64,000 bases of DNA from Campylobacter sp. RM12651 (lineage in GTDB: Bacteria > Campylobacterota > Campylobacteria > Campylobacterales > Campylobacteraceae): assembly GCF_022369475.1 (NCBI RefSeq), contig NZ_CP059601.1, positions 59,335-123,334 of the forward strand, read 5' to 3'. Below the pieces are notes generated by a model, which was not told the origin of the DNA, made no database searches, and was given only the letters and a program-made list of their open reading frames with translations. This document shows, one piece after another, positions 1 to 64,000 of this stretch (position 1 is its first letter; every line of letters starts with the position of its first letter). The translations under genes were made by a program, and so were the position numbers.

Positions 1-1
1 A

Positions 2-1504
2 GAAGCTTCTTTACCACAATCAGAAAATAAGCAAATAATAGAAGAAGAGCAAAAAGAATTTAGGGAAGAAGAGCCTTTTGGAGATTTTGATGCAACTATA
101 ACAAAAGATTTTGATTATCCTGAAACTTATGAAGAACAAATTGGAGATTTTGATGCAACTATAACAAAAGATTTTGATTATCCTGAAACTTATGAAGAAC
201 AAATTGGAGATTTTGATGCAACTATAACAAAAGATTTTGATTATCCTGAAACTTATGAAGAACAAATACCGCAAGAAGAAAAAACAAATGAATTAAAACA
301 AGGAAATACATTTATTAACGAAACAAACTTGGATGAAGATAAGTATAAAGACGAATATAATAAACAAAATGCTTTAGAAAACTTGAATGAATTAGAAAAT
401 AAATTAATAGAAAAAGATAATATTATTGCAAAATTAAAGGTTCAACTTAAACTTTTAGAAACTGATGAGCGTATTAAAAATATAGAAAATGAATATTTTA
501 AGCTTGGTGAGAGTTTAAAAACGGAAATAAAAATTAAAAATGATGATATTAAAGAATTAAGGCATCAATTAGCAGAAAAAAATATAAGTTTAGAAAATAT
601 AAGACATGAGTTAGAAAGTATAAAAAATAAAAATGAAGAATTAAAAACCTCATCAAATACTAACGAGGAAAGTATAGAAATACATTTCGCTAACTTTTTA
701 AAACTTTATATTAATATCCCACTAAACAAGGATGAATATAGTAAGAATATCTATTTATTAAGCTTAATTTCTTGTGCTTCAAAGTCAGATGATGATATTT
801 TAAATAATTATATTGATTTTATGCTGGAAAAAAATAAATTAGATATTAATAAATTTGTAGATGAATATTCTAGTTTTCTTAAGAAGTTAGATATTAAAGA
901 TAAGAGAGGTTTAGAAAGAGCCTTAAAAACAACCAAAAGTGATGCTAGAGCTGGTCTTTTATCTATGCTGGATTTTTTTAAAGATTGCTTTGAGTATGAT
1001 GAAATAGATATTAAAGAAGCTAAAATAAATAAAGTTTCCGATATCTCTACAAAAAAAGAAATAGAAAAAAGTGAGAGTACTCAAAATATCACCAAAAATA
1101 ATATAGGGCTATTAGATAAAATTTTAAATAAGTTTGATTTTAAAAGCAAAAATAAAAAAATTAGTGAAGGCAAACATGTAAGTATGATTTTTGAAGTTCT
1201 GATAGATAAACCATATTATAATAAAAATATTATAAGTGCTATTACCAAAGAAGTTGTCGGCGTAGTAGCCGAAGTTTTGGAAAAAAATAAAACAAGTTTT
1301 CAAAACCTAGCAGTCAATACTCCTAATTTAAAAGAACAAAAAGAAGAATCTAAGAAAAAAGATTTTATAGTTTTAAAATATGAATTATTGATAGTAGTTT
1401 ATAAAGATATGCTTGTATATGAGAAATTTAATAATATTTTCCAAAAAGAGCTAAAAAAAATCAGATTTGATGTAAGATTTATTGAAAGTGTATTTCACTC
1501 GTAG
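2..1504 (+). CDS. Unknown acidic coiled-coil protein, 5' end outside window
   Basis: The frame is open from base 2 with no stop, so the gene begins before the window; the TTG at 329 is probably internal. The visible part starts Glu-rich, then has three copies of a 21-residue unit (GDFDATITKDF, then DYPETYEEQI), then a long charged coiled coil (about codons 115-220), then a mostly helical region rich in Lys and Asn. No signal peptide or catalytic motif can be seen, although the true N-terminus is missing. The next gene starts 8 bp downstream, so the two are probably one operon. I do not recognise the family. The coiled coil and acidic repeats suggest a structural or scaffolding role, but this is only inference. 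Confidence 0.75.
   Translation, partial: EASLPQSENKQIIEEEQKEFREEEPFGDFDATITKDFDYPETYEEQIGDFDATITKDFDYPETYEEQIGDFDATITKDFDYPETYEEQIPQEEKTNELKQGNTFINETNLDEDKYKDEYNKQNALENLNELENKLIEKDNIIAKLKVQLKLLETDERIKNIENEYFKLGESLKTEIKIKNDDIKELRHQLAEKNISLENIRHELESIKNKNEELKTSSNTNEESIEIHFANFLKLYINIPLNKDEYSKNIYLLSLISCASKSDDDILNNYIDFMLEKNKLDINKFVDEYSSFLKKLDIKDKRGLERALKTTKSDARAGLLSMLDFFKDCFEYDEIDIKEAKINKVSDISTKKEIEKSESTQNITKNNIGLLDKILNKFDFKSKNKKISEGKHVSMIFEVLIDKPYYNKNIISAITKEVVGVVAEVLEKNKTSFQNLAVNTPNLKEQKEESKKKDFIVLKYELLIVVYKDMLVYEKFNNIFQKELKKIRFDVRFIESVFHS
80..268 (+). repeat. Three tandem 63-bp in-frame repeats
   Basis: Units start at 80, 143 and 206 and are identical except at the last codon of the third copy (ata instead of att). 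Each encodes 21 acidic residues, so copy number can change by slippage or recombination without shifting the frame. Confidence 0.95.
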
Positions 1505-1512
1505 GATATATA

Positions 1513-3414
1513 ATGTTTGTAGGTTTAAAAGGAAACTCATTTTTTGATGAAGATTTTTTTAATGAACTAGATTTTTTAAAAAAAGATTTTTTGTTTAATG
1601 GCGATTTGTTGTCTTTTACAGAAATACTAGATTTAGATTATTCTAATATTATTAAAATAATAATTAATTTTATTAAAAATGATTTTTCAAATTATCAAGA
1701 TAATAAAAATGAAAAATTAATATTTTTCAAGAACCATTTTTTTATTCCTGGAGCAAATTTTAATAAAAAAAATCTAGTTAATTTTCTTAACAATGAAGAT
1801 TTAAAGGAATTGCTTAATTTTAATGAGTTTTCCCAAAAAAACGATATAATACTTTCTACGATTACTGATTTTAAAAGCTTTAAAGAAATTTGTAAAGATT
1901 TTAAAACTAGTCTTGGGGACGATTTAGTATTTAAAGAATTTGGAAAAAATTGTTTCTTTTATGTTGTGGCAATAAATAACTTAAAAAAACAGATAAAAGA
2001 CTTTGCTGAAGAAAATAAAACTAAATACGATGATGAGGTTTATACATTTTACGATTATTATAAAAACTTTATCCGAGTAAAAGGGTTAAGATTTTTATTT
2101 ATTGTAGATGATGATTTAAGTGATATTTTCAAGTTAAATACATATTTTAAACGTGAAGAAACAAGTTTTAATATACTATATTCTCAAAATGTTTTAATTA
2201 AGGATTTTTTTAAAGATGAAGAAGACCTTAAAAATTCAATATCTAATTTAGGTTTTGATATAGAGACCTATAATATTGAAATTGGAAAGTTTTTAGAACC
2301 TGATTGTTTTTGGACTTTTAATGATTTAATTGAATATCTAAAATATTTATATGATAGAAAAATTAGAATTATAAGCCACGATAATTTTAGTGATTTTTTT
2401 GATTTTTGCTATTTAAATAAAGATACTAATAATATTGATATACTATACAGAAGCTTTATTCAATCCAAAGAAGAAAATATATTGATTTTTACTAAGATTG
2501 ATGAAAATGCTAAGCAAAAAAAAGAAATTTACTTAGACGATTTTAAAAATGAAATATTTTTTAAGAGCCTATTTAAACTGGGGGTAGCTTTATTAGCTAA
2601 CTTTGATAAAGAAGAGTATCTAAAAAAAACAAAACCATTTGAAGCAATTATCCCTGCAGCTTTATTTTTAAACTTTAGGGAGCAATTCAATAACTTTTTA
2701 AGTGAGATTGATATAAATATAAGTATTTTAAATACCACAGTTCAAAAAAGTATTGAAGATATGTTTTTAAGTTTTAATTATTTAGTAGAAAAAGATATGG
2801 AAAAAGATGATTATCAAAAAATGACTTATGAAAATTTTAAAAATACATACTTAAGTAGTAAGTTATTTGATACTAAAATAATATATTTTGTTTTTAATGA
2901 AACATTTTATTGGAAAGTTTTAACTCCTAAGAATTTTATATCTCTTTTAATTTTAAGTAGTGGTTTTAAATCAATTACAGAACTTAAAAATGAATATATA
3001 GATATTTTTCTTGTGAAATCAGATGAAACAAATTTTTCAGAAAATATAGTAAATAATAAAAATGCAAATAATTTTTTACAAAAAATATTATTATTTATAA
3101 AAAAAATATTTAATAAAAATAAAAAAATAATCAGAAAAAATAATACAATAAAAAATAATTCAGAAAAATTAAAATCTATAAAAATGATAGAGGTTGATAC
3201 TTTTAAAAGTTTAGATTTTTATAACTCCAACGATACTAGAAAACTAAAAGGATATTATAAAAGAAAGTATCTACTTTCTTTACAAGAAGGTTTAGAAGAT
3301 ACTGACGAAACAGGGGGTCAAGGCGGAGTTGCAGGAGGGATTAATGTAACTAAAAGAATAGACAAAAATACATATAAACAGCAAAAACATGTCTTTAAAT
3401 TACATCAGAAATAA
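1513..3414 (+). CDS. Unknown 633-aa protein
   Basis: The gene follows the coiled-coil gene by 8 bp, with AGGATATATA before the ATG. The protein is rich in Phe, Asp, Asn and Lys. A very basic stretch (about residues 520-555) comes before a Gly-rich tail containing TGGQGGVAGG, and the last residues are basic. No transmembrane segment, P-loop or catalytic signature was found. It ends 17 bp before the convergent initiator-like gene. I do not recognise the family. The basic tail could bind nucleic acid, but nothing in the sequence proves it. Confidence 0.75.
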   Translation: MFVGLKGNSFFDEDFFNELDFLKKDFLFNGDLLSFTEILDLDYSNIIKIIINFIKNDFSNYQDNKNEKLIFFKNHFFIPGANFNKKNLVNFLNNEDLKELLNFNEFSQKNDIILSTITDFKSFKEICKDFKTSLGDDLVFKEFGKNCFFYVVAINNLKKQIKDFAEENKTKYDDEVYTFYDYYKNFIRVKGLRFLFIVDDDLSDIFKLNTYFKREETSFNILYSQNVLIKDFFKDEEDLKNSISNLGFDIETYNIEIGKFLEPDCFWTFNDLIEYLKYLYDRKIRIISHDNFSDFFDFCYLNKDTNNIDILYRSFIQSKEENILIFTKIDENAKQKKEIYLDDFKNEIFFKSLFKLGVALLANFDKEEYLKKTKPFEAIIPAALFLNFREQFNNFLSEIDINISILNTTVQKSIEDMFLSFNYLVEKDMEKDDYQKMTYENFKNTYLSSKLFDTKIIYFVFNETFYWKVLTPKNFISLLILSSGFKSITELKNEYIDIFLVKSDETNFSENIVNNKNANNFLQKILLFIKKIFNKNKKIIRKNNTIKNNSEKLKSIKMIEVDTFKSLDFYNSNDTRKLKGYYKRKYLLSLQEGLEDTDETGGQGGVAGGINVTKRIDKNTYKQQKHVFKLHQK

Positions 3415-3431
3415 GTCTATATAATTATTTG

Positions 3432-4460
3432 CTAGATATACTTATTAACATCTATTTTTTGCAAAACATGATATGTTTGTAATGGTTTTTTTGGGTCTTC
3501 TTTTGGTGTGATTCTTATAAATGATTGTGATAATATTTTTTCATAAATATATTTCAACGATTTTTTAGAACTAATATTAAAATTACCATCATCAAAAATA
3601 TGCAGTCTTGACTGATAAATAATATATTTTTTTCCAAAAAATTGCTTTTTGTCATAGTTGTATAATCTATAATATGTTTCATTATTTTCAGAATAAGTGT
3701 AAAAGTCTGGGTTTTTATATAAATTCAAAATTTTATTGATATATTTTTCATCATCAGATGATATTTTATAAACAGCTTCATTATCTTTATCTGCAATTGT
3801 AAAATTTATTTCAAAAAATTTTTCATCTTTTTCCTTACATCTATTTAATACAATAGCTTCAAAATATAACCTATCTTTTTTAGCATCAATATATGTCGTA
3901 TCTAATAATGTCTTTATAGCATTTCTAACTACTCTATAAGCATTATTATTAGCATAGTTATCTAAAGATAAATATGCTAAGAGTTCATCTATTTTTACTC
4001 TAAATGAATTGGTGTTTATTTTTTTTTGTTTTAGAATTAATTTAAATATTTTTTTTGCAAAACCACTCTTTAATGCAAAATAAAATTTTAATTCCCTTTC
4101 GCTTATTTGTCCGTATTCGCACTTAAAATATTCCTTTACTAACCTAAAATTATCAATATTTATAAAAAACAATATTTCTTGTTCTTCGATATTTTTTACA
4201 TCTTTGTTGATTTTTATTGAACTAAACAAAGACGCACAAATAAAATCCTTATTTTTATTGAATATGTATTTGATATTCAATAACATTTCCAATTCATTTA
4301 GTGATACAACAATGTTGGATTGTTTTGATAAATTCAATACATCTTTTAGCTTTATGTTTATGCAATTAGTATTATCAAGATTGTTGTTTATAATATAAAA
4401 AATAAAATCAATAAAAAAAGCATTTTGCTCTATTTTAAACATATCTAAATTTAAGTTCAT
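3432..4460 (-). CDS. Initiator-like protein, second gene of replication operon 1
   Basis: The 342-aa protein is encoded 14 bp downstream of the Rep_3-type initiator on the same strand, so the two are probably co-transcribed. Its layout recalls the tandem winged-helix initiators: a helical N-terminal half, then a stretch about residues 125-200 with the pattern of a second winged helix (FALKSGFAKKIFKLILKQKK, then IDELLAYLSL). It is clearly diverged from its neighbour, and only a weak family resemblance is visible by eye. It could be a co-initiator, a copy-control factor or a decayed second initiator. Conserved length and codon use argue against a pseudogene. RBS AAAGGAAACG precedes the ATG. Confidence 0.6.
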   Translation of the reverse strand: MNLNLDMFKIEQNAFFIDFIFYIINNNLDNTNCINIKLKDVLNLSKQSNIVVSLNELEMLLNIKYIFNKNKDFICASLFSSIKINKDVKNIEEQEILFFINIDNFRLVKEYFKCEYGQISERELKFYFALKSGFAKKIFKLILKQKKINTNSFRVKIDELLAYLSLDNYANNNAYRVVRNAIKTLLDTTYIDAKKDRLYFEAIVLNRCKEKDEKFFEINFTIADKDNEAVYKISSDDEKYINKILNLYKNPDFYTYSENNETYYRLYNYDKKQFFGKKYIIYQSRLHIFDDGNFNISSKKSLKYIYEKILSQSFIRITPKEDPKKPLQTYHVLQKIDVNKYI

Positions 4461-4474
4461 TCGTTTCCTTTAAA

Positions 4475-5650
4475 TCAATCAATATTTTCTATACCTGCAA
4501 AAAAACTAGTAATTAATCTAACTTTTTCTTTTTTTAATTTACTAGGTATGCTTAAAAAATCATTAAGCTGTTCCACTTGCGTGAGTGTATAGGCATTTTT
4601 AATTAAAAAGCTATACAAATCTTTATGGCTTTCAAAATCTTTTGAACTACCAATAGCGAAACTAATTTGCTTATCTGTTTTGGTTAATCCAAAAAGGTCA
4701 GAAAACAAATATTCTTCAAAATTATATATTTTTAAATCTTTATTATAATCTGAAAATTCATAAAAAATATTTTGCTTACTTGTGTGACGTATAAAAATAC
4801 GGTTCTTTTTAAAGAAGTTTAATAGCAAATCGTTATAATTTGTTATATTCGCACTAATAGAGCTTACTTTTCTACTTGCAATTGATTTTTTTGCAACAAT
4901 ATTAAAAATACATTTAATGTGAGAATATTTACGTCTATCTTTTTTATCTTTTATGAATACAATATCAAGATAGCTAAATAATTTCTCTTTCTTGTTGTTA
5001 TATATAATTTCTATTTCTTTTAATTCATCTATGCTTTGTTTTAAAATTTTATTAAAATCTCTTGTATTTGTGTTTTCTAATCCTAAATAACTTTTTAATT
5101 TATCAATATCGCTAACAAAAAAACCTGTATCTTGAAATCTTTTTAATAATCTAAATAAATGTTTGCTATATGTTTTTTGAAATTTTTTAAAAATATCTAA
5201 TTCAAACGTTGTATATTCACTTTCAAGATTATTTACAAGATATGTAAAAATTTCACTACTTTTTATTTTAAGTGTTTCTAAAGAATTAGTTTTTTCATCA
5301 AAAATAATTTCTAAAACTTCAAATATATTGTAGATACCAATAAATTTTTTATTATTAGGTAATTTTTTAACTTGAGTAAAATCTAATTTAAATATATTTT
5401 CTCTAAATCTTGTTAGAATATCTAATATTCTAACATTACCCCTATTGCTAGAACCGAAAAAATTTTTTACTTCAGCCGAATCAAAAACCAATAAGCTATT
5501 GCCTTTGTCCTTCATCTTATAAATCAAAGAAAAAAACAAATTTAATTCTAATGAAGACAATCCTGATAGATTTAACATATATAAATCATTATCATACGCT
5601 ACATAATCAATTTTATCGTCTAGATTAATTATATTATTATAATTTGACAT
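4475..5650 (-). CDS. Plasmid replication initiator, Rep_3/RepB type (origin 1)
   Basis: The 391-aa protein has the two-winged-helix layout of iteron-binding initiators. The first domain (about residues 20-125) begins around LSSLELNLFFSLIYKMKDKG. The second (about 140-255) contains the typical YTTFELDIFKKFQKTYSKHL, then FRLLKRFQDTGFF and KLKSYLGL. Proteins of this family bind iterons as monomers to open the origin and repress their own promoter as dimers. Six 22-bp iterons lie upstream (5746-6390), and a 10-bp inverted repeat (5680-5714) next to a TATTAT -10 box probably forms the autoregulatory operator. RBS AAAGGATAAAA precedes the ATG. It is a distant relative of the initiator at 11611. Confidence 0.85.
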   Translation of the reverse strand: MSNYNNIINLDDKIDYVAYDNDLYMLNLSGLSSLELNLFFSLIYKMKDKGNSLLVFDSAEVKNFFGSSNRGNVRILDILTRFRENIFKLDFTQVKKLPNNKKFIGIYNIFEVLEIIFDEKTNSLETLKIKSSEIFTYLVNNLESEYTTFELDIFKKFQKTYSKHLFRLLKRFQDTGFFVSDIDKLKSYLGLENTNTRDFNKILKQSIDELKEIEIIYNNKKEKLFSYLDIVFIKDKKDRRKYSHIKCIFNIVAKKSIASRKVSSISANITNYNDLLLNFFKKNRIFIRHTSKQNIFYEFSDYNKDLKIYNFEEYLFSDLFGLTKTDKQISFAIGSSKDFESHKDLYSFLIKNAYTLTQVEQLNDFLSIPSKLKKEKVRLITSFFAGIENID

Positions 5651-5669
5651 TTTTATCCTTTATGAATAA

Positions 5670-5714
5670 ATAATATCACAAAATGATAAAAATATTTTTA
5701 AAAATTATCATTTT
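5670..5714 (-). promoter_or_regulatory. Promoter and inverted-repeat operator of initiator 1
   Basis: On the minus strand a TATTAT box (plus-strand 5670-5675) with an upstream TGTGA lies 19 bp before the initiator start. The inverted repeat AAAATGATAA / TTATCATTTT (5680-5689 and 5705-5714) sits directly upstream, as expected for an initiator dimer operator. Confidence 0.5.
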
Positions 5715-5745
5715 TAAAAAAGTATTAAAATAATTATCTTTATTT

Positions 5746-6390
5746 TTGTTACATTTAACCCACCTAATTTTAAAATTAAAAAACTAAAACATCCTATCCA
5801 CAGGCTTTATATTCTTATTACTTTACTACTGATAACTTTTAAAAATAAAATTATCTTTATTTTTGTTACATTTAACCCACCTAATTTTAAAAAAATATTC
5901 CAAAAAATTACAAAAATATAAAACTGCCAAAAATAGAGTTTTTATTGCTCTTTTTTGATTAAAAAATGAATATAAAATAGGTTTAAAATTTTGATAACTT
6001 TTAGAAAAATATTTATCCTTATTTTGTTACAAATTACCCACCTAAAGAAGCTAATTACCTTATTGTATAGGGGTTTATAAAAATATGTTTATGAGTTAAA
6101 TTTACCACTAAAATATTTGTTTGGTTATTAGTTTTAAAATATATTTTGTGCTTTTTTGATTAATTTTTATTCTGTGTTATATTTAAATAAATAGAAAATA
6201 GTATTTTTTGCTTATATAATAGATATTTTAGCTTATTTTATAGTTACAATTCTTTTTTATGATAAAATAGGCATTTTAGGGCGGTTTTTCTATGATAAAC
6301 GAAAATAAAAAAATTATCCTTATTTTGTTACAAATTACCCACCTAATTGTTACAAATTACCCACCTAATTGTTACAAATTACCCACCTAA
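5746..6390 (+). repeat. Six 22-bp iterons of origin 1
   Basis: All are in one orientation. Two copies (5746-5767, 5863-5884) read TTGTTACATTTAACCCACC then TAA. Four copies (6024-6045, 6325-6346, 6347-6368, 6369-6390) read TTGTTACAAATTACCCACC then TAA. The last three abut perfectly. Longer flanking matches (for example 6013-6045 versus 6314-6346) show duplication of the surrounding block as well. They are the likely binding sites of the initiator at 4475-5650. Confidence 0.9.
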
Positions 6391-6696
6391 TTTTGTCTAA
6401 TAATTCGACTGTATAAATAAAATAGAATTGGGAAAAATATTAAAATTTTTTTAAAATAAGGTCAAGTACAATTTTAACACTAAAAATAATATACTAAGTA
6501 TTTTATTTTTATAATAAAATTTTATCAAAGCACCTAGATTGAATGCAAATATTAATATCCAACTTATTGAATTAAAGTCATTTGAGTTAGGAATTAACTT
6601 ATTAAACTATAAACAAGAAACCTTTTAAACTAGCTAAAATATCTAATTTTATAAAATACACATTTCTAAATCTAAACATTAGCAAATTGATATATC

Positions 6697-7515
6697 TCAC
6701 TTCTCAGATTTTTCTTTTAAAACATATTCAATTAATTGCTTAACAGTTTTTAAATCTTGTTTTGGAAAAAGACTAGAAATAGTTATTTGTCCAACATTAC
6801 ATTTAAATGTTTGATTAATCTTATGCCACAGTTTATCTTTTGATAAATGTTTATTGGTATTGTATATTTCAAAAATAACATCTTTTTTACAATAATCTAT
6901 TACATCATCAAAGCTATTACAATTATTAATAAAAGAAAATACTTGTGACAATTTTTGATTATGTAAATTAGGAATTCTTATCTTAATATTTTCAATAAAT
7001 TTATTTTTACCAATTTTTAATTCTAAAACTTTTCTATATTCTTCTTTAATAATATCATCTTTTTGTGCATTAGTTAATAATAAAGAATAAGAGGTATCGT
7101 CTGAACCAATAGTTTGGGTATTAATTTCTTTAAAAGCATCATCTATATTTGATTTTAAATTTAAAACAGTTAATTTAATACCTTGTTCTTTTATAAAATA
7201 ACATAAATCAATAAAATCTGTATCTCCAGAAAATAAATAAATATGTTTTAAATTTTTATTTTGAAATATATGAGAATAGGCATACCTTAATAATACAAAA
7301 TCTGCATTATTCTTTTTATTTTTTTGATGAAAAACTTGAATTGGCTTTATATTATATTCATAAAATAAATTTGATGCAACATTTTTACTATGAATAGTAA
7401 AATCACAAAAAGCATATGCTTTATACTCACATTTGATATTTTTTATTTCTTCAATTGCATATTTTAAACTAATATTTTCTAAATCTATTAAGACTAAAAC
7501 CTCGTTAGATTGCAT
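6697..7515 (-). CDS. NYN-domain protein (PIN-like ribonuclease fold)
   Basis: The 272-aa protein has the three acidic clusters of NYN (LabA/DUF88) domains: LIDLENIS (Asp11, Asn14), KNNADFVLL (Asp72) and LFSGDTDF (Asp98, Asp100). Family members fold like PIN nucleases and are metal-dependent RNases or RNA-processing factors. The C-terminal part (about 170-272) resembles the helical tail found after many NYN domains, with IRIPNLHNQKLSQVFSFINN. RBS GGAGG lies before the ATG. It sits alone between origin 1 and the + strand array, so a role in RNA turnover or copy control is possible but unproven. Confidence 0.8.
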   Translation of the reverse strand: MQSNEVLVLIDLENISLKYAIEEIKNIKCEYKAYAFCDFTIHSKNVASNLFYEYNIKPIQVFHQKNKKNNADFVLLRYAYSHIFQNKNLKHIYLFSGDTDFIDLCYFIKEQGIKLTVLNLKSNIDDAFKEINTQTIGSDDTSYSLLLTNAQKDDIIKEEYRKVLELKIGKNKFIENIKIRIPNLHNQKLSQVFSFINNCNSFDDVIDYCKKDVIFEIYNTNKHLSKDKLWHKINQTFKCNVGQITISSLFPKQDLKTVKQLIEYVLKEKSEK

Positions 7516-7584
7516 AATACCTCCATAAAATTTAAAATAATAATATCAAAATATCATCCTAACTTTAATTATAGCTTTAAATTA

Positions 7585-7610
7585 AAACGCTTAAAAATTT
7601 CCTTTATATT
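7585..7610 (+). promoter_or_regulatory. ACGCTTAAAA array promoter element, copy 1
   Basis: AAACGCTTAAAAATTTCC followed by TTTATATT, 51 nt before the ATG at 7636. First member of the 30-copy family. Confidence 0.75.
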
Positions 7611-7635
7611 TAAAAAAATAATTAAGGAGATTTTG

Positions 7636-8385
7636 ATGGCAAACAGATGTAGAATTTTAATGATTGAGAAAAAAGATGAGGATACTTTAGTTTTAAAAAA
7701 TTTTTACTCTCATTTAGGCGGGAGCAATTATTTTATTGAACCTGCTCTTTTGGTAGCAAAAAATTTAAAATTAGATTTTTATGATTTTTACAAAATGTAT
7801 GAAAAAGCACACGGTAGTGATTTCTATAATGAGTTTAAAACCTCTGCTGTATTTAATCTCGATGAAGTTAGAGAAGAGTATTCGGTGGGTGATAATGGTA
7901 TTTATATAATTAATAAAGAATATGACTTAATATGCAAAATTGATACAAATGATTTAGATGAAATAATTCCTAATGATATTTTTATCAATAATATGAAAAA
8001 TTTCATTAATAGTAATAAAATAAACATAGATATAGAATCTATAAAATTACCCAAAAAAATAAAAAGAGAACAAGCAGAAAAAGTAAAATATGCTACGAAT
8101 GCAATTTTGGAAAAATTAGTGCTTACTGAGCCTGATTTGAAAAAATATATTAAAAGTGCAATTTTGGAAAAATTTAAAAATAAAAATATTCCTTTAGAAT
8201 GCTTAAACCCTATTAGTATAAACAATACTAAATATGATTATAAAAGAATTAAAAAAGATTCATTCTTTTTAGACGTTTTTGAACCTAAATATGTTAATGG
8301 AAGACATTTTACAGATATAAAACACACATATATTGTTTATTATGATTTTATGAATATTTATAATTTACTTAAAATGGTAAGTTAA
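7636..8385 (+). CDS. Unknown 249-aa protein, first gene of the array
   Basis: The start at 7636 was chosen because AAGGAGA lies just before it and the promoter element 51 nt upstream; the frame is open further upstream but without an RBS. The protein has a compact N-terminal region (MANRCRILMIEKKDED) and a middle rich in Lys and Ile. No transmembrane segment or known motif is visible. The length and regular composition look like a functional gene. A strong hairpin follows the stop codon at 8384-8416. Function unknown. Confidence 0.75.
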   Translation: MANRCRILMIEKKDEDTLVLKNFYSHLGGSNYFIEPALLVAKNLKLDFYDFYKMYEKAHGSDFYNEFKTSAVFNLDEVREEYSVGDNGIYIINKEYDLICKIDTNDLDEIIPNDIFINNMKNFINSNKINIDIESIKLPKKIKREQAEKVKYATNAILEKLVLTEPDLKKYIKSAILEKFKNKNIPLECLNPISINNTKYDYKRIKKDSFFLDVFEPKYVNGRHFTDIKHTYIVYYDFMNIYNLLKMVS

Positions 8386-8416
8386 AAATTAGTAGGGTTT
8401 TATCCTACTAATTTTT
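8384..8416 (+). terminator. Perfect 13-bp hairpin after the 7636 gene
   Basis: Arms AAAAATTAGTAGG and CCTACTAATTTTT with a 7-nt loop; the right arm ends in a T-run, as in a Rho-independent terminator. The next promoter element starts 9 nt later. Confidence 0.8.
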
Positions 8417-8425
8417 AAAAAACAA

Positions 8426-8451
8426 AAACGCTTAAAAATTTTTTTTATATT
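8426..8451 (+). promoter_or_regulatory. Array promoter element, copy 2
   Basis: AAACGCTTAAAAATTTTTTT then TATATT, 54 nt before the ATG at 8480. Confidence 0.8.
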
Positions 8452-8479
8452 AATTCAAAATTATTTAAGGAAGTAAAAA

Positions 8480-9232
8480 ATGATTAAAAGTAGATTTAAT
8501 ACATTGGTTATGAAAAAAGAAATTGATAAGTATGATAAGAATTTATTTTTAGATATAACTTTAAAAACTCCATTAAATGTAGATGAAGTTTTAAAAATTG
8601 CTAAAACGATAGGTTTTAACTTTCAAGAATTTCATTGTATGGAACAAATATGCGAAATAGTAACTTATTTTCGTGTTGAAACCACATCAAAAGAAGAAAT
8701 AAAAGAATATTTAAAGCAACTCAAAAAATTTTCAGATAGATTGGATGAAGAGATACACTATTCTTTAATGAGTATATTTTATTGGGATTATTTAGAGGAT
8801 ATATTTGGTAAAGAAATGGGGGATTTACGTAGTAAAATAACAAAATATTTTTTTCATACGCTTTGTAAAGAAGACTTAAAAACTCCCGAAGGTAAATTTT
8901 TAAAAGAAAAGGCAGTAAAAAATGATTTTAATTGGGATAAGACAATTAGGGAATGTTATTCTATATTGCCTGATTTTTCTTGGCAAGAACTATTGAAAAA
9001 AGAAAATTTATTAGTAGATGGAATAAAAGCTAAAGATGATGTTTATCTTTTAGTGGATTGTGAAGAGGCATTAGACGATACCTATATTGAAGAGTATTAT
9101 ATTAACAAACAAGTTGGCAAGGAAATTCAATTTAGAATACAAAAAAAGCTTATTGAGGTATGTCATAAATTAGATATTGAAATAAAAAATTATTTTGATA
9201 AAGAGTGGCTAAGAGAGTATTTATCAGCTTGA
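8480..9232 (+). CDS. Unknown 250-aa protein
   Basis: Start supported by AAGGAAG upstream. The protein is soluble, acidic and helical, with a Cys pair early on (HCMEQICEIV) and a conserved-looking aromatic cluster (FYWDYLEDIF). No family is recognised. It is the first gene after array element 2. The next gene, at 9325, has no element of its own and may share this transcript. Confidence 0.75.
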   Translation: MIKSRFNTLVMKKEIDKYDKNLFLDITLKTPLNVDEVLKIAKTIGFNFQEFHCMEQICEIVTYFRVETTSKEEIKEYLKQLKKFSDRLDEEIHYSLMSIFYWDYLEDIFGKEMGDLRSKITKYFFHTLCKEDLKTPEGKFLKEKAVKNDFNWDKTIRECYSILPDFSWQELLKKENLLVDGIKAKDDVYLLVDCEEALDDTYIEEYYINKQVGKEIQFRIQKKLIEVCHKLDIEIKNYFDKEWLREYLSA

Positions 9233-9247
9233 AAAGGGGAGGATTAT

Positions 9248-9271
9248 ATGCAATATTATTTAAAAAAATAA
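9248..9271 (+). other. Seven-codon micro-ORF with strong RBS
   Basis: GGGGAGG lies 6 nt before ATG, and the reading frame is MQYYLKK then stop. Such short frames with good Shine-Dalgarno sequences recur in this array (9679, 17358, 18175). It may be a leader peptide or the remnant of a deleted gene. Confidence 0.35.
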
Positions 9272-9324
9272 AAAAGAGAGAAATTAAACTGAAAATATCA
9301 AAAACAAAATTTAAGGAGAATTAA

Positions 9325-9675
9325 ATGTTTGATTTATTTATCAAATATCTACAGGATATGAAAGCAGATGAATGGGCAGGTTCAATGCAGGTTGTTTTTG
9401 CAGCGGGTTTTGGAGCGATACCTACTATAATTTTAACTATAATTATAATGGCTTGCATAATAAATACAAACAATATAAAAATACAAGCGATTTCGTTATT
9501 TGGTTTTAGTGCAATTGCTGTTTTAAATATACTCTCTTTTGCAGAATTAATGCACAAAGGTTATGTGTATGATGATTTAATACATTTTTTTAGGTATTTT
9601 TCAGCAATGGGATTGTTTGCAGGTTTAACTATGCTTAATATTGCAAGAATAATTGAAATTAAAAAAAAGAGGTGA
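9325..9675 (+). CDS. Small membrane protein, three predicted helices
   Basis: The 116-aa protein has hydrophobic segments at about residues 24-46, 54-73 and 88-108 and a basic C-terminal end (IEIKKKR). RBS AAGGAG lies before the ATG. There is no array element directly upstream, so it probably belongs to the 8480 unit. The downstream gene also encodes a membrane protein, and the two may work as a pair. No family is recognised. Confidence 0.7.
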   Translation: MFDLFIKYLQDMKADEWAGSMQVVFAAGFGAIPTIILTIIIMACIINTNNIKIQAISLFGFSAIAVLNILSFAELMHKGYVYDDLIHFFRYFSAMGLFAGLTMLNIARIIEIKKKR

Positions 9676-9699
9676 AAGATGAATAGTGTATGAATTTTT

Positions 9700-10236
9700 A
9701 TGGCTGAAAACGTAACCGTTATCTTATTATTATCAATGGTTGTGTTGGGGATGCTTTTGTTCTTCACTGCTGACAAAATGAGGCATATTGGAGATGCAAT
9801 TGTGGTTGCTTTAATTTATGTTTGTATTGTGTTTTTTCTAACTTATGGTTTCGGTTTTTATAATACAATTGAAAGTAAAGTATGTTTTAATGTGCAAACT
9901 GATGAATTAAAACATTACCCTAATACTGATAAATTAGAACAATTAAGTATAAGTGACTTTATTGCAAAAAATGATTATAATTTATCAAGAATTAAAAATA
10001 TTACTTTAGATTTTGCTAAAAAAATAGCCTTAGATTTTGATTCTTTTAAAGATTATTATGAGATTAAAGACCAAAAAAACATAGATTTATTTAAAGACTA
10101 TTATTCTTTTTTACTAACTTCAATGAAGGAGGCAGAAGAAAGACCTAATAATATTAATGATTTTTACATTAAAGAATTTGGACTTATTAGAAAAGGATTT
10201 GATTTGAGAGTTTGTAATTTCAAAAAATCTCGTTGA
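9700..10236 (+). CDS. Membrane-anchored unknown protein
   Basis: The 178-aa protein has two hydrophobic helices (about 5-23 and 32-52), then a soluble charged domain of about 120 residues. This topology puts both ends on the same side of the inner membrane. The ATG at 9700 has no clear RBS of its own. A five-codon micro-ORF with a good RBS (GAGGTG, ATG at 9679, MNSV then stop) ends 6 nt before it, so translation may restart from that frame. Function unknown. Confidence 0.65.
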   Translation: MAENVTVILLLSMVVLGMLLFFTADKMRHIGDAIVVALIYVCIVFFLTYGFGFYNTIESKVCFNVQTDELKHYPNTDKLEQLSISDFIAKNDYNLSRIKNITLDFAKKIALDFDSFKDYYEIKDQKNIDLFKDYYSFLLTSMKEAEERPNNINDFYIKEFGLIRKGFDLRVCNFKKSR

Positions 10237-10299
10237 GGATTTTTTGAAACCTTATTTGAACCAAAACCTTAATTTGCATCATTTTTACAAAACAATATT

Positions 10300-10325
10300 A
10301 AACGCTTAAAAGATTTTTTATTCTT
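10300..10325 (+). promoter_or_regulatory. Array promoter element, copy 3
   Basis: AAACGCTTAAAAGATTTTTT then ATTCTT, 46 nt before the small ORF at 10346. Confidence 0.8.
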
Positions 10326-10345
10326 ATTAAAAAGAAAGGATAAAA

Positions 10346-10471
10346 ATGGACTATAAAGCTTTTTTAGATTTTATAAATAATGATAATAATGTTGATTTTT
10401 TGGTTAATAAAATAATTAATAATAAGCCACAAAATTATATTATTTCAAAATACAATTATATTTATTTTTAA
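10346..10471 (+). CDS. 41-aa small protein
   Basis: Reads MDYKAFLDFINNDNNVDFLV and continues to a stop at 10469. It is supported by an AAAGGA RBS, by the array element at the usual distance, and by a sequence that uses common codons throughout. The 17-bp hairpin at 10472-10514 begins right at its stop codon, which suggests a one-gene transcript. Function unknown. Confidence 0.55.
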   Translation: MDYKAFLDFINNDNNVDFLVNKIINNKPQNYIISKYNYIYF

Positions 10472-10514
10472 TATAATAAGCAATATTAAATTAATAATAA
10501 TATTACTTATTATA
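10472..10514 (+). terminator. AT-only hairpin with 17-nt arms
   Basis: Left arm 10472-10488 (TATAATAAGCAATATTA) and right arm 10498-10514 pair with one mismatch across a 9-nt loop. It could act as a terminator or extrude as a cruciform. Confidence 0.55.
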
Positions 10515-10599
10515 ATATTATTATTAAATATTAAAGGAATAAAATGGAAAAATAGGCAATAGGGATAAAATATGTATTCAAAGGCATATAAATACTTGT

Positions 10600-10851
10600 T
10601 TGTTTTTATTAAAAGAGATAAAGGGAAATTTTGTTAGTAATAAGTATAATATTACAGAAGATAAAGAGATGCAAAAAGATGCTTTAGAGCAATTTACATC
10701 TTTATTATTTAAATATTCGATTATAAAAGAGAAAAATCACACAGAGATTGAAAAATACTTATCGAATATAAATAAAGGAGAAGTATCTTTTGTTGATGGA
10801 TTAGAGACTATCAAATCTTACATTTTTGAAATGGTAAAAGATTTTAATTAG
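10600..10851 (+). CDS. 83-aa unknown protein, start uncertain, possibly decayed
   Basis: The frame is open from 10543, but the only early start is TTG at 10600, without a good RBS. The next in-frame ATG (10669) leaves only 60 residues. The residues from the ATG to the end look like real coding sequence (helical, EKYLSNINKGEVSFVDGLET). Two micro-ORFs with RBS-like sequences (10544, MEK; 10572, about 21 codons) lie just upstream in other frames. I suspect the original 5' end was lost by deletion or frameshift. Confidence 0.4.
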   Translation: MFLLKEIKGNFVSNKYNITEDKEMQKDALEQFTSLLFKYSIIKEKNHTEIEKYLSNINKGEVSFVDGLETIKSYIFEMVKDFN

Positions 10852-10905
10852 TTGTTTACCATTATCTATATTTTTGCTATAAAAATCATTGGATACTGAA
10901 AATAA

Positions 10906-10931
10906 AAACGCTTAAAAGATTTTTTATCTTT
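10906..10931 (+). promoter_or_regulatory. Array promoter element, copy 4
   Basis: AAACGCTTAAAAGATTTTTT then ATCTTT, 51 nt before the ATG at 10957. Confidence 0.8.
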
Positions 10932-10956
10932 ACTTTAAATCAATTAAGGAGATTAG

Positions 10957-11280
10957 ATGAAATTTTTACTAGAAGAAATGAGAGATGAAGCTGTTAGAAT
11001 TGAAAAAGTAGATGCTTTTGTTAAAGAATTAGCGGATGAATTGGAGTGTGATTTATTAAAAGAACTTGAAATAGGAGCTTGTTATTTTTCTAATGATGAT
11101 TATATTGAAAGTGATTTTACAGATAGAGGCGATTTTAATATAAATATGAAAGGTAATATTGTTTTAAGTATTGTAAATGAATTAGAGATACAAACAGAAG
11201 AAACTAATACAGAAAATATACAAATAGCTTTAAAGAAAATTGTTGAATATTTTCATATGAATTACAAATTTAATTTTTAA
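10957..11280 (+). CDS. Unknown small acidic protein
   Basis: The 107-aa protein has a strongly acidic, helical N-terminal half, then an acidic middle (SNDDYIESDFTDRGDFN). Small acidic proteins in establishment regions of mobile elements are sometimes DNA mimics with anti-restriction activity. That is a hypothesis only; no family match was recognised. RBS AAGGAG. It is the last gene before iteron origin 2. Confidence 0.65.
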   Translation: MKFLLEEMRDEAVRIEKVDAFVKELADELECDLLKELEIGACYFSNDDYIESDFTDRGDFNINMKGNIVLSIVNELEIQTEETNTENIQIALKKIVEYFHMNYKFNF

Positions 11281-11368
11281 CCTTACTTTTCGCTTTTATC
11301 AAATTTTAAATTCTTTTTATTATTTTTACACACCCTTTATTTATCGGTGTGGTCGGTTTTTACCAAGT

Positions 11369-11556
11369 ATTAAAAGGACTTTTTGGGAATATTAAAAGGA
11401 CTTTTTGGGAATATTAAAAGGACTTTTTGGGAATATTAAAAGGACTTTTTGGGAATATTAAAAGGACTTTTTGGGAATATTAAAAGGACTTTTTGGGAAT
11501 ATTAAAAGGACTTTTTGGGAATATTAAAAGGACTTTTTGGGAATATTAAAAGGACT
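11369..11556 (+). repeat. Eight perfect tandem 22-bp iterons plus a partial ninth
   Basis: Unit ATTAAAAGGACTTTTTGGGA followed by AT, repeated without spacers from 11369 to 11544; a 12-bp partial copy ends at 11556. This is the expected binding array for the initiator encoded just downstream. The sequence is unrelated to the origin 1 iterons. Confidence 0.95.
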
Positions 11557-11579
11557 AAGATATAATTAAGCCTTTTAAT
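11545..11579 (+). promoter_or_regulatory. Inverted half-iteron, likely operator of initiator 2
   Basis: ATTAAAAGG (11545-11553) and CCTTTTAAT (11571-11579) form an inverted repeat around TATAAT. An initiator dimer bound here would repress its own gene, as in other iteron plasmids. Confidence 0.6.
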
Positions 11580-11610
11580 ATTATAATGCTATAAAAATAA
11601 AGGCTTTTTA

Positions 11611-12726
11611 ATGTCTAAAGAATTAGTTAAATATCATAATGATTTTAATAAAGTAAAAATACCAAGTTTTACAGCTCAAGAACAAGATATTCTTATGGGA
11701 ATAATTTGTAAAATGAGAGATTTACGAGAGGATGAAGTTATTACATTTTATCCAAATGAATTAAGAAAATTTAGTGATAGAAATAATTCTAATAATGAAT
11801 TATTTGAGGTCATTAGTGTGTTGAGGAACAAATTTTTTAAAGCTGATTTTACAATAATAATTGATTATCCAAAAGAAAATTTAAGAGCATATGAAACAAT
11901 AAATTTATTTAGGCGTTTTACTATTTATGAAAATCAAATTACAAAACAATTAGAAAAAATAGAATTACAAATTGAGAGTAGATTTTCGTATCTATTAAAT
12001 GAACTAATAGGTAATTTTACAAGTTTTGAATTACCTGAATTTTTAGAGTTAAAAAGTAAATATTCTAAGAGCCTTTATAGAATTTTAAAGCAATATAGAA
12101 ATACGGGCAAATGTTTGATTTATAAAAATGATTGGCAAGATTTTTGCGATTTTATGAATATCCCAAAATCTTATTTACAAGCTGATATTGATAAAAAAGT
12201 TTTACAACCTGCTTTTTTGGAACTTGGAAGAGAAACTAATAAAGAGCCTATTTTTAAAAATCTAAGCTATAAAAAAATTAAAGACCCTAAAGGTCGTGGT
12301 AGGGGTGGAAAAGTAATAGGTATTGAATTTTATTTTACAGCACAACAAGAAGTAAAGCAAGAACAAAAACAAGAAACTACTACACAAAGCAACGAAAACA
12401 AAGTAAATAATATCATTAATGATTTAGCAAATAAAGCAAAAGATTTTAATAAACCAGCACAGAAAAAAGAACCACAAATGCTAGAGCAAAGGATAGGATT
12501 TGGTGGTAGGATAGTTACTGATTTAGATGCTTATGTAGATTTGCATTTTAAGTCTTTTAACGAAATATATAAAGCTGATGATACTTGCAAGATTAAAATA
12601 CTAAAACAAAATGATGATGGCACTATATCAATGACAGCACTTAACCAATATACAAATAAAAATTTTTATTTAAATTTTGAGAGTTTTGACAATTTTAAAA
12701 ATTGGTTTAATAAATATAAGCTTTAA
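11611..12726 (+). CDS. Plasmid replication initiator, Rep_3/RepB type (origin 2)
   Basis: The 371-aa protein has the first winged helix around FTAQEQDILMGIICKMRDLR and the second around FTSFELPEFLELKSKYSKSL, followed by YRILKQYRNTGKC. It ends with a Gln-rich linker (about 250-275) and an extra C-terminal domain of about 90 residues, a common feature of Campylobacter RepB-family initiators. The eight tandem iterons directly upstream fit it as their ligand. It lacks the array promoter and is probably self-regulated through the inverted half-iteron. Its presence beside origin 1 makes this a double replicon. Confidence 0.88.
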   Translation: MSKELVKYHNDFNKVKIPSFTAQEQDILMGIICKMRDLREDEVITFYPNELRKFSDRNNSNNELFEVISVLRNKFFKADFTIIIDYPKENLRAYETINLFRRFTIYENQITKQLEKIELQIESRFSYLLNELIGNFTSFELPEFLELKSKYSKSLYRILKQYRNTGKCLIYKNDWQDFCDFMNIPKSYLQADIDKKVLQPAFLELGRETNKEPIFKNLSYKKIKDPKGRGRGGKVIGIEFYFTAQQEVKQEQKQETTTQSNENKVNNIINDLANKAKDFNKPAQKKEPQMLEQRIGFGGRIVTDLDAYVDLHFKSFNEIYKADDTCKIKILKQNDDGTISMTALNQYTNKNFYLNFESFDNFKNWFNKYKL

Positions 12727-12739
12727 CACTTAAGTGATT

Positions 12740-12757
12740 GGGGCTAAAAAGCCCTTT
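12740..12757 (+). terminator. Terminator after initiator 2
   Basis: GGGCT, loop AAAA, AGCCC, followed by TTT. Confidence 0.65.
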
Positions 12758-12841
12758 CTCCATTACTTGAATTTTAATTTAATCTCAAAATTAATTTTAA
12801 AGAAATTAACCTGTGAGTAGTTTAAAGCTTAATTAAAAAAT

Positions 12842-12867
12842 AAACGCTTAAAAGTTTTTCCTATCTT
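12842..12867 (+). promoter_or_regulatory. Array promoter element, copy 5
   Basis: AAACGCTTAAAAGTTTTTCC then TATCTT, 51 nt before the ATG at 12893. Confidence 0.75.
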
Positions 12868-12892
12868 TTCATAAACAAAAGAAAGGTTAAGT

Positions 12893-14089
12893 ATGGAAAA
12901 TAAAATAATATTTGGAATTAGTAATTTTACAAAAGCAGAATTAATGAGGTTTTTTTCTCAAGAACATCGAAATATTTTATATTTTATTTTAGAAAAGGTA
13001 GTTAGTTTTAAAAGCTTTAAAGAGAATTTAATTGAAGATAAACACACACTTATTTTGGAACAATTTATAGAAAATTTTTCTAAAGTAGAGGCAAAGAAAA
13101 ATTATTTAAAAATTTTTAATACATTAGTGAATAGTTTTCAAGACCATAATGTTTTAAAAAATCTAAAAGGTGATTTGAGTATAGACTTATTGTTAGAATG
13201 GTTAAGTTTTATAGCTTATTTAAAAGAAAAACAATTTAGCTTTAAATATATTTCTACAATCTTAGAAGAAGATGAAAATAAATTATTTTTAAATAATATG
13301 AGAAGGTGGGAATACTTAGACCCTTTCAATTTAGATTTAAAAAACTTTAATTTAAAAGGGATTTTTATAAATAGATATGTGATTGAAAAAATAAAACATA
13401 TATATAAAAATAGTGAAAAGATTAATATATGTGATGATGATTTAATATCACTACTTAAATATGAGATGGAAGATTATTCTATTTTAGAATGTTTTAATTT
13501 TACTAGCAAACAAGAAAACATTATATTAGATGCCTTTTTGCATTCTAAACCTTTTTCCTTAGTAGATAAAAAAATAGGCAACTGTAACTTAATAAAAAAA
13601 CTTAATCTCAATATTGAACTAGTTTCACATTTTCACGAAATTTCTGATTTTTTTAATGAATTACAAATAAAAATAAACAATCTTAATGTCTGTAATTTCT
13701 TATGTTATACAGCTGATTTTATAAAATTTAATTGTCGTGAAAAAGGAGATATTCTATTAAAAAATAAAAAATTATTCTTAAAGTTTTTTACTAAAGAAAA
13801 ACTAAAGCGTATTTTTTTTGATGTAGGTTTTTGGTGTTTCAGTGAAGAGGATTTTGAAAAAAACATTTTATCTTTAATACTAGAGTATAGATTTGCAGAT
13901 TATTATAATATCCACTTATTCTTTGGTTTAGGAGTAAAACAAGAACTAATAGAAAAGCTAGTTGATAATTTGGTAAACAATAATCGTAGTACTAGTTTAT
14001 ACTATTTATCAAAAAACCAAATGGTTTCTTATATATTAAAATCTAAATACCCTTTGGTTTTTAATATGATTGAAGAATTATTGCTCTAA
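12893..14089 (+). CDS. Unknown 398-aa helical protein
   Basis: The protein is soluble, all-helical looking and rich in Phe, Asn and Lys. No nucleotide-binding or metal motif is visible. Its size and helical pattern resemble the 399-aa protein at 28567, and the two may be distant paralogues, though I could not align them with confidence by eye. RBS GAAAGG. A hairpin overlaps the stop codon. Confidence 0.7.
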   Translation: MENKIIFGISNFTKAELMRFFSQEHRNILYFILEKVVSFKSFKENLIEDKHTLILEQFIENFSKVEAKKNYLKIFNTLVNSFQDHNVLKNLKGDLSIDLLLEWLSFIAYLKEKQFSFKYISTILEEDENKLFLNNMRRWEYLDPFNLDLKNFNLKGIFINRYVIEKIKHIYKNSEKINICDDDLISLLKYEMEDYSILECFNFTSKQENIILDAFLHSKPFSLVDKKIGNCNLIKKLNLNIELVSHFHEISDFFNELQIKINNLNVCNFLCYTADFIKFNCREKGDILLKNKKLFLKFFTKEKLKRIFFDVGFWCFSEEDFEKNILSLILEYRFADYYNIHLFFGLGVKQELIEKLVDNLVNNNRSTSLYYLSKNQMVSYILKSKYPLVFNMIEELLL

Positions 14090-14107
14090 AAATACTCTTG
14101 GAGCAAT
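14080..14107 (+). terminator. Hairpin overlapping stop codon
   Basis: ATTGCTC (14080-14086) pairs with GAGCAAT (14101-14107). It has no T-run; the next array element starts 6 nt later. Confidence 0.5.
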
Positions 14108-14113
14108 AAAAAT

Positions 14114-14139
14114 AAACGCTTAAAAGATTTTTTTATATT
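14114..14139 (+). promoter_or_regulatory. Array promoter element, copy 6
   Basis: AAACGCTTAAAAGATTTTTT then TATATT, 52 nt before the ATG at 14166. Confidence 0.85.
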
Positions 14140-14165
14140 TATCCAAACTTTATTAAGGAGATAAA

Positions 14166-14807
14166 ATGAAAGAAAAGATTAATTTTTTAAAAAAACATCG
14201 AGTGCTAGATGCAAATTTTTTAGATGATTTAGTGGATTATGTTCATGGTTGTGAAACAACAAATGCAGAAGATATTGAAGATTGTATTGTTAGTTATGTT
14301 TGTGAAGATATAGAAAACATTGTTAAAGACAATGTTTTTAACGAAAATATTTGTGCAAAAATAAATAATGCAGGGATTTTACTTGACAAACAAAAATTAG
14401 TTAATTTAATTGATTTTTGTAAAAATCAATGTTCTAGTGAAGAAGATAGAAAAAATACATTTCTTGAAAATATTAAAGATTGGATAATAAAAATTGTAAA
14501 ACCTCATCTTTTTCAAAATGATTTTAAACAATTAAATAAATGTCTTGTGTATTTTACTGAATATGAGCCGATTTTTTGCGAAGAGGAAGAACAACAATAT
14601 ATTTTTAGCGTATTCTTAGATGATAGTTATGAAATTTACGATTATTATTTAGGTGAAAAAGAACTAGAATACATATTAAACAACTGTAAAAGCCTTGATG
14701 AAATAGATAAAACACTAAATAGTTTAGATATTCAGTGTTTTAATTATGAGAAGTTTGATAGTTTTTGTGCTTATGTTTTACAAAAACCAGTAAGAAAGGA
14801 GATTTAA
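14166..14807 (+). CDS. Unknown 213-aa acidic protein
   Basis: First gene of a five-gene run (14166-17250) with short gaps or overlaps. The protein is acidic and Cys-rich for this element (about ten Cys), without a clear zinc-ribbon spacing. No family is recognised. The membrane protein that follows starts 1 bp after its stop, so co-translation is likely. RBS AAGGAG. Confidence 0.7.
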   Translation: MKEKINFLKKHRVLDANFLDDLVDYVHGCETTNAEDIEDCIVSYVCEDIENIVKDNVFNENICAKINNAGILLDKQKLVNLIDFCKNQCSSEEDRKNTFLENIKDWIIKIVKPHLFQNDFKQLNKCLVYFTEYEPIFCEEEEQQYIFSVFLDDSYEIYDYYLGEKELEYILNNCKSLDEIDKTLNSLDIQCFNYEKFDSFCAYVLQKPVRKEI

Positions 14808-14808
14808 A

Positions 14809-15462
14809 ATGGGGATTATTGGAGATATAAAGCTAGTGTGGGAAAACGGTTTTTTCCTAAGCGTAATACTGTTTTTTATTTTTTCAATTATTGCTATCTT
14901 TTTTTTGGTTTTGGCAATATCTGATATTGCCAAAAGAAAAACAGATGGTATTTTTGCAAACATATGTATGTTTTTTCTTTTACTAATTTTATTTAGTCAT
15001 CTTAACATTAATATCAATGCAAATGGTATAAGAGAAGAAGCTTTAAAAAAACAAGAAGCGATAGAAGAGCAAAAAAGAGAAAATCATATAAATAAAATGT
15101 GCTTTATGCTTGACACAGGTGCAAAATCAGATTTTAAAAAAGATGATTTTGTAAAAAAAACAATGCGTGATTTAAGTGCTTATGGGAGTCGTATTTATTG
15201 GAATTTAACAAATATACAAAAAGATTATTATGAAAAAAATAAAACTTCAAATGGTTTTAGTGATAATAAAGATTTTTCTAAAATATACTCTATAGGCTAT
15301 CAAAACCTTTTAAAAATCAAAGAAGAAATAGATAATCGAAGGCTTTATTGCTTTAAAAATTATTGTAATGACATATATTACAACAAATCTGATGATGATA
15401 TTGAAGTTAAGTTGCAAGATTTTATAAAATTAAAATGTAATAAAGGAGATAAAAATGTTTAA
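14809..15462 (+). CDS. Membrane protein with cytoplasmic/periplasmic tail
   Basis: The 217-aa protein has two hydrophobic helices (about 14-38 and 47-66), then a charged soluble domain with a short coiled coil (LKKQEAIEEQKREN). RBS AAGGAG is inside the previous gene, and the next gene overlaps by 8 bp. This gives a tight operon of a soluble, a membrane and a soluble protein. The layout resembles the 9700 and 40143 proteins (helices first, soluble tail after), but no family is known to me. Confidence 0.7.
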   Translation: MGIIGDIKLVWENGFFLSVILFFIFSIIAIFFLVLAISDIAKRKTDGIFANICMFFLLLILFSHLNININANGIREEALKKQEAIEEQKRENHINKMCFMLDTGAKSDFKKDDFVKKTMRDLSAYGSRIYWNLTNIQKDYYEKNKTSNGFSDNKDFSKIYSIGYQNLLKIKEEIDNRRLYCFKNYCNDIYYNKSDDDIEVKLQDFIKLKCNKGDKNV

Positions 15463-16165
15463 CAAAGAAATTATGAAAGTTAAAAACTTTCCAAGCTTTA
15501 AAGATTTTGAAAACAAAATAGAAGAGACTATTGAGCTTTTAAAAAACACAAAACCTAGTGAATTTCTTAATATTTTAGAAAAACTAGATGATAAAAAAAT
15601 AAGTCAAATTTTTTGTGAAATCTTAGTTGATGATTATAATGATGAGTTTGATGACCCCTATGAAAAATATTACAGCTATGAAGATATTAAAAAATATTTT
15701 CATAGCCAAGATGAAAATTATCAAAATGAATATAAAGAAGAGTTTATTAACAGGCTAATTGAGTTTAAAATTTTTTCAAAAGATGAAAAACTAAGAATAA
15801 AACTATTTAACAAAGATAAACTTAAAGAGATTTTTAATCTTGAAACACAATTAACTAAGCTTTATAAAACTTATAGTTTTGAAGTGGGTTTATTTGAGAA
15901 TATGTTCAGTGAAGCTCGTAATAATTATTGCGAAATTGAAAATCCATATTTAAGATGGGCTTTAAATACTGATACTTTAACTATAGTTGTTCATAGTTGT
16001 GTTTTCCCATCTTTTATAATTGATATTAAAGAAATTGGTTTTAGAGCTTCTTTTAATAAAGTAGAACAAGATAAACAGTGTGAGTTAATGTTTGATATTT
16101 TAGAACAATTTAATCAGGCTCAAAACCACATAGAATTTGTATTTGAAAAGAAGTTAATAGAATGA
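15455..16165 (+). CDS. Unknown 236-aa protein
   Basis: It overlaps the membrane-protein gene by 8 bp and has RBS AAAGGAG. The protein is soluble and acidic in the middle (VDDYNDEFDDPYEKYYSYED), with a C-terminal region that looks like a mixed alpha/beta domain. The following 68-aa gene begins in its stop codon (ATGA). Function unknown. Confidence 0.7.
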   Translation: MFNKEIMKVKNFPSFKDFENKIEETIELLKNTKPSEFLNILEKLDDKKISQIFCEILVDDYNDEFDDPYEKYYSYEDIKKYFHSQDENYQNEYKEEFINRLIEFKIFSKDEKLRIKLFNKDKLKEIFNLETQLTKLYKTYSFEVGLFENMFSEARNNYCEIENPYLRWALNTDTLTIVVHSCVFPSFIIDIKEIGFRASFNKVEQDKQCELMFDILEQFNQAQNHIEFVFEKKLIE

Positions 16166-16368
16166 TTTTAGGTATTTTACTAATGTTTTTATGTTTTATT
16201 ATTTATTATTTATTATTTATGAAATATTTAATTATAAAAAAATATTTTGGAATAAATTTTATTGATTACATAATCCTTAATATAAGTCAGCAATCTTTTT
16301 TAATAGAAGAATGCGAATATAAAATAAATATTATTTTTTTAAAAAAACACAACTTAATTAAAGTATAA
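16162..16368 (+). CDS. Small single-helix membrane protein
   Basis: The 68-aa protein has one hydrophobic helix at about residues 2-20, followed by a basic patch and a second, weaker hydrophobic stretch. It overlaps the previous gene by 4 bp (ATGA), a typical translational coupling. Function unknown; the context suggests a partner of the 14809 membrane protein. Confidence 0.55.
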   Translation: MILGILLMFLCFIIYYLLFMKYLIIKKYFGINFIDYIILNISQQSFLIEECEYKINIIFLKKHNLIKV

Positions 16369-16389
16369 AAAAATTGAAAGGAATATATT

Positions 16390-17250
16390 ATGAAAATTAT
16401 AGATATTGATGAAACTTTATTAAAAATGGGAAAAACACTTGATTTTATGAAGCAAGTAACTTCAGAAATTAAAACAAATCAAACACTGATTTTACAAGTT
16501 CAAAATATTAATGAAGATACTAATAATTTTATTGAAAATGAAATAAAGAAAAGAGTTAAAATTTTTCCAAACATAATTAACGACATGCAAGAACAATTAG
16601 ACTACTTAAAAAGAGAAGCTAAAGACTTGCAAAATAAAGTAAATGCTAAAGAAATTGAAAACGCACAATTAATACCTAATCGTTTCTTAGATAGACCTAA
16701 TTCTTTTGTTGAAACAATTTTTTCAACACCTAAATATTATTTTAGATTAAACTTTGATGAAAGTAAAAATATTATAGGAACTCAACGATACCAAGTCGGT
16801 AAAACAACACTGTTTATAGAAACAATTGTAACACCTGTAAGCCCTTTTACAGAGTTTGATAAAAAAGTATTTTTAGCCTTACTTTATTTATTTAAAAATT
16901 ATATTAATGGAAAGTCACAAATAAAATACAAAGAACTCTTTCCAAACGATAGTCCTTATCGCAGACCACACCCTAGTAGAACATGCTCTCCTGACATAGA
17001 AACAAGTACGCAGGAAATAGTTAATTTATTAGACTTAGAGATTGATGAGGATATTCATAATAAAATAGCTAAGTCTATCAGCAAAATACGAGATACTACC
17101 ATAAAATTTTATGACAAAAACGATGAGGTTTGCAAATTAGATTTAATAAAGACAGGCTATGTTGGAGTGCATAATCATAACCCTAATGAATCTATTAGAG
17201 TTATGATGGAGCGTAGAGTGTATGACACTCTTATGGATAGCTTTATATAA
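16390..17250 (+). CDS. Unknown 286-aa protein, possible DNA-binding or initiator-like fold
   Basis: The N-terminal half contains a coiled coil (about 60-100). The C-terminal half includes FTEFDKKVFLALLYLFKN, a pattern like the first helix of plasmid initiator winged helices, and a His/Pro-rich patch (YRRPHPSRT). The resemblance to replication proteins is weak and rests on this one segment. It closes the 14166 operon, 21 bp after the previous stop, with RBS GAAAGG. A strong hairpin follows at 17276-17300. Confidence 0.6.
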   Translation: MKIIDIDETLLKMGKTLDFMKQVTSEIKTNQTLILQVQNINEDTNNFIENEIKKRVKIFPNIINDMQEQLDYLKREAKDLQNKVNAKEIENAQLIPNRFLDRPNSFVETIFSTPKYYFRLNFDESKNIIGTQRYQVGKTTLFIETIVTPVSPFTEFDKKVFLALLYLFKNYINGKSQIKYKELFPNDSPYRRPHPSRTCSPDIETSTQEIVNLLDLEIDEDIHNKIAKSISKIRDTTIKFYDKNDEVCKLDLIKTGYVGVHNHNPNESIRVMMERRVYDTLMDSFI

Positions 17251-17275
17251 GTGTGTTCTTCTAATAAGTAATTGC

Positions 17276-17300
17276 TCTCCTTTGAAATTAGCAAAGGAGA
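17276..17300 (+). terminator. Perfect 9-bp hairpin
   Basis: TCTCCTTTG and CAAAGGAGA with a 7-nt loop. The next array element starts 7 nt later. Confidence 0.6.
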
Positions 17301-17307
17301 ACCCAAA

Positions 17308-17333
17308 AAACGCTTAAAAGATTTTTTATATTT
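17308..17333 (+). promoter_or_regulatory. Array promoter element, copy 7
   Basis: AAACGCTTAAAAGATTTTTT then ATATTT. The ATG at the family's usual distance (50 nt) is that of the micro-ORF at 17358, not the gene at 17430. Confidence 0.8.
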
Positions 17334-17357
17334 CCTAAAAATTAATAAGGAGATAAT

Positions 17358-17378
17358 ATGAGTAGTTTGTTAATTTAG
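17358..17378 (+). other. Six-codon micro-ORF at the canonical start position
   Basis: AAGGAG, then ATG, then MSSLLI and stop. It sits where every other array element has its gene. The next real gene (17430) has its own RBS. It is either a leader peptide or the stump of a deleted gene. Confidence 0.45.
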
Positions 17379-17429
17379 ATTTTTAGATTTGAAATATAAA
17401 AAAAATAATTAAAAATAAGGAGAAGTAAA

Positions 17430-17759
17430 ATGTTTAATTTTTTAGAAAAAATATGGAGTTATGTAGATATAGGTGCAGGTGTTGTTTTTAGTATAATTGC
17501 TTTAAATTTTATTGCTTTTATATTTTTAATGTTTGCCAAAAAACAAAAATATAGTAAAGCTAAACTTACGGACGCTTTATTGGCACTTATTGTCTTTCTA
17601 GTGGTAACAGTGATGGTATTTAATCTTTTTGAAGATGAAAATATAAGAAGTGCGGTAGCAAATATATTTTTTGTTGTGCTAGAGCTGGTGGTTTTTATAC
17701 CAGTTGGAATGTTTTTAAATTTATTTAAAAAACAAAAAAAATTAAATAATAACGAGTGA
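17430..17759 (+). CDS. Small membrane protein, three predicted helices
   Basis: The 109-aa protein has hydrophobic segments at about 13-36, 46-66 and 75-99 and a basic tail (KKQKKLNNNE). RBS AAGGAG. About 70 bp of its 3' end are duplicated at 18226-18296. The next gene encodes another three-helix protein 17 bp downstream, so the pair may form a membrane complex. Holin-like or entry-exclusion-like roles would fit the size but have no direct support. Confidence 0.7.
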   Translation: MFNFLEKIWSYVDIGAGVVFSIIALNFIAFIFLMFAKKQKYSKAKLTDALLALIVFLVVTVMVFNLFEDENIRSAVANIFFVVLELVVFIPVGMFLNLFKKQKKLNNNE

Positions 17760-17776
17760 TGAAAGGAGAATAACTA

Positions 17777-18145
17777 ATGTTTTTTGATTATGTAGTTTTT
17801 GGATTTAATGAGTTAGCTGAGCGATATGGAATATTTTTCCATATCTTTAATATTTTATCTTTAGGTTTTTTGATAACGAGCTATGGTATGTTTATATACT
17901 TATATCGCAAAGGTGAAGAACGTGATAGTATAGAAAAATTTAAAATCGTGCTTCCAATACTTTGCATTATGTTATATCTAGGAATTTGGGCTACACAAAA
18001 TGGATATAAAATAAGTGAAATGCACACAACATTTGGTGTAATTGGAACGTGTGTTTGTCTCATAGCTATATGCTACATTCTACTCCTAATGGTAACTTGG
18101 GCTTATTTTTTCAAGTGGAAAAAATTAGAAAATAAATATAATTAA
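17777..18145 (+). CDS. Small membrane protein, three predicted helices
   Basis: The 122-aa protein has hydrophobic segments at about 19-43, 55-73 and 84-112. RBS AAAGGAG. It is not obviously related in sequence to the 17430 protein, despite similar size and topology. Function unknown. A micro-ORF with RBS GGGGAG (ATG at 18175, 19 codons) runs from downstream of it into the duplicated fragment. Confidence 0.7.
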   Translation: MFFDYVVFGFNELAERYGIFFHIFNILSLGFLITSYGMFIYLYRKGEERDSIEKFKIVLPILCIMLYLGIWATQNGYKISEMHTTFGVIGTCVCLIAICYILLLMVTWAYFFKWKKLENKYN

Positions 18146-18225
18146 TTCTAATGCTTGGGGAGTGTAAAAATATAATGTTTAATATATCTAATTTAGAAAA
18201 TAACAATTTAAGCTCTGTTGATTTA

Positions 18226-18296
18226 TTGTGCTAGAGCTGGTGGTTTTTATATCAATTGGAATGTTTTTAAATTTATTTAAAAAACAAAAAAAATAA
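18226..18296 (+). pseudogene. Duplicated 3' fragment of the 17430 gene
   Basis: The stretch matches 17674-17744 almost base for base (ttgtgctagagctggtggtt and onward, with a few substitutions). It encodes the last helix and basic tail but lacks the first two helices and a start. It marks a past tandem duplication followed by deletion. Confidence 0.85.
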
Positions 18297-18337
18297 ATCA
18301 TAAAATTTCAAAAATTTTAAATTAAGGAGAAAATGAT

Positions 18338-18595
18338 ATGAATGAGGATTATTTGTTTTATGTTTCGCTTGTTTTTGCGTTTCTAGGATTTTTAGCATCT
18401 TATTTTACAGTTTGTTATTTTGAACGAGAATGCACAAAGGATAAATTTTTAGAAAATTTTGATATTGAAGAAGACATTTATTCTCAAATAACTAAGAAAA
18501 AAGTATTAAAAATTAAAGCAGACACGGATTATAAACAAAAAGAATATAGTTTAAAAGAAAAAATATCTACTTTTAAAATACATGAAAGGGTTTAA
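18338..18595 (+). CDS. Single-helix membrane protein
   Basis: The 85-aa protein has an N-terminal hydrophobic helix (about 5-27) followed by a charged, Lys-rich cytoplasmic-type tail. RBS AAGGAG. It ends 1 bp before the next gene, which also has a single helix. There is no array element upstream; it is probably transcribed from copy 7. Function unknown. Confidence 0.65.
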   Translation: MNEDYLFYVSLVFAFLGFLASYFTVCYFERECTKDKFLENFDIEEDIYSQITKKKVLKIKADTDYKQKEYSLKEKISTFKIHERV

Positions 18596-18596
18596 A

Positions 18597-18863
18597 ATGA
18601 CTATCTACGATGCTGTTGTAATGTTTTCTACTTTTGTTATTGCTTTTGTTTCTACTTTTGTTATACTTATAGCTTTTCTTCAAGAAGATGCTGAAGCCAC
18701 ACACATTTCATATATGTTAAAACAAGAACAAATTAATGAATTGATGCTGTTTTTTAATATCAGTAAAGAAGATGCTGTTTTTATACTTAATAATCATTTA
18801 TTGTATAAAGATTATCAAAAAGAAATAATAAATTTCTTAATCAAAAAACAAAAGAAGAGCTAG
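18597..18863 (+). CDS. Single-helix membrane protein
   Basis: The ATG at 18597 was preferred over 18582 because AAAGGG lies 6 nt before it. The 88-aa product has one hydrophobic helix (about 4-26), then a soluble helical tail (KQEQINELMLFFNISKEDAV). It forms a pair with the 18338 gene. Function unknown. Confidence 0.65.
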   Translation: MTIYDAVVMFSTFVIAFVSTFVILIAFLQEDAEATHISYMLKQEQINELMLFFNISKEDAVFILNNHLLYKDYQKEIINFLIKKQKKS

Positions 18864-18888
18864 TGTTAAATCATTTTGATATATTTTA

Positions 18889-18929
18889 TGATAATATTGG
18901 GCGGAGTTATTTTTAGCCTAATATTATCA
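18889..18929 (+). terminator. 14-bp hairpin
   Basis: TGATAATATTGGGC pairs with GCCTAATATTATCA (one G-T pair) across a 13-nt loop. Confidence 0.65.
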
Positions 18930-18945
18930 AACACCACAAAAATAA

Positions 18946-18971
18946 CAACGCTTAAAAACATTTTTATTCTT
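18946..18971 (+). promoter_or_regulatory. Array promoter element, copy 8
   Basis: CAACGCTTAAAAACATTTTT then ATTCTT, 53 nt before the ATG at 18999. Confidence 0.7.
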
Positions 18972-18998
18972 TTCCTAATTTAAAAATAAGGAAAAAAA

Positions 18999-20399
18999 AT
19001 GAAATTAAATCTTCAACCAAAAAATAGAGATGAATTAATCTCATTGTTGATTTGTTTAGCAAAAGATTTTAAAAAAAATAATAAACATATCAAGGTAAAA
19101 AACCTCAGCGATATTGATACAAGTTTAGTTACTAATATGAGTTTTTTATTATGCTGTGACTCTTTAAAAGAAATATCAAATGATTTTTTTGATGGAATAG
19201 GAAAGTGGAATACAAGTTTAGTTACTAATATGGGCTTTATGTTTAGTGAATGCCATAATTTCAACCAACCACTTAGTTTTGATACAAGTAATGTTAAAAA
19301 TATGAATGGAATGTTTAGTTTTTGTGAAAACTTTAATCAACCACTTAGTTTTGATACTAAAAATGTAACTGATATGAGTAAAATGTTTAAACATTGCCAT
19401 AACTTCAACCAACCACTTAATTTTGATACTAAAAATGTAACTGATATGAGTAAAATGTTTTTGAGTTGTTATAACTTCAACCAACCACTTAGTTTTAATA
19501 CGAGTAATGTTAAAAATATGCAAGGAATGTTTAGTTTTTGTGAAAACTTTAATCAACCACTTAGTTTTGATACTAAAAATGTAACCGATATGAATGGAAT
19601 GTTTAGTTTTTGTGAAAACTTTAATCAACCACTTAGTTTTGATACATCAAATGTAATCAATATGACGATAATGCTTTCTAATTGCCATAATTTCAATCAA
19701 CCACTTAATTTTAATACGAGTAATGTTAAAAATATGCAAGGAATGTTTAGTTTTTGTGAAAACTTTAATCAACCACTTAGTTTTGATACTAAAAATGTAA
19801 CTGATATGAGTAGTATGTTTACAGGTTGTTATAGCTTCAATCAACCACTTAATTTTAATACGAGTAATGTAATCGATATGAGTAAAATGTTTAAACATTG
19901 CCACAACTTCAATCAACCACTTAATTTTAATACGAGTAATGTTAAAAATACTAGCTATATGTTTTATGAGTGCTACAAATTTAATAAACCACTTAGTTTT
20001 GATACATCAAATGTAATCAATATGAGTTATATGTTTTATCGTTGCGAGAAATTTAATCAACCAATTAATAACTTTAATACAAGTAGTGCTAATTGTATGA
20101 TAAGTTTGTTTGAACATTGTCTTAGTTTTAACCAACCAATTGAGTTGGATTTCAAAAACGTAACTAGAGTTGTAGAAGATTTATTTGCAGATTGTGTTAG
20201 CTTTAATAGTCCTATTATTTTCAAAAATTTACCGCAAGTTTTTATCAATGGAGAATGGGAGATATATAGAATTTTTGATAATTGTAGAGTTTTTGATTTT
20301 GAAAAATTAAATGCCCCTAAAAAATTTAAAGACCGAATTCTAGAAAAATATAAATACCGCAAAAATTCTAGATGTGTTACTATTTTTGGGGGTTTATGA
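18999..20399 (+). CDS. BspA-like leucine-rich-repeat protein (DUF285)
   Basis: The 466-aa protein has a head (about 1-70) ending in IDTSLVTNMSFLL, then about 12 repeats of 24 residues with the DUF285 pattern NFNQPLxFDTxNVxxMxxMF, then a capping region. DUF285/BspA repeats form a curved leucine-rich solenoid and usually mediate binding at the surface of bacteria such as Brachyspira, Treponema, Mycoplasma and some Campylobacterota. Here no signal peptide or lipobox is present, so the protein is probably cytoplasmic or exported in an unusual way. Neighbouring repeats are nearly identical at DNA level, showing recent expansion. A shorter relative is encoded at 38188. Confidence 0.88.
   Translation: MKLNLQPKNRDELISLLICLAKDFKKNNKHIKVKNLSDIDTSLVTNMSFLLCCDSLKEISNDFFDGIGKWNTSLVTNMGFMFSECHNFNQPLSFDTSNVKNMNGMFSFCENFNQPLSFDTKNVTDMSKMFKHCHNFNQPLNFDTKNVTDMSKMFLSCYNFNQPLSFNTSNVKNMQGMFSFCENFNQPLSFDTKNVTDMNGMFSFCENFNQPLSFDTSNVINMTIMLSNCHNFNQPLNFNTSNVKNMQGMFSFCENFNQPLSFDTKNVTDMSSMFTGCYSFNQPLNFNTSNVIDMSKMFKHCHNFNQPLNFNTSNVKNTSYMFYECYKFNKPLSFDTSNVINMSYMFYRCEKFNQPINNFNTSSANCMISLFEHCLSFNQPIELDFKNVTRVVEDLFADCVSFNSPIIFKNLPQVFINGEWEIYRIFDNCRVFDFEKLNAPKKFKDRILEKYKYRKNSRCVTIFGGL
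19255..20130 (+). repeat. About twelve 72-bp coding repeats
   Basis: Each unit encodes FNQPL followed by a Phe-Asp/Asn-Thr and a Met-Phe block. Several units are near-identical over 60 bp or more (for example those around 19310, 19530, 19600 and 19740), so copy number is likely to vary by recombination. Confidence 0.85.
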
Positions 20400-20410
20400 A
20401 TTGGTATATT

Positions 20411-20437
20411 TTAAGGTGCAATTTATACGCACCTTAA
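20411..20437 (+). terminator. 9-bp hairpin, part of a duplicated spacer
   Basis: TTAAGGTGC pairs with GCACCTTAA. The whole spacer, including hairpin, array element and following sequence, recurs at 20831-20925. Confidence 0.6.
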
Positions 20438-20445
20438 AGCCTTAA

Positions 20446-20471
20446 AAACGCTTAAAAGACTTTTTTATCCT
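20446..20471 (+). promoter_or_regulatory. Array promoter element, copy 9
   Basis: AAACGCTTAAAAGACTTTTT then TATCCT, 54 nt before the ATG at 20500. Confidence 0.8.
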
Positions 20472-20499
20472 TATAGAAATTAATAATTAAGGAGAATAA

Positions 20500-20832
20500 A
20501 TGAGAACTCAGGATTTTGTATTAAAAACTAATAATATTTTAAAAGAAATATTAGCTGATTGGAGAAAGGATTGTAATAAATATTACAAAAATAATCTAAA
20601 TATAATTTTTGATTTTGTTAATGTAGATTGTGGATTAATTGGTGTAACAATAGATTTAAAAAAGGGAGCTAAAAGAGAAGACATTGAAACAATATTAAAA
20701 AAATACAATATTAATTTTTATAAAAGAGAAGGTTTTGGTGGACTATTTTCAACTATTGAATTTGCAATAAGTGAAGAAGTAGATATTAATATCTACCAAT
20801 CTTTATTTAATGATTTAAATAATATTTCATAG
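20500..20832 (+). CDS. Unknown 110-aa protein
   Basis: The small soluble protein has a mixed alpha/beta pattern: a helical N-terminus, then strands around NIIFDFVNVDCGLIGVTIDL and a final FGGLFSTIEFAISEE. RBS AAGGAG. It is a single-gene unit between two copies of the same hairpin-promoter spacer. Function unknown. Confidence 0.65.
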   Translation: MRTQDFVLKTNNILKEILADWRKDCNKYYKNNLNIIFDFVNVDCGLIGVTIDLKKGAKREDIETILKKYNINFYKREGFGGLFSTIEFAISEEVDINIYQSLFNDLNNIS

Positions 20833-20843
20833 TCTTATATATT

Positions 20844-20870
20844 TTAAGGTGCAATTTATACGCACCTTAG
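20844..20870 (+). terminator. Second copy of the spacer hairpin
   Basis: TTAAGGTGC pairs with GCACCTTAG, near-identical to 20411-20437. Confidence 0.6.
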
Positions 20871-20878
20871 AGCCTTAA

Positions 20879-20904
20879 AAACGCTTAAAAGACTTTTTTA
20901 CCCT
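20879..20904 (+). promoter_or_regulatory. Array promoter element, copy 10
   Basis: AAACGCTTAAAAGACTTTTT then TACCCT, 54 nt before the ATG at 20933. The spacing helps to decide that start. Confidence 0.8.
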
Positions 20905-20932
20905 TATGGAAATTAATCAACGAGGATATAAA

Positions 20933-22117
20933 ATGAGAAAATTAGATGGAATAATTTATAGAGTTCCAACTGAAATTAATTTAGATTTTCAAATGGGGCT
21001 AAATATTTTAAGTAAGAAAAATGGAGAATATAGTACTTTTGACTTAATTAAAAAGGAAATAAATGAAGAGATAGGTTTATTTGGTTTAACAGAAGATGAT
21101 TTTGACTCAGATTTTAGTGAAGCTTTGATTATTTTTGATACTTTTAATAATGGTTGGTATAAACCTTTTACCGAAAAATCAATTTTTGAAGAAAATGATA
21201 TTGTGCGTGAGTTTATAAAACAAATGGCCAAGCTTTGTATTCATAAAGTTGATTTTAAAAAATTGAAACTAGCTTATATAAATAAATTAGCTCGTGAGGG
21301 TTATATTTATAGCACTTTAATTTTAATTGATAATTTAAAAGAATTAGAGCGTTTGGCTTGTTCTAGCGATATTGAAAGTATAAAAAAACTACCAAATTTT
21401 TTAATAATAGAGGATGAAAATGAAAATTTTATAGGAGCTGTTTATGAAACTATAAGAGATGAAATTTTATTTGAAAAAATATTTAAACAAAAACCAAAAA
21501 AATTATTAGATGAGTTATGTAAATTTAACCTTTCTACCTATGAAGAAGTAGAAAAAAATTTTATATATAACATAACTTGTGAAGATAATGAAGCAACTTG
21601 TTATTTTTCTTATAGTGATTTAATTGAAAACGGAATTTTTTATACTCATAGTTATTATAAAGATGATTGTTCGTTAGAAATTAATAAGCTTATTAAAAGG
21701 CTTGGAGCTGATATAGAAGCTAATGAAATAGCCAAATTGGTAATGAATGATTTAATTCAAAAATTAAATCTAAACAAAAAAGATTTCAAAAATATAAATA
21801 ATTTTTTTGATTATGTTGAAGATAATCATATAAAACAAGTTCCTAATGCACATTTGTTATTTATGCCACAAAAATTCAAAGAAAAAATGTGTGAAGATAA
21901 TATTTATAGTGAGGTTCATTTTGATAATTTATTAGATTACTTTAAACAATCAAACCCTTATGGACAAAGAGAGATTTTTAAAGAATATTTAAATATTAAG
22001 TATGTAAATAAACACTCTAAAAAAAGGTTTCAAAAAATCCTAGATAATGATTTTATAGATTTTTATCTCACCCAAGAGGAACAAGAAGAAATGCAAAAAT
22101 GTATAAATTTGTATTAA
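20933..22117 (+). CDS. Unknown 394-aa protein
   Basis: The start was set at 20933, after CGAGGA; the ATG at 20906 lies inside the promoter region and has no RBS. The protein is soluble, acidic and helical, with no recognised motif. The general pattern (long, charged helices, repeated Phe/Tyr/Leu spacing) resembles other large unknown proteins of this array (12893, 28567, 42521). Function unknown. Confidence 0.7.
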   Translation: MRKLDGIIYRVPTEINLDFQMGLNILSKKNGEYSTFDLIKKEINEEIGLFGLTEDDFDSDFSEALIIFDTFNNGWYKPFTEKSIFEENDIVREFIKQMAKLCIHKVDFKKLKLAYINKLAREGYIYSTLILIDNLKELERLACSSDIESIKKLPNFLIIEDENENFIGAVYETIRDEILFEKIFKQKPKKLLDELCKFNLSTYEEVEKNFIYNITCEDNEATCYFSYSDLIENGIFYTHSYYKDDCSLEINKLIKRLGADIEANEIAKLVMNDLIQKLNLNKKDFKNINNFFDYVEDNHIKQVPNAHLLFMPQKFKEKMCEDNIYSEVHFDNLLDYFKQSNPYGQREIFKEYLNIKYVNKHSKKRFQKILDNDFIDFYLTQEEQEEMQKCINLY

Positions 22118-22195
22118 AGAGCTTAAGGAATAGATAAATCACTTAAAAAATTTAAAAGACTTTAGTATTTAAAATTAACAAAATAAGGAGAATAA

Positions 22196-22387
22196 ATGAA
22201 AGACATAGAGTTAATACAAGAAAGTTTTCAAGAATTAAACATTGAGGTTTGTTCATCTTACGAGGAACAATATTATAAAGATATTTTTTATGAGAATATC
22301 TTAAGAAATAACAACGGCCTTATACTAAATAAAAAATTTTATGCAAAAGCTGATAAATATTTTGAAAATAATATGGCTATAAAATAA
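22196..22387 (+). CDS. 63-aa unknown protein
   Basis: RBS AAGGAG. The promoter region is a degraded array element (ATCACTTAAAAAATTT near 22137, 59 nt upstream) that has lost the CG. The protein is acidic and helical. A perfect hairpin follows (22393-22418), so it forms a one-gene unit. Function unknown. Confidence 0.5.
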   Translation: MKDIELIQESFQELNIEVCSSYEEQYYKDIFYENILRNNNGLILNKKFYAKADKYFENNMAIK

Positions 22388-22392
22388 TATGA

Positions 22393-22418
22393 AAGTCTAT
22401 GCCTAATTACATAGACTT
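22393..22418 (+). terminator. Perfect 9-bp hairpin
   Basis: AAGTCTATG pairs with CATAGACTT across an 8-nt loop. Confidence 0.6.
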
Positions 22419-22444
22419 CTGAATACATATATGTATAGAATAAA

Positions 22445-22470
22445 AAACGCTTAAAAGATTTTTTTATATT
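22445..22470 (+). promoter_or_regulatory. Array promoter element, copy 11
   Basis: AAACGCTTAAAAGATTTTTT then TATATT, 52 nt before the ATG at 22497. The downstream leader to the RBS nearly matches that of copy 6. Confidence 0.85.
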
Positions 22471-22496
22471 TATCTAAACTTTATTAAGGAGAATAA

Positions 22497-22859
22497 ATGA
22501 TAAGAGAAAAAACAATTGGAATAGAACAAGTAATTTTAATAGATTACTTAGGTGAGGATGAATTTTACAAACTTAGTTTTAGTAAAATAAACAAGATATT
22601 AAATGAAAAATTAATAACCTTTGTTAATGTAGGTGAAGTCGTGGATTATTTTTTTGATATTTTAAAGACACATAGAGGTTTTAAAAAATTAAGTGCTGAA
22701 CAAATGGTAGAAAAGATTTATCATTTAAAAAACAAAGCCTTAAGCGAAATAATAAAACTACTTGAAAAAGCTGGAGTAATACTTATTAAAGGAATAGGTG
22801 ATGAACCATTGTTTTTTGGTTATCAAGTAATAAATAAAAAATCAAAAGGCGTAAAATGA
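22497..22859 (+). CDS. Unknown 120-aa protein
   Basis: The small basic, helical protein has a central stretch (KINKILNEKLITFVNVGEVV and beyond) that could be a helix-turn-helix, though the match is weak. It is coupled to the next gene by a 4-bp ATGA overlap, so the two products are likely made together. RBS AAGGAG. Function unknown. Confidence 0.6.
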   Translation: MIREKTIGIEQVILIDYLGEDEFYKLSFSKINKILNEKLITFVNVGEVVDYFFDILKTHRGFKKLSAEQMVEKIYHLKNKALSEIIKLLEKAGVILIKGIGDEPLFFGYQVINKKSKGVK

Positions 22860-23809
22860 TACAAGAAAAAATAAGAGAATTAGATAACATTATTTTAAAT
22901 AGTAATATTTGCGACTTCTATAAAGATTTGTTTAGTAAAAGACATTTTATAAATATTACTATTATTGAGAAATTAATAAATTTTATAGATGAGGTAGCTA
23001 AAAAAGATATTAAACAAAAAGATATTATTTTCCAAGCCTTTAATCAAATAATTGTTGAAATTTGTAGTAGTTATTTGGCTAGACAAAGACTAAGGGAGGA
23101 ATTAATAAACCTATGCAGGTATGGGCTTGGTTTTAGCTATTTTTATTATCACAATCCACTTTTTACTGATAAATTTGGATTTGAAGTTTTTTGCATTGAG
23201 GATATAACAAAAATTATAAAAGCTGAATTTGCTAGAATGATATTTAAGGGTGTAAATAATGATAGTGATAAGGCATTTTTTGGTTATTTAGTTAAGTATT
23301 TTAGTGGTGGCTTAAAAGGTGATTTATTTTTCATAGTGACTAATATTTTAAAAGAATTAAAAATTAATATCAATGAAATAAAAACCTATTGGAATGAAAA
23401 AGTAAGTGTTGAAAAATTGTATGATTTTTTTGAAAATATGGCAAGTGAGAAAGGAAATGATGAAAAAATCATTACAATAAAGGATTTAAATGATTTGGAG
23501 GACATTCCCAATATTTATTTAGAGGCTTGGAGTGAGAGTGTTTATCATAAAATTTTACTATCACCGATTGAGTATATGAGTGAAAAAGAACTTGCACCTT
23601 GTTTTGAGTTTCTTATAAAAAAAATATTTTTTGATTATTTTAAAACTGAATTTAAAGATGAAGGCGTTAAAAATTTAAAAAGTATTCTAACAAGGGAAAA
23701 CCTTGATAGTTATTTTGAGTGTGATGGTGTTTCGGAAGCTTTTTCTTATTTTTTAACTAATAAGCTTTCTGATTATATTAGCAATTTGTTTAATGAAAAA
23801 AATTGCTAA
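22856..23809 (+). CDS. Unknown 317-aa protein
   Basis: Translationally coupled to the 22497 gene. The protein is soluble, helical and moderately acidic, with an aromatic cluster FSYFYYHNPLF about one third of the way along. No family is recognised. It is followed by a small ORF with an RBS at 23885 and no array element. Confidence 0.7.
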   Translation: MIQEKIRELDNIILNSNICDFYKDLFSKRHFINITIIEKLINFIDEVAKKDIKQKDIIFQAFNQIIVEICSSYLARQRLREELINLCRYGLGFSYFYYHNPLFTDKFGFEVFCIEDITKIIKAEFARMIFKGVNNDSDKAFFGYLVKYFSGGLKGDLFFIVTNILKELKININEIKTYWNEKVSVEKLYDFFENMASEKGNDEKIITIKDLNDLEDIPNIYLEAWSESVYHKILLSPIEYMSEKELAPCFEFLIKKIFFDYFKTEFKDEGVKNLKSILTRENLDSYFECDGVSEAFSYFLTNKLSDYISNLFNEKNC

Positions 23810-23884
23810 TGATAAATTTAAAGAGCTAATTACTAAAATAAAGTAATACACCTCTTTTTTTTAATTTTGATTTAAGGAGAAAAA

Positions 23885-23986
23885 ATGGAAAAAATAAAAG
23901 TAAGACAATATGAAGTTGAACCTAGTTTTGATATTTTTATGCAAGATATTAAAGCACAAAATAATATTAATTTAAAACAGATTTAA
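23885..23986 (+). CDS. 33-aa small protein
   Basis: AAGGAG lies 7 nt before the ATG; the product starts MEKIKVRQYEVEPSFDIFM. It has no array element and is probably co-transcribed with the preceding pair. It may be a real small protein or a gene remnant. Confidence 0.4.
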   Translation: MEKIKVRQYEVEPSFDIFMQDIKAQNNINLKQI

Positions 23987-23998
23987 AAATGTTAAAAA

Positions 23999-24082
23999 AC
24001 TAGCTAGAGAGCTAGTAAAATTTTGGTTTTATTGTTGGGAGCATAGCCATTAAAGAAATTAGGATAAGAAAACTTATCCTAA
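23999..24082 (+). terminator. Two successive hairpins
   Basis: ACTAGCT / AGCTAGT (23999-24016, followed by AAAATTTTGG) and TTAGGATAAG / CTTATCCTAA (24059-24082, loop AAAA). The second ends 11 nt before the next array element. Confidence 0.6.
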
Positions 24083-24093
24083 GCCTGAAACAA

Positions 24094-24119
24094 AAACGCT
24101 TAAAAGATTTTTTTATATT
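24094..24119 (+). promoter_or_regulatory. Array promoter element, copy 12
   Basis: AAACGCTTAAAAGATTTTTT then TATATT; unusually far (69 nt) from the ATG at 24163. Confidence 0.8.
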
Positions 24120-24162
24120 TAATTTCTAAATATATAAGATAGGTTATTTATAAAGGAAAAAA

Positions 24163-25257
24163 ATGACAGTTTATACAAATAAAATACTAGATGAAATGTT
24201 TGATATTACAAATAATACATTAAAAAAACTATCTAATAATCAAAAACAAAAAGCATTTGATTTAATTCCATTTTTAGGTAGTGAGAAAGATATTATTTTA
24301 AAAGTTTGGCTTGGTGTTGATAAAAATCTTAGACAATTAGTTTATGATTTTTGCGGTATGACTAAAAGTGATTTTGGAGATTATGTAGTAGAATCTAAAA
24401 TAAATGGTGTTTGTGGTACTACAGTTAAACTAGCTCTTTATGCTAAAGGCAAAAACTACCCTTATGAAAAAATAAAGACTAATACTTTTTGCATTCAAAG
24501 TTCAGGAGAAAGTATCACTAGTTTTATGTGGCGTTTTATTGAAAACTTACCAAAGGTTTTATCAGAAATAGCACAAAAATGGCTGAATGAAAAATTAGAA
24601 AAAATAATAGAAAAAAATAAAAACAATATAGATATGAAATACTTAATAAAAAACTGGTTTAATCTAGACAGAAGTCAAACTAGTTTATATGAGGATTTTG
24701 AATGGTTTAAAGATACTTTTCCAGATTTAGGTTTTAATTTTTTATTCATTGAAGATATATGCAAAAAATTGGACAATAGAGTATCTTTTTATAATGCAAT
24801 TTTTAAGCTTTTAAGATATGAAAGTTCAGAAATTAAAAAAACAATGGATTTTTCAACAATTTATCTAGGAAGAGAGTGCTTTAATAATCTTTTAACTTTA
24901 AAAGAACAAGAGCATGAGATGATTGAAATTTTGTGTTCTGAAGCAAGAAAAATTAAAGAAAATATACCACAAGATAGAATTTTCAGCTTTGAGTGGTTAG
25001 AACAACAAAATATAATTGATTATGATTACAGAAACAGTTCTTTAGTTGAAGATTTTAAAAATATAGAAAGAAAAAGGTATTATTTTAGTGGATTAATAGA
25101 TATAGCCGAATACGAATACGATTTTTATATAAAAACACAAGCTACTTTAAAAGAAGAGTTAAGTTATATAAAAAGGGCTGAGGCTTTTATCATTAAGTAT
25201 TATGGTCGTGATTATTACAGGTTTTTAATTGGTACAAAAGAAGTTTTTTTTGTTTGA
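24163..25257 (+). CDS. Unknown 364-aa protein
   Basis: RBS AAAGGAAA. The soluble helical protein has several Trp residues (ESITSFMWRFIENL, FEWFKDTF, FEWLEQ), rare elsewhere in this array. No known motif is visible. It precedes the putative restriction-modification pair, which has its own RBS but no array element. Function unknown. Confidence 0.7.
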   Translation: MTVYTNKILDEMFDITNNTLKKLSNNQKQKAFDLIPFLGSEKDIILKVWLGVDKNLRQLVYDFCGMTKSDFGDYVVESKINGVCGTTVKLALYAKGKNYPYEKIKTNTFCIQSSGESITSFMWRFIENLPKVLSEIAQKWLNEKLEKIIEKNKNNIDMKYLIKNWFNLDRSQTSLYEDFEWFKDTFPDLGFNFLFIEDICKKLDNRVSFYNAIFKLLRYESSEIKKTMDFSTIYLGRECFNNLLTLKEQEHEMIEILCSEARKIKENIPQDRIFSFEWLEQQNIIDYDYRNSSLVEDFKNIERKRYYFSGLIDIAEYEYDFYIKTQATLKEELSYIKRAEAFIIKYYGRDYYRFLIGTKEVFFV

Positions 25258-25319
25258 TTAAACGGGATTAGAAGTGTAGATAAAACACAAACAACAATTT
25301 TAGAAAAGGGAGAATATAT

Positions 25320-25868
25320 ATGCAAAATAGTAAGCCTTTAGGAAAAAGCGACGATTCAAGTAAAGAATTTATTATACGCTGTTTAGGCGGTGATAAAACT
25401 TATGGGTTTGATATAGATAGCGTGTATATATATCAAAACAATATCAATAACAAATATTATATTTTTGAATATTTGAAATGTGATAGCGTTCATGTTACAC
25501 CATACACGTCCGACCCAAGCAAATATCCTTATAATTGGAGAAAGTTCCATTCTTTATTTCAGCTTACAAAAAAGCTAGGTGGGACTTTAATTTTGGTTAA
25601 TTACAGCAATGGTTATGATTCACAAATGAAAGAACTTCCAAATAAAGAAATTTATGAAAACCAGGTTAAAATGTTGTTTGTAAAAGATATTGATTATAAT
25701 GCAATAAAACAATATGAATCAAGCTATCCGAAACCAAAACATTTAAACTATTTAAAATATTCAGATATAAAATTTCTAACACTTGAAGAATTTTCAAACA
25801 TCCTAAGACGAATAAATAATAAATGTGGAAATATTAAAATCAATTTGGATAGGTTAATCAATGAATAG
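25320..25868 (+). CDS. Putative restriction endonuclease partner of the adenine methyltransferase
   Basis: The 182-aa protein overlaps the methyltransferase gene by 8 bp. This gene order and coupling are typical of type II systems. The central segment FDIDSVYIYQNNINNKYYIF followed by EYLKC has an acidic-strand-acidic pattern that could form a PD-(D/E)XK core, but the ExK motif is not clear. The assignment rests mainly on context; it could instead be an unrelated accessory protein. RBS GGGAG. No array promoter is present upstream. Confidence 0.45.
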   Translation: MQNSKPLGKSDDSSKEFIIRCLGGDKTYGFDIDSVYIYQNNINNKYYIFEYLKCDSVHVTPYTSDPSKYPYNWRKFHSLFQLTKKLGGTLILVNYSNGYDSQMKELPNKEIYENQVKMLFVKDIDYNAIKQYESSYPKPKHLNYLKYSDIKFLTLEEFSNILRRINNKCGNIKINLDRLINE

Positions 25869-26787
25869 TTTTATAAACAGTCCTATTCTTTATATGGGAA
25901 ATAAAAATCGTCTGATTCGTCGTGGTTTAATAAATCTGTTTCCAAAAAATATTAATCATTTTATAGATGCCTTTGCTGGAAGTGCAACTGTATCAATGAA
26001 TACTCAAGCAAAAAAATATATAATAAATGATATTGATGAAACCTTGCATTTATACTATCAAATGTTTGCAAAAAACAATGAAAAAACGATAATAGAACAT
26101 ATAGAAAATAGAGTTAAAGAATTTGGATTACCAACTAAAACAACTATTAGATGTTTTAGTGGTAAAGACGAAGTTGAACTTTACAAAAAAGCATATCACA
26201 ACTTTAGAGATTTTTATAATAAAAATAAAAACTCATTAGACCTTTACACGCTTATGTTTTTTGCTTTTTCACAGCAATTTAGAACAAACAAAAAAGGAGA
26301 TTTTAATATGCCGTTCGGAAATAACTGTTTTTCTCCTAAAAACAAAAAGACTATAAGTTTTGGTTGTGAGTTTTTTTCTAAAAATAATCTTTCAATCCAC
26401 AAAAAAGATTTTCAAGACTTAATTTTTAGCGAAACATTAAATAAGGATGATTTTGTATATTTTGATTCTCCTTATTCAATAACTACTGCTACATATAATG
26501 AAAGCTGTAAATGGGATTTTAATGATGATAATAGATTATTTATGGTTTGCAAGGAATTAGATAGAAATAATATAAAGTTTGGAATGAGCAATGTGATTAT
26601 AAATAAAGGTATAGAAAATAAAAACTTAATTGATTTTTGTTCTAAGAATAATTTCAAGGTATATAGTCCTAATAATTTTCAATATCATGCTTGTGGTAAG
26701 GAAAACAACAAACAACAAGAGGTATATATTTGCAATTACGAAATAAAAAATAATAACCACAATTTTAATTGTAGTGAATTAATTTAA
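25861..26787 (+). CDS. DNA adenine N6-methyltransferase, D12 class (Dam-like)
   Basis: The 308-aa enzyme would transfer a methyl group from S-adenosylmethionine to adenine in a short DNA site. It shows the N-terminal D12 motif (PILYMGNKNRLI), the AdoMet loop FIDAFAGSATVS (about 34-45) and the catalytic DSPY (202-205, a variant of DPPY). The length fits the Dam/DpnM class. Paired with the upstream gene it may be a restriction-modification system; alone it could protect the element from host restriction. The recognition site cannot be read from the sequence. Confidence 0.88.
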   Translation: MNSFINSPILYMGNKNRLIRRGLINLFPKNINHFIDAFAGSATVSMNTQAKKYIINDIDETLHLYYQMFAKNNEKTIIEHIENRVKEFGLPTKTTIRCFSGKDEVELYKKAYHNFRDFYNKNKNSLDLYTLMFFAFSQQFRTNKKGDFNMPFGNNCFSPKNKKTISFGCEFFSKNNLSIHKKDFQDLIFSETLNKDDFVYFDSPYSITTATYNESCKWDFNDDNRLFMVCKELDRNNIKFGMSNVIINKGIENKNLIDFCSKNNFKVYSPNNFQYHACGKENNKQQEVYICNYEIKNNNHNFNCSELI

Positions 26788-26847
26788 ATTTTTAATATTT
26801 TCAAATAGCGACTGAACCTCACCCTTATTTTAAGTGAGACTACAAAA

Positions 26848-26873
26848 TAACGCTTAAAAGATTTTATTATTTT
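26848..26873 (+). promoter_or_regulatory. Array promoter element, copy 13
   Basis: TAACGCTTAAAAGATTTTAT then TATTTT, 58 nt before the ATG at 26906. Confidence 0.7.
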
Positions 26874-26905
26874 ATTTTTATATTATAAGAAATAAGGAGT
26901 ACAAA

Positions 26906-27412
26906 ATGGAAAAAGAAATCAAAGAGCTTGAAAAAATGCTAAAAAGAAAATCTAATAAGGTTTTAGTTAAATTTGCAGTGGATTTTATATCTATTTTAAG
27001 TGAAAATATAGATTGTATTATTTATAAAGCTGAAAATAATGTTTATGAATTTGGTATTTATTGGGATAAGGACAATAAAGAGAATGAAGAGTTTATAAAA
27101 ATTGATAAAAAAGACTTAAAAGAAAACATTATTTCTTTAATGTGTTTATTACCAGTAGGCTATGAAAACAATGACGCATATTTTGATGACTTTATAACAG
27201 CCGATGGATATACCAATTTGGATTATTTAAAGTGTGAAGCCATAAAATCATATAGTTACGATGCAAGTTCAAAGGAAACTAAATCGGATTTTTGTGGTAA
27301 AAAAATAACTTTTGCATTTTTAGATGGCAAAGAGTATATTTTTAATATTTTTGAAGAACAGGATAAGCCTTTAGTAAAAACCGTTTCAAGAATATTAAAG
27401 GAGTTGAAATGA
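26906..27412 (+). CDS. Unknown 168-aa protein coupled to exonuclease
   Basis: The protein has a helical N-terminus, then a mixed domain with a Cys near the end of a loop (SDFCGKKITFAFLDGKEYIF). It overlaps the exonuclease gene by 4 bp (ATGA), so it may be a partner or regulator of that enzyme. RBS AAGGAG. No family is recognised. Confidence 0.65.
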   Translation: MEKEIKELEKMLKRKSNKVLVKFAVDFISILSENIDCIIYKAENNVYEFGIYWDKDNKENEEFIKIDKKDLKENIISLMCLLPVGYENNDAYFDDFITADGYTNLDYLKCEAIKSYSYDASSKETKSDFCGKKITFAFLDGKEYIFNIFEEQDKPLVKTVSRILKELK

Positions 27413-27960
27413 AAATAGTTTTAGATGTTGAAACAAATGGGCTTTTTGATTGTAGTGTGCTTTCTTTTAGTGCTTTAGCATTAGATGATTTAAATAATGT
27501 GGTTAATGTGATTGATAGATATTATTACAGAGATGAAAATGAGCAAGAAAACGAACAGGCATTAAGCATTAATGGATTATATGATGATGTAATTAAAGAA
27601 AAGCGTATTAATGTAAAATATCCTAAATATTTTAAAGATGATTTAGAAATAATAAATATTGTAAAAGATATGGATTTAATTATTTGTCATAATGTAGCAT
27701 TTGATGTAACTCATTTAGAAAAAGCTTTTAATATAGACTTGAGTAATATTAAAAAGTTTTGCACGATGAGAGAAACGCAATATCTTTATAACGCAACTAT
27801 ATTTAAAAATGGAGAACCTAAATTCCCAAGACTAAGTGAGAGTTTAGAGTATTGTGGAGTAAATGCAAATGATATAAAGAATAAATTAGGACTTGATTTT
27901 CATAATTCTTTATTTGATGTTTATTGCACTTTAGAAATTTATAAATATTTGGATAAATGA
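27409..27960 (+). CDS. DEDDh-family 3'-5' exonuclease (DnaQ-like)
   Basis: The 183-aa protein carries the three exonuclease motifs: ExoI LDVETNG (Asp6, Glu8), ExoII IICHNVAFDV (Asp99) and ExoIII LDFHNSLFDVY (His165, Asp170). The His at the third motif places it in the DEDDh group with DnaQ epsilon and RNase T. Such enzymes remove nucleotides from DNA or RNA 3' ends using two metal ions. It is a stand-alone domain without polymerase, so proofreading in trans, DNA repair or degradation of host or invader nucleic acid are all possible. Confidence 0.88.
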   Translation: MKIVLDVETNGLFDCSVLSFSALALDDLNNVVNVIDRYYYRDENEQENEQALSINGLYDDVIKEKRINVKYPKYFKDDLEIINIVKDMDLIICHNVAFDVTHLEKAFNIDLSNIKKFCTMRETQYLYNATIFKNGEPKFPRLSESLEYCGVNANDIKNKLGLDFHNSLFDVYCTLEIYKYLDK

Positions 27961-28030
27961 CAAAGGATTGGTTATTTTCATAAATACTAATTTATGGTGT
28001 AGAAATTGTTAAAGAGTATCTTGAATATTG

Positions 28031-28053
28031 TTATTTGTAGATATAATGAGTTA
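28031..28053 (+). promoter_or_regulatory. Ordinary sigma-70-like -10 region before 28075
   Basis: TATAAT at 28042-28047, with a possible TTGAAT 15 bp upstream. This unit lacks the array element. Confidence 0.4.
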
Positions 28054-28074
28054 AATTTTAAATAAGGAGTTTTT

Positions 28075-28479
28075 ATGCAAGTTAATATTAAAGACATACA
28101 TAATGTAGAAGTATTTGTTTCTGAGATTTGTGATTATTTAAAAACAGGAAATCATAACTTACCTATTTTTGCCCCTAAAGAAGATATTTATAAAATATCT
28201 GAAAATTCACAAGGCGGACTTGAACTTATAAATCTTTGTATCAAAAATTATGATTTAATTAATAGCATTAGTGGTTTTGAAACAAATTCTGTTGAGTTTG
28301 ATTTATTTTCTTATAAATACGATGACTTCATCAGTGCCTTTAGTAAATATTCTTATTTTAATGAATTATATAAAGCTATAAAATTAGATGCTTATAATGA
28401 TAAAAAAGATTTAATCAGAATAGATATAGCTATACAATCAGATACTTTTCGCCTTTTGCGTTTAAAATCTTTAGCTTAA
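28075..28479 (+). CDS. Unknown 134-aa protein
   Basis: RBS AAGGAG. The soluble helical protein has no known motif. It stands out in the array because its upstream region has a TATAAT box and no ACGCTTAAAA element, so it may be expressed under different control. Function unknown. Confidence 0.65.
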   Translation: MQVNIKDIHNVEVFVSEICDYLKTGNHNLPIFAPKEDIYKISENSQGGLELINLCIKNYDLINSISGFETNSVEFDLFSYKYDDFISAFSKYSYFNELYKAIKLDAYNDKKDLIRIDIAIQSDTFRLLRLKSLA

Positions 28480-28514
28480 TAAGTTAGAGATTTATGTATT
28501 CGCAAAGCCCCTAA

Positions 28515-28540
28515 AAACGCTTAAAAGATTTTTTTATCCT
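28515..28540 (+). promoter_or_regulatory. Array promoter element, copy 14
   Basis: AAACGCTTAAAAGATTTTTT then TATCCT, 52 nt before the ATG at 28567. Confidence 0.85.
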
Positions 28541-28566
28541 CCTTTTAAATTAGCAAAGGAGAAAAT

Positions 28567-29766
28567 ATGAAATTCATAATTAAAAGTAAAAATTCAAAAG
28601 AAAATATATTACAAGCTTTTCAAAACCCAAAACACAAAGAAGCGATAAGTTTTCTTATTGACACCATTGGTTTAAATAATTTTAGAGAAACCTTTATTAA
28701 AGGTCAGTATTGTGTTTTTGATGAGGTTATGTCAAAATTAAAATATATAACCCCAAAAAAGGGAAAAGAACAGCATTTTAAGGCTTTATTAGAACCTAAA
28801 TTATTACTTGCCCATTTAGATGTATTAAGCGTGATAGCTTGGATTGATTTATCAACTAGCTTTATTAAAACAAAGACCCTACGCCCTTTACATCAGCTTT
28901 ATTATATTAAGCAAGAACTTGCAATGAATATAACTAAAGAACAAAAAAAAGAGCTTATATTTTTAAATTTTCAAAACATTGACCCTTTTAATATTTTAGA
29001 AGAGTGCGTATTTTTACATAATGATAAATTTGTTTTAACCTTAAAATCCGATATATTCATTACACCGTATGTAATGAATATAATTAAAATAAGCTTAGAA
29101 GCCATTGCTTGTATTAGACCTATTCAAATACAAACTCAAACCTTAAAAAAACTTTGTATTAAAGATAATAACTTTTTTAAAATAATGGATTATTTGGTGC
29201 TTACTAAAGAGCAAATAAATTATGTGTATTCAAAAAGTTTAGAGAGTAATAAAAAAACAGAGTTAAGAGATTTTTTAAAACAAGATGAAAGATATAAATC
29301 ATTAGAAAACTATGAAAGCGTTTTAAAAATATGTAAGGCTTTAAATATAGAAAATAACGAAACAAACATAATTACATATTTAGTTAATCCTGAAGATGAT
29401 ATGTTATTTAATTTTAATGCCGAAAAAGTATTAGAAATTTATGAAATTTTACCACTATTTAAAAAAGCCTATACAAACAAAACACAAATTAATAATATTT
29501 TTTCTAATACTGGTTTAATTTTAGTTGATGATTGGCTCAATTATGCTTATAACCACATTGGAGAAATTGATGATTTTATCTTTGTGTTAATGAATTTTTG
29601 TATCGGAACAGATACAAAAAATATCTGTAGTTTAGTTGTAAAACTGTTAGAAAACCATAAGTTTTCTATCGTAAAAGCTTTATTTAGAACTCCAAACATT
29701 CAATTAGACAAAAAAGAAGCAATTTTAAATATTTGCAAAGATTTTGGCTTTAATCCAGCAATATAG
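28567..29766 (+). CDS. Unknown 399-aa helical protein
   Basis: First gene of a pair with 29775 (gap 8 bp). The all-helical soluble protein has a Leu/Ile-rich central part (HLDVLSVIAWIDL) and a C-terminal HEAT-like helical look. Similar in size and style to the 12893 protein. No catalytic motif is recognised. RBS AAAGGAG. Confidence 0.7.
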   Translation: MKFIIKSKNSKENILQAFQNPKHKEAISFLIDTIGLNNFRETFIKGQYCVFDEVMSKLKYITPKKGKEQHFKALLEPKLLLAHLDVLSVIAWIDLSTSFIKTKTLRPLHQLYYIKQELAMNITKEQKKELIFLNFQNIDPFNILEECVFLHNDKFVLTLKSDIFITPYVMNIIKISLEAIACIRPIQIQTQTLKKLCIKDNNFFKIMDYLVLTKEQINYVYSKSLESNKKTELRDFLKQDERYKSLENYESVLKICKALNIENNETNIITYLVNPEDDMLFNFNAEKVLEIYEILPLFKKAYTNKTQINNIFSNTGLILVDDWLNYAYNHIGEIDDFIFVLMNFCIGTDTKNICSLVVKLLENHKFSIVKALFRTPNIQLDKKEAILNICKDFGFNPAI

Positions 29767-29774
29767 GATAAAAG

Positions 29775-30698
29775 ATGAAAGAAACAATAAAAGCACTAGC
29801 TATAACAAATGATAAAAAATATTTATCAGAAATTATTTTCGCAATCAATATGGATGATTATTTATTTGAAGAGTTTATTAAGGATGCTAATTATATTGCT
29901 AACAATGAGAAACTTGATGATATTAAGCTTTATAATTTTAATAAAAACTTCATTTCTATTCAGGAGTTTTATGTAAAACCCCACCACTATTGCCCATTTG
30001 AAAAATATCAGATAAAGCCCATAAAAAACTTAACAAAGTTTGACCACCACCCAATTAAATCTATGGCAAAAGCTTTATTAAAGCTATATGCCTTAAGTGA
30101 TGTAAATAAAGATTATGTTTATTTTCTAAACATCAGATATTTTATTGAGAAAGCAATTGGTTCTAATAAATACACATTTGAAGAATTACTTAAGGACGCC
30201 AATTATATTGCTAATAATGAAAAACTTGACGATATTAAGCTTTTTAATTTTAATAGAGCTTTTAGATTAATACAAAGTTTTTGTGGTAAAACTAAGCTTA
30301 TAGATTTAACAAAGATAAAGCAATTATTAAAAAATAAAACGAAAATAGATAGTAGTTGTTTAGATAATTTATTTTATGAATTAAAGCACGAAAATAGATG
30401 GTCTATTTGCAATAATGCTACTGAATTATTAAGATATATACGAGATAAAAATAATATATCAAATTTTGATATTAAAATGAGCGAAAGCGAGGGAAAAAAT
30501 TATATAATGCCTAATATAGTCATTAAATACCAAGTTTTTAAAAAAATAAGTAAAAAAACAAACCATTCAATTGATTTTGAGAATAATCTTTTTGTATTAA
30601 ATAGTGAAAAAGAAATTCGCTATATTAGAATAGATAGTGAAAAAAATGCGAAAAATGTGTATGAGTTTATCAAAAAATTAAATCAAATATTGTTCTAA
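29775..30698 (+). CDS. Unknown 307-aa protein with internal duplication
   Basis: The segment around residues 35-65 (KDANYIANNEKLDDIKLYNF) recurs almost unchanged around 140-170 (KDANYIANNEKLDDIKLFNF), with similar residues on both sides. The N-terminal half thus consists of two related helical units. The C-terminal quarter is different and mixed alpha/beta. No family is recognised. A perfect hairpin follows at 30707-30738. Confidence 0.7.
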   Translation: MKETIKALAITNDKKYLSEIIFAINMDDYLFEEFIKDANYIANNEKLDDIKLYNFNKNFISIQEFYVKPHHYCPFEKYQIKPIKNLTKFDHHPIKSMAKALLKLYALSDVNKDYVYFLNIRYFIEKAIGSNKYTFEELLKDANYIANNEKLDDIKLFNFNRAFRLIQSFCGKTKLIDLTKIKQLLKNKTKIDSSCLDNLFYELKHENRWSICNNATELLRYIRDKNNISNFDIKMSESEGKNYIMPNIVIKYQVFKKISKKTNHSIDFENNLFVLNSEKEIRYIRIDSEKNAKNVYEFIKKLNQILF

Positions 30699-30706
30699 AA
30701 TCAATA

Positions 30707-30738
30707 GCTAGATTGTAAAATAGTCCGCACAATCTAGC
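30707..30738 (+). terminator. Perfect 10-bp hairpin
   Basis: GCTAGATTGT pairs with ACAATCTAGC. Confidence 0.6.
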
Positions 30739-30751
30739 AAGACAACCAAAA

Positions 30752-30777
30752 AAACGCTTAAAAACTTTCTTATCTTT
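30752..30777 (+). promoter_or_regulatory. Array promoter element, copy 15
   Basis: AAACGCTTAAAAACTTTCTT then ATCTTT, 56 nt before the ATG at 30808. Confidence 0.75.
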
Positions 30778-30807
30778 CTTTTAACTTAAAAATTAAGGAG
30801 ATTAAAG

Positions 30808-30987
30808 ATGGAAAAAGTGTATGTGAATGCAAAAAAAATTCAAAAAAGAGCAGTGGTAAAAATATTAAAAAACATAGAAAATGCCACAGGTATTTTGTGT
30901 GATGAAGAAATTGTCAGCATAGGTGATTTGGAAATGTTTTGTTTTAAAAACAGATTAGACCCTTTTGATTTTTTTTGTGCTATTTAA
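30808..30987 (+). CDS. 59-aa small protein
   Basis: RBS AAGGAG and the array element at the usual distance support this short gene. It begins MEKVYVNAKKIQKRAVVKIL, is basic at the N-terminus and ends with a Phe/Cys-rich tail (FDFFCAI). The basic helix could bind nucleic acid. It is flanked by hairpins on both sides, forming one complete module of the array. Confidence 0.6.
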   Translation: MEKVYVNAKKIQKRAVVKILKNIENATGILCDEEIVSIGDLEMFCFKNRLDPFDFFCAI

Positions 30988-31000
30988 AAATAAGATTAAA

Positions 31001-31032
31001 GACGAAAAGTCAATAGAATTAAACTTTTCGTC
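31001..31032 (+). terminator. Perfect 10-bp hairpin
   Basis: GACGAAAAGT pairs with ACTTTTCGTC across 12 nt. Confidence 0.6.
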
Positions 31033-31063
31033 TACAAAAGCATCAAATATACTAAAACCAAAA

Positions 31064-31089
31064 AAACGCTTAAAAGATTTTTTATATTA
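31064..31089 (+). promoter_or_regulatory. Array promoter element, copy 16
   Basis: AAACGCTTAAAAGATTTTTT then ATATTA, 51 nt before the ATG at 31115. Confidence 0.85.
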
Positions 31090-31114
31090 AATCAAAATAA
31101 TTAAGGAGAAAAAA

Positions 31115-31756
31115 ATGACTAATCAAATTAACGAAAGCGTTAAAGAACTAACGGAAAAAATGGAAGATTGTGCTAAAAAAATAGAATCTTATTATAAAGA
31201 AATAGATGGAAAAAATTATTTAAACTATGAACACAACAAGATACTTAATGAGCTTAAAGACCTAAAGATAAAAAACGAAAGGGATTTATACAATTGGGCT
31301 TATCCTTATTGGTCAGAAATAGATAATAAACAAACTAATTTTTTTACTGATAGGGTTAAAGAAAATTTCAAGGCATTAATTAAAACAAAAACAAAAATTA
31401 TAAATTTGGAGAATATTCAGAAAGAATTAAATAAAAAGACCGAACTAAATGAAAACGATTATAAAGTAGGAGATATTTTAGTTAATGTATGGGGATATGA
31501 CCAAACCAATATTGATTTTTATCAAGTAATTTCAACAACAAAAAAATCAATCAAAATAACCGAAATAGGAACTAGATTGGACAAGGAGCATTCTAATAGT
31601 TATGAAGATGCTTTAAAGCCTAATAAAGGCTCTTTTTTAGGAAAAGAAATAATCATAACAAGAAGTAAAACCCCAAAACTTAAAGGATATTATTTTTTAC
31701 ATAAAACTAAAGAAGATGAATTGTTTTACGAAACAAACTCTTATTGTAAAAGATAG
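31115..31756 (+). CDS. Unknown protein with the mobile-element domain GDIxxxxWGYDQTNxDFYQV
   Basis: The 213-aa protein has a helical, charged N-terminal half. The C-terminal domain begins YKVGDILVNVWGYDQTN (about 120-136), continues IDFYQVISTTKKSIKITEIG and ends with a conserved-looking KGYYFLH. I recall this short beta-rich domain from hypothetical proteins of phages and plasmids in many phyla, always without an assigned function. It is a single-gene unit with promoter and hairpin. Naming a function would be guessing. Confidence 0.7.
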   Translation: MTNQINESVKELTEKMEDCAKKIESYYKEIDGKNYLNYEHNKILNELKDLKIKNERDLYNWAYPYWSEIDNKQTNFFTDRVKENFKALIKTKTKIINLENIQKELNKKTELNENDYKVGDILVNVWGYDQTNIDFYQVISTTKKSIKITEIGTRLDKEHSNSYEDALKPNKGSFLGKEIIITRSKTPKLKGYYFLHKTKEDELFYETNSYCKR

Positions 31757-31800
31757 GAAGGATTTGGAAGCTTACTAGGAATTTGTAAATCCATCCTATC
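31752..31800 (+). terminator. 14-bp hairpin with one mismatch
   Basis: GATAGGAAGGATTT pairs with AAATCCATCCTATC. The left arm overlaps the stop codon of the 31115 gene. Confidence 0.65.
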
Positions 31801-31825
31801 TTGATTCATTATACCATAAAATAAT

Positions 31826-31851
31826 GAACGCTTAAAAGATTTTTTTATCCT
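31826..31851 (+). promoter_or_regulatory. Array promoter element, copy 17
   Basis: GAACGCTTAAAAGATTTTTT then TATCCT, 55 nt before the ATG at 31881. Its leader is identical to that of copy 18. Confidence 0.85.
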
Positions 31852-31880
31852 AAATCAAAATTAATCACAAGGAGAAAAAA

Positions 31881-32093
31881 ATGGGTAATGTTTTAATGTG
31901 TTTATTGGCAATAACTTTATTATTTTGTTTTTTAGGTTTAGTAGCAGTTACTGATGAGGTTGGTTTTATGTATTTTAATTTAATGGCTATCGTTTTTTTG
32001 GTTTTTGCTATTGTAGGAATAATCTGTCTTATCAGCAATATTATTAAAAAAGTAAGAGCTTTAATTAAAAGACTAAAACCAACTAATAAATAA
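31881..32093 (+). CDS. Small two-helix membrane protein
   Basis: The 70-aa protein has hydrophobic helices at about 3-23 and 28-55 and a strongly basic tail (KKVRALIKRLKPTNK). RBS AAGGAG. It is a single-gene unit. Similar small basic membrane proteins can be toxins, holin-like proteins or regulators; none of these can be preferred on sequence alone. Confidence 0.65.
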   Translation: MGNVLMCLLAITLLFCFLGLVAVTDEVGFMYFNLMAIVFLVFAIVGIICLISNIIKKVRALIKRLKPTNK

Positions 32094-32102
32094 AAACTTA
32101 AA

Positions 32103-32129
32103 TGTTTGACTTTATAAATGAGTCAAACA
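32103..32129 (+). terminator. Perfect 9-bp hairpin
   Basis: TGTTTGACT pairs with AGTCAAACA; 9 nt before the next element. Confidence 0.6.
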
Positions 32130-32138
32130 AAGCAATTA

Positions 32139-32164
32139 AAACGCTTAAAAGATTTTTTTATCCT
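32139..32164 (+). promoter_or_regulatory. Array promoter element, copy 18
   Basis: AAACGCTTAAAAGATTTTTT then TATCCT, 55 nt before the ATG at 32194. From AACGC to the ATG the sequence is identical to copy 17. Confidence 0.85.
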
Positions 32165-32193
32165 AAATCAAAATTAATCACAAGGAGAAAAAA

Positions 32194-32487
32194 ATGAAAA
32201 AGGATTTATTTGAAGATTTTGATAGTTTTATAACAGCTATGGCTGAAGCTTATAACAAACATCACCGAAATATTAGTTTAGAAACTTGTTTAAATTTAGA
32301 CAACACAGTAAGTGTTGTTAAATTCCATTATGAAACTGGTGAAGAAGAAGAGATTTTATGTGAAAGTTTAGGGGATTTAAGCAAGGTTTTCGGAGAAAGT
32401 TATGAAATATTATTTAATGATTTTGTTAAAAATGAATTTAAAAACGATGAGAGCTTGTGTTTAAGGAGTAGATATGATTTGTTATAA
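32194..32487 (+). CDS. Unknown 97-aa acidic protein
   Basis: The acidic small protein (YETGEEEEILCESLGDLSKV) overlaps the next gene by 14 bp, and the RBS of that gene (AAGGAG) lies in its last codons. Function unknown; the acidity would fit a DNA-mimic or binding-partner role, without further support. Confidence 0.65.
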   Translation: MKKDLFEDFDSFITAMAEAYNKHHRNISLETCLNLDNTVSVVKFHYETGEEEEILCESLGDLSKVFGESYEILFNDFVKNEFKNDESLCLRSRYDLL

Positions 32488-33412
32488 TATAAGAGAACAT
32501 TTTGACCAAGTATATAAAAAAAATCTAGATAAAACTACTCCTGATGATATAAATAAAGAGATTAATAATTTAATAAATCATAGTTTTATTACTGGCGAAG
32601 CATTGAATAGTTTAATTTATGAAACTGATTTTATTGAGTTAGAAGAGATTTTTGAATTTGCTAAAAAAACCTATGAAAATATTGACAATAATGAAAAAAT
32701 AAAAATGCTTAAAAGCATTTACCCTTATGATATTGATTATAAAGAATTAAAGGGTTATGGTTTTAATTTTCAGTTTGCTTGTTTTAGCAATGATAAATTA
32801 GCAGAATTAATTAAAATAGAAAAAGAATTTTATAATTTTGATAAAGGCTATGAAAAAAGGAGGGGACATTCTTTAAAAGAATTAATCCAAGATGTAAAAC
32901 TAGCCATATTGAACAGAGAAAAAGAAGTGGCTAAATTATTAGGGGCTGAAAAATTAGATTTTAATGAGATTACTAATAAATATAAAGCAACTATAACCAA
33001 AAGGGATATATATTGTTTTAATAGTAATTATTTTAATTTAAATATGAGCGAAAAAGAGCAAATAATAAATCAAATTTTTGAATTAAATCCTTATTTATTT
33101 ACACTTAGTGATTTATCGGATATATTTAATATGATAACAACTTATGTTTTTGAAAAACTTAATCTTGTTTATGATAACAATAATACTATTTATAATAATA
33201 ATAATGTTAATTATGTAAATAATAAAGTTATTTATAAAATACAATTTAATAAATATTTATTATTAAATATTAATAAAATAGATTGTCAAATGAGGGAATT
33301 AATAAATAATGACAAGTTTTCTAACGTAAGAGAATTATATTATAACTATGTTGTTAATATTTTAGGGAATGATTTAAAAAATAAGATTTTAGAAGCAACA
33401 AATGAAAAATAA
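32474..33412 (+). CDS. Unknown 312-aa protein
   Basis: Soluble helical protein with a very Asn-rich C-terminal stretch (about 233-255, many NNN) of low complexity. It is translated after the 97-aa protein by overlap. No known motif. A strong hairpin follows its stop codon. Confidence 0.7.
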   Translation: MICYNIREHFDQVYKKNLDKTTPDDINKEINNLINHSFITGEALNSLIYETDFIELEEIFEFAKKTYENIDNNEKIKMLKSIYPYDIDYKELKGYGFNFQFACFSNDKLAELIKIEKEFYNFDKGYEKRRGHSLKELIQDVKLAILNREKEVAKLLGAEKLDFNEITNKYKATITKRDIYCFNSNYFNLNMSEKEQIINQIFELNPYLFTLSDLSDIFNMITTYVFEKLNLVYDNNNTIYNNNNVNYVNNKVIYKIQFNKYLLLNINKIDCQMRELINNDKFSNVRELYYNYVVNILGNDLKNKILEATNEK

Positions 33413-33436
33413 CCTCAAGAGAAAATCTCTTGAGGT
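33412..33436 (+). terminator. Perfect 11-bp hairpin
   Basis: ACCTCAAGAGA pairs with TCTCTTGAGGT across AAA, directly after the stop of the 32474 gene. Confidence 0.7.
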
Positions 33437-33550
33437 ATTAGGGATGTTTTTCAGTAAAACCCTAACATTTTCTACCTTGTAGTAATTTTAAAATCAAAGT
33501 TTTAAAACTAATATACTAAAGTTAGAATATTTTATAGAACAAAAGTTAAA

Positions 33551-33576
33551 AAACGCTTAAAAGATTTTTTTATATT
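33551..33576 (+). promoter_or_regulatory. Array promoter element, copy 19
   Basis: AAACGCTTAAAAGATTTTTT then TATATT, 55 nt before the ATG at 33606. Confidence 0.85.
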
Positions 33577-33605
33577 AAATTAAAAATTAATTAAGGAGAA
33601 AAACA

Positions 33606-35417
33606 ATGATTTATGGAAGTGATATTATCAATAAAGTAATTGATAACTATGGTGATGATTTTATAAATTTTAAAAAGCTTAGAGTTAATAATTTTGTATC
33701 TAATAAATACAAAAATTACATAGGTTATAATACTATTTTTTCAGAAGAAATAGATACTATTACAAATGAAATAAATAAAATTATTGACGAATTGAATGGT
33801 GGAATAGAAGATATAGAAGAAAAAATTGATTATATTGAGGCAGATGATTTTATAAGCGACCCAGATAATTTTTTAGAATATTATAATGATTTTACCTACT
33901 CTAGTTTTGAAGAATTTTTAAATCTTTATAGGTATGACAATTATAATAGTGAAGAAATCGCAAAAGAATTAGGATTGCCTAAAGAATTATGTGAGGATTT
34001 AGCATATAATTTAGATGAGTTTATTTGGCAAGAATATCAAGAGTTTGAAATAAAACATCAAGATGATGATTTTTATTACGCAAAATACGTTCAAGAGCAA
34101 TTAGGAGATAAAGATGATTTTGCGAAATTTTTATTAGAAGACGATTATTTAAATATAAAACATTATATTGAAGAAGCCATTGATTTTGATGAGGATTTTA
34201 AAGATGAAATCAATGATATCTTAGATGATATTAAAAAAGATGAAAATTTATATTTTGAAATAAGTTTTAAGCATAAAGACATATTTATTGAATTATTAGA
34301 TAGAAAACTACCACAAATCAGTGAAAAATTATTAAGTTTTTTTGCAACTAAAAACAAAGAAGAAGTAGTAGAGTATCTTAGTTCTAATAATTTAAATGAT
34401 TTAATAAAAAAAGAGCAGATATTAAAAGAAGTTTTAAAAGAAGAAGAAATTAAAATCATACTTAAAGAAGCAATAAATATGGCAATACAAGAAGATAAAG
34501 ATGATTGTTTATTTAAAAACCTAGTTTTTATTAATAAGTATTTTTCATCTAAAGAGTTAGTAGATATTATAGATAAATCATATAATAATTGTATAGATTA
34601 TTTCATTGATTATCGTGAATATTTATCAGTAATAGATAAAAAAGATATACAAAGTTTATTGGCAAAATCAATTGATAGGATTTGCCCTTCAAGTCAAATC
34701 AAATACAAAAAACAATTAAAAGAGTATTTTGATTTTGATATAACAATTGACAACACTGAAATTTTTATAGAAATTATTAAATATGGAAGTGATACAAAAA
34801 TAGCTCATGAATTAATGAGATATGTACTAAGAAATAATTTATATGCGGATTTGGTAAATTATGTTTATAATAATATTCCGCAAGAAAATTTTTGCGATTG
34901 CTATTGTAGAATTGTTGAAATACCACTTTATGAAAAATTGTTAGATAGTAGTTTAACAGTAGATTTTGATTATGCTTTATTAGAAGAGTTTAGACAAAAA
35001 CTGATAAGGGATTATACTAATGGTAATAGTAAAGAAAAATATAAACACCAATTAAGTGAATATAAAATTAAAGCAAACGAGGAGATTATAAATTCTATTT
35101 TAAACGATGATTTAGAAGATATTGAAACATTAAACAATATCCTTAACAATGCTACAAGATATTTGTTTAGTATCAGATTTAATTTAACTAATTATTTATT
35201 AGAAAAATCTCAAAAGTTAAATCAATTATGTAAAGAATATGATATTCATATAAAAGATAGATTAAAGTTTGTAAGGTTAATAGTAATAAAAGAGTTGGTT
35301 TTATTTAACAAAATCGATAAAAATTATTTTATCGATGAAGTTGAAAAGTATTTTAATAAGATTAAAGCGAGTAATAAAATACATATGAAAGATAAACTTT
35401 TACATTTAGGAGAATGA
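33606..35417 (+). CDS. Large unknown protein, 603 aa, possible paralogue of 35421
   Basis: The soluble, acidic, all-helical protein is rich in Asp, Glu and Asn. The C-terminal 80 residues (LEKSQKLNQLCK, then LKFVRLIVIKELV) match the C-terminus of the next protein (LLNKSSKLQEAL, then LKFVKLIIQKELV), which suggests a common origin. The following gene starts 3 bp after the stop. No nucleotide-binding or protease motif is visible. Function unknown. Confidence 0.75.
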   Translation: MIYGSDIINKVIDNYGDDFINFKKLRVNNFVSNKYKNYIGYNTIFSEEIDTITNEINKIIDELNGGIEDIEEKIDYIEADDFISDPDNFLEYYNDFTYSSFEEFLNLYRYDNYNSEEIAKELGLPKELCEDLAYNLDEFIWQEYQEFEIKHQDDDFYYAKYVQEQLGDKDDFAKFLLEDDYLNIKHYIEEAIDFDEDFKDEINDILDDIKKDENLYFEISFKHKDIFIELLDRKLPQISEKLLSFFATKNKEEVVEYLSSNNLNDLIKKEQILKEVLKEEEIKIILKEAINMAIQEDKDDCLFKNLVFINKYFSSKELVDIIDKSYNNCIDYFIDYREYLSVIDKKDIQSLLAKSIDRICPSSQIKYKKQLKEYFDFDITIDNTEIFIEIIKYGSDTKIAHELMRYVLRNNLYADLVNYVYNNIPQENFCDCYCRIVEIPLYEKLLDSSLTVDFDYALLEEFRQKLIRDYTNGNSKEKYKHQLSEYKIKANEEIINSILNDDLEDIETLNNILNNATRYLFSIRFNLTNYLLEKSQKLNQLCKEYDIHIKDRLKFVRLIVIKELVLFNKIDKNYFIDEVEKYFNKIKASNKIHMKDKLLHLGE

Positions 35418-35420
35418 AAT

Positions 35421-37538
35421 ATGGAAATTAAAACACAAGTTGAGTATGGTGATGTGGCAAGAGAATTTTTAAGCCACCAACCTTTAATATACGAAAAATA
35501 TGCAAAAAAGAATAAAGGAGATTTTGAACCTTTAAAAGATATTATCGATAATAATACCTTGTATGGGTATAATCTTGATGATATAAGAGCATTTTATTAT
35601 CAAAACGGAACTAAAAAGGCTTTTAGAACAAAGTTTAAAAAAATACCTGATGAGGTAGCAGATATTTTAATAGCAGAAATGCAAAGAGAAATTATAAGCA
35701 TTTGCACTCAATTTCAATGGGAAAACTCTACTCCTTTTTTAAAAGAAATGAATTCTTTTCAAAACATATTAATTGATATTCCAAAAAATAAAGAAAAATT
35801 AATAAAACTTTTAAATTTTAAAAATTTTGATACAGTTTTAGGTCATTATCATAATCGTGACAAACAATGGTTAGATGTTTTAAAAACAGAGCTAGATACA
35901 TTAAAAGAAAATGACCCTAAATTTTATTATACAGCTTTAATTCATAAAAATTGTAGGTATTTATTTTATCTTTTAGATAGAACATATGAATTAGCTTTAG
36001 ATAAAATAGATGAAAACCTTAAAGATATAGAAAGCAATCTTCACGCCACAGTGATAAAAAAAATACTTATTGATTATGCAAAAGATAAGAATAGCGATAT
36101 TACGCAATTATTGACATTATCAGAATTTGGTGAATATTTTTATTTTAAAGAAGATAGAAAAAAAATAGCAAATATATTGCTAGACAGAGAGAATATAAAT
36201 GCTTTTGATATATTTTTCAATAAAGATTATTTTGAAAAATATGCCACAAAAAGCAAATTAAAAAATAAAATAGTTGAGCTTTTTTATAAAAAAGACAAAA
36301 TATTGCCTTACTGTATAGAATATAAGAATTATATTGATGATAAAAAAGATTTTAAAAATACTATTATTGAGGGCTTTCAAGAAGTTAGTTATCTTAGTGA
36401 GTTTTCTTCATCTTTTCAAGACTTAAGAAGTTTTTTAACAAAGAAAGAAATCGAAGAAGCAATAATTTTATTTTTAAAAAACAATACAACAGATTTAAAA
36501 GGTTATCTGTTTTTATACGATTTTATTAAAATTTATGAATTATCTTTAGTTCAAGATTTTATTGAAAAGGAAATTGAATATTTTATTAAAACACCTAAAA
36601 ACATAATTTATCGTCAACTTCTTTATTATATAGTGGTATTTAATAAACTTGATATTTTAAAAAGCTTAGATTTTGAAAAATCAAAACAAATTGTAAAATT
36701 AGCATATAAGTTATTACACAGAACAACTTATATTTCTAAAATACTTAAAAATATAAACACAGATTTTTATAAGACAATGTTAGAAGAAGAACCGTCAGAT
36801 TTTAAAAAATGGTTTTTAGATGAATATGAAAACCTAATTTTTAATGGCTTTATTGATTTTGATTTATTACAAGGCAAGAATGATATAGATAATTTTTCAG
36901 ATTTCTTTTCTTTTAAGGATACTGAGAGCAGTAAGCAATTATATTATTTTAGATGCTTCTTAAATCAAAACAAACTAAAAAATTTATTAGATTATGCAAT
37001 TTCAAGAAGTAGGAATGTTTTAGTAGATTACTCTAGAGTAATTGAATATGCGATTATTGAAAAAGTAGATATAGATAATTTTAAAGACTATAAAGATTTA
37101 GCAGTTCTAAAAATTGAAACAGCTAATAAAAAGTTTTTTGGTAGACCTCTTTCAAACTTAGAATTATATTTAACATCAGAAGAAAAAATAAATGATTGTA
37201 TTAATATAATAAACAAGATAGAAGAGCAACCCATTGTAGATGATTTTATTGAAATATATAAAATTTTTAATAATATAAATGAGAGTTTTTATAGCATTAA
37301 TAATTATGTATTTTCTTTATTATTAAATAAGTCGTCAAAATTACAAGAAGCTTTAGAGCCTTTTAGCAAAAATGCACAAGCGAATTTAAAATTTGTAAAA
37401 TTAATTATTCAAAAAGAATTGGTTAAAATTAATTATTCAAGCAAGGAAAGATTTGAATTTGATTGTAATAATTTATTTTCAGCCTTTGTAAATAAGAATG
37501 CTCTATTGATAGATAGGACAATCTTAACAACATTTTAA
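35421..37538 (+). CDS. Large unknown protein, 705 aa, possible paralogue of 33606
   Basis: Second gene of the pair, with RBS AGGAG in the end of the previous gene. All-helical; an N-terminal region of about 120 residues seems unique to it, while the rest has the same texture as the 603-aa protein, with a clear C-terminal match. Together they may form a hetero-oligomer. No motif gives a function. Confidence 0.75.
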   Translation: MEIKTQVEYGDVAREFLSHQPLIYEKYAKKNKGDFEPLKDIIDNNTLYGYNLDDIRAFYYQNGTKKAFRTKFKKIPDEVADILIAEMQREIISICTQFQWENSTPFLKEMNSFQNILIDIPKNKEKLIKLLNFKNFDTVLGHYHNRDKQWLDVLKTELDTLKENDPKFYYTALIHKNCRYLFYLLDRTYELALDKIDENLKDIESNLHATVIKKILIDYAKDKNSDITQLLTLSEFGEYFYFKEDRKKIANILLDRENINAFDIFFNKDYFEKYATKSKLKNKIVELFYKKDKILPYCIEYKNYIDDKKDFKNTIIEGFQEVSYLSEFSSSFQDLRSFLTKKEIEEAIILFLKNNTTDLKGYLFLYDFIKIYELSLVQDFIEKEIEYFIKTPKNIIYRQLLYYIVVFNKLDILKSLDFEKSKQIVKLAYKLLHRTTYISKILKNINTDFYKTMLEEEPSDFKKWFLDEYENLIFNGFIDFDLLQGKNDIDNFSDFFSFKDTESSKQLYYFRCFLNQNKLKNLLDYAISRSRNVLVDYSRVIEYAIIEKVDIDNFKDYKDLAVLKIETANKKFFGRPLSNLELYLTSEEKINDCINIINKIEEQPIVDDFIEIYKIFNNINESFYSINNYVFSLLLNKSSKLQEALEPFSKNAQANLKFVKLIIQKELVKINYSSKERFEFDCNNLFSAFVNKNALLIDRTILTTF

Positions 37539-37633
37539 CTATTATAAGCACCATACTAATTATTAAAATAGCTAGGATGAGTGCTTACATGTTATTGTGT
37601 TTTTATCTTTGATTACTATGGATTCGTCAATAA

Positions 37634-37659
37634 AAACGCTTAAAAGTTTATTTATTCTA
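37634..37659 (+). promoter_or_regulatory. Array promoter element, copy 20
   Basis: AAACGCTTAAAAGTTTATTT then ATTCTA, 51 nt before the ATG at 37685. Confidence 0.75.
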
Positions 37660-37684
37660 TTAAAAATCAATCAAGGAGATTAAA

Positions 37685-38101
37685 ATGGAAAGAGAATATA
37701 AGGTTTATTTTGAGTATTTATTAAAAAGATGTAATGAGAATAATCATTTTAATAGTATACTAAATGAAGGGCTAGATTTTAATGCAAAAAATTTTTTAAG
37801 AGCATCTATTATAAGCGAAATAATAGATAGTGATAAATATCAAGAATTAGGCAATAATATAGAAAAGGCTTTTTATGAAATAAATGGTTGTGAAACTTGC
37901 CTTTTAGATTTACACACAAGATTGTTTCAATTATCGGATGTAGGGGCGTCCGCTGAATTTAACGATTTAATGAGAGCTGAAATAGGTTTTCTTGAAATAC
38001 AAAAGTTTTTAGGTTTAAAAGCAGAGCATTCTACATTATTTAAGAACAATGATGTTTTTGACCTTTACACAGAAGCTTTTGATATAGATACAAAAGTTTG
38101 A
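37685..38101 (+). CDS. Unknown 138-aa protein
   Basis: Soluble helical acidic protein, RBS AAGGAG, single-gene unit between an array element and a perfect hairpin. It contains a short Cys pair (GCETCLLD). Function unknown. Confidence 0.65.
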   Translation: MEREYKVYFEYLLKRCNENNHFNSILNEGLDFNAKNFLRASIISEIIDSDKYQELGNNIEKAFYEINGCETCLLDLHTRLFQLSDVGASAEFNDLMRAEIGFLEIQKFLGLKAEHSTLFKNNDVFDLYTEAFDIDTKV

Positions 38102-38109
38102 TTAAGTGA

Positions 38110-38138
38110 TTTTATCTCTTTAAGCTAAAGAGATAAAA
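38110..38138 (+). terminator. Perfect 13-bp hairpin
   Basis: TTTTATCTCTTTA pairs with TAAAGAGATAAAA across AGC; the next element starts 7 nt later. Confidence 0.65.
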
Positions 38139-38145
38139 GAACAAA

Positions 38146-38171
38146 AAACGCTTAGAAAAGGTATTATTTTA
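38146..38171 (+). promoter_or_regulatory. Array promoter element, copy 21 (divergent)
   Basis: AAACGCTTAGAAAAGGTATT then ATTTTA; the T-tract is replaced. It is 42 nt before the ATG at 38188. Confidence 0.6.
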
Positions 38172-38187
38172 ATTTAAAGGAGAAAGA

Positions 38188-38985
38188 ATGAAAGAATTAA
38201 ATTTAAAGCCAAAAACAAGACATGAGCTAACAGAATTACTGAAGGTTTTAGATAAAGAATTTACAAAAAATAGAAAATTTGTTTTGATAACAGATTTGAG
38301 CGAAATAGATACAAGTCTTATCACAGATATGTCATATCTATTTTTTGGTGATATATACAATATGCCATTACAAGGAGTAGAACAATGGAATACTAGCAGT
38401 GTAGTCAATATGAAATATATGTTTGCTGGATGTAAAGTATTTAATCAGCCGTTAAATTTTGATACTAGCAAAGTAACTACAATGGAAGGTATGTTTATGA
38501 ACTGCTATAATTTTAATCAACCTTTGAATTTTGATACATCAAATGTAAAAGATATGAACTATATGTTTAGTGGGTGTGAAAATTTTAATCAATGTTTAAA
38601 TTTTGATACTAGCAAAGTAACTACAATGATAGAAATGTTTAAAGATTGTAAAAATTTAGAAGCTTCTTTGGTATTTGATGCCAAAGAATTAATCAATGCT
38701 AATTATATGTTTAGGGGTTGTCGAGTAATAAAAAAGGTTAATTTTTTAAATTTAAGTCCTTTTTGCAATTTAAATGGAATTTATTTAGACACCATCTTTA
38801 TAAATATTCACAATAACAATTTTGAAATAGATAGAAAATTAAAAGAACTTTATCTAAGAAAGGGTTTTGTTTTCAAAGATGAGTATGAAGAGTTAGAGAA
38901 AAAATACGAAAAACTAAAAAATAAAGTCTTTGATTTAGAAGAGAAGTTTAAGTATATTGAAAATTATCTTGCTGAAATGTCATAG
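38188..38985 (+). CDS. BspA-like leucine-rich-repeat protein (DUF285), short form
   Basis: The 265-aa protein shares the head of the 18999 protein (LNLKPKTRHELTELLKVLDK, ending IDTSLITDMSYLF), then has about four DUF285 repeats (FNQPLNFDTSKVTTMEGMF type), a degenerate repeat region and a C-terminal coiled coil (about 225-262). There is no signal peptide. The coiled coil suggests an oligomer with the repeats as a binding surface. RBS AAAGGAG. Confidence 0.85.
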   Translation: MKELNLKPKTRHELTELLKVLDKEFTKNRKFVLITDLSEIDTSLITDMSYLFFGDIYNMPLQGVEQWNTSSVVNMKYMFAGCKVFNQPLNFDTSKVTTMEGMFMNCYNFNQPLNFDTSNVKDMNYMFSGCENFNQCLNFDTSKVTTMIEMFKDCKNLEASLVFDAKELINANYMFRGCRVIKKVNFLNLSPFCNLNGIYLDTIFINIHNNNFEIDRKLKELYLRKGFVFKDEYEELEKKYEKLKNKVFDLEEKFKYIENYLAEMS

Positions 38986-39054
38986 CCTCTTATAACTTAA
39001 ATTACTTTTTGGGACAAATAGACTGATATAATTTTTTATTTAGATATTTATTAA

Positions 39055-39061
39055 CCCCCCC
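39055..39061 (+). repeat. C7 homopolymer tract
   Basis: Seven cytosines (seven guanines on the other strand) in an A/T-rich intergenic region, 70 nt after the DUF285 gene and 64 nt before the next array element. In Campylobacter, G/C tracts often change length by slippage, but this one is short and not inside a gene. Confidence 0.6.
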
Positions 39062-39080
39062 TAGCTTAGAAGAAATCAAA

Positions 39081-39106
39081 AGTGTCTTGCAAATTTACAA
39101 GACACT
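39081..39106 (+). terminator. Perfect 9-bp hairpin
   Basis: AGTGTCTTG pairs with CAAGACACT across 8 nt. Confidence 0.6.
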
Positions 39107-39124
39107 AAGGAAATACAAACACAA

Positions 39125-39150
39125 AAACGCTTAAAAATTTTTTTATTCTT
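39125..39150 (+). promoter_or_regulatory. Array promoter element, copy 22
   Basis: AAACGCTTAAAAATTTTTTT then ATTCTT, 49 nt before the ATG at 39174. Confidence 0.8.
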
Positions 39151-39173
39151 TATTAGTTCAAAAGGAGAAAAAA

Positions 39174-39680
39174 ATGTTCAAAGAATTTTATAAAATAAAA
39201 AATGGAGTAGTTTTTACGGAAAGACTTGAAACTCTTTCTTGTGACAGTTTTGATGAAACACTTAATTATATAGAAAGTGTTTCACATTTTCAAATGTTAA
39301 AAAACCTAAACGAATCTAAGGTAGATTTAAAAGAGTATTATTATCTAGGTTTCATAAAACAACCTAAACAACTACAAATAATAAGCTTAAATGACAAAAC
39401 AAGCCTTGATGGCATAATTGCCGTAAAAAAGGAAAAGCACAAAAACAAGCAAGAAGCTGTAAAATTTATGAAAGGTTTAATTGATGAATATAATCATGAA
39501 TTTTTTTATGATTACTATATATGTCAGGTTAAAACAAATAAAGAACACTATGACTTTACAATACATAGTAGCATTGTAAAAGATTTTGAAGAAAAAATTA
39601 ATAGCAACCCCACCCATAAAGAAATGGTTAATTTTCTTTCAACTGTATGCTCACCAATGGAATATTTTACAGTTGTTTAA
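39174..39680 (+). CDS. Unknown 168-aa protein
   Basis: Mixed alpha/beta soluble protein with a basic loop (AVKKEKHKNKQEAV). RBS AAAGGAG. It is a single-gene unit; no family is recognised. Confidence 0.65.
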   Translation: MFKEFYKIKNGVVFTERLETLSCDSFDETLNYIESVSHFQMLKNLNESKVDLKEYYYLGFIKQPKQLQIISLNDKTSLDGIIAVKKEKHKNKQEAVKFMKGLIDEYNHEFFYDYYICQVKTNKEHYDFTIHSSIVKDFEEKINSNPTHKEMVNFLSTVCSPMEYFTVV

Positions 39681-39740
39681 AACTATCTAATTTAAATATA
39701 AAAGCGTTTTATATTTTATAGGACGCTTCAAAATCAATAA

Positions 39741-39766
39741 AAACGCTTAAAAGATTTTTTTATTGT
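39741..39766 (+). promoter_or_regulatory. Array promoter element, copy 23
   Basis: AAACGCTTAAAAGATTTTTT then TATTGT, 54 nt before the ATG at 39795. Confidence 0.8.
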
Positions 39767-39794
39767 TAGATAAATTAAAAATTAAGGAGAAAAG

Positions 39795-40118
39795 ATGAAA
39801 TTACCAAAGCTTTATGAACAAGAGAATATACAAGAAAAGCTTGTATATAGAATTTATTATGGTTACCACAAAGGACAAGAAAGTTTATATTTTGTTTTGG
39901 AAGGTGATAGCGAAGTTTATTTTACTTGGGGAGGGAGGTTTGATGGGATTGATTTTGCTGAATACTCTTATATGAATATTAAGACATTAAAAAATCCATT
40001 TGTGTTTGATGAAATAAAATTAAAAAATCCTTTAAAACTAAATGAACTTAAGTATCTAATTGAGGACTTAAGTGCTTGGCATGATTTTAGGGATACAAAA
40101 TTAATCGATTGTCTTTAA
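39795..40118 (+). CDS. Unknown 107-aa beta-rich protein
   Basis: The small protein has alternating hydrophobic strands and a Gly/Trp turn (YFTWGGRFDGIDFAEYSYMN). RBS AAGGAG. The next gene, with a membrane anchor, begins 24 bp later with its own RBS. Function unknown. Confidence 0.65.
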   Translation: MKLPKLYEQENIQEKLVYRIYYGYHKGQESLYFVLEGDSEVYFTWGGRFDGIDFAEYSYMNIKTLKNPFVFDEIKLKNPLKLNELKYLIEDLSAWHDFRDTKLIDCL

Positions 40119-40142
40119 AAAATATTTACGAAAGGAAAAAAA

Positions 40143-40691
40143 ATGAAAAAAATTTTACAAGGTGTTTTAGCTATCTTTTTTTTATTATTTATATTACTTG
40201 CATTTATTGGGTTGATTTGTAAAGCTTGCGGAGTAACTTTTTGGTTTGAAGATTATTATGTTCATAAAACCATTAAAAAACAAGAGTTTTATGAAAAATC
40301 AAAACATTTTAAACCAAAAATATGTATTGAAAAAAATATAAATTATGATTTTTATAAACAAAATTATGAAAAAACCTATGATGAAATTATAAAAATTACG
40401 CAAAAACTAATAGATGAAACCAACTCTTTAAGAAGCAAGGAGATTGAAGATGAAATAACTAATTCTATAGAACACAATAGCACCTTAAAAGCTGATTTTG
40501 AGATTAGGAACAATACAATTATAAAAAATTTAGCAAAAATAAAAGCACTTGAAAAAATAATTAGGAAGAGGTTAGATTTTTGTAACCATAATTATTCACA
40601 ATGTAGTGGCTTTTATTTAGAATTAAGTAGTGCAGAGGGCTATACTTGGGCTTTGGATGAATATTATTCTAGATTTTCATATTGTGATTAA
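40143..40691 (+). CDS. Membrane-anchored protein with large soluble domain
   Basis: The 182-aa protein has one N-terminal hydrophobic helix (about 5-28) ending at a Cys (LICKACG) and a helical soluble domain with Cys pairs near its C-terminus (FCNHNYSQCSGF). If the domain lies in the periplasm, the cysteines could form disulfides. The helix is too long and lacks an obvious cleavage site, so it looks like an anchor rather than a secretion signal. Function unknown. Confidence 0.65.
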   Translation: MKKILQGVLAIFFLLFILLAFIGLICKACGVTFWFEDYYVHKTIKKQEFYEKSKHFKPKICIEKNINYDFYKQNYEKTYDEIIKITQKLIDETNSLRSKEIEDEITNSIEHNSTLKADFEIRNNTIIKNLAKIKALEKIIRKRLDFCNHNYSQCSGFYLELSSAEGYTWALDEYYSRFSYCD

Positions 40692-40698
40692 ATATAAT

Positions 40699-40726
40699 AC
40701 ACACAGGATAGCATAATTCTGTGTGT
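40699..40726 (+). terminator. Perfect 8-bp hairpin
   Basis: ACACACAG pairs with CTGTGTGT across 12 nt. Confidence 0.55.
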
Positions 40727-40742
40727 AAGCAGATAATACGTA

Positions 40743-40768
40743 AAACGCTTAAAAGTTTTTATAGTTTT
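40743..40768 (+). promoter_or_regulatory. Array promoter element, copy 24
   Basis: AAACGCTTAAAAGTTTTTAT then AGTTTT, 43 nt before the ATG at 40786. It probably drives the five genes to the DNase at 44496. Confidence 0.7.
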
Positions 40769-40785
40769 TAAAAGAAAGGAAAGGT

Positions 40786-41127
40786 ATGAAACAGGAGTTA
40801 AAAACACTTATCGATAAATTAGATAAAATTTCAAGTCTTGATGAGGTTAAGATTTTATTTTCTCATTATCATCCAATTTTAAAAGAAGATGAAATCATAT
40901 TTATCTTAGAACATTTTTTAATGGATAAGTATTCTATTCACTTTTGCCATATTTGTAATTGTGAAAAAAGAATTTTTTGGATTTCTTATATTTTTAAAGG
41001 TATAGGAGATAAAACAAAAATACTAAGAGAATATGATAATATGATTTTCTTCTCTAGTGGCTATGATTTGGCTAATTTTGTTATTGATGAACTTTCAAAT
41101 ATTTTAAAAGGAGATTTAAATGAATAA
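40786..41127 (+). CDS. Unknown 113-aa protein
   Basis: The small helical protein contains CHICNCEKRIFW, a Cys cluster that could bind a metal although the spacing is not a standard zinc finger. It overlaps the next gene by 8 bp. First gene of the operon that ends with the DNase. RBS GAAAGG. Confidence 0.65.
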   Translation: MKQELKTLIDKLDKISSLDEVKILFSHYHPILKEDEIIFILEHFLMDKYSIHFCHICNCEKRIFWISYIFKGIGDKTKILREYDNMIFFSSGYDLANFVIDELSNILKGDLNE

Positions 41128-41845
41128 AGAAATGATAAAGAAAATTATTAGTGTTTTAGAAAATAAAAAAGATATTAATCAATATGATTTTTTTCAAAGA
41201 ATTCTTTTATACATAAGTAATTTTCATAATTCAAAAATGTATTGCGACCAAATAAATAGTTTATGTGATATTGTTGTTTATATCATAAGTATTACTAAAG
41301 ATTATGAAGAACCATCATCTTTTAAATATGATGATAATGTTAATGAAATATTGCGTTTAATTATTGATAATAATTTAATTAATACAAACAAATCAAGTAT
41401 AAATTTAGATAAAAATATTCAGAATGTAAAAACCAACACTTTATATAAAATAATCTATATTTGTAAAAACTATATTGAAATGGTTGGGTTTGATTTTGAA
41501 AAATGCCTAGAAGAAAAAATTAAAGAAATTCAAAGCAAATCACAAACATACATAGAATTATTTGAACCAAAAGGTATAAAGAAGGGGTATGATTTTAACA
41601 AAATTAAAAACAGAAATCTTTTTATAGAAAGTAGGGTTAGAAAACACGAGATGTTTGCTAAAAATTTAAAAGAAGCCCAAGAATATATAGAAGAGTTTAA
41701 AGACATTGATGAGTATATTGCTGAAATACAAAATAACGACAATTATTACGATTTTATAATAAAAGATTATAATATTTACGAGTATAAAAGAATTGAAAGA
41801 ATTTTTAAATTATATGAACCTTGTTATGTTAATGCAAGGAATTAA
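41120..41845 (+). CDS. Unknown 241-aa protein
   Basis: Soluble, helical, charged; overlaps the 40786 gene, with the RBS AAAGGAG inside that gene. The C-terminal half is rich in Glu and Asn. No motif is recognised. The membrane-protein gene follows after 13 bp. Confidence 0.65.
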   Translation: MNKEMIKKIISVLENKKDINQYDFFQRILLYISNFHNSKMYCDQINSLCDIVVYIISITKDYEEPSSFKYDDNVNEILRLIIDNNLINTNKSSINLDKNIQNVKTNTLYKIIYICKNYIEMVGFDFEKCLEEKIKEIQSKSQTYIELFEPKGIKKGYDFNKIKNRNLFIESRVRKHEMFAKNLKEAQEYIEEFKDIDEYIAEIQNNDNYYDFIIKDYNIYEYKRIERIFKLYEPCYVNARN

Positions 41846-41858
41846 AAAAGGAGTTGAA

Positions 41859-42509
41859 ATGAGTAAAATAAACGATTTAAATCAAAAAAAGAAAGGCTTT
41901 AGCATAGGAAAAATATTTTTAATATTAATTGTCTTAGGTTTAACGATAAAAGATATTGTTTGGCAAAATAGCTTTTTAATATTTTTAACAAGTATATTTG
42001 AAACCATAAACATTCAAATCACGACAGTTATATTATTATTTATTATGTTGTTGTGTTTAGTAATACCTTTAATAAAACTAAAAAATATTACACCAAATAG
42101 TTATATTGCATATTTGGAAGAAAGTAAATGTCAAACAATATTTACAATTACAGCCATATTATGTTTTTGTCTTTTTTATTTTGGAGGTGAAGTTTGGCAT
42201 TATCAAAACATAAAAAGCATTAATTATTATTTTGATAAAAATAATGAAATATATAATTGTAATTTCAATATTAAAAATCAAACTTTTGATGGTGAATGTG
42301 ATAATGAATTTTTGCAAAGAGTAGAAAGCTTAAGAAATGAAGGTGTAAAGTTTGATAAAAAGGAATTTTTAGAATTAGTTTTAGATTATGAAAATAAAAA
42401 TAAACTTGAATTATGGTCAAGTTTTGATGATGAGCCTTATGTTAATATAATTCATACAAGAAATAAAGAGGTTTTTAACCATTTATTATTTAAAGCCACT
42501 AACCAATAA
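41859..42509 (+). CDS. Membrane protein, three to four predicted helices
   Basis: The start was set at 41859 because AAAAGGAG lies just before it; an upstream in-frame ATG inside the previous gene lacks an RBS. The 216-aa protein has hydrophobic segments at about 17-50, 52-72 and 92-112, then a soluble tail of about 100 residues with two Cys (IYNCNFN, DGECDN). The topology recalls the 9700 and 14809 proteins. Function unknown. Confidence 0.65.
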   Translation: MSKINDLNQKKKGFSIGKIFLILIVLGLTIKDIVWQNSFLIFLTSIFETINIQITTVILLFIMLLCLVIPLIKLKNITPNSYIAYLEESKCQTIFTITAILCFCLFYFGGEVWHYQNIKSINYYFDKNNEIYNCNFNIKNQTFDGECDNEFLQRVESLRNEGVKFDKKEFLELVLDYENKNKLELWSSFDDEPYVNIIHTRNKEVFNHLLFKATNQ

Positions 42510-42520
42510 GGAGATAAGAT

Positions 42521-43816
42521 ATGCTTGAACAACAAATAATTAATACAATTTTTAAAGTAATAGACAATGAAATTGAGTATAGTCAAAGCAAGGGAAAAAT
42601 TATAAACAAAGTTCAGCAATATCAAGTATTGTCTTCAAAAAGATATATAGATGCTATTAAAATAATAGGTGAAATTTTAGAAAAGTATGAAAATGTTTAT
42701 TGGTATGCTAAAAAATATCATAATGGTAAATTGTATGGTTTAAAACCCCCATTCTATATATCAAAAGAAGAGGAGTTGGAACAAGAAATTGATTTTCTGT
42801 TCAAAACAATTATTTTTAATAATGAACAATCTTATCTAACAACAGAAGATTCATTATTTTTAGAAGAGATAAGTTCAGAATTTGTAGCACAAATAATTAT
42901 TGATAAATGTAAAAAATATTTAATTAATTTTGATAAAAAAGATGAATTGGCTAAGGAAATAGACTTTATTATTACACATAACTCAGATTACGATATTTCA
43001 GATTTAATTTATTTAATTGTTAAATTTGATAAAGCTAATACTTTATCAAAACAAGAAATTAAAATTATCAATGAAATAAATGAAAAAAATATTAGTAAAG
43101 CTATTACAAAAAAACGCTTTATAAAAAAAATTCTTGAAGCGAACATAAACCATTTAAACGATGAACAAAAAATAAATATTTTTATATTGCTCTTTTTATA
43201 CAATATCCAATATACAGATATTAATGAGAAACATTTTAAGATTTTCAAGAGCTACGCAAGAATATCTTTAGATTTTACAAAAATAGATTTGTTATTTTAT
43301 AATTTAAATTTAGTTACAACTTTTTCTTTTTTTACAGAAATGGCTGAGCGTTTTTATGATATAGTAAGTGATGAACTTGAAGATATAGAAGTTAAGAAAG
43401 TAAAAATAAAGAATGATTATCGCATTGTAATAAAGCGTTTGTATCCAAATTTAACAGATAAAGAAAACTTGATAAAAAAAGCTTTAATTACTCCTACTGA
43501 TACTGTTAAAAAGAAATTTTTTAATGCGTTTGCTTTAAAAATAATCAATATCACAAGTGTTGATTTTTTACACTTACATTTTTTACAATCTAATTTTCAT
43601 CACACTTTTATAGAGCCTAAAAATACTCTTAATGATTCTGAATTGACAAAAATGTATATTAATAAATATATATATTTTATGAGAAGTTTTTGTGTTTATA
43701 ATCATCTTTATAGAGATTTTGAAAATTTAATTTTAAATAATGAAAATAAATTACTTATAGAATATTTAAATAATAATTATAAAGATAATATAAGTAAATT
43801 GTATAAAGCGGTTTGA
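42521..43816 (+). CDS. Unknown 431-aa helical protein
   Basis: All-helical soluble protein with low-complexity Lys/Ile/Asn stretches. No catalytic motif. It lies between the membrane protein (11 bp upstream) and the DNase (17 bp downstream) in one operon. RBS AAGGAG. Function unknown. Confidence 0.7.
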   Translation: MLEQQIINTIFKVIDNEIEYSQSKGKIINKVQQYQVLSSKRYIDAIKIIGEILEKYENVYWYAKKYHNGKLYGLKPPFYISKEEELEQEIDFLFKTIIFNNEQSYLTTEDSLFLEEISSEFVAQIIIDKCKKYLINFDKKDELAKEIDFIITHNSDYDISDLIYLIVKFDKANTLSKQEIKIINEINEKNISKAITKKRFIKKILEANINHLNDEQKINIFILLFLYNIQYTDINEKHFKIFKSYARISLDFTKIDLLFYNLNLVTTFSFFTEMAERFYDIVSDELEDIEVKKVKIKNDYRIVIKRLYPNLTDKENLIKKALITPTDTVKKKFFNAFALKIINITSVDFLHLHFLQSNFHHTFIEPKNTLNDSELTKMYINKYIYFMRSFCVYNHLYRDFENLILNNENKLLIEYLNNNYKDNISKLYKAV

Positions 43817-43833
43817 TAGGAGGATATACCACA

Positions 43834-44496
43834 ATGAAACAAAAGTTATCAGCTATATTATTAACATTAAGTTTAAATGCAAGTAACTATGCACATTATG
43901 AGCCAAGTAAAATGGCTCAAAAGTTTTTTAATAATTGTGATGTGGTTTTAGATAAGTTTTATTATCAAAATTGTTATGACTACTCTAAAAAATCAAGTTT
44001 AGCAGTTGCATATAAACTTGATAAAAATATGCTTGAGGCAGGACATATTAAAAATCGTCCTAAATTTGAGCCTGATTATAAATTAGCTAAAAAATATCGC
44101 ACTGATTGGAATGATTATCTTCATTCGGGCTATGATAGAGGGCATATTCTATCAAATCAATCAATGAATGCTACAACAGATGCTCAAAGAAGCACCTTTT
44201 TAATGAGTAATATTGCACCTCAAACGCCAGAATTAAATCGCAATGTTTGGCTGAAAGCTGAAAAGCGTGAAAGACAAGTTGCTTTAGCTAAAGGTTGGGC
44301 TGAAGTAATTAATTTGATAGAATTTGATGAAAATAATAAAAGATATATCAAAAATGGAATTAGAGTGCCTAATTATTTCGTAAAAATTATTCTAAGTGAT
44401 AATTTTCAAGAATGTTTTAGAATGCCTAATATTGAAATGTTTGAAAATGATAAGTTGAAAACTTATCGTGTTGACTGTGGGGAATTTAATGGTTAA
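43834..44496 (+). CDS. dns: Secreted DNA/RNA non-specific endonuclease (Dns-like)
   Basis: The 220-aa protein starts with a signal peptide (about 1-20, cleavage near SNYA/HYEP). The start at 43834 follows AGGAGG; an upstream in-frame ATG has no RBS and would bury the signal. It carries the beta-beta-alpha metal motif SGYDRGH (catalytic His104), then RSTFLMSNIAPQ and the metal-binding Asn135 in ELNRNVW. The closest relatives I know are the Dns nucleases of C. jejuni integrated elements CJIE1, CJIE2 and CJIE4, shown to degrade DNA outside the cytoplasm and to suppress natural transformation. Here it would limit uptake of competing DNA. Confidence 0.9.
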   Translation: MKQKLSAILLTLSLNASNYAHYEPSKMAQKFFNNCDVVLDKFYYQNCYDYSKKSSLAVAYKLDKNMLEAGHIKNRPKFEPDYKLAKKYRTDWNDYLHSGYDRGHILSNQSMNATTDAQRSTFLMSNIAPQTPELNRNVWLKAEKRERQVALAKGWAEVINLIEFDENNKRYIKNGIRVPNYFVKIILSDNFQECFRMPNIEMFENDKLKTYRVDCGEFNG

Positions 44497-44543
44497 ATTT
44501 GGTTATTTATTTAAATGCCATTAGATTCAAGCATTAAGCAAAA

Positions 44544-44569
44544 AAACGCTTAAAAGTTTCATTAATTTC
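44544..44569 (+). promoter_or_regulatory. Array promoter element, copy 25
   Basis: AAACGCTTAAAAGTTTCATT then AATTTC, 47 nt before the ATG at 44591. Confidence 0.7.
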
Positions 44570-44590
44570 TTTTTTATTTAAGGAGAAATT

Positions 44591-44782
44591 ATGTTGGAAG
44601 AAGTAGAAAGATATAAAATTTTTATTCCTATACTTAGAGGAATATCTGATAAAAGCATATTATTTTGCGATTATCTAGATTTTAAAGAAAAAAAACAAAA
44701 AGGAGAAGTAATAGACGTAGATTGTTCTATTGCTTTAGGTATTTTAGAAAGAAAAATAAAAAAAGGAGCTATTTGTGAATAA
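44591..44782 (+). CDS. 63-aa unknown protein
   Basis: RBS AAGGAG. The small protein ends KGAICE and overlaps the next gene by 8 bp. Its position in front of a helical 78-aa protein looks like a two-gene regulatory or toxin-antitoxin layout, but neither sequence matches a toxin family I know. Confidence 0.55.
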   Translation: MLEEVERYKIFIPILRGISDKSILFCDYLDFKEKKQKGEVIDVDCSIALGILERKIKKGAICE

Positions 44783-45011
44783 AAAATTATTAGAAATAAT
44801 TGAAGAAGAAAATAAAATAATGTTGGCAAATAAAAAAATAAACAAAGACTATGAGCTTTTGATAGAAAATCAAGAATCTATAAAGAAAATGATAGATTAT
44901 AATTTTTCTAAGAAGAAAATGATTGAAATAATAAAAAATTATTTTAAAGTTTCAATTAACCCAAAAGCATTAAATAGGTTTATTGATGAATACACCAATA
45001 AAGAAATTTAA
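44775..45011 (+). CDS. 78-aa helical protein, possible DNA-binding domain
   Basis: GTG start inside the previous gene, after AAAGGAG. The C-terminal half (MIDYNFSKKKMIEIIKNYFK, then VSINPKALNRFIDEY) resembles the small helix-turn-helix-like domain seen in many plasmid proteins, where a short helix, a turn and a second helix are followed by a Leu/Phe-rich end. DNA binding is therefore plausible but not shown. It overlaps the next gene by 26 bp. Confidence 0.55.
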   Translation: MNKKLLEIIEEENKIMLANKKINKDYELLIENQESIKKMIDYNFSKKKMIEIIKNYFKVSINPKALNRFIDEYTNKEI

Positions 45012-46650
45012 AGATATTATTCCTACCCAACAAGAAGTAGGGCAAGAGGAATTAGATAGCTTTGTAAATATGTTTTATGATAAAAATCATAATTTCTTTT
45101 ACAAAAATGAAAGTATCGAATCAACTGGCAAATCTGGTTGCATATGTGAGCTACGCCCTGATGAAGAAGTAGAAAGAAAAACAAAATTATATGAAGAGAT
45201 AGAAAAAGCTAAATCAATATATGATTTAGAGTATTTTAAGACCAAAAGTTGTAGAGAAATTAATCTTCTTGATGTGGATAAAATGATAAAACTAAGAGAA
45301 GAATGGAAGAATGATAAATTTTCTTATGTTCTAATTTCAAAATTTATACAATCTTTATTTGATGTAAAAAATCATCTAAAAAAAATAACAAAAGATGAGG
45401 TTTTAGATACTTTTATGATGTTTGGACTTGCTAGTGGCTTTGAAAAGATACCAAATGCTTTTTCAGGCGTTCATGCAACAAACAAGGATAAAATCTATTC
45501 ATCTAACAATTTAATAGATTGCTTTAAATATGATGATTATCAAATAATCTATAATGAATATTTTGATATTAAAAGACATTATTATTTCTACAATGAACGC
45601 TGTACTGGTGTTAATTATATAGATAGTTTTTCTATCAATAAATCAAAAGAATATTATAATAAGGTATTTTTTACTAACCAAGAAGATTTTAAAGAAAGAA
45701 CAAGGATAGAAGAATTAAGAAGAACATTTTGTTACGAATACCTATCTTCAGATTTTCTTAGTTTTGATGATGATAAGCCTATGGCTGTTTTGCACACTAA
45801 AGCTCAAAAGTTTTGGGAATCTAGGCTAGATTGTTATAACAGAGGCAATCCTGTAAAAATTACATTCAATTCTGTTTGTCTTTGTCCATTATTTCATAAG
45901 TTATCAGATAAGTTTGATAAAAGATTACCATCTCAAGTAATGTTATCAGAATACTTTTGTTTTTATGGTTATCAAATGGCTACATTTAGATTAAAAAATA
46001 ATTTATTAAAAGATGGTGAAAATCTATTAGAAAATCTAGCAGATTTTTTATTAGAGATTATAAAAGATGATGATTTATTGGATTTTATGATTAATAATTT
46101 CATGTTTATGTTTAATAAATATGAAAGAATTAGTAATTTTTTTAACTATGAGTTTGATGATGCTTTTAAAATATTCTTTTCGTTTTCAGATGATATCAGA
46201 CTAAATTATCCATTCATTGTTTTAGAAAATATAAAAGCCAACGAACCAAAAATATATGAAATGTTTTTGAAAAGCAATTTTTCATTTTTTAATGAAATAA
46301 CACCATTTTATGATATTAACTTAGTTAATAAAGCTTTTAGATTATATAACTTTTTAAAAACCTATAAAAATGATTTTCAGACTACTACACAACAAGATGT
46401 AGAATTTAATATAGAATGCCTAAAAATATATATTTTTGCAGGCTTACAAAACCACTTATTTTTTATTTTAGGCTATAAGCAAATAGAACTAGATTATTTA
46501 TATATTTATTTTAGGAAGATTGGTTTTTTTAGTCCTAGTTTTGAACCAAATTCAGTAATTGAAGTGAATTATAAAAAAACTATTGAAGAGATGGAAAATT
46601 TTTTCAACGGTTTAAAAGAAAAATTTATAGAAAAATATGTAAAATTATAA
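44986..46650 (+). CDS. Unknown 554-aa protein
   Basis: I prefer ATG 44986 to the TTG one codon upstream. The protein is soluble and helical, with an early Cys pair (GKSGCICELRPDEE), an aromatic middle and no recognised catalytic motif. Its end overlaps the convergent methyltransferase gene by 6 bp. Given the location it could be the restriction partner of that enzyme, but no nuclease motif supports this. Confidence 0.65.
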   Translation: MNTPIKKFKDIIPTQQEVGQEELDSFVNMFYDKNHNFFYKNESIESTGKSGCICELRPDEEVERKTKLYEEIEKAKSIYDLEYFKTKSCREINLLDVDKMIKLREEWKNDKFSYVLISKFIQSLFDVKNHLKKITKDEVLDTFMMFGLASGFEKIPNAFSGVHATNKDKIYSSNNLIDCFKYDDYQIIYNEYFDIKRHYYFYNERCTGVNYIDSFSINKSKEYYNKVFFTNQEDFKERTRIEELRRTFCYEYLSSDFLSFDDDKPMAVLHTKAQKFWESRLDCYNRGNPVKITFNSVCLCPLFHKLSDKFDKRLPSQVMLSEYFCFYGYQMATFRLKNNLLKDGENLLENLADFLLEIIKDDDLLDFMINNFMFMFNKYERISNFFNYEFDDAFKIFFSFSDDIRLNYPFIVLENIKANEPKIYEMFLKSNFSFFNEITPFYDINLVNKAFRLYNFLKTYKNDFQTTTQQDVEFNIECLKIYIFAGLQNHLFFILGYKQIELDYLYIYFRKIGFFSPSFEPNSVIEVNYKKTIEEMENFFNGLKEKFIEKYVKL

Positions 46651-47628
46651 TTTAAGTTTATTTTTAATTTCTTCAGCAATTTTTATAGATAATTTTGGCG
46701 GAACTGCATTACCTACCATTTTATAGCCATCATAAATTGAGTTATATTCAAATATAAAGTCGTCTGGAAATGATTGTATTCTAGCACATTCTCTAACACT
46801 GAGTCTTCTATATAATGGCAAGTTTGCATTATCAAACTCAAATAAATCCTTTGATATTTTAATCATTTTAGGAGCTTGTGGATGTAAAACTATATGTCTA
46901 GCACTTGCCAAAATAGTATAAGAGCATTCATTATATGCTTTGACCCTATTTCTAGACATAAACTGTGGAGAAAAACCACTTGTAAGATATTCATGGTTTG
47001 GAAAAGAGCAAATTGATTTTAAACTTTGAAAAGTAGTTCCTTTTGCACTATTGCTTAAATCTCTAATAATTTCAAGATTTTTTCTATCTTTTTCTTTTTT
47101 GATTGAAAAATCATCTATATTTAATTTTTCTTGAAAACCAATAAAAAAAACTCTTTCACGTTCTTGTGCTACACCAAAATCATTGGCGTTTAAAAGCATA
47201 ATAAATATTTTATACTTTAATTCTTTAAAACTATTTAGAATAAAATTCAAACTCTCACTATGCTTTTTTGACAGTATTCCTTTTACATTTTCAGCAACAA
47301 AAAATAATGGATTTGTAATTTTTAAAATTCTTAAATATTCTAAAAATAATTGTCCTTTCGAAGATTTTAATCCTTCTTGTTTTCCAGCACAAGACCACGA
47401 TTGGCAAGGCGGCCCACCTATAAGACCTTGAAACTTAAAATCATTTAAATAAGAGCTTTCAATTTTACTTATATCTTGTTTTAACAGAAGCGTTTTAGGG
47501 TAATTTTTTTCATAAGTAGCCCATATTGTTTTATCGTTTTCAATTGCGTGGGTGATATTAAAAGGTGCTTTGGAAAAGCCATAATCAAGACCTCCAGCAC
47601 CTGAAAACAAACTTAATATTTTAATCAA
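46645..47628 (-). CDS. DNA cytosine-5 methyltransferase
   Basis: The 327-aa enzyme has the ordered C5 motifs: I FSGAGG (8-13), IV GGPPCQSWS with catalytic Cys75, VI AENVKG (112-117), VIII QERERVFFIG (155-164) and X VGNAVPP (about 307-313). It would methylate cytosine at a specific site; the target domain lies about 190-280. It is the third gene of the parM operon and overlaps the ParR-like gene by 8 bp. This places DNA methylation under the same promoter as plasmid partition. No clear cognate endonuclease is seen, so it may be a solitary protective methylase. Confidence 0.92.
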   Translation of the reverse strand: MIKILSLFSGAGGLDYGFSKAPFNITHAIENDKTIWATYEKNYPKTLLLKQDISKIESSYLNDFKFQGLIGGPPCQSWSCAGKQEGLKSSKGQLFLEYLRILKITNPLFFVAENVKGILSKKHSESLNFILNSFKELKYKIFIMLLNANDFGVAQERERVFFIGFQEKLNIDDFSIKKEKDRKNLEIIRDLSNSAKGTTFQSLKSICSFPNHEYLTSGFSPQFMSRNRVKAYNECSYTILASARHIVLHPQAPKMIKISKDLFEFDNANLPLYRRLSVRECARIQSFPDDFIFEYNSIYDGYKMVGNAVPPKLSIKIAEEIKNKLKL

Positions 47629-47950
47629 AATCGTCTTCTTCTATTTCTTCTATTTCTTTCGTTTTTATGCTTTGGTCTTTAGATATTTGTTTATCATTTC
47701 TTTTAGGTATTTTCTTTAAATCTGCTTTATACGAGTATCTTTCTTTTATTATAGACATTTTTTCAGCAAACGCACCTTTTATAGTTTTGTCTTCTAAATT
47801 TGCCAATAATTCATTTTCTTTTTCAATAAAAGCATTTGCTAAACCTTTGTTTATTAATATATTTTTATCTTTAGCATTGACTAGCTTAATTAATACTGCA
47901 ATATCAGAGTCTAACCCAATAGTCATAAATTTTTTATCAAACGCTATCAT
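47621..47950 (-). CDS. Putative ParR-like partition adaptor
   Basis: The 109-aa protein is coupled to the actin-like gene by a 4-bp overlap (ATGA). The first 45 residues (FMTIGLDSDIAVLIKLV and on) could form a ribbon-helix-helix, and the C-terminal tail is acidic (EIEEIEEDDFD). In type II partition loci ParR binds the centromere through such a domain and touches the ParM filament through its C-terminus. The role is assigned by position and layout; sequence identity is not evident. Confidence 0.6.
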   Translation of the reverse strand: MIAFDKKFMTIGLDSDIAVLIKLVNAKDKNILINKGLANAFIEKENELLANLEDKTIKGAFAEKMSIIKERYSYKADLKKIPKRNDKQISKDQSIKTKEIEEIEEDDFD

Positions 47951-48894
47951 CTAACATCCTTTTTATTCTTATAATTTAAAATATAAGTCTTAGCATTAAC
48001 ATATATGCTATCCTCTTCATATTTTAATATTCTCTCTTCACCTATTTCTCTATTAATTTTTTCCCAATCTAACAATTTAGCTCCTCCACCAACAATACAA
48101 AATATATCACTGTTAATAACTTCTTTTTTATTCAATATCGCTATTATTTCATTAGTAAAGATTTCTTTACTTTTATTGATTATTTCACTTAAATCAATAA
48201 TTTTTTTACCTTTTCTGATTTTAAACCTATTTTTTTCACCATTTAAATATTGATTTATTTCTTGTTGCGACAAAAATAAACCTTTATCTTTTAAAAAAGA
48301 GTTGATTGGTTCAATGGCTTTATTCACTCCAAAAATATTGCTAATTTTTATATTATTATTTAATATACCATTTTCATAATAATGTATATCGTTGGTAAAA
48401 AAACCAATATCTAAAACTGTAACATTCTCGTTTAAATCTCCAAAATCATCAATTTTATTTTTGATTAAAGGGTATATATCACCCTGCTTAAAGATTTTTA
48501 CATCTGAAAAAGCATATTCTTTATTATTTACTGTAAAGCTTTTTAAGATTTTTCTTAAGTCTTTTAGAATCTCTTTATTTATTTCGCTAATCCCGAATAA
48601 AAGTACAGTTTCATTTATTTGTTTTTCTATTTTCAACTCATTAATAACATGAGCCAAAAATACAGGCGAATACTTAATAATAAAATCATCATTAAGAGTA
48701 TCAAGGTTATCGTTTGATACTGCACCTATTTTTATATATTCATCATTGTAGTGATAAATATTTTCTTGTTCCTCTAAGTCTTTTTGAAATGCGTAAGAAA
48801 TTGCACTTGGACAAATATATTCTTTCACTTCATTATTTTTTTCAAAAATAACTTTGCACAAAGAATACCCTAAATCAACACTTAAAATATTCAT
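47947..48894 (-). CDS. parM: Actin-like plasmid segregation protein (ParM/StbA type)
   Basis: The 315-aa protein has the actin-fold motifs: phosphate-1 MNILSVDLGYSL with Asp7, phosphate-2 TVLDIGFFTND (159-169) and adenosine motif CIVGGGAKLL (266-275). ParM-family filaments push sister plasmids apart. The start at 48894 follows AGAAGGAG; an upstream in-frame ATG lacks an RBS. A strong sigma-70 promoter lies 30-60 nt upstream. ParR-like and methyltransferase genes follow in the same operon. Length and motifs fit archaeal/clostridial-type ParM and Alp relatives as well as classical ParM. Confidence 0.85.
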   Translation of the reverse strand: MNILSVDLGYSLCKVIFEKNNEVKEYICPSAISYAFQKDLEEQENIYHYNDEYIKIGAVSNDNLDTLNDDFIIKYSPVFLAHVINELKIEKQINETVLLFGISEINKEILKDLRKILKSFTVNNKEYAFSDVKIFKQGDIYPLIKNKIDDFGDLNENVTVLDIGFFTNDIHYYENGILNNNIKISNIFGVNKAIEPINSFLKDKGLFLSQQEINQYLNGEKNRFKIRKGKKIIDLSEIINKSKEIFTNEIIAILNKKEVINSDIFCIVGGGAKLLDWEKINREIGEERILKYEEDSIYVNAKTYILNYKNKKDVR

Positions 48895-49034
48895 TTTTTC
48901 TCCTTCTAGTAAAATCAATTAATAATATCAAAAAAATATTACTATGTCAATAAAAATTTTTATTAATTCATAATTATTAATTTAATTATTATAAAATAAT
49001 ATTATTGATATTAATAAACTTAGAAAGGAAATTA
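48895..49034. promoter_or_regulatory. Divergent region between parM and 49035: promoter and possible centromere
   Basis: On the minus strand TTGACA (plus 48945-48950) and TATTAT (plus 48922-48927) are separated by 17 bp, a canonical sigma-70 promoter for parM. The sequences TTAATAATATCA (from 48919) and TGATATTAATAA (from 49006) form an imperfect inverted repeat around the region. A parC-like site is expected here in type II partition loci. Confidence 0.65.
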
Positions 49035-49562
49035 ATGAAAATTATTCCACAAATTTTAATAAATGATACAAAAAATATAGATGTTCAAAAAGCTCACGCA
49101 TTAGAGTATTATATAAGATTAGCAAAAAGAAATTGCCATATTTTTTTAGATGAATACTATAAAAACTATACTTCAATATCAATAGATAAAAAATATTTTT
49201 TATTAGCAGAAGCATCAGATGTTTTTAGCTATTTAGAAGCAATAGCGGATTTGATTGATAAAATTAGGAATTATACATTTGATACTTGGAGTGGAGCAAA
49301 ACCTATATTCAATCCGTTAGAAGAAGGTAAATTTTATAAAAGCTCGTATATAAATACGGAGAATTTAGATATAAATGTTTTTAAAGATATATTAATTAAA
49401 GAAAAATTAGTTAAAATATTCGAAAATTTAGAATGGGAAAATTTATGTAATCTCATTACTAAAGTTTATAATCTTTTAGATAAAGAATTAAGAGAGGCAA
49501 ATATTAAAGATAATTGTTGGAAAAGAACAACTAATAGATTTAACCTTTGCTGGGATATGTGA
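49035..49562 (+). CDS. Unknown 175-aa protein divergent from parM
   Basis: The start follows GAAAGGAA; an upstream in-frame ATG at 49005 lies in the promoter region. The protein is helical and soluble, with a conserved-looking YTFDTWSGAKPIFNPLEEGK segment. It has no array element. Its stop lies 2 bp from the convergent 49565 gene. A role in partition control is possible because of the shared upstream region. Function unknown. Confidence 0.65.
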   Translation: MKIIPQILINDTKNIDVQKAHALEYYIRLAKRNCHIFLDEYYKNYTSISIDKKYFLLAEASDVFSYLEAIADLIDKIRNYTFDTWSGAKPIFNPLEEGKFYKSSYINTENLDINVFKDILIKEKLVKIFENLEWENLCNLITKVYNLLDKELREANIKDNCWKRTTNRFNLCWDM

Positions 49563-49564
49563 TT

Positions 49565-50344
49565 TTACTTTCTTTGATAGTGATTATTTAAATAATATTC
49601 TTTATTTTGCTGTTGCAATTCTTCTTCAATCAGACAATCAGCCATTTCACTGATTTGTTCTACGTCTATATCTTCTAAGTTAAACAAAACATTATCTAAA
49701 TGTTTAGTATTTAAATTTGGATTACTATAAATCACAATATTCTCTAAGTTATCTAAATTTGTTTCTTTATTTTTATTTTTTAATTTATTAAATTCACTTA
49801 AATTAATTAGAAAAGTTTCATCTAGATTTTTTTCATCTATATAATCAAAAAAAGTATTTAGAAAATAATTTTTTTTATCTATATCTAAATTTTGACTAAG
49901 CTCAAATAATAAACAATCTTTTTGATTGTCTGAAATATTTTTTTTTAATGGAATAAATTTATTGTTATTTAAAAAAAGAATATTATTTTTAATATGAAAA
50001 TTATCAATTTTTATATCCTTAGTAAAAAAATTATTTAATACTGTTGAAGTTAACCTATATTCTATTTCTAGCATAGATTTTATTTTTTCATTTTTTATAT
50101 CTTGTTTATCAAGTTCATTTTTTATAATTTTTAAAATGTCTAGATTATCTTTTTTTGTAATTTGTTTTACAAGTCCACCTAATGAGATAAAAACTTCTTT
50201 GGTGTTCATTTGTTTTATTTTCTTCTTAACTATTTCTAAAAATTGGGTTTCACTATTGCAATTATGCAATATTTTTATTATTTGCTCTCTAGTGAAACCA
50301 TTTCTGATTAATATATGAGTATCTATATTAATCTTTTTTAACAT
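49565..50344 (-). CDS. Unknown 259-aa protein coupled to helicase
   Basis: It overlaps the helicase gene by 7 bp, so it is translated after it. The protein is helical, with Asn/Lys-rich stretches and a Gln/Glu-rich end. It has no nuclease or ATPase motif that I can see. It may be a helicase partner. Two-gene helicase systems exist in defence islands (for example Gabija), but this protein does not look like the GajA nuclease. Confidence 0.6.
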   Translation of the reverse strand: MLKKINIDTHILIRNGFTREQIIKILHNCNSETQFLEIVKKKIKQMNTKEVFISLGGLVKQITKKDNLDILKIIKNELDKQDIKNEKIKSMLEIEYRLTSTVLNNFFTKDIKIDNFHIKNNILFLNNNKFIPLKKNISDNQKDCLLFELSQNLDIDKKNYFLNTFFDYIDEKNLDETFLINLSEFNKLKNKNKETNLDNLENIVIYSNPNLNTKHLDNVLFNLEDIDVEQISEMADCLIEEELQQQNKEYYLNNHYQRK

Positions 50345-51756
50345 AGCAATTCCTTAATTTTTTCATTATCTAAAAAATTTTTTTCATTTATATTTATTTT
50401 ATATTTAGCTCTAGTAATAGCTACATATAATAACCTTAATTCTTCCTCACACCTTTCAATATTTTCTTTTTTAAGTTTAGACAAATCTAAAAAATCATCC
50501 GATAAAGTAACTTCGTCAAATTCTAGTCCTTTAGATTTATGAGCTGTACTAAAAATCATATCAGCATCTTTCATTTTTACGCCATTTGAAGCCTCTTTAA
50601 GCTTTTTTTTAATATCAAAAATAGATATTTTATTATTAACAAAAAAGAGAAAGGAAGTAGTTTTACTCTTCCACTCGACATTATCGGTTTCGCCTATATT
50701 TTTTAAAAACTCTTTTGCGTTATTAAAATTTTTAAGAAAAGGATTTTTTATTCTTTCTTTTATACCTTCATTTTTTGAAAATAATAAGCATAAATCTTCT
50801 AAATCTTGAAGATTATAGGATTTTAATCCGCCTACAAAAAAAAGTTTTTTATGAGAATTATTATAAGCGTTTTTTAATAAGTTTAAGTTAGTTCTACTTA
50901 AATATGCTTTGCTTACACTTTCTGAATTTTTATTATTTAATCCTTTAAAATCTTTTTTTGCACCCAAAACTTGTAAATATTTATTAGCCAAAAAAGCTAC
51001 ACTAGGACTACATCTGAATGAATTAGTTAAATAAATTGTTTTTACTTCAATATTTTTTTTATTTGCAATTCTTTTTAAAACATTACTAGCTCCCCTAAAG
51101 CCATAAATAGATTGAAAACTATCACCAATAAAAATTTTTACTGCTTTTTGTTTTAATAAAATATCAACTACACAATCATTTAAATCTTGTGCCTCGTCGA
51201 CTAAAATTATATCATTTTTTAAAACAGGTGTTTTAGTTTGAAAAATTTTTAAATAAATATCGTGTGTGATAGGGTAATTATTATTTTCATTTATTAATAA
51301 GTTATAAATCTTTAGCGATTGATTGACCTCAAGCTTATTTGACGAATTTAAAAAATCTTTAAAACTTAAACAGTCACTTATTAAAAAATCTCTTAGATTG
51401 TCCAAAACTGTATGCGAAGAAAAGATATCTAGATTAATATTATTTTCTTGTGCTATTTCTAATATTATTTGTAGTGTTAAATCTCCTAATTTTTCTAATA
51501 ATTTTTTAGATGTATTGATATATGCTAAACCGTGCATTGTAAAAATTTTTACATTCTTTAAATCTTTAAATTTACTTTCAGCTTCTTTTTTCATACTTGC
51601 GTTATAAACTAGATATAAAATATTTTTATTCGGTCGTTTTTTGCAAAATTCTAATAGGGTGCTAGTTTTTCCAGCTCCTGCGTAAGCTTCTACAATTACT
51701 GTGTTATTTTTGTCACAATCTAAATCTACTAATTCTTTTTGTTCTTCCGTTAACAT
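50338..51756 (-). CDS. UvrD/Rep-like superfamily 1 DNA helicase
   Basis: The start at 51756 (MLTEEQKELV) was chosen because the frame upstream encodes non-conserved hydrophobic sequence. The 472-aa enzyme shows motif I EAYAGAGKTS (23-32), motif II DEAQD (187-191), motif III GDSFQSIYGFRGA (211-223), motif IV TNSFRCSP and motif VI VAITRAK near the C-terminus. It would unwind DNA with ATP in the 3'-5' direction. At 472 aa it is shorter than host UvrD/Rep (about 700 aa) and lacks most accessory subdomain sequence, resembling mobile-element helicases. No good RBS is seen. Confidence 0.85.
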   Translation of the reverse strand: MLTEEQKELVDLDCDKNNTVIVEAYAGAGKTSTLLEFCKKRPNKNILYLVYNASMKKEAESKFKDLKNVKIFTMHGLAYINTSKKLLEKLGDLTLQIILEIAQENNINLDIFSSHTVLDNLRDFLISDCLSFKDFLNSSNKLEVNQSLKIYNLLINENNNYPITHDIYLKIFQTKTPVLKNDIILVDEAQDLNDCVVDILLKQKAVKIFIGDSFQSIYGFRGASNVLKRIANKKNIEVKTIYLTNSFRCSPSVAFLANKYLQVLGAKKDFKGLNNKNSESVSKAYLSRTNLNLLKNAYNNSHKKLFFVGGLKSYNLQDLEDLCLLFSKNEGIKERIKNPFLKNFNNAKEFLKNIGETDNVEWKSKTTSFLFFVNNKISIFDIKKKLKEASNGVKMKDADMIFSTAHKSKGLEFDEVTLSDDFLDLSKLKKENIERCEEELRLLYVAITRAKYKININEKNFLDNEKIKELLC

Positions 51757-51785
51757 AGGTAGAATTGTAAATAAATTTAACAAAC

Positions 51786-51811
51786 AAACGCTTAAAAGTT
51801 TTTTTATATTT
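51786..51811 (+). promoter_or_regulatory. Array promoter element, copy 26
   Basis: AAACGCTTAAAAGTTTTTTT then ATATTT, 53 nt before the ATG at 51839. Confidence 0.8.
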
Positions 51812-51838
51812 GCTAAAATTATTATTAGGAGAAAACAT

Positions 51839-52378
51839 ATGAAACATATATTTTTAGACGAAGAGGAAACCTTAAAACTCTTTATAGAGTTTATAAATAA
51901 TAAAGACAAGAATGAGGTTTTTTGCGGTTTCAAAGAATACATTAAAGATATAGTCAACTTTTATAAAATTAGTTTAAAAGAATTAAGGATTTTATATGGT
52001 TTAGGTAATAAAAAATTAGAGATAGAGTTTCTTTCAAAATATTTAAAAGAATATTATAAAATAAATTTGGAAGATATGGAAAAAAATAAAAGTGTTAATA
52101 AGATATTTAAAAAATATATAAATATTTTAAATGACTACATATTGGAAATTGATTTTTTTATCAATAATTTAAAAAAAATATCGGTAAAAAATTGGATAGA
52201 ATTTTTAAAATGGGGGTATCATTATGGCGAACTAGATACAGTTATAGAACTAATGCTTAATAACACAAGTATTAATAAAATAAAGAAGCTTGAAAAAAAG
52301 TTAGAAATAACAATTATAGCAAGAGATTTTAGAGATATTTATAATGATATATATCTTTTAAGTGAAAGTGATAGCTAA
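51839..52378 (+). CDS. Unknown 179-aa protein
   Basis: Start placed after TAGGAG; the upstream open frame crosses the array element and is not coding. The helical protein has an Asp/Glu-rich N-terminus. The next gene begins directly after the stop codon. Function unknown. Confidence 0.65.
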   Translation: MKHIFLDEEETLKLFIEFINNKDKNEVFCGFKEYIKDIVNFYKISLKELRILYGLGNKKLEIEFLSKYLKEYYKINLEDMEKNKSVNKIFKKYINILNDYILEIDFFINNLKKISVKNWIEFLKWGYHYGELDTVIELMLNNTSINKIKKLEKKLEITIIARDFRDIYNDIYLLSESDS

Positions 52379-52573
52379 ATGAATAATAAAGTATTGATAA
52401 TAAAAGAACCCTTTGCTTTAGGCTATACTTTACCATTAAGTATAGCTAATGTTTTGGTTTATGAATATGAGGTTAATTTAAGACCACATAATAAGTTTAA
52501 ACAAGATTTGAAGTTAAAAAAATTAAAACTAGAGTATAAAAATGGAGAACTTTTTTTATATAAAATTATTTAA
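52379..52573 (+). CDS. 64-aa unknown protein
   Basis: The ATG follows the preceding stop codon with no gap (TAAATG), so it depends on coupled translation. The small basic protein has a hydrophobic N-terminal third. Function unknown. Confidence 0.5.
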   Translation: MNNKVLIIKEPFALGYTLPLSIANVLVYEYEVNLRPHNKFKQDLKLKKLKLEYKNGELFLYKII

Positions 52574-52592
52574 TCCTACACAACAGCAATTA

Positions 52593-52618
52593 AAACGCTT
52601 AAAAGATTTTTTTACCTT
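52593..52618 (+). promoter_or_regulatory. Array promoter element, copy 27
   Basis: AAACGCTTAAAAGATTTTTT then TACCTT, 67 nt before the ssb start. The longer leader contains TATAATAAAA. Confidence 0.8.
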
Positions 52619-52659
52619 TATTAAAATATTTTATAATAAAAATAATTAAGGAGATAGAA

Positions 52660-53040
52660 ATGAATGTTTGTAATTTTACAGGTAGGTTGGTGAATGAGGT
52701 AATGTTACATACCAAAGGGCAAACAATGTGGATAAATAATACATTGGCAATATATAATCGAAAAAAAGTAGATGAAAGGTGGGAAGAGGATACTATTTTT
52801 ATAGAATTTTCTGCATTTGGAAAAAATGCAGAAATGATTAATAAATATACAAGAAAAGGTGATAGAATTTCATTAATAGGGAAAATTACACAAGAAAGAT
52901 GGGTTGATAAAAATAATAATAATAGAACTCAACTAAAATTATTGGTTGAAAAAATTTATCTAATTGATTATATAAAACCTGATACAAATAAAAATAGTAT
53001 TGAAAACATAAACGATGAAGATAGTGAAATTCCATTTTAA
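52660..53040 (+). CDS. ssb: Single-stranded DNA-binding protein
   Basis: The 126-aa protein has an OB fold typical of bacterial SSB: MNVCNFTGRLVNEV at the start, FIEFSAFGKNAEMINKYTRK (about 48-67), GDRISLIGKI and a C-terminal acidic tip ending EDSEIPF, which binds partner enzymes. It is shorter than host SSB (about 180 aa), with a short linker, as in phage and plasmid SSBs. Conjugative plasmids often carry ssb in the leading region to protect incoming single strands. RBS AAGGAG. Confidence 0.93.
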   Translation: MNVCNFTGRLVNEVMLHTKGQTMWINNTLAIYNRKKVDERWEEDTIFIEFSAFGKNAEMINKYTRKGDRISLIGKITQERWVDKNNNNRTQLKLLVEKIYLIDYIKPDTNKNSIENINDEDSEIPF

Positions 53041-53568
53041 TTAATTTAAATAATAAATTAAATCATTTAAGTTTTGCACCATTCTATTATTTATTATAAT
53101 AAAATGGTGCATAGAGTTTGTTTTAATAGAAATCAAAAGCTTTGGATTAATTTTAAGTAATTCATATCTAATTTTTTCATATAGTTTTTTTCTAGTATTA
53201 AATTGTTCAATGTTAGAAATGTTCAATATTTCTAAAAAATCAAATAAAAATTTTTCATTTAAACTCATATAAAAATCATCATTATAATAATTATGTATTG
53301 TTTTATTGGAAATAAAATTTAATATTTTTTCATTAGGAACTTCTAAAAGTATTTTATTGTTAGTAATATTTATTATATTAAAAATAAAATTAGATGGAAT
53401 TGATAATAAAAAAATTCTATTTTCAATAAATTTATCTTTTTTTACAAATTGACTAGGCATCCAAAAACCTTCATAAGTATTTTTATATTTTGCTAAAAAA
53501 ATTAAAATAGCTTTTTCGGTTTCTTTTAAGATTATAAGTTTTTTTGGCAGTTTAATATCTATAAACAT
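53041..53568 (-). CDS. Unknown 175-aa protein, convergent with ssb
   Basis: I place the start at 53568 (MFIDIKLPKKL) after GTAGGT; an ATG at 53604 has no RBS. The N-terminal 50 residues (LIILKETEKAILIFLAKYKN, then YEGFWMPSQFV) follow a pattern I have seen in small mobile-element proteins where a Lys-Glu-Thr strand leads to a W-x-P-x-S motif. The rest is helical. Its stop abuts the ssb stop. Function unknown. Confidence 0.6.
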   Translation of the reverse strand: MFIDIKLPKKLIILKETEKAILIFLAKYKNTYEGFWMPSQFVKKDKFIENRIFLLSIPSNFIFNIINITNNKILLEVPNEKILNFISNKTIHNYYNDDFYMSLNEKFLFDFLEILNISNIEQFNTRKKLYEKIRYELLKINPKLLISIKTNSMHHFIIINNRMVQNLNDLIYYLN

Positions 53569-53639
53569 ATTTTTACCTACTCTATTTTTTATATATTTTA
53601 ACACAATAAGGTGAATTATCTAATACTTATCTTAAATTA

Positions 53640-53665
53640 AAACGCTTAAAAATAAAAATAATAAT
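53640..53665 (+). promoter_or_regulatory. Array promoter element, copy 28, T-tract lost
   Basis: AAACGCTTAAAAATAAAAAT then AATAAT, 53 nt before the ATG at 53693. Confidence 0.65.
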
Positions 53666-53692
53666 TAATCAAAATAATTAAAAGGAAAAAAA

Positions 53693-53926
53693 ATGAGAGT
53701 AAAAACAACACAAAAAAATCTTAAAGAATTAATAAAAAATAATATAGCAATAGATATTACATCTATAAGAGGTAATGAATTAAATAAAATTGGATTTTTT
53801 AATAGAAATTACTTAGTTAAAAAAATCTCAATAGGTATTTATGGAATTAATGGAGCTTTAATAGAACTTGATAATAAACTTTATGTAATAAGTAAAAGAT
53901 GTAGTAATCTTTTTGCTTTAGTTTAA
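53693..53926 (+). CDS. 77-aa unknown protein
   Basis: Small basic protein with a possible beta-rich second half (YLVKKISIGIYGINGALIEL). RBS AAAAGGAA. A small membrane-protein gene follows after 18 bp. Function unknown. Confidence 0.55.
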   Translation: MRVKTTQKNLKELIKNNIAIDITSIRGNELNKIGFFNRNYLVKKISIGIYGINGALIELDNKLYVISKRCSNLFALV

Positions 53927-53944
53927 AATCAAAAAGGATAAAAA

Positions 53945-54115
53945 ATGAAAAACTTAATAAAAAAAATGGGTCTTAGTTTTATATTAATAGGCTTTATAAT
54001 AAATAATGAAATAGTTTTTTTTACTGCATATGGTAGTTTAGTTTTTTTAATTGGAACTTTTATCTCTGAAAAATTATTACAAAAGATAGTTGATAAAGTA
54101 TATAATTGGTTATAA
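53945..54115 (+). CDS. 56-aa two-helix membrane protein
   Basis: RBS AAAGGATAAAA. It begins MKNLIKKMGLSFILIGFIIN and has a second hydrophobic helix (about 25-40), then a Lys-rich amphipathic end (EKLLQKIVDKVYNWL). Both helices and the RBS support a real gene. It could be a small toxin or membrane regulator; there is no direct evidence. Confidence 0.55.
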   Translation: MKNLIKKMGLSFILIGFIINNEIVFFTAYGSLVFLIGTFISEKLLQKIVDKVYNWL

Positions 54116-54157
54116 CTAATTATATACTTTATATATAAAGTTTTTAATATAAAATTA

Positions 54158-54183
54158 AACGCTTAAAAATTAGAATAATTTTA
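54158..54183 (+). promoter_or_regulatory. Array promoter element, copy 29, T-tract lost
   Basis: AAACGCTTAAAAATTAGAAT then AATTTT, 49 nt before the tdk start. Confidence 0.65.
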
Positions 54184-54206
54184 ATAAAAATAATAAAGGA
54201 AAAAAT

Positions 54207-54716
54207 ATGAAAATAATATTAGGAACAATGAAAAGTGGCAAATCTACTATATTAATTAATGAAATGATTAATGCGTTCAATAGTGGAAATAAATATGTTT
54301 TTATTAGACAAAGTAAAGATAAAAGAGATTTTATAGCAAGAGATATAAATATTGAAATAAAAAAATATAATTTTAAAAGTGAAAAATATTTATTTAATGA
54401 TTTAAAAAATCATATAATTTTTATAGATGAAATTCAATTTTTAAATAAAAATATACTAGATAGAATTATAGAATTATCTATTAATAACAAAATTATAATG
54501 GCAGGTTTATTGAGTTATACTGATACAAATAAAATTTGGGAAAGTGTAGCATATATTTTGCCATATTGTAGAGAAATACAAAAACTAAATGCTTATTGTG
54601 AAAAATGTGGAAAACACAATGCAACGATACAACATTTTCAAGGTGGTAACAAAATTAGCGATAATTACACCGTATATTGCTTAGAATGTTATAACAAGAT
54701 TATCAAACTAAATTAA
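54207..54716 (+). CDS. tdk: Thymidine kinase-like protein, type II
   Basis: The 169-aa protein has the P-loop GTMKSGKS (6-13), the Walker B-like IFIDEIQFL (71-79) and a C-terminal zinc site with two Cys pairs (Cys131/134 and Cys158/161), as in bacterial and phage thymidine kinases. These phosphorylate thymidine to dTMP for DNA synthesis. It is shorter than E. coli Tdk (205 aa) and the substrate lasso region is reduced, so activity should be tested. Phages and large plasmids carry tdk to raise dTTP supply, in line with its neighbours ssb and the exonuclease. RBS AAAGGAAA. Confidence 0.85.
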   Translation: MKIILGTMKSGKSTILINEMINAFNSGNKYVFIRQSKDKRDFIARDINIEIKKYNFKSEKYLFNDLKNHIIFIDEIQFLNKNILDRIIELSINNKIIMAGLLSYTDTNKIWESVAYILPYCREIQKLNAYCEKCGKHNATIQHFQGGNKISDNYTVYCLECYNKIIKLN

Positions 54717-54729
54717 TAGTTTGATAATC
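54698..54729 (+). terminator. Perfect 13-bp hairpin over the tdk stop
   Basis: GATTATCAAACTA pairs with TAGTTTGATAATC across 6 nt; the next element starts 7 nt later. Confidence 0.7.
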
Positions 54730-54736
54730 AAATAAA

Positions 54737-54762
54737 AAACGCTTAAAAAATAAAATCATACT
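54737..54762 (+). promoter_or_regulatory. Array promoter element, copy 30, T-tract lost
   Basis: AAACGCTTAAAAAATAAAAT then CATACT, 52 nt before the ATG at 54789. Last copy of the array. Confidence 0.65.
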
Positions 54763-54788
54763 TATTGAAAATTAATTAAGGAGTAAAA

Positions 54789-55115
54789 ATGGTAGAAAAA
54801 ATAAAATTATTATTAAAAGAAAATAGAATTAATTATGAACCTGAAGTTGATAGATTATACATTAATACAAAAGATTATGATAGTGCAGAAGAATATTTAT
54901 TAGGTTTTATTATTGGAGATTATGTATATATTGATTTAATTAATAATAATCTAATTTTTAATACTGATGATTATAAAGATGTGGAAAAGATTCGTAAAAG
55001 TTTTAAAGAAATAAAAGAAAGTAAAACTTTTAGCAATGAGTTTTTTAGAATTGAAGTTCCTATAAACAGTTGCGAGCTAGAAAAACAAATTGAATTTACG
55101 AAAAGGTTTTTATAA
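54789..55115 (+). CDS. Unknown 108-aa protein, last gene of the array
   Basis: Small acidic protein with a helical start (VEKIKLLLKENRINYEPEVD) and a beta-hairpin-like middle. RBS AAGGAG. A perfect 12-bp hairpin 27 nt downstream closes the array. Function unknown. Confidence 0.65.
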   Translation: MVEKIKLLLKENRINYEPEVDRLYINTKDYDSAEEYLLGFIIGDYVYIDLINNNLIFNTDDYKDVEKIRKSFKEIKESKTFSNEFFRIEVPINSCELEKQIEFTKRFL

Positions 55116-55142
55116 ATTAGTATTAAGATATCAATGGATAAG

Positions 55143-55176
55143 GTATAAGATAGGATACTGATACCCTATCTTATAC
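55143..55176 (+). terminator. Perfect 12-bp hairpin closing the array
   Basis: GTATAAGATAGG pairs with CCTATCTTATAC across 10 nt. Confidence 0.65.
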
Positions 55177-55190
55177 ATAAGACAGGGCTA

Positions 55191-55258
55191 CCCCAACACC
55201 CCAACACCCCAGCCCCATATGGGGCTGGGGAACCCACGCCCCAGCTGGGGCGTGGGTT
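55191..55258. repeat. GC-rich island: G-quadruplex-type motif and two abutting perfect palindromes
   Basis: CCCCAACA is repeated at 55191 and 55199 and runs into CCCCAG and CCCC; the minus strand thus reads four G4 runs with loops of 2, 4 and 4 nt. A 24-bp perfect palindrome (55207-55230; half-site CCCCAGCCCCAT) is followed without a gap by a 28-bp perfect palindrome (55231-55258; half-site AACCCACGCCCCAG). They could form strong hairpins when single-stranded. Confidence 0.9.
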
Positions 55259-55495
55259 ATAGGTTTGGTAGGTTCTCGGCGGGTATGTAGCGTAAAGGGT
55301 ATGCGTAACCTTAAAATAATATTAATTACTATATTGATAAAGGATTTAGTATATAAATAAGATTGATAATTATTATATTAAAAGGATATTAAAAAGAAGT
55401 AAGGATATAAAGATTAAAATTTAATAACTAAAATTGATGTATAATGTTAATGAGTTTTTTCTATATGTAGTATAGTGAAACTCCATGAAAAGGTG

Positions 55496-55522
55496 ATTAA
55501 GCCGTATAGATTACGGCTTAAT
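55496..55522 (-). terminator. Hairpin after the RepA-like helicase gene
   Basis: ATTAAGCCGTA pairs with TACGGCTTAAT across TAGAT; on the minus strand it is followed by CACCTTTTC. Confidence 0.65.
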
Positions 55523-55569
55523 GTATATTAAAACATTATGTTTATCTCTATCTTGTTCTATTTCATTTA

Positions 55570-56334
55570 TTAAATCGTTTCTGTTTTCCATTTAATTCCT
55601 TTTATAGGTTTTCTTTGTGTTGCTTCTTTTTCTTTAGTAGGAAAAATTTGTATTTCTTTTTCTTCAACCCCACCTAAAAAATACTTGGCATTTAAATTAT
55701 CTTTTTCAATTTTAATAATATGTTTATTTTTATTTTTATCATAAGATAGGGAATAATGAACTCTTATAGCGTGTGCAAAGGCACTTGCTCCTCTCATTAT
55801 AGCTTCTTCGTCATCATTGCTTTTTTTCCTATGATGATGCAAAAATAAAATAGCTTGATTATTCTCTTGGGCTATATGCGTTAAAATACTTACAAATTCT
55901 TTTGCCTCTTTATTGTCGTTTTCATTAAAATTAATAAAGGCTACGAGCGGGTCTAATACTACCAATTTATACTCTTTAAAGTATTCTTTTAACTCCTCCA
56001 TTCTTTCTTGTGTAAATAATGTTTTGTCTATGATAACACTATCATCATTTATTTTTATTTTTGATAAATATGGTTTGTTGTTCATAGTTTTCATAATTTC
56101 ATCGGCTCTTAATTTAATTTCTCCCATGCTATCTTCTGACAAGTGCATTAATATTTGAACATCTTCGTTTGTAGCTAAATCTAACGCACATTTTAAAGCT
56201 AAAGAGGTTTTGCCAACACTTCCGCTTGCTGACAAAATAGATACCTTGCCGATTGGTAAAGGTAGTAAATTTTCTAATAAAAATTCTGTTCTTTCTGCTT
56301 TTGCATTCAATAAATCTTGTTTAAAATAATTCAT
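55570..56334 (-). CDS. RepA-like (AAA_25/RecA-fold) replicative helicase
   Basis: The 254-aa protein has Walker A SGSVGKTS (37-44), a Walker B-like LVVLDPL (124-130) and HHHRK (166-170), the order seen in hexameric RepA helicases such as that of RSF1010 and in AAA_25 proteins. It would load at an origin and unwind DNA. It has no DnaG- or DnaB-type extra domain. It is the last gene of the minus-strand operon after the giant protein, and the GC-rich island lies 310 bp downstream. It may serve either origin or a third replication mode. RBS AAAGGAG. Confidence 0.8.
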   Translation of the reverse strand: MNYFKQDLLNAKAERTEFLLENLLPLPIGKVSILSASGSVGKTSLALKCALDLATNEDVQILMHLSEDSMGEIKLRADEIMKTMNNKPYLSKIKINDDSVIIDKTLFTQERMEELKEYFKEYKLVVLDPLVAFINFNENDNKEAKEFVSILTHIAQENNQAILFLHHHRKKSNDDEEAIMRGASAFAHAIRVHYSLSYDKNKNKHIIKIEKDNLNAKYFLGGVEEKEIQIFPTKEKEATQRKPIKGIKWKTETI

Positions 56335-56355
56335 TTTTCTCCTTTATTGCTTAAT

Positions 56356-57120
56356 TTACCATTTAACAACGTTTTCCCATAAATCTATTGGGATATAAAT
56401 ATTGTATTTTTCATAATCATCTAAAGCTACAATCAGACTTTCTCCTGTTAGTCCTACATAATCAGGTTGTTTAAAATTGCGTCTAAAATCTGATGCTTGT
56501 TCGTCATTTAATTCAAATTTGTATTCATTAATTATTTTTTTTCTATTTTGTTTTTTAAAAATAAGTTCCGTTCTATGCTTGATTGATTTAAAATTTAAAG
56601 CTTTTAAGGTTTTTACATATTCTTTGATTCGCAAAAAATCATAAGTGAGGTCATCTTCAACTCTATCATTGCTTATAATTTCAACACGAATACATTTTTG
56701 AATATTATCTATACGATATTTATCTATGATTTTTTTACTTAATTTGCTCTTGGGTGCTGATACATAAAACAAACATTGAGGGTCTTCTCCAATTTTAAGC
56801 TTTTTAAAGCCTAAGTGTTCATTAGCTCTTTTTAAAAAATCAACAATAAACTCATTATCCTTAAATGTTTCTTCAATTGGGGTAGTAGCTATACATAGCT
56901 TGGTATATTTTATAATATCCTTATTATGAAAACTTTCCTTAATAGTCCTTAGCTCTTCTTTTAAATCCCAAATAGCCCCCAATTCAATCATTTTACCTAT
57001 AATACTAGAAAAAATAGTTTCATCTACCATCTGTTCATAATTTTTTAAAAATACCTTATCACCACATTCACACTGCTCTTTAATATAAGCACCTATAAAA
57101 AATTTATCCGTGTTACTCAT
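56356..57120 (-). CDS. Unknown 254-aa protein between giant protein and helicase
   Basis: The N-terminal third has Cys near the start (KEQCECGDKVFLKN) and a helix-turn-helix-like segment; the middle is mixed alpha/beta with VEIISNDRVEDDL. In RSF1010-like plasmids a RepC initiator accompanies RepA, but I see no clear similarity here. It lies 12 bp after the giant gene and 21 bp before the helicase gene. RBS GGAGG. A replication-accessory role is inferred from position only. Confidence 0.65.
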   Translation of the reverse strand: MSNTDKFFIGAYIKEQCECGDKVFLKNYEQMVDETIFSSIIGKMIELGAIWDLKEELRTIKESFHNKDIIKYTKLCIATTPIEETFKDNEFIVDFLKRANEHLGFKKLKIGEDPQCLFYVSAPKSKLSKKIIDKYRIDNIQKCIRVEIISNDRVEDDLTYDFLRIKEYVKTLKALNFKSIKHRTELIFKKQNRKKIINEYKFELNDEQASDFRRNFKQPDYVGLTGESLIVALDDYEKYNIYIPIDLWENVVKW

Positions 57121-57132
57121 TATAGCCTCCCA

Positions 57133-60100
57133 TTATTGCCTATGAATATAATTACTTTGTTGTTGCTGTGTTTTTTCTTCAATATATTTAAAGCAATCAT
57201 TTACGCAAGTCATATTAAGAATTTCATTTTCTTTAGTGTCTTTTAAATAAGATTTAAGCGTTCGTATATTGCTTTCGTCTTTGATAAATTGACCGTAAAA
57301 GCGTTTATCTAAACAGTCTTTAGAAGAAAGCACTTCTAAACCTTGAAACGCTTTATCTTTCATTGATAAACCTATTAAAAAGCTATCGTTTTCTATTTTG
57401 GCTAATGCAAAAGCAAAATAAGGTGTTTTTATTTCTCTCATCTGTCTTGCAATGGATTTATTACTATTTTCTGCATCACCATGTTTTTGCAAGGTGTTTT
57501 TTAAAAAATCATTAAAAAAGGTATAAATTTTTTCCTGACTCTCCATTGAGGTATCGTGGATTACCAAAGGCTGTCTACCTACTCTAGAAAAATAGTTATT
57601 TGCTTTAATTAAAATATTTTCACACTCTACAGCTTGTGGTGTTAACAAGCTGTTTATAGATAGCACCTCTCTTTGTAGGAGGTGATTATTTGTAGTGTTT
57701 AATTGTTGTTGTAAATATTCACTACTTTTAATTACTGGTCTTATTGCTATACACATTTTGGTCTCCAACATTTTGAATAAACTTTTAGCACTCAATAATA
57801 AAGTTCCTACGCTTTTAGCTGGATTCCAACCATCTGCTAATAAATCTTTGAATTTTGTTTCACTTATTGCCACAGGAATTTCAGAATTTTCCTGTTCCAA
57901 TTTAGTCATTAATTCTGAAGGATTTCTAGCTTCTTCAAGTCGCTCATCTATCTTTATTCTATTGTTTGCGTTTGCAAAATTAACCAAAGAATAAAAATTA
58001 TCTTCTATTACTAATACTTGAACTGATGAAGCTACTGAATTATTGCCTTTTAAATCTAAATATACTGAAAAATCATTATTATTATTTGCAATATCTTTTA
58101 CTAAAAACGCAACAGGCATTTTTTGGGTATTATTATCTAAAGCAACATATTGTTCTTCTTTTATAGATTTTATAATAGTAGAGGTGTCCTTTTTTTCTTG
58201 AATATTTTTATTTGGCTTTTGTAAAACATCATTATAAATATTTAAGCAGAAAGCATCACTTACATCTGCATTTGGTGTTGTTGAAAAACGGATGTTTTCT
58301 ATTGTCGTTACTCGTGGTAATTCAATAAAGTGTTTATTGAGAGTAGCTATAAATTTTTCATTGGTCTTATCGTTTTGTGTTAAATGAAATATATTTACTT
58401 TTCTATTGTCTTCCTCTCTCCAACCACAAGAATTAATATAATTAGTAACTAAATTAATTGCGTTTGGTGCTTGCGTTGAAGAGTTAGCAGAAATATATAA
58501 ACTATGCTGATTTTCTTGTTTATTTGGGTGATAATAAGCAAACACATCTTTATAAGACTCCCCAATATAAACATTTAAATCTAGGTTAGAGATATCTAGT
58601 CTTTCATCAGTTACCAAAATAGCAGTAACACCAGCATCTCCTACATTCCTAACTTTTACATTAAACTTACCACTTTCATGAAATAAATTTGTTTTAGCGG
58701 TTCTTATCATTACACCATCAATATTATCAGAAAAAGTTGAAAAGTCAAAATCCATATTTGAATACTTTATAATTCCTAGCGAATCCTTTTCTGAGTATTT
58801 ACTAGCAATAGAATACTCTAAATAACCAGATTGAGATTCATCCTTTGGTTTCATATATGTAAGCAATTCAATGCTTTCTGTTAATGAACTAGCATTAGTT
58901 AGCATTGAATATATTTCACTGTTAATTAAACTATGTAATAAAATAGGTATTTTTCCATTATAATCTTCAAATAATATTGATTTTTCACCATTCGAAATAA
59001 TACAATTTGATTTGTCAAAACTAGCTTCTAAAATATCTTTATAATCTTCTAAATAATTAGATAAATCTAAATTGTTTTTAAAATAAATTTTTGCAAATTC
59101 AACAAACTCACTAGCTCCTGAAATTAATTCGTAAGAAAAACTTTTAGTAGTATTAAAAATATCTTTATGGGTGCATTTCGTTAATGCAGTTTCTGCATTA
59201 ACTACCTCTCTTATTTCATGTTCCTTACAATAATCTGACAAACTCTCTATCATCGCAAAGTTTGTTAGCATTCTAGTTACTATAGGTTGTAACTCGTTAG
59301 GTATTTGATGTGAGACAAAATCGATATTATTATACTCTCTTAACTCCTCCAAATTCTGACCAAGAAAATTATCTCTTAAATCTCTTAAATATCTTGGCAT
59401 CGGTAACCTTACTAATTCATCTATCGTTGTAGAGGAAAACTTTTCTATAAACCCTTTTTCATAATTGTCTTGAGTTTCTTCTGTTAATATATAAGTTATT
59501 TGTTCCTTCAACGGTTTTAAATCAACGCTATTGTCATTATCTGAATTAGCTAATTCAGTTGCTTCTTTTACATTAGATAATAGTAAATCCGTGTAAGAAA
59601 TAGAATCTTTATTGATTCTGTTTTCATCCAATCTACCAAAAAAATCAAGAAAACCATCACGAAGTTTGTTATGATAATTGGTTTGTAATGCTCTCCAAGC
59701 ATACTGAACTTTTTTATCTTGATTGTCAAGTGGTATTTGTTTTGCATAAATAGCTCTCATTGCAAAGTCTTGTTTGACATATTCTAAGCCATTGTAAATA
59801 ATATCTTTAATAGTCGCATAAGGTATTGTTTCTTCTATTGTGACTGTAGAAGTATTTCTAGAAGAATTACTACTTCTTATTGCGTTTAGTAAATTTGCTC
59901 TTGAAAAATCGTTGTTTTTTATATATTCAATAGATTGTTTAATCTCATTAAAACCTGCTATATTTTTATCTAAATTTCTAAAATCATCAAATATTTTATT
60001 TAAATGCTCTGTAAAATTCTTAGATGAAGCGAATATATCTTCTTTTCCAAGAATATGTGCGTATATATATGCCAAATCATAAGCTGTCGAAGCATTACCA

Positions 60101-63100
60101 AATACACCTCTATTAAAATCATTAATTCTAAAATCTCCATTTTGTGTCGAATAAATTACCGCCTGTAGAGCTGTTTTTGCACTACCTGAAGTATCAAATA
60201 ATTGACCGCCCTTCCACCCTAATGGAGAGTTGTTGATTAATTCATATTTATCATTAATATATTCTTTTTCAATAAAACCAGTTGAAACGAATATTTTATT
60301 CAAAATATTTTTAGCTGTTTTAAAACAAGCAGTTGGTATTGCAAATGCTCCTTCAAATTCTTGAAAAGCAAAGGCTTTTTTTAAGAATAATGGTGAGAAC
60401 TTTGACACAATTAATTTATTATTATTTAAATCACTATTTTTATATAATTTAACTATATCTGAATTATTTTCTCCTTTTCTATCCAAAGAAACCCCTTGAA
60501 TTGCTGTTTTTTTATTTAATACTACATCAGCCCAAATATTCTCTCCTTTTAAATTATTTAAGAAACATTTTGAATTAATTAAGTCTTGAGTAGGAAAGAT
60601 ATCAATAACTGTATTAACTATTTGATTAAATCTTGTATTTTTTTGTATATCTAGATTATTTATGTTGTATACACCATTATCACGCAAATCTGCTCGGAAT
60701 ACAGCACCTACAAGATTTTCTAAAAGTTCTACTTCTTTTGCCTTTTTTTCTTGGCTTGGTAATGCTTCTAGTTTGTACAGAGCATATTCATATAACAAAT
60801 TTGAGTATGGTTTAATTCTAACTTCCCCAAAATCTTTTTTATCTTGATTTATATCATTGATAAAATTCTGCTGTATTATGTTAGCTTTTTCTTTTGAAAT
60901 GTTATTGTTTATTAAATCTAGAAAAATATCCTTTGTTTTTTCTAGATTTGTATTTAGTAAATTGTAATTATTTTTATTAAATTCAAAAAAACTAGCTCGA
61001 TGTAAAGAACCACCAACACCCAAAAAAATTATATCTTTATATTTTTGCATACCCTCCATAAAGCTCTGTTGAAATTTATTCGTGTTATATAAGCTATACG
61101 CTATTGTCTTAGAAAAATCAATAAAAGGCATATTGTATTTAGGTATCTTAGCATTTAGGGTTTGAAAAGCAATGCTAGAAGTAAATTTTTCATAGTAATT
61201 TTCAGCCTTTTTAATATTGTCACTTGTTGAGATGTCTAAAATCTTACTTTCTAATAACGATTCGTTGTTTTTTGCTCTTGGTGCATCTATAGATGCAAAC
61301 TGTAGCATAGAATCAAATATTTCTTTGGTATTTTTTCTAATATGTGCAGAAAATTTTTCTATAAATTGTGTCGCATTTCCTATTTCGGATAATATAATTT
61401 CAGCAGAAACTATATTTATGTTTGAATTAGTATTTTCTTTTACCTCGTAAATATTATATGAGCTATTTGAAATTGCTTGAGAAAATTTAATATTATTACT
61501 GATAGCTACATCATCTAAAAATATTTTGTTTTCATTTTTTCTGTAGCAAAGCTGAGAGGTATTGTTAATTTTATTTTTTAAAGTATTAATTTTATTTCCA
61601 CAAATACAAAAAATATCGTTTGATACAATATAGCTACTTTTTTGAAAATAATTATCTAAAGGTGTATTTGTTTTTATAAATTCTTTCAACGGCTGTGCTT
61701 CATGATAACTTATTGTAGTATCAACTAAAGACTTTGAAGTTGCAATAGAGCTACAATCCAAACTTTCTTTAGATTCAACTTCTATAAAACCAATATGACC
61801 CATCTTAGAATCAATAAATGTTTCGTAGTCAAAATTAGAGCCTTCTTGAATTTGAGTATTTTTATATTCAAGTGCTAATTCATAATTTTCTATCTTTGAA
61901 ATATTATTTAAAAACCTTGCGGTATTTTCTATAGTAGAATTTGGCAAAATTGTATTTTTATTTTTCATAATAGAAGAAAAAGTGACATAGCTTTTTGAAT
62001 CATACTCTTCTGTTTGAGTTCTATTATTTTTATTACTAGTTTCGAAATCAGAATAAACAAAATGCTCTTCATTATTATTAACAAAATTATTTATTAATTT
62101 AAATACTGGATATTCTTCTGATTGATTTATTCTATCTAAACATAAGTTTATATCATTGAAACTAAACTTAAGTGGGATAGTTCTTTTTTTATTTGATTTA
62201 CTAATATAACTTTCATTAAGATAAAGATTAAAAACATTATAGGCAGTATCACGAGACATTAAACTGTCTAAATTAAATTGTAAAAGTTCATTGTTTGAAT
62301 AATGTTGTAATGCACTTAAAAAGCTTAAAGGGTCATTATCATTACTAGACAAGTTATAACCAAAAGTCCTAAATTTAGACTTTCTATCAGAATATTTTTC
62401 AACAGACTCCGCAACAATGATTTGTGCATAACCTTTTTGGTTTATATCATTTATTAATGGGTTGTTTTTATCTAGACTATAAATAATATCCTTTACAGAT
62501 AACATTTTTTTATTTGAATCTAACGGAACTGCCCTTAATTCTTCATAATTGTCAGCTAATTTTTTAAAAAATGTTTTCTCGACCAAATCCACTAAATCAG
62601 AGCTATTATTATATATTTGCTTATAATTATTTTTAACCTCTCGTGTTTTAAGCATAACCTCTTTTATGAGGTTTTTAGGTAAATTAGTATACAAATCTTT
62701 TAAATAGTTTAATTCCCTTAATGTTTTTTCTTTATCAACAACGCCAGATTCCTTATTCCATTTTTGAGATAATGATTCAGATAGTTTTTTTATTTCTTTT
62801 AGCGTATCAAATAGTTTATAGTCTTCTTTAAAATTTTCTAATATTTTATTATTTTTTAATTCTATTAAAAAAGGTTTAGTTTCTGTATTTTCTTCTGTTT
62901 TTTTAATTAAATCTTCTAAAATTGGAATGACTCGTGGGTAGTATGATATCATTTTATCTATATTTGAAATATCTTGCCCTAAAGGGATATAATCATTCAA
63001 TAAACTTATCTTTTGTATTTCTGAGAAAGAAGGAGTATTGATGAAATTAAAAAATTCTTCTATATGTTTTTCTTTTTCTTCTAATGTTGATATATTTTTT

Positions 63101-63798
63101 TCATTAGCAAAAGCATTTAAAAATTTTTTAAAGTTTTCCTTTGAATTTAAATTGGAAATTTCAAACTGCTCTAAATAATTCCCAAAACCAATCAATAATG
63201 TATCGCCAAAATTTTTAAAAACCCTCTTTAAAGAACCATTATGAATAAAATCATTTAAATTAAAAATCTTCTCCTCTGTTTCTTTTATTTTTTGTATGAC
63301 TTCAGTTTCTTGATTAGATAATAGATTATCGTAATTTTCAAAAATTTCCTTTTTTGTTTTTGCTAGTGCCATAGATAAAAGATATAAGGCTTTTTGTGGA
63401 ATAAAAGCTCGTTTTATATCTTCGGGCGTTGAACTTATATGCTTAAATAAGTTTAGACTAGCCAAATTTTTTAAATTGAGCTGTGTCTGTGCTATTTCAT
63501 CTGCCAAAGGTTTGTTAGAGGAAACATAGCTTACTAGAGATGCTTCCCATAATGCAACTATATTATTTTTATGGGTTTTGTAATTTTGTATATTATGTTC
63601 TTTTAATGATTTGTATTGAATTTGGATATTATCCAATACATTATATAGCTCATAAGTATTGTGCTTTCCTAAACTATTTAAGATATTTGTTGTCTCTTTT
63701 TGAATTTCTTCTATATTACCTTTTAATAAAGAACTTTTGTTCAACATACTTTCGATTTCTTCTCTTAAACTAATAAGATAGTTCTCTGTTACTTGCAT
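57133..63798 (-). CDS. Giant 2221-aa protein of unknown function
   Basis: The intact frame of 6.7 kb is over 10 percent of the window. The first 450 residues are mostly coiled coil; the middle has many Asn- and Ser-rich segments; short Gly-rich stretches (FLGVGGSLHRAS; GWKGGQLFDTSGSAKTALQA) occur near residues 980 and 1200. I find no complete Walker A, DPPY/NPPY or DEAD motif, no signal peptide and no membrane helix. Size and position recall the large polyvalent proteins and DarB-like proteins of mobile elements, which enter recipients with the DNA and combine several activities, but no domain match is visible. It starts after GGGG and a canonical promoter. Confidence 0.85.
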   Translation of the reverse strand: MQVTENYLISLREEIESMLNKSSLLKGNIEEIQKETTNILNSLGKHNTYELYNVLDNIQIQYKSLKEHNIQNYKTHKNNIVALWEASLVSYVSSNKPLADEIAQTQLNLKNLASLNLFKHISSTPEDIKRAFIPQKALYLLSMALAKTKKEIFENYDNLLSNQETEVIQKIKETEEKIFNLNDFIHNGSLKRVFKNFGDTLLIGFGNYLEQFEISNLNSKENFKKFLNAFANEKNISTLEEKEKHIEEFFNFINTPSFSEIQKISLLNDYIPLGQDISNIDKMISYYPRVIPILEDLIKKTEENTETKPFLIELKNNKILENFKEDYKLFDTLKEIKKLSESLSQKWNKESGVVDKEKTLRELNYLKDLYTNLPKNLIKEVMLKTREVKNNYKQIYNNSSDLVDLVEKTFFKKLADNYEELRAVPLDSNKKMLSVKDIIYSLDKNNPLINDINQKGYAQIIVAESVEKYSDRKSKFRTFGYNLSSNDNDPLSFLSALQHYSNNELLQFNLDSLMSRDTAYNVFNLYLNESYISKSNKKRTIPLKFSFNDINLCLDRINQSEEYPVFKLINNFVNNNEEHFVYSDFETSNKNNRTQTEEYDSKSYVTFSSIMKNKNTILPNSTIENTARFLNNISKIENYELALEYKNTQIQEGSNFDYETFIDSKMGHIGFIEVESKESLDCSSIATSKSLVDTTISYHEAQPLKEFIKTNTPLDNYFQKSSYIVSNDIFCICGNKINTLKNKINNTSQLCYRKNENKIFLDDVAISNNIKFSQAISNSSYNIYEVKENTNSNINIVSAEIILSEIGNATQFIEKFSAHIRKNTKEIFDSMLQFASIDAPRAKNNESLLESKILDISTSDNIKKAENYYEKFTSSIAFQTLNAKIPKYNMPFIDFSKTIAYSLYNTNKFQQSFMEGMQKYKDIIFLGVGGSLHRASFFEFNKNNYNLLNTNLEKTKDIFLDLINNNISKEKANIIQQNFINDINQDKKDFGEVRIKPYSNLLYEYALYKLEALPSQEKKAKEVELLENLVGAVFRADLRDNGVYNINNLDIQKNTRFNQIVNTVIDIFPTQDLINSKCFLNNLKGENIWADVVLNKKTAIQGVSLDRKGENNSDIVKLYKNSDLNNNKLIVSKFSPLFLKKAFAFQEFEGAFAIPTACFKTAKNILNKIFVSTGFIEKEYINDKYELINNSPLGWKGGQLFDTSGSAKTALQAVIYSTQNGDFRINDFNRGVFGNASTAYDLAYIYAHILGKEDIFASSKNFTEHLNKIFDDFRNLDKNIAGFNEIKQSIEYIKNNDFSRANLLNAIRSSNSSRNTSTVTIEETIPYATIKDIIYNGLEYVKQDFAMRAIYAKQIPLDNQDKKVQYAWRALQTNYHNKLRDGFLDFFGRLDENRINKDSISYTDLLLSNVKEATELANSDNDNSVDLKPLKEQITYILTEETQDNYEKGFIEKFSSTTIDELVRLPMPRYLRDLRDNFLGQNLEELREYNNIDFVSHQIPNELQPIVTRMLTNFAMIESLSDYCKEHEIREVVNAETALTKCTHKDIFNTTKSFSYELISGASEFVEFAKIYFKNNLDLSNYLEDYKDILEASFDKSNCIISNGEKSILFEDYNGKIPILLHSLINSEIYSMLTNASSLTESIELLTYMKPKDESQSGYLEYSIASKYSEKDSLGIIKYSNMDFDFSTFSDNIDGVMIRTAKTNLFHESGKFNVKVRNVGDAGVTAILVTDERLDISNLDLNVYIGESYKDVFAYYHPNKQENQHSLYISANSSTQAPNAINLVTNYINSCGWREEDNRKVNIFHLTQNDKTNEKFIATLNKHFIELPRVTTIENIRFSTTPNADVSDAFCLNIYNDVLQKPNKNIQEKKDTSTIIKSIKEEQYVALDNNTQKMPVAFLVKDIANNNNDFSVYLDLKGNNSVASSVQVLVIEDNFYSLVNFANANNRIKIDERLEEARNPSELMTKLEQENSEIPVAISETKFKDLLADGWNPAKSVGTLLLSAKSLFKMLETKMCIAIRPVIKSSEYLQQQLNTTNNHLLQREVLSINSLLTPQAVECENILIKANNYFSRVGRQPLVIHDTSMESQEKIYTFFNDFLKNTLQKHGDAENSNKSIARQMREIKTPYFAFALAKIENDSFLIGLSMKDKAFQGLEVLSSKDCLDKRFYGQFIKDESNIRTLKSYLKDTKENEILNMTCVNDCFKYIEEKTQQQQSNYIHRQ

Positions 63799-63819
63799 AT
63801 ATACCCCTTTTTTATTTTG

Positions 63820-63849
63820 ATTATACCCTATTTAAATTAAAAAAGTCAA
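63820..63849 (-). promoter_or_regulatory. Canonical sigma-70 promoter of the giant-protein operon
   Basis: On the minus strand TTGACT (plus 63844-63849), 18 bp, TATAAT (plus 63820-63825). Start codon 22 nt downstream. Confidence 0.85.
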
Positions 63850-63910
63850 GCATTTAATTATAATATGGTAAGGGTATTGGTATAAAAAATAATAAGGGTA
63901 TGTGAATATA

Positions 63911-63958
63911 AACTTAAATATAAATAAAATAATTATATTTTTTATTTATATTTAAGTT
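63911..63958. repeat. AT-rich inverted repeat, 19-bp perfect arms
   Basis: The left arm AACTTAAATATAAATAAAA (63911-63929) and its exact reverse complement (63940-63958) flank a 10-nt loop. It lies between the giant-protein promoter and the next + strand gene, so it may be an operator or a terminator. Confidence 0.75.
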
Positions 63959-63966
63959 ATTTTTAA

Positions 63967-64000
63967 TAGTAAAAGTATAATATAATACGAGGAGAATTAT
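63967..64000 (+). promoter_or_regulatory. Promoter and RBS of a gene starting at the window edge
   Basis: TATAATATAAT around 63976-63986 is a good -10 box, and GAGGAG (63989-63994) is a ribosome binding site. The last two bases (AT) probably begin an ATG that continues beyond the window. Confidence 0.5.

Follow-up and report, generated by a model that had tools for sequence, protein, structure and literature searches.

Thirty copies of a short intergenic element on a plasmid-like contig of Campylobacter sp. RM12651 appear to form one promoter-like module, which likely brings in the host RNA polymerase by way of a dedicated activator, probably encoded on the plasmid (probability roughly 0.6). 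The window, the whole stretch of 64,000 nucleotides analyzed here, is half of the 123,334-bp contig, and the array is confined to one 47-kb arc.

Copies and distribution of the element

The 30 copies, with start positions from 7585 to 54737, were all found where the first-pass annotation had placed them, in the same orientation on the + strand and between genes (Table 1). ACGCTTA, the selection criterion, was by that choice present in 30/30, as had been claimed. ACGCTTAAAA was exact in 29 copies, the exception at 38146 carrying ACGCTTAGAA, and AAA formed the first letters in 27/30. A 31st + strand ACGCTTA, at 26246 inside the methyltransferase ORF, lacked the rest of the element and was excluded from every count. 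Across the whole contig, ACGCTTAAAA occurred 29 times on the + strand and never on the − strand, with 0.39 occurrences expected per strand. When at most one mismatch was allowed, the window contained 45 matches versus a maximum of 22 among 100 shuffles. A de novo motif search of the contig ranked the element first, in 28 upstream regions versus 0.02 expected.

The box core lay outside coding sequence in 30/30 copies, while coding sequence makes up 89% of the arc; this count rests on start codons refined by Shine-Dalgarno (SD) sequences, and a longer TTG-start reading of a − strand helicase ORF would enclose the box at 51786. Our recount agreed with the earlier statement that the element begins 42–58 nt before a start codon in 28/30 copies, the exceptions being those at 24094 (69 nt) and 52593 (67 nt).

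Scans of the other half of the contig, the chromosome, 397 further genomes from the same order, and eight related plasmids turned up no comparable array. The first-pass annotation had named occurrence in coding regions, on both strands, or across the chromosome as grounds against its proposal; besides the intergenic, one-strand placement described above, we found just 3 occurrences of AAACGCTTAAAA in the 2.06 Mb of the chromosome, and a backwards-pattern control gave 3 in the whole genome. By eye, the full layout of T-tract, TAnnnT, SD, and ATG was present at 0/3 of these chromosomal sites. The first-pass annotation had suggested that the element, or the host under its control, may use a dedicated activator; the regulon was assigned here to one arc of a plasmid-like contig and not to the host chromosome.

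Four of the eight related plasmids (H. cinaedi T36_P1, Campylobacter RM16187, C. jejuni SCJK2, and C. concisus pICON) carried smaller sets of repeated promoter-upstream elements with sequences of their own. Like the box, these sets are plasmid-specific, lie upstream of several genes, and occupy all or mostly one strand; unlike the box, they comprise 4–8 copies, several are palindromic, and their sequence and geometry differ. The SCJK2 copies lie in long repeats, and the pICON element may represent ordinary −10 sequences.

Table 1. Box promoters and associated features of the arc (window coordinates)
Feature	Position	Strand	Remark
Box promoter 1	7585..7610	+	first of array
Box promoter 2	8426..8451	+	
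Box promoter 3	10300..10325	+	41-codon ORF next
Box promoter 4	10906..10931	+	
Box promoter 5	12842..12867	+	
Box promoter 6	14114..14139	+	leader near-identical to 22445 leader
Box promoter 7	17308..17333	+	6-codon ORF next, then 109-aa gene at 17430
Box promoter 8	18946..18971	+	ahead of DUF285 repeat protein
Box promoter 9	20446..20471	+	
Box promoter 10	20879..20904	+	near-duplicate of 20446, including upstream hairpin
Box promoter 11	22445..22470	+	
Box promoter 12	24094..24119	+	D12 adenine methyltransferase 25861 maybe in its unit
Box promoter 13	26848..26873	+	RNase_T-like exonuclease 27409 in its unit
Box promoter 14	28515..28540	+	
Box promoter 15	30752..30777	+	
Box promoter 16	31064..31089	+	
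Box promoter 17	31826..31851	+	leader same as 32139
Box promoter 18	32139..32164	+	
Box promoter 19	33551..33576	+	ahead of 603-aa and 705-aa ORFs, no family match
Box promoter 20	37634..37659	+	
Box promoter 21	38146..38171	+	ACGCTTAGAA variant
Box promoter 22	39125..39150	+	
Box promoter 23	39741..39766	+	
Box promoter 24	40743..40768	+	tightly packed genes extend to Endonuclease_NS gene at 43834
Box promoter 25	44544..44569	+	
Box promoter 26	51786..51811	+	ahead of 179-aa ORF at 51839
Box promoter 27	52593..52618	+	ahead of SSB gene
Box promoter 28	53640..53665	+	TAnnnT absent, −10 place AATAAT
Box promoter 29	54157..54182	+	ahead of thymidine kinase
Box promoter 30	54737..54762	+	last; TAnnnT absent, −10 place CATACT
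Single-strand DNA-binding protein (SSB) gene	52660..53040	+	behind box 27; Pfam SSB, 2.6e-15
D12 N6-adenine methyltransferase	25861..26787	+	within arc; no partner nuclease seen
Inverted repeat and two adjacent perfect GC-rich palindromes (24, 28 bp)	55143..55258	.	just beyond last box gene; oriT candidate; repeat arms 12 bp (55143-55154/55165-55176)

Promoter-like geometry and gene units

The element is laid out as ACGCTTAAAA, a T-tract, TAnnnT, an A at the predicted start, an SD sequence, and the start codon. TAnnnT begins at offset 18–23 in 28/30 copies, versus 23% of random window positions, and the hexamer, mostly TAT-N-Y-T, starts at offset 20 or 21, so that the box-to-hexamer spacing varies by 1 bp. 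In the realigned copies, −12 T (28/30), −11 A (30/30), and −7 T (30/30) follow the sigma70 pattern, with the proviso that the offset was picked per site by these letters, which favors these three positions. If the −10 assignment is right, the box AACGCTTAAAAG lies at about −30 to −20, with its center nearer −25. The predicted start shows A at +1 in 26/30 and at +2 in 27/30, followed by a leader of about 20 nt. Ten contiguous bases of the box are almost invariant, and the box is neither palindromic nor a direct repeat.

The −10 hexamers match the consensus at a mean of 4.2 of 6 positions. Position −8 is a pyrimidine in 28/30 copies (P = 8.6e-8 versus window composition; P = 2e-5 versus the 58% pyrimidine found there among TAnnnT words of chromosomal upstream regions). 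TGn and TATAAT each occurred in 0/30 copies, and TTGACA was not above chance, in line with the earlier view that this is not a −35/−10 pair. According to one study (PMC3656092), the housekeeping sigma70 promoter of C. jejuni has the extended −10 consensus TGxTATAAT; the published Campylobacter core promoter was rejected for the element on the TGn, TATAAT, and −8 counts. The host preference for TATAAT is here taken from the C. jejuni literature, because chromosomal regions that we sampled do not show it: in 121 upstream regions, TATAAT (28) was not the commonest TAnnnT word and stood behind TATTTT (65).

Boxes stand at the heads of gene units, being present in 26/35 gaps of at least 80 nt, 2/4 gaps of 45–79 nt, and 0/20 shorter gaps; the first-pass description of a promoter-like element defining a regulon is supported. 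Among the nine boxless gaps of at least 80 nt, the one at 17430 has the box at 17308 farther upstream, that at 52379 is preceded by the ORF behind the box at 51786, that at 26308 is a start-choice artefact within the methyltransferase ORF, and that at 11611 precedes a rep gene; those at 9325, 10669, 18338, 28075, and 49035 have no such account. Genes on the − strand, which carry no boxes, break the arc at about 46.6–48.9, 49.6–51.8, and 53.0–53.6 kb. The leaders at 31826 and 32139 are identical (38/38) and those at 14114 and 22445 nearly so (35/38), between unrelated flanks; leaders are copied as modules.

Proposed regulator and alternative readings

The strict box, the weak −10, and their fixed phase favor a dedicated activator over a repressor. 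Such an activator would bind the box and, acting like MotA, replace the missing −35 contact, and the host sigma70 polymerase would transcribe the box promoters, since the sigma70-type letters at −12 (T), −11 (A), and −7 (T) have been retained. The −10 sequence, held off consensus, would make transcription depend on the box, and some 30 gene units of the arc would be switched on together. No activator was identified, many ORFs match no family, and single-sequence models of the box-driven proteins 22497 and 51839 (mean pLDDT 51) were too poor for use.

The MotA-like layout proposed in the first-pass annotation held for the arrangement of an activator-dependent middle promoter. T4 middle promoters likewise carry a non-palindromic, GCTT-containing box instead of a −35, ahead of a sigma70-type −10, in a single orientation and in tens of copies. 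The likeness failed in spacing (12 ± 1 bp in T4 versus 9–10 bp here, with GCTT aligned) and in the balance between the two parts, which is reversed: T4 combines a tolerant box with an excellent −10, whereas here a rigid box accompanies a weak one. The box center, near −30 in T4, would lie nearer −25 here under the −10 assignment given above. Unlike T4, the carrier is a plasmid-like contig, and MotA (PF09158) had no match in the genome, a search in which the controls were silent too.

We regard as unlikely a plasmid-encoded repressor which, like Reg of p576, would use the box as its operator and keep an establishment regulon silent in the donor but free to fire on arrival in a naive recipient cell. 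Regulatory motifs do stand beside promoters of several establishment operons, related plasmids have repeated, partly palindromic elements ahead of genes, and on C. jejuni SCJK2 TATAAT follows 6/8 + strand copies. Repressed promoters, however, are expected to be strong on their own, and here the −10 is never TATAAT and the box lacks both palindromic and direct-repeat symmetry. A repressor acting at a fixed place would likewise yield oriented boxes. KorA, KorB, and TrbA of IncP-1 plasmids are global regulators whose dispersed sites coordinate many plasmid promoters, and dispersed copies of one regulatory site are found here as well; they are repressors with palindromic operators, whereas the box has no palindrome and keeps to one strand throughout, and an IncP-type global operator was rejected for lack of a palindrome. 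We consider it unlikely that the arc represents a second replicon joined to a conjugative plasmid, with the box as its general-purpose promoter, without a tie to conjugation and perhaps bound by a Rep3-type protein. Rep3 genes at 4475 and 11611 do have different iterons, a third ORF at 3432 is weakly similar, and a rep gene (11611) with iterons at 11.4–12.7 kb lies within the arc. Iteron 2 and box variants share TTAAAAG(G)ACTTTTT, a score equaled by 0.3% of shuffled iterons; this similarity is weak, because 4.6% of random window 22-mers score equally, and no box precedes the 11611 rep gene.

A plasmid-encoded specialized RNA polymerase or sigma-like factor reading box and −10 as one promoter is possible, a less likely reading than an activator and on the whole rather improbable. 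The near-invariant bases, the mostly pyrimidine −8, and hairpins upstream of boxes without a U-tract, unlike host gene ends, would suit it. Against it stand the 1-bp flexibility of spacing, the fit of −12/−11/−7 to the sigma70 pattern, and the family searches: Sigma70_r2 had no match on the contig and only two in the genome, both chromosomal (the family was detected in 10/14 control genomes), and the phage-type single-subunit RNA polymerase (PF00940) had none, the controls again being silent. Single-stranded-DNA promoters of the Frpo type, working on the strand that enters the cell, are highly improbable. The gene content of the arc and its one-strand boxes recall leading regions, where such promoters occur, and from −60 to +50 nt around the element start z was below −2 in 12/30 copies on each strand; the Frpo hairpin, however, contains both −10 and −35, while from −5 to +50 nt on the template strand the mean z was 0.08 and 0/30 copies fell below −2, the structure sitting upstream of the box.

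Plasmid context and significance

An establishment (leading-region) role for the regulon is suggested by its clustering, the SSB, the orphan methyltransferase, and the abundance of ORFans; the leading-region label would follow from gene content and layout. With less certainty than for the activator, the regulon may serve plasmid establishment: its genes, among them those for SSB, a methyltransferase, nucleases, and numerous ORFans that may counter host defenses, would be expressed soon after entry into a new host. Establishment regulons with a common upstream sequence on clustered operons have a precedent (PMC8708921), and this trait, shared sequence ahead of several clustered operons, is present here. 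In the pLS20 family (EGeRS1/EGeRS2), too, a conjugative plasmid has a single sequence directly ahead of several clustered operons whose genes vary; five EGeRS1 (pLS20) and four EGeRS2 (p576) copies compare with 30 short boxes here, which lack the dual TTATCCC motif and the long GC-rich structured element. A TraG/TraD-type coupling protein gene lies on the other contig half. A single relaxase candidate, chosen by eye, gave no notable match, and the set of scanned proteins yielded no anti-restriction gene of the ard type; many genes match nothing.

We tentatively picture a conjugative plasmid with a phage-style program, in which a plasmid factor might take over the host RNA polymerase at about 30 boxes and express a 47-kb establishment block in each new host. 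Such a takeover would amount to sigma appropriation outside phages, or to a new polymerase partner.

One plasmid factor likely switches 30 genes or gene groups on together, perhaps during settling into a new cell. The search rule suggested by the array, strand-biased repeated upstream elements, has already turned up the smaller sets on four plasmids among the eight related ones from campylobacters and a helicobacter. If the activator reading is true, the plasmid coordinates dozens of genes through one rigid promoter module, and the box would offer a direct handle on unreadable ORFan cargo, its carriers being genes needed together, plausibly for survival on cell entry.

Promoter-like geometry of the repeated box

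The thirty copies of the promoter-like box reported by the first-pass annotation were all recovered at their positions within the arc (~7.6–55 kb of the window), all on the + strand and all intergenic. ACGCTTAAAA was exact in 29 of the 30 copies, and the per-position profile peaked over ACGCTTAAAA(G/A), followed by a T-tract, TAnnnT, and conserved A's. The strand bias extended to the whole of contig C2, with 29 occurrences of ACGCTTAAAA on the + strand and none on the − strand (0.39 expected per strand). A de novo upstream-word search on C2 ranked the box first, in 28 upstream regions versus 0.02 expected. The bases next to the box on its upstream side were A/C-rich, the sole feature within 59 nt upstream; with no conserved promoter-capable stretch in these 59 nt, the box was rejected as part of a 5′ leader. 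The leaders of boxes 31826 and 32139 (named by start coordinate) were identical at 38 of 38 bases with unrelated flanks; some box promoters are copied as modules.

TAnnnT began at offset 18–23 from the element start in 28 of the 30 sites, versus 23% of random positions. After realignment, T at −12, A at −11, and T at −7 were found in 28, 30, and 30 of the 30 sites, respectively; offset 20 or 21 was picked per site by these letters, which favours the three counts but not the A at the predicted start (26/30). The following base was also A in 27/30. Start codons lay mostly at offset 50–57 with an AAGGAG-type Shine–Dalgarno (SD) sequence, and the leader from the predicted start was ~20 nt. σ70 promoters of C. 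jejuni are described as TGxTATAAT with periodic A/T-rich upstream DNA (PMC3656092); TGn and TATAAT were each present at 0/30 box promoters, and matches to a TTGACA-like −35 were no better there than at random positions. Position −8 was a pyrimidine in 28/30 (P = 8.6e-8 against base composition and 2e-5 against TAnnnT words in host upstream regions). In 121 host upstream regions, TATAAT occurred 28 times and TATTTT 65 times, so that these counts do not reveal the preferred −10 of the host. The 25 TATAAT sites inspected upstream of chromosomal genes had no flanking consensus.

Across 30 promoters, a repressor operator does not have to hold the same orientation and the same phase relative to the −10, whereas a contact that takes the place of the −35 does; the strict box, weak −10, and fixed phase therefore favour an activator over a repressor operator. 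The T4 MotA box, (a/t)(a/t)(a/t)TGCTTtA, is described as tolerant of changes and as separated by 12 ± 1 bp from a −10 of excellent quality (PMC2988021). The layout of the box promoters is alike, but their spacing is 9–10 bp and the strictness is reversed, with a rigid box and a weak −10, so that the box is MotA-like in its working rather than a member of the MotA class. The results partly support the interpretation given in the first-pass annotation; the array is read as a variant of plasmid promoter regulons with a MotA-like layout. The Sigma70_r2 profile had no match on C2, and searches for MotA and phage polymerases gave no match, although their controls were also silent.

Gene units and hairpins

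Gene boundaries for the gap and coding-overlap counts were refined by hand from ORF lists. Three classes of ORF were removed ahead of the counts: those shorter than 35 codons, those of 35–59 codons that lacked an SD, and those on the + strand that overlapped a mask of − strand genes drawn up by hand. A box was present in 26 of the 35 arc gaps of at least 80 nt, in 2/4 of 45–79 nt, and in 0/20 shorter ones. Owing to this filtering, two more boxes, 17308 before a 6-codon ORF and 51786 before an ORF at 51839, had no assigned gap.

Strong hairpins, defined by the strongest 10% of 300 random and mostly coding arc stretches, lay directly upstream of 18/30 boxes and downstream of 0/30. For 42 arc gene ends picked by hand from the refined map, T in the 8 nt after the stem was 1.0 before a box (12 stems among 24 ends) and 2.6 without a box (5/18); the values for chromosomal ends were 3.8 (17/30) and 3.6 (26/67). 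The pre-box hairpins are real but, unlike host gene ends, have no U-tract, and were rejected as ordinary terminators. Gene-end hairpins of this kind directly precede, for example, boxes 8426, 20446, and 54157.

Occurrence of the element and related plasmids

The 12-mer AAACGCTTAAAA occurred three times on the chromosome; the backwards control occurred three times in the whole genome. The 19-base consensus with one mismatch allowed gave 16 matches in this genome, and 11 of 152 other family genomes had a match, ten of them single. The eleventh, another genome of the genus (G002), carries four copies of a single one-mismatch variant, AAACTCTTAAAAGATTTTT, at four places on its contig C1. Box, T-tract, and TAnnnT together gave 16 matches here and none among 397 other genomes of the order. 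The exact 17-mer occurred in 90 stretches of wider genome contigs, with one match in each of the 80 listed, and in 11 viral stretches, with one match each among those listed; these single matches indicate chance. A literature search with the strings ACGCTTAAAA, AACGCTTAAA, and ACGCTTAAAAG found no account of the box among the matches listed. A primer used in PCR of an integrating conjugative element of H. pylori contains AAACGCTTAAAAG, probably by chance (PMC4234485).

The plasmids compared were seven of the nine Campylobacterota records among 20 TraG matches listed, and pICON from the Rep search. These eight had 0–2 ACGCTTAAAA each, and in four of them the same de novo search picked out a plasmid-specific repeat upstream of genes (see table). 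Several of these repeats were palindromic, and their copies lay mostly on a single strand; the word of pICON may represent ordinary −10s. No comparable element was found by this search on pHELV-1, pCfviMP1, pCCORG, or the C. jejuni BCH-10331 plasmid.

A similarity search at the DNA level with 24.5 kb of arc sequence found no match among plasmids. With only the ~8,000 best-sharing candidates scored, ORF 12893 matched itself and two proteins and ORF 33606 two proteins, all these relatives being from short contigs of a single metagenome-type source. ORFs of 705 and 2221 aa had no match among plasmids, and proteins of 603 and 808 aa had none outside their own genome among 153 family genomes. None of the viral loci searched for two arc proteins was confirmed, and single-sequence structure models of two proteins were of too low quality for searching.

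Gene content of C2 and likely role of the arc

C2 (123,334 bp; window, 59335–123334) belongs to a three-contig genome of 2.19 Mb. Among plasmids, all 20 best Rep matches listed were from Campylobacter, and the nine best TraG-like matches were from eight Campylobacter and one Helicobacter; on this basis the genome was assigned to the Campylobacteraceae. The half of C2 outside the window encodes a TraG/TraD-type coupling protein (Pfam); further transfer-like genes there were judged by eye. The window contains two Rep3 genes, a third ORF with weak similarity, and two iteron sets; the different iterons beside different Rep3 genes suggest that C2 is a fused multi-replicon plasmid.

Features of C2 and repeated upstream elements of related plasmids
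Feature	Position	Strand	Remark
22-bp iteron set	window 5728–6390		differs from other set; adjoins a different Rep3 gene
22-bp iteron set	window 11368–11556		differs from other set; adjoins a different Rep3 gene
Box-driven BspA-like repeat protein	window 18999–20399		matches DUF285
Box-driven BspA-like repeat protein	window 38188–38985		resemblance judged by eye
12-bp-arm inverted repeat, two adjacent perfect GC-rich palindromes	window 55143–55258		palindromes of 24 and 28 bp
3767-aa ORF	C2 33673–44976 (locus L138:74–11377)	−	domain of family A DNA polymerases around residue 3000
Separate family A polymerase	C2 1–2211		736 aa
AAAGTGCAAATTTGCACTTTTTAAG-type, six copies	H. cinaedi T36_P1 (records L176–L179)	all +	
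GGTTACAAAATGTAACCTTTTAAG-type, four copies	Campylobacter RM16187 (L173–L175)	all +	
Element with CTTAAGTATG	C. jejuni SCJK2 (L165–L169)	8 +, 1 −	inside longer repeats
AT-rich word	C. concisus pICON (L150–L155)	5 +, 2 −	

Family searches used Pfam for 53 queries (one gene twice) out of 118 ORFs on C2, and also NCBIfam, PHROGs, and PADLOC; scanning the window for tRNA genes and Rfam families gave no match. Genes from 7.6 to 55 kb were mainly on the + strand, and box-free − strand genes broke the arc at ~46.6–48.9, 49.6–51.8, and 53.0–53.6 kb. Of ten arc ORFs searched against Pfam (nine +, one −), eight had no match and two had weak matches below the cut-off.

Establishment regulons are described as clustered operons of variable genes with one common upstream sequence (PMC8708921), and leading regions as carrying anti-defence genes, methyltransferases, and SSBs on a single strand (PMC11541004). 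The arc fits these in part by gene content and strand: it encodes an SSB, a D12 methyltransferase, and nucleases, many of its genes match no family, and its genes lie mostly on one strand. The palindromes at ~55.2 kb form the strongest 50-nt fold on C2, at the most GC-rich spot of the contig, and their position and structure make the region, as a guess, an oriT candidate. Since no ard-type gene was found among the proteins scanned, no relaxase was confirmed, and the oriT candidate is a guess, the role is stated as likely: the arc likely acts as an establishment regulon of the leading-region type.
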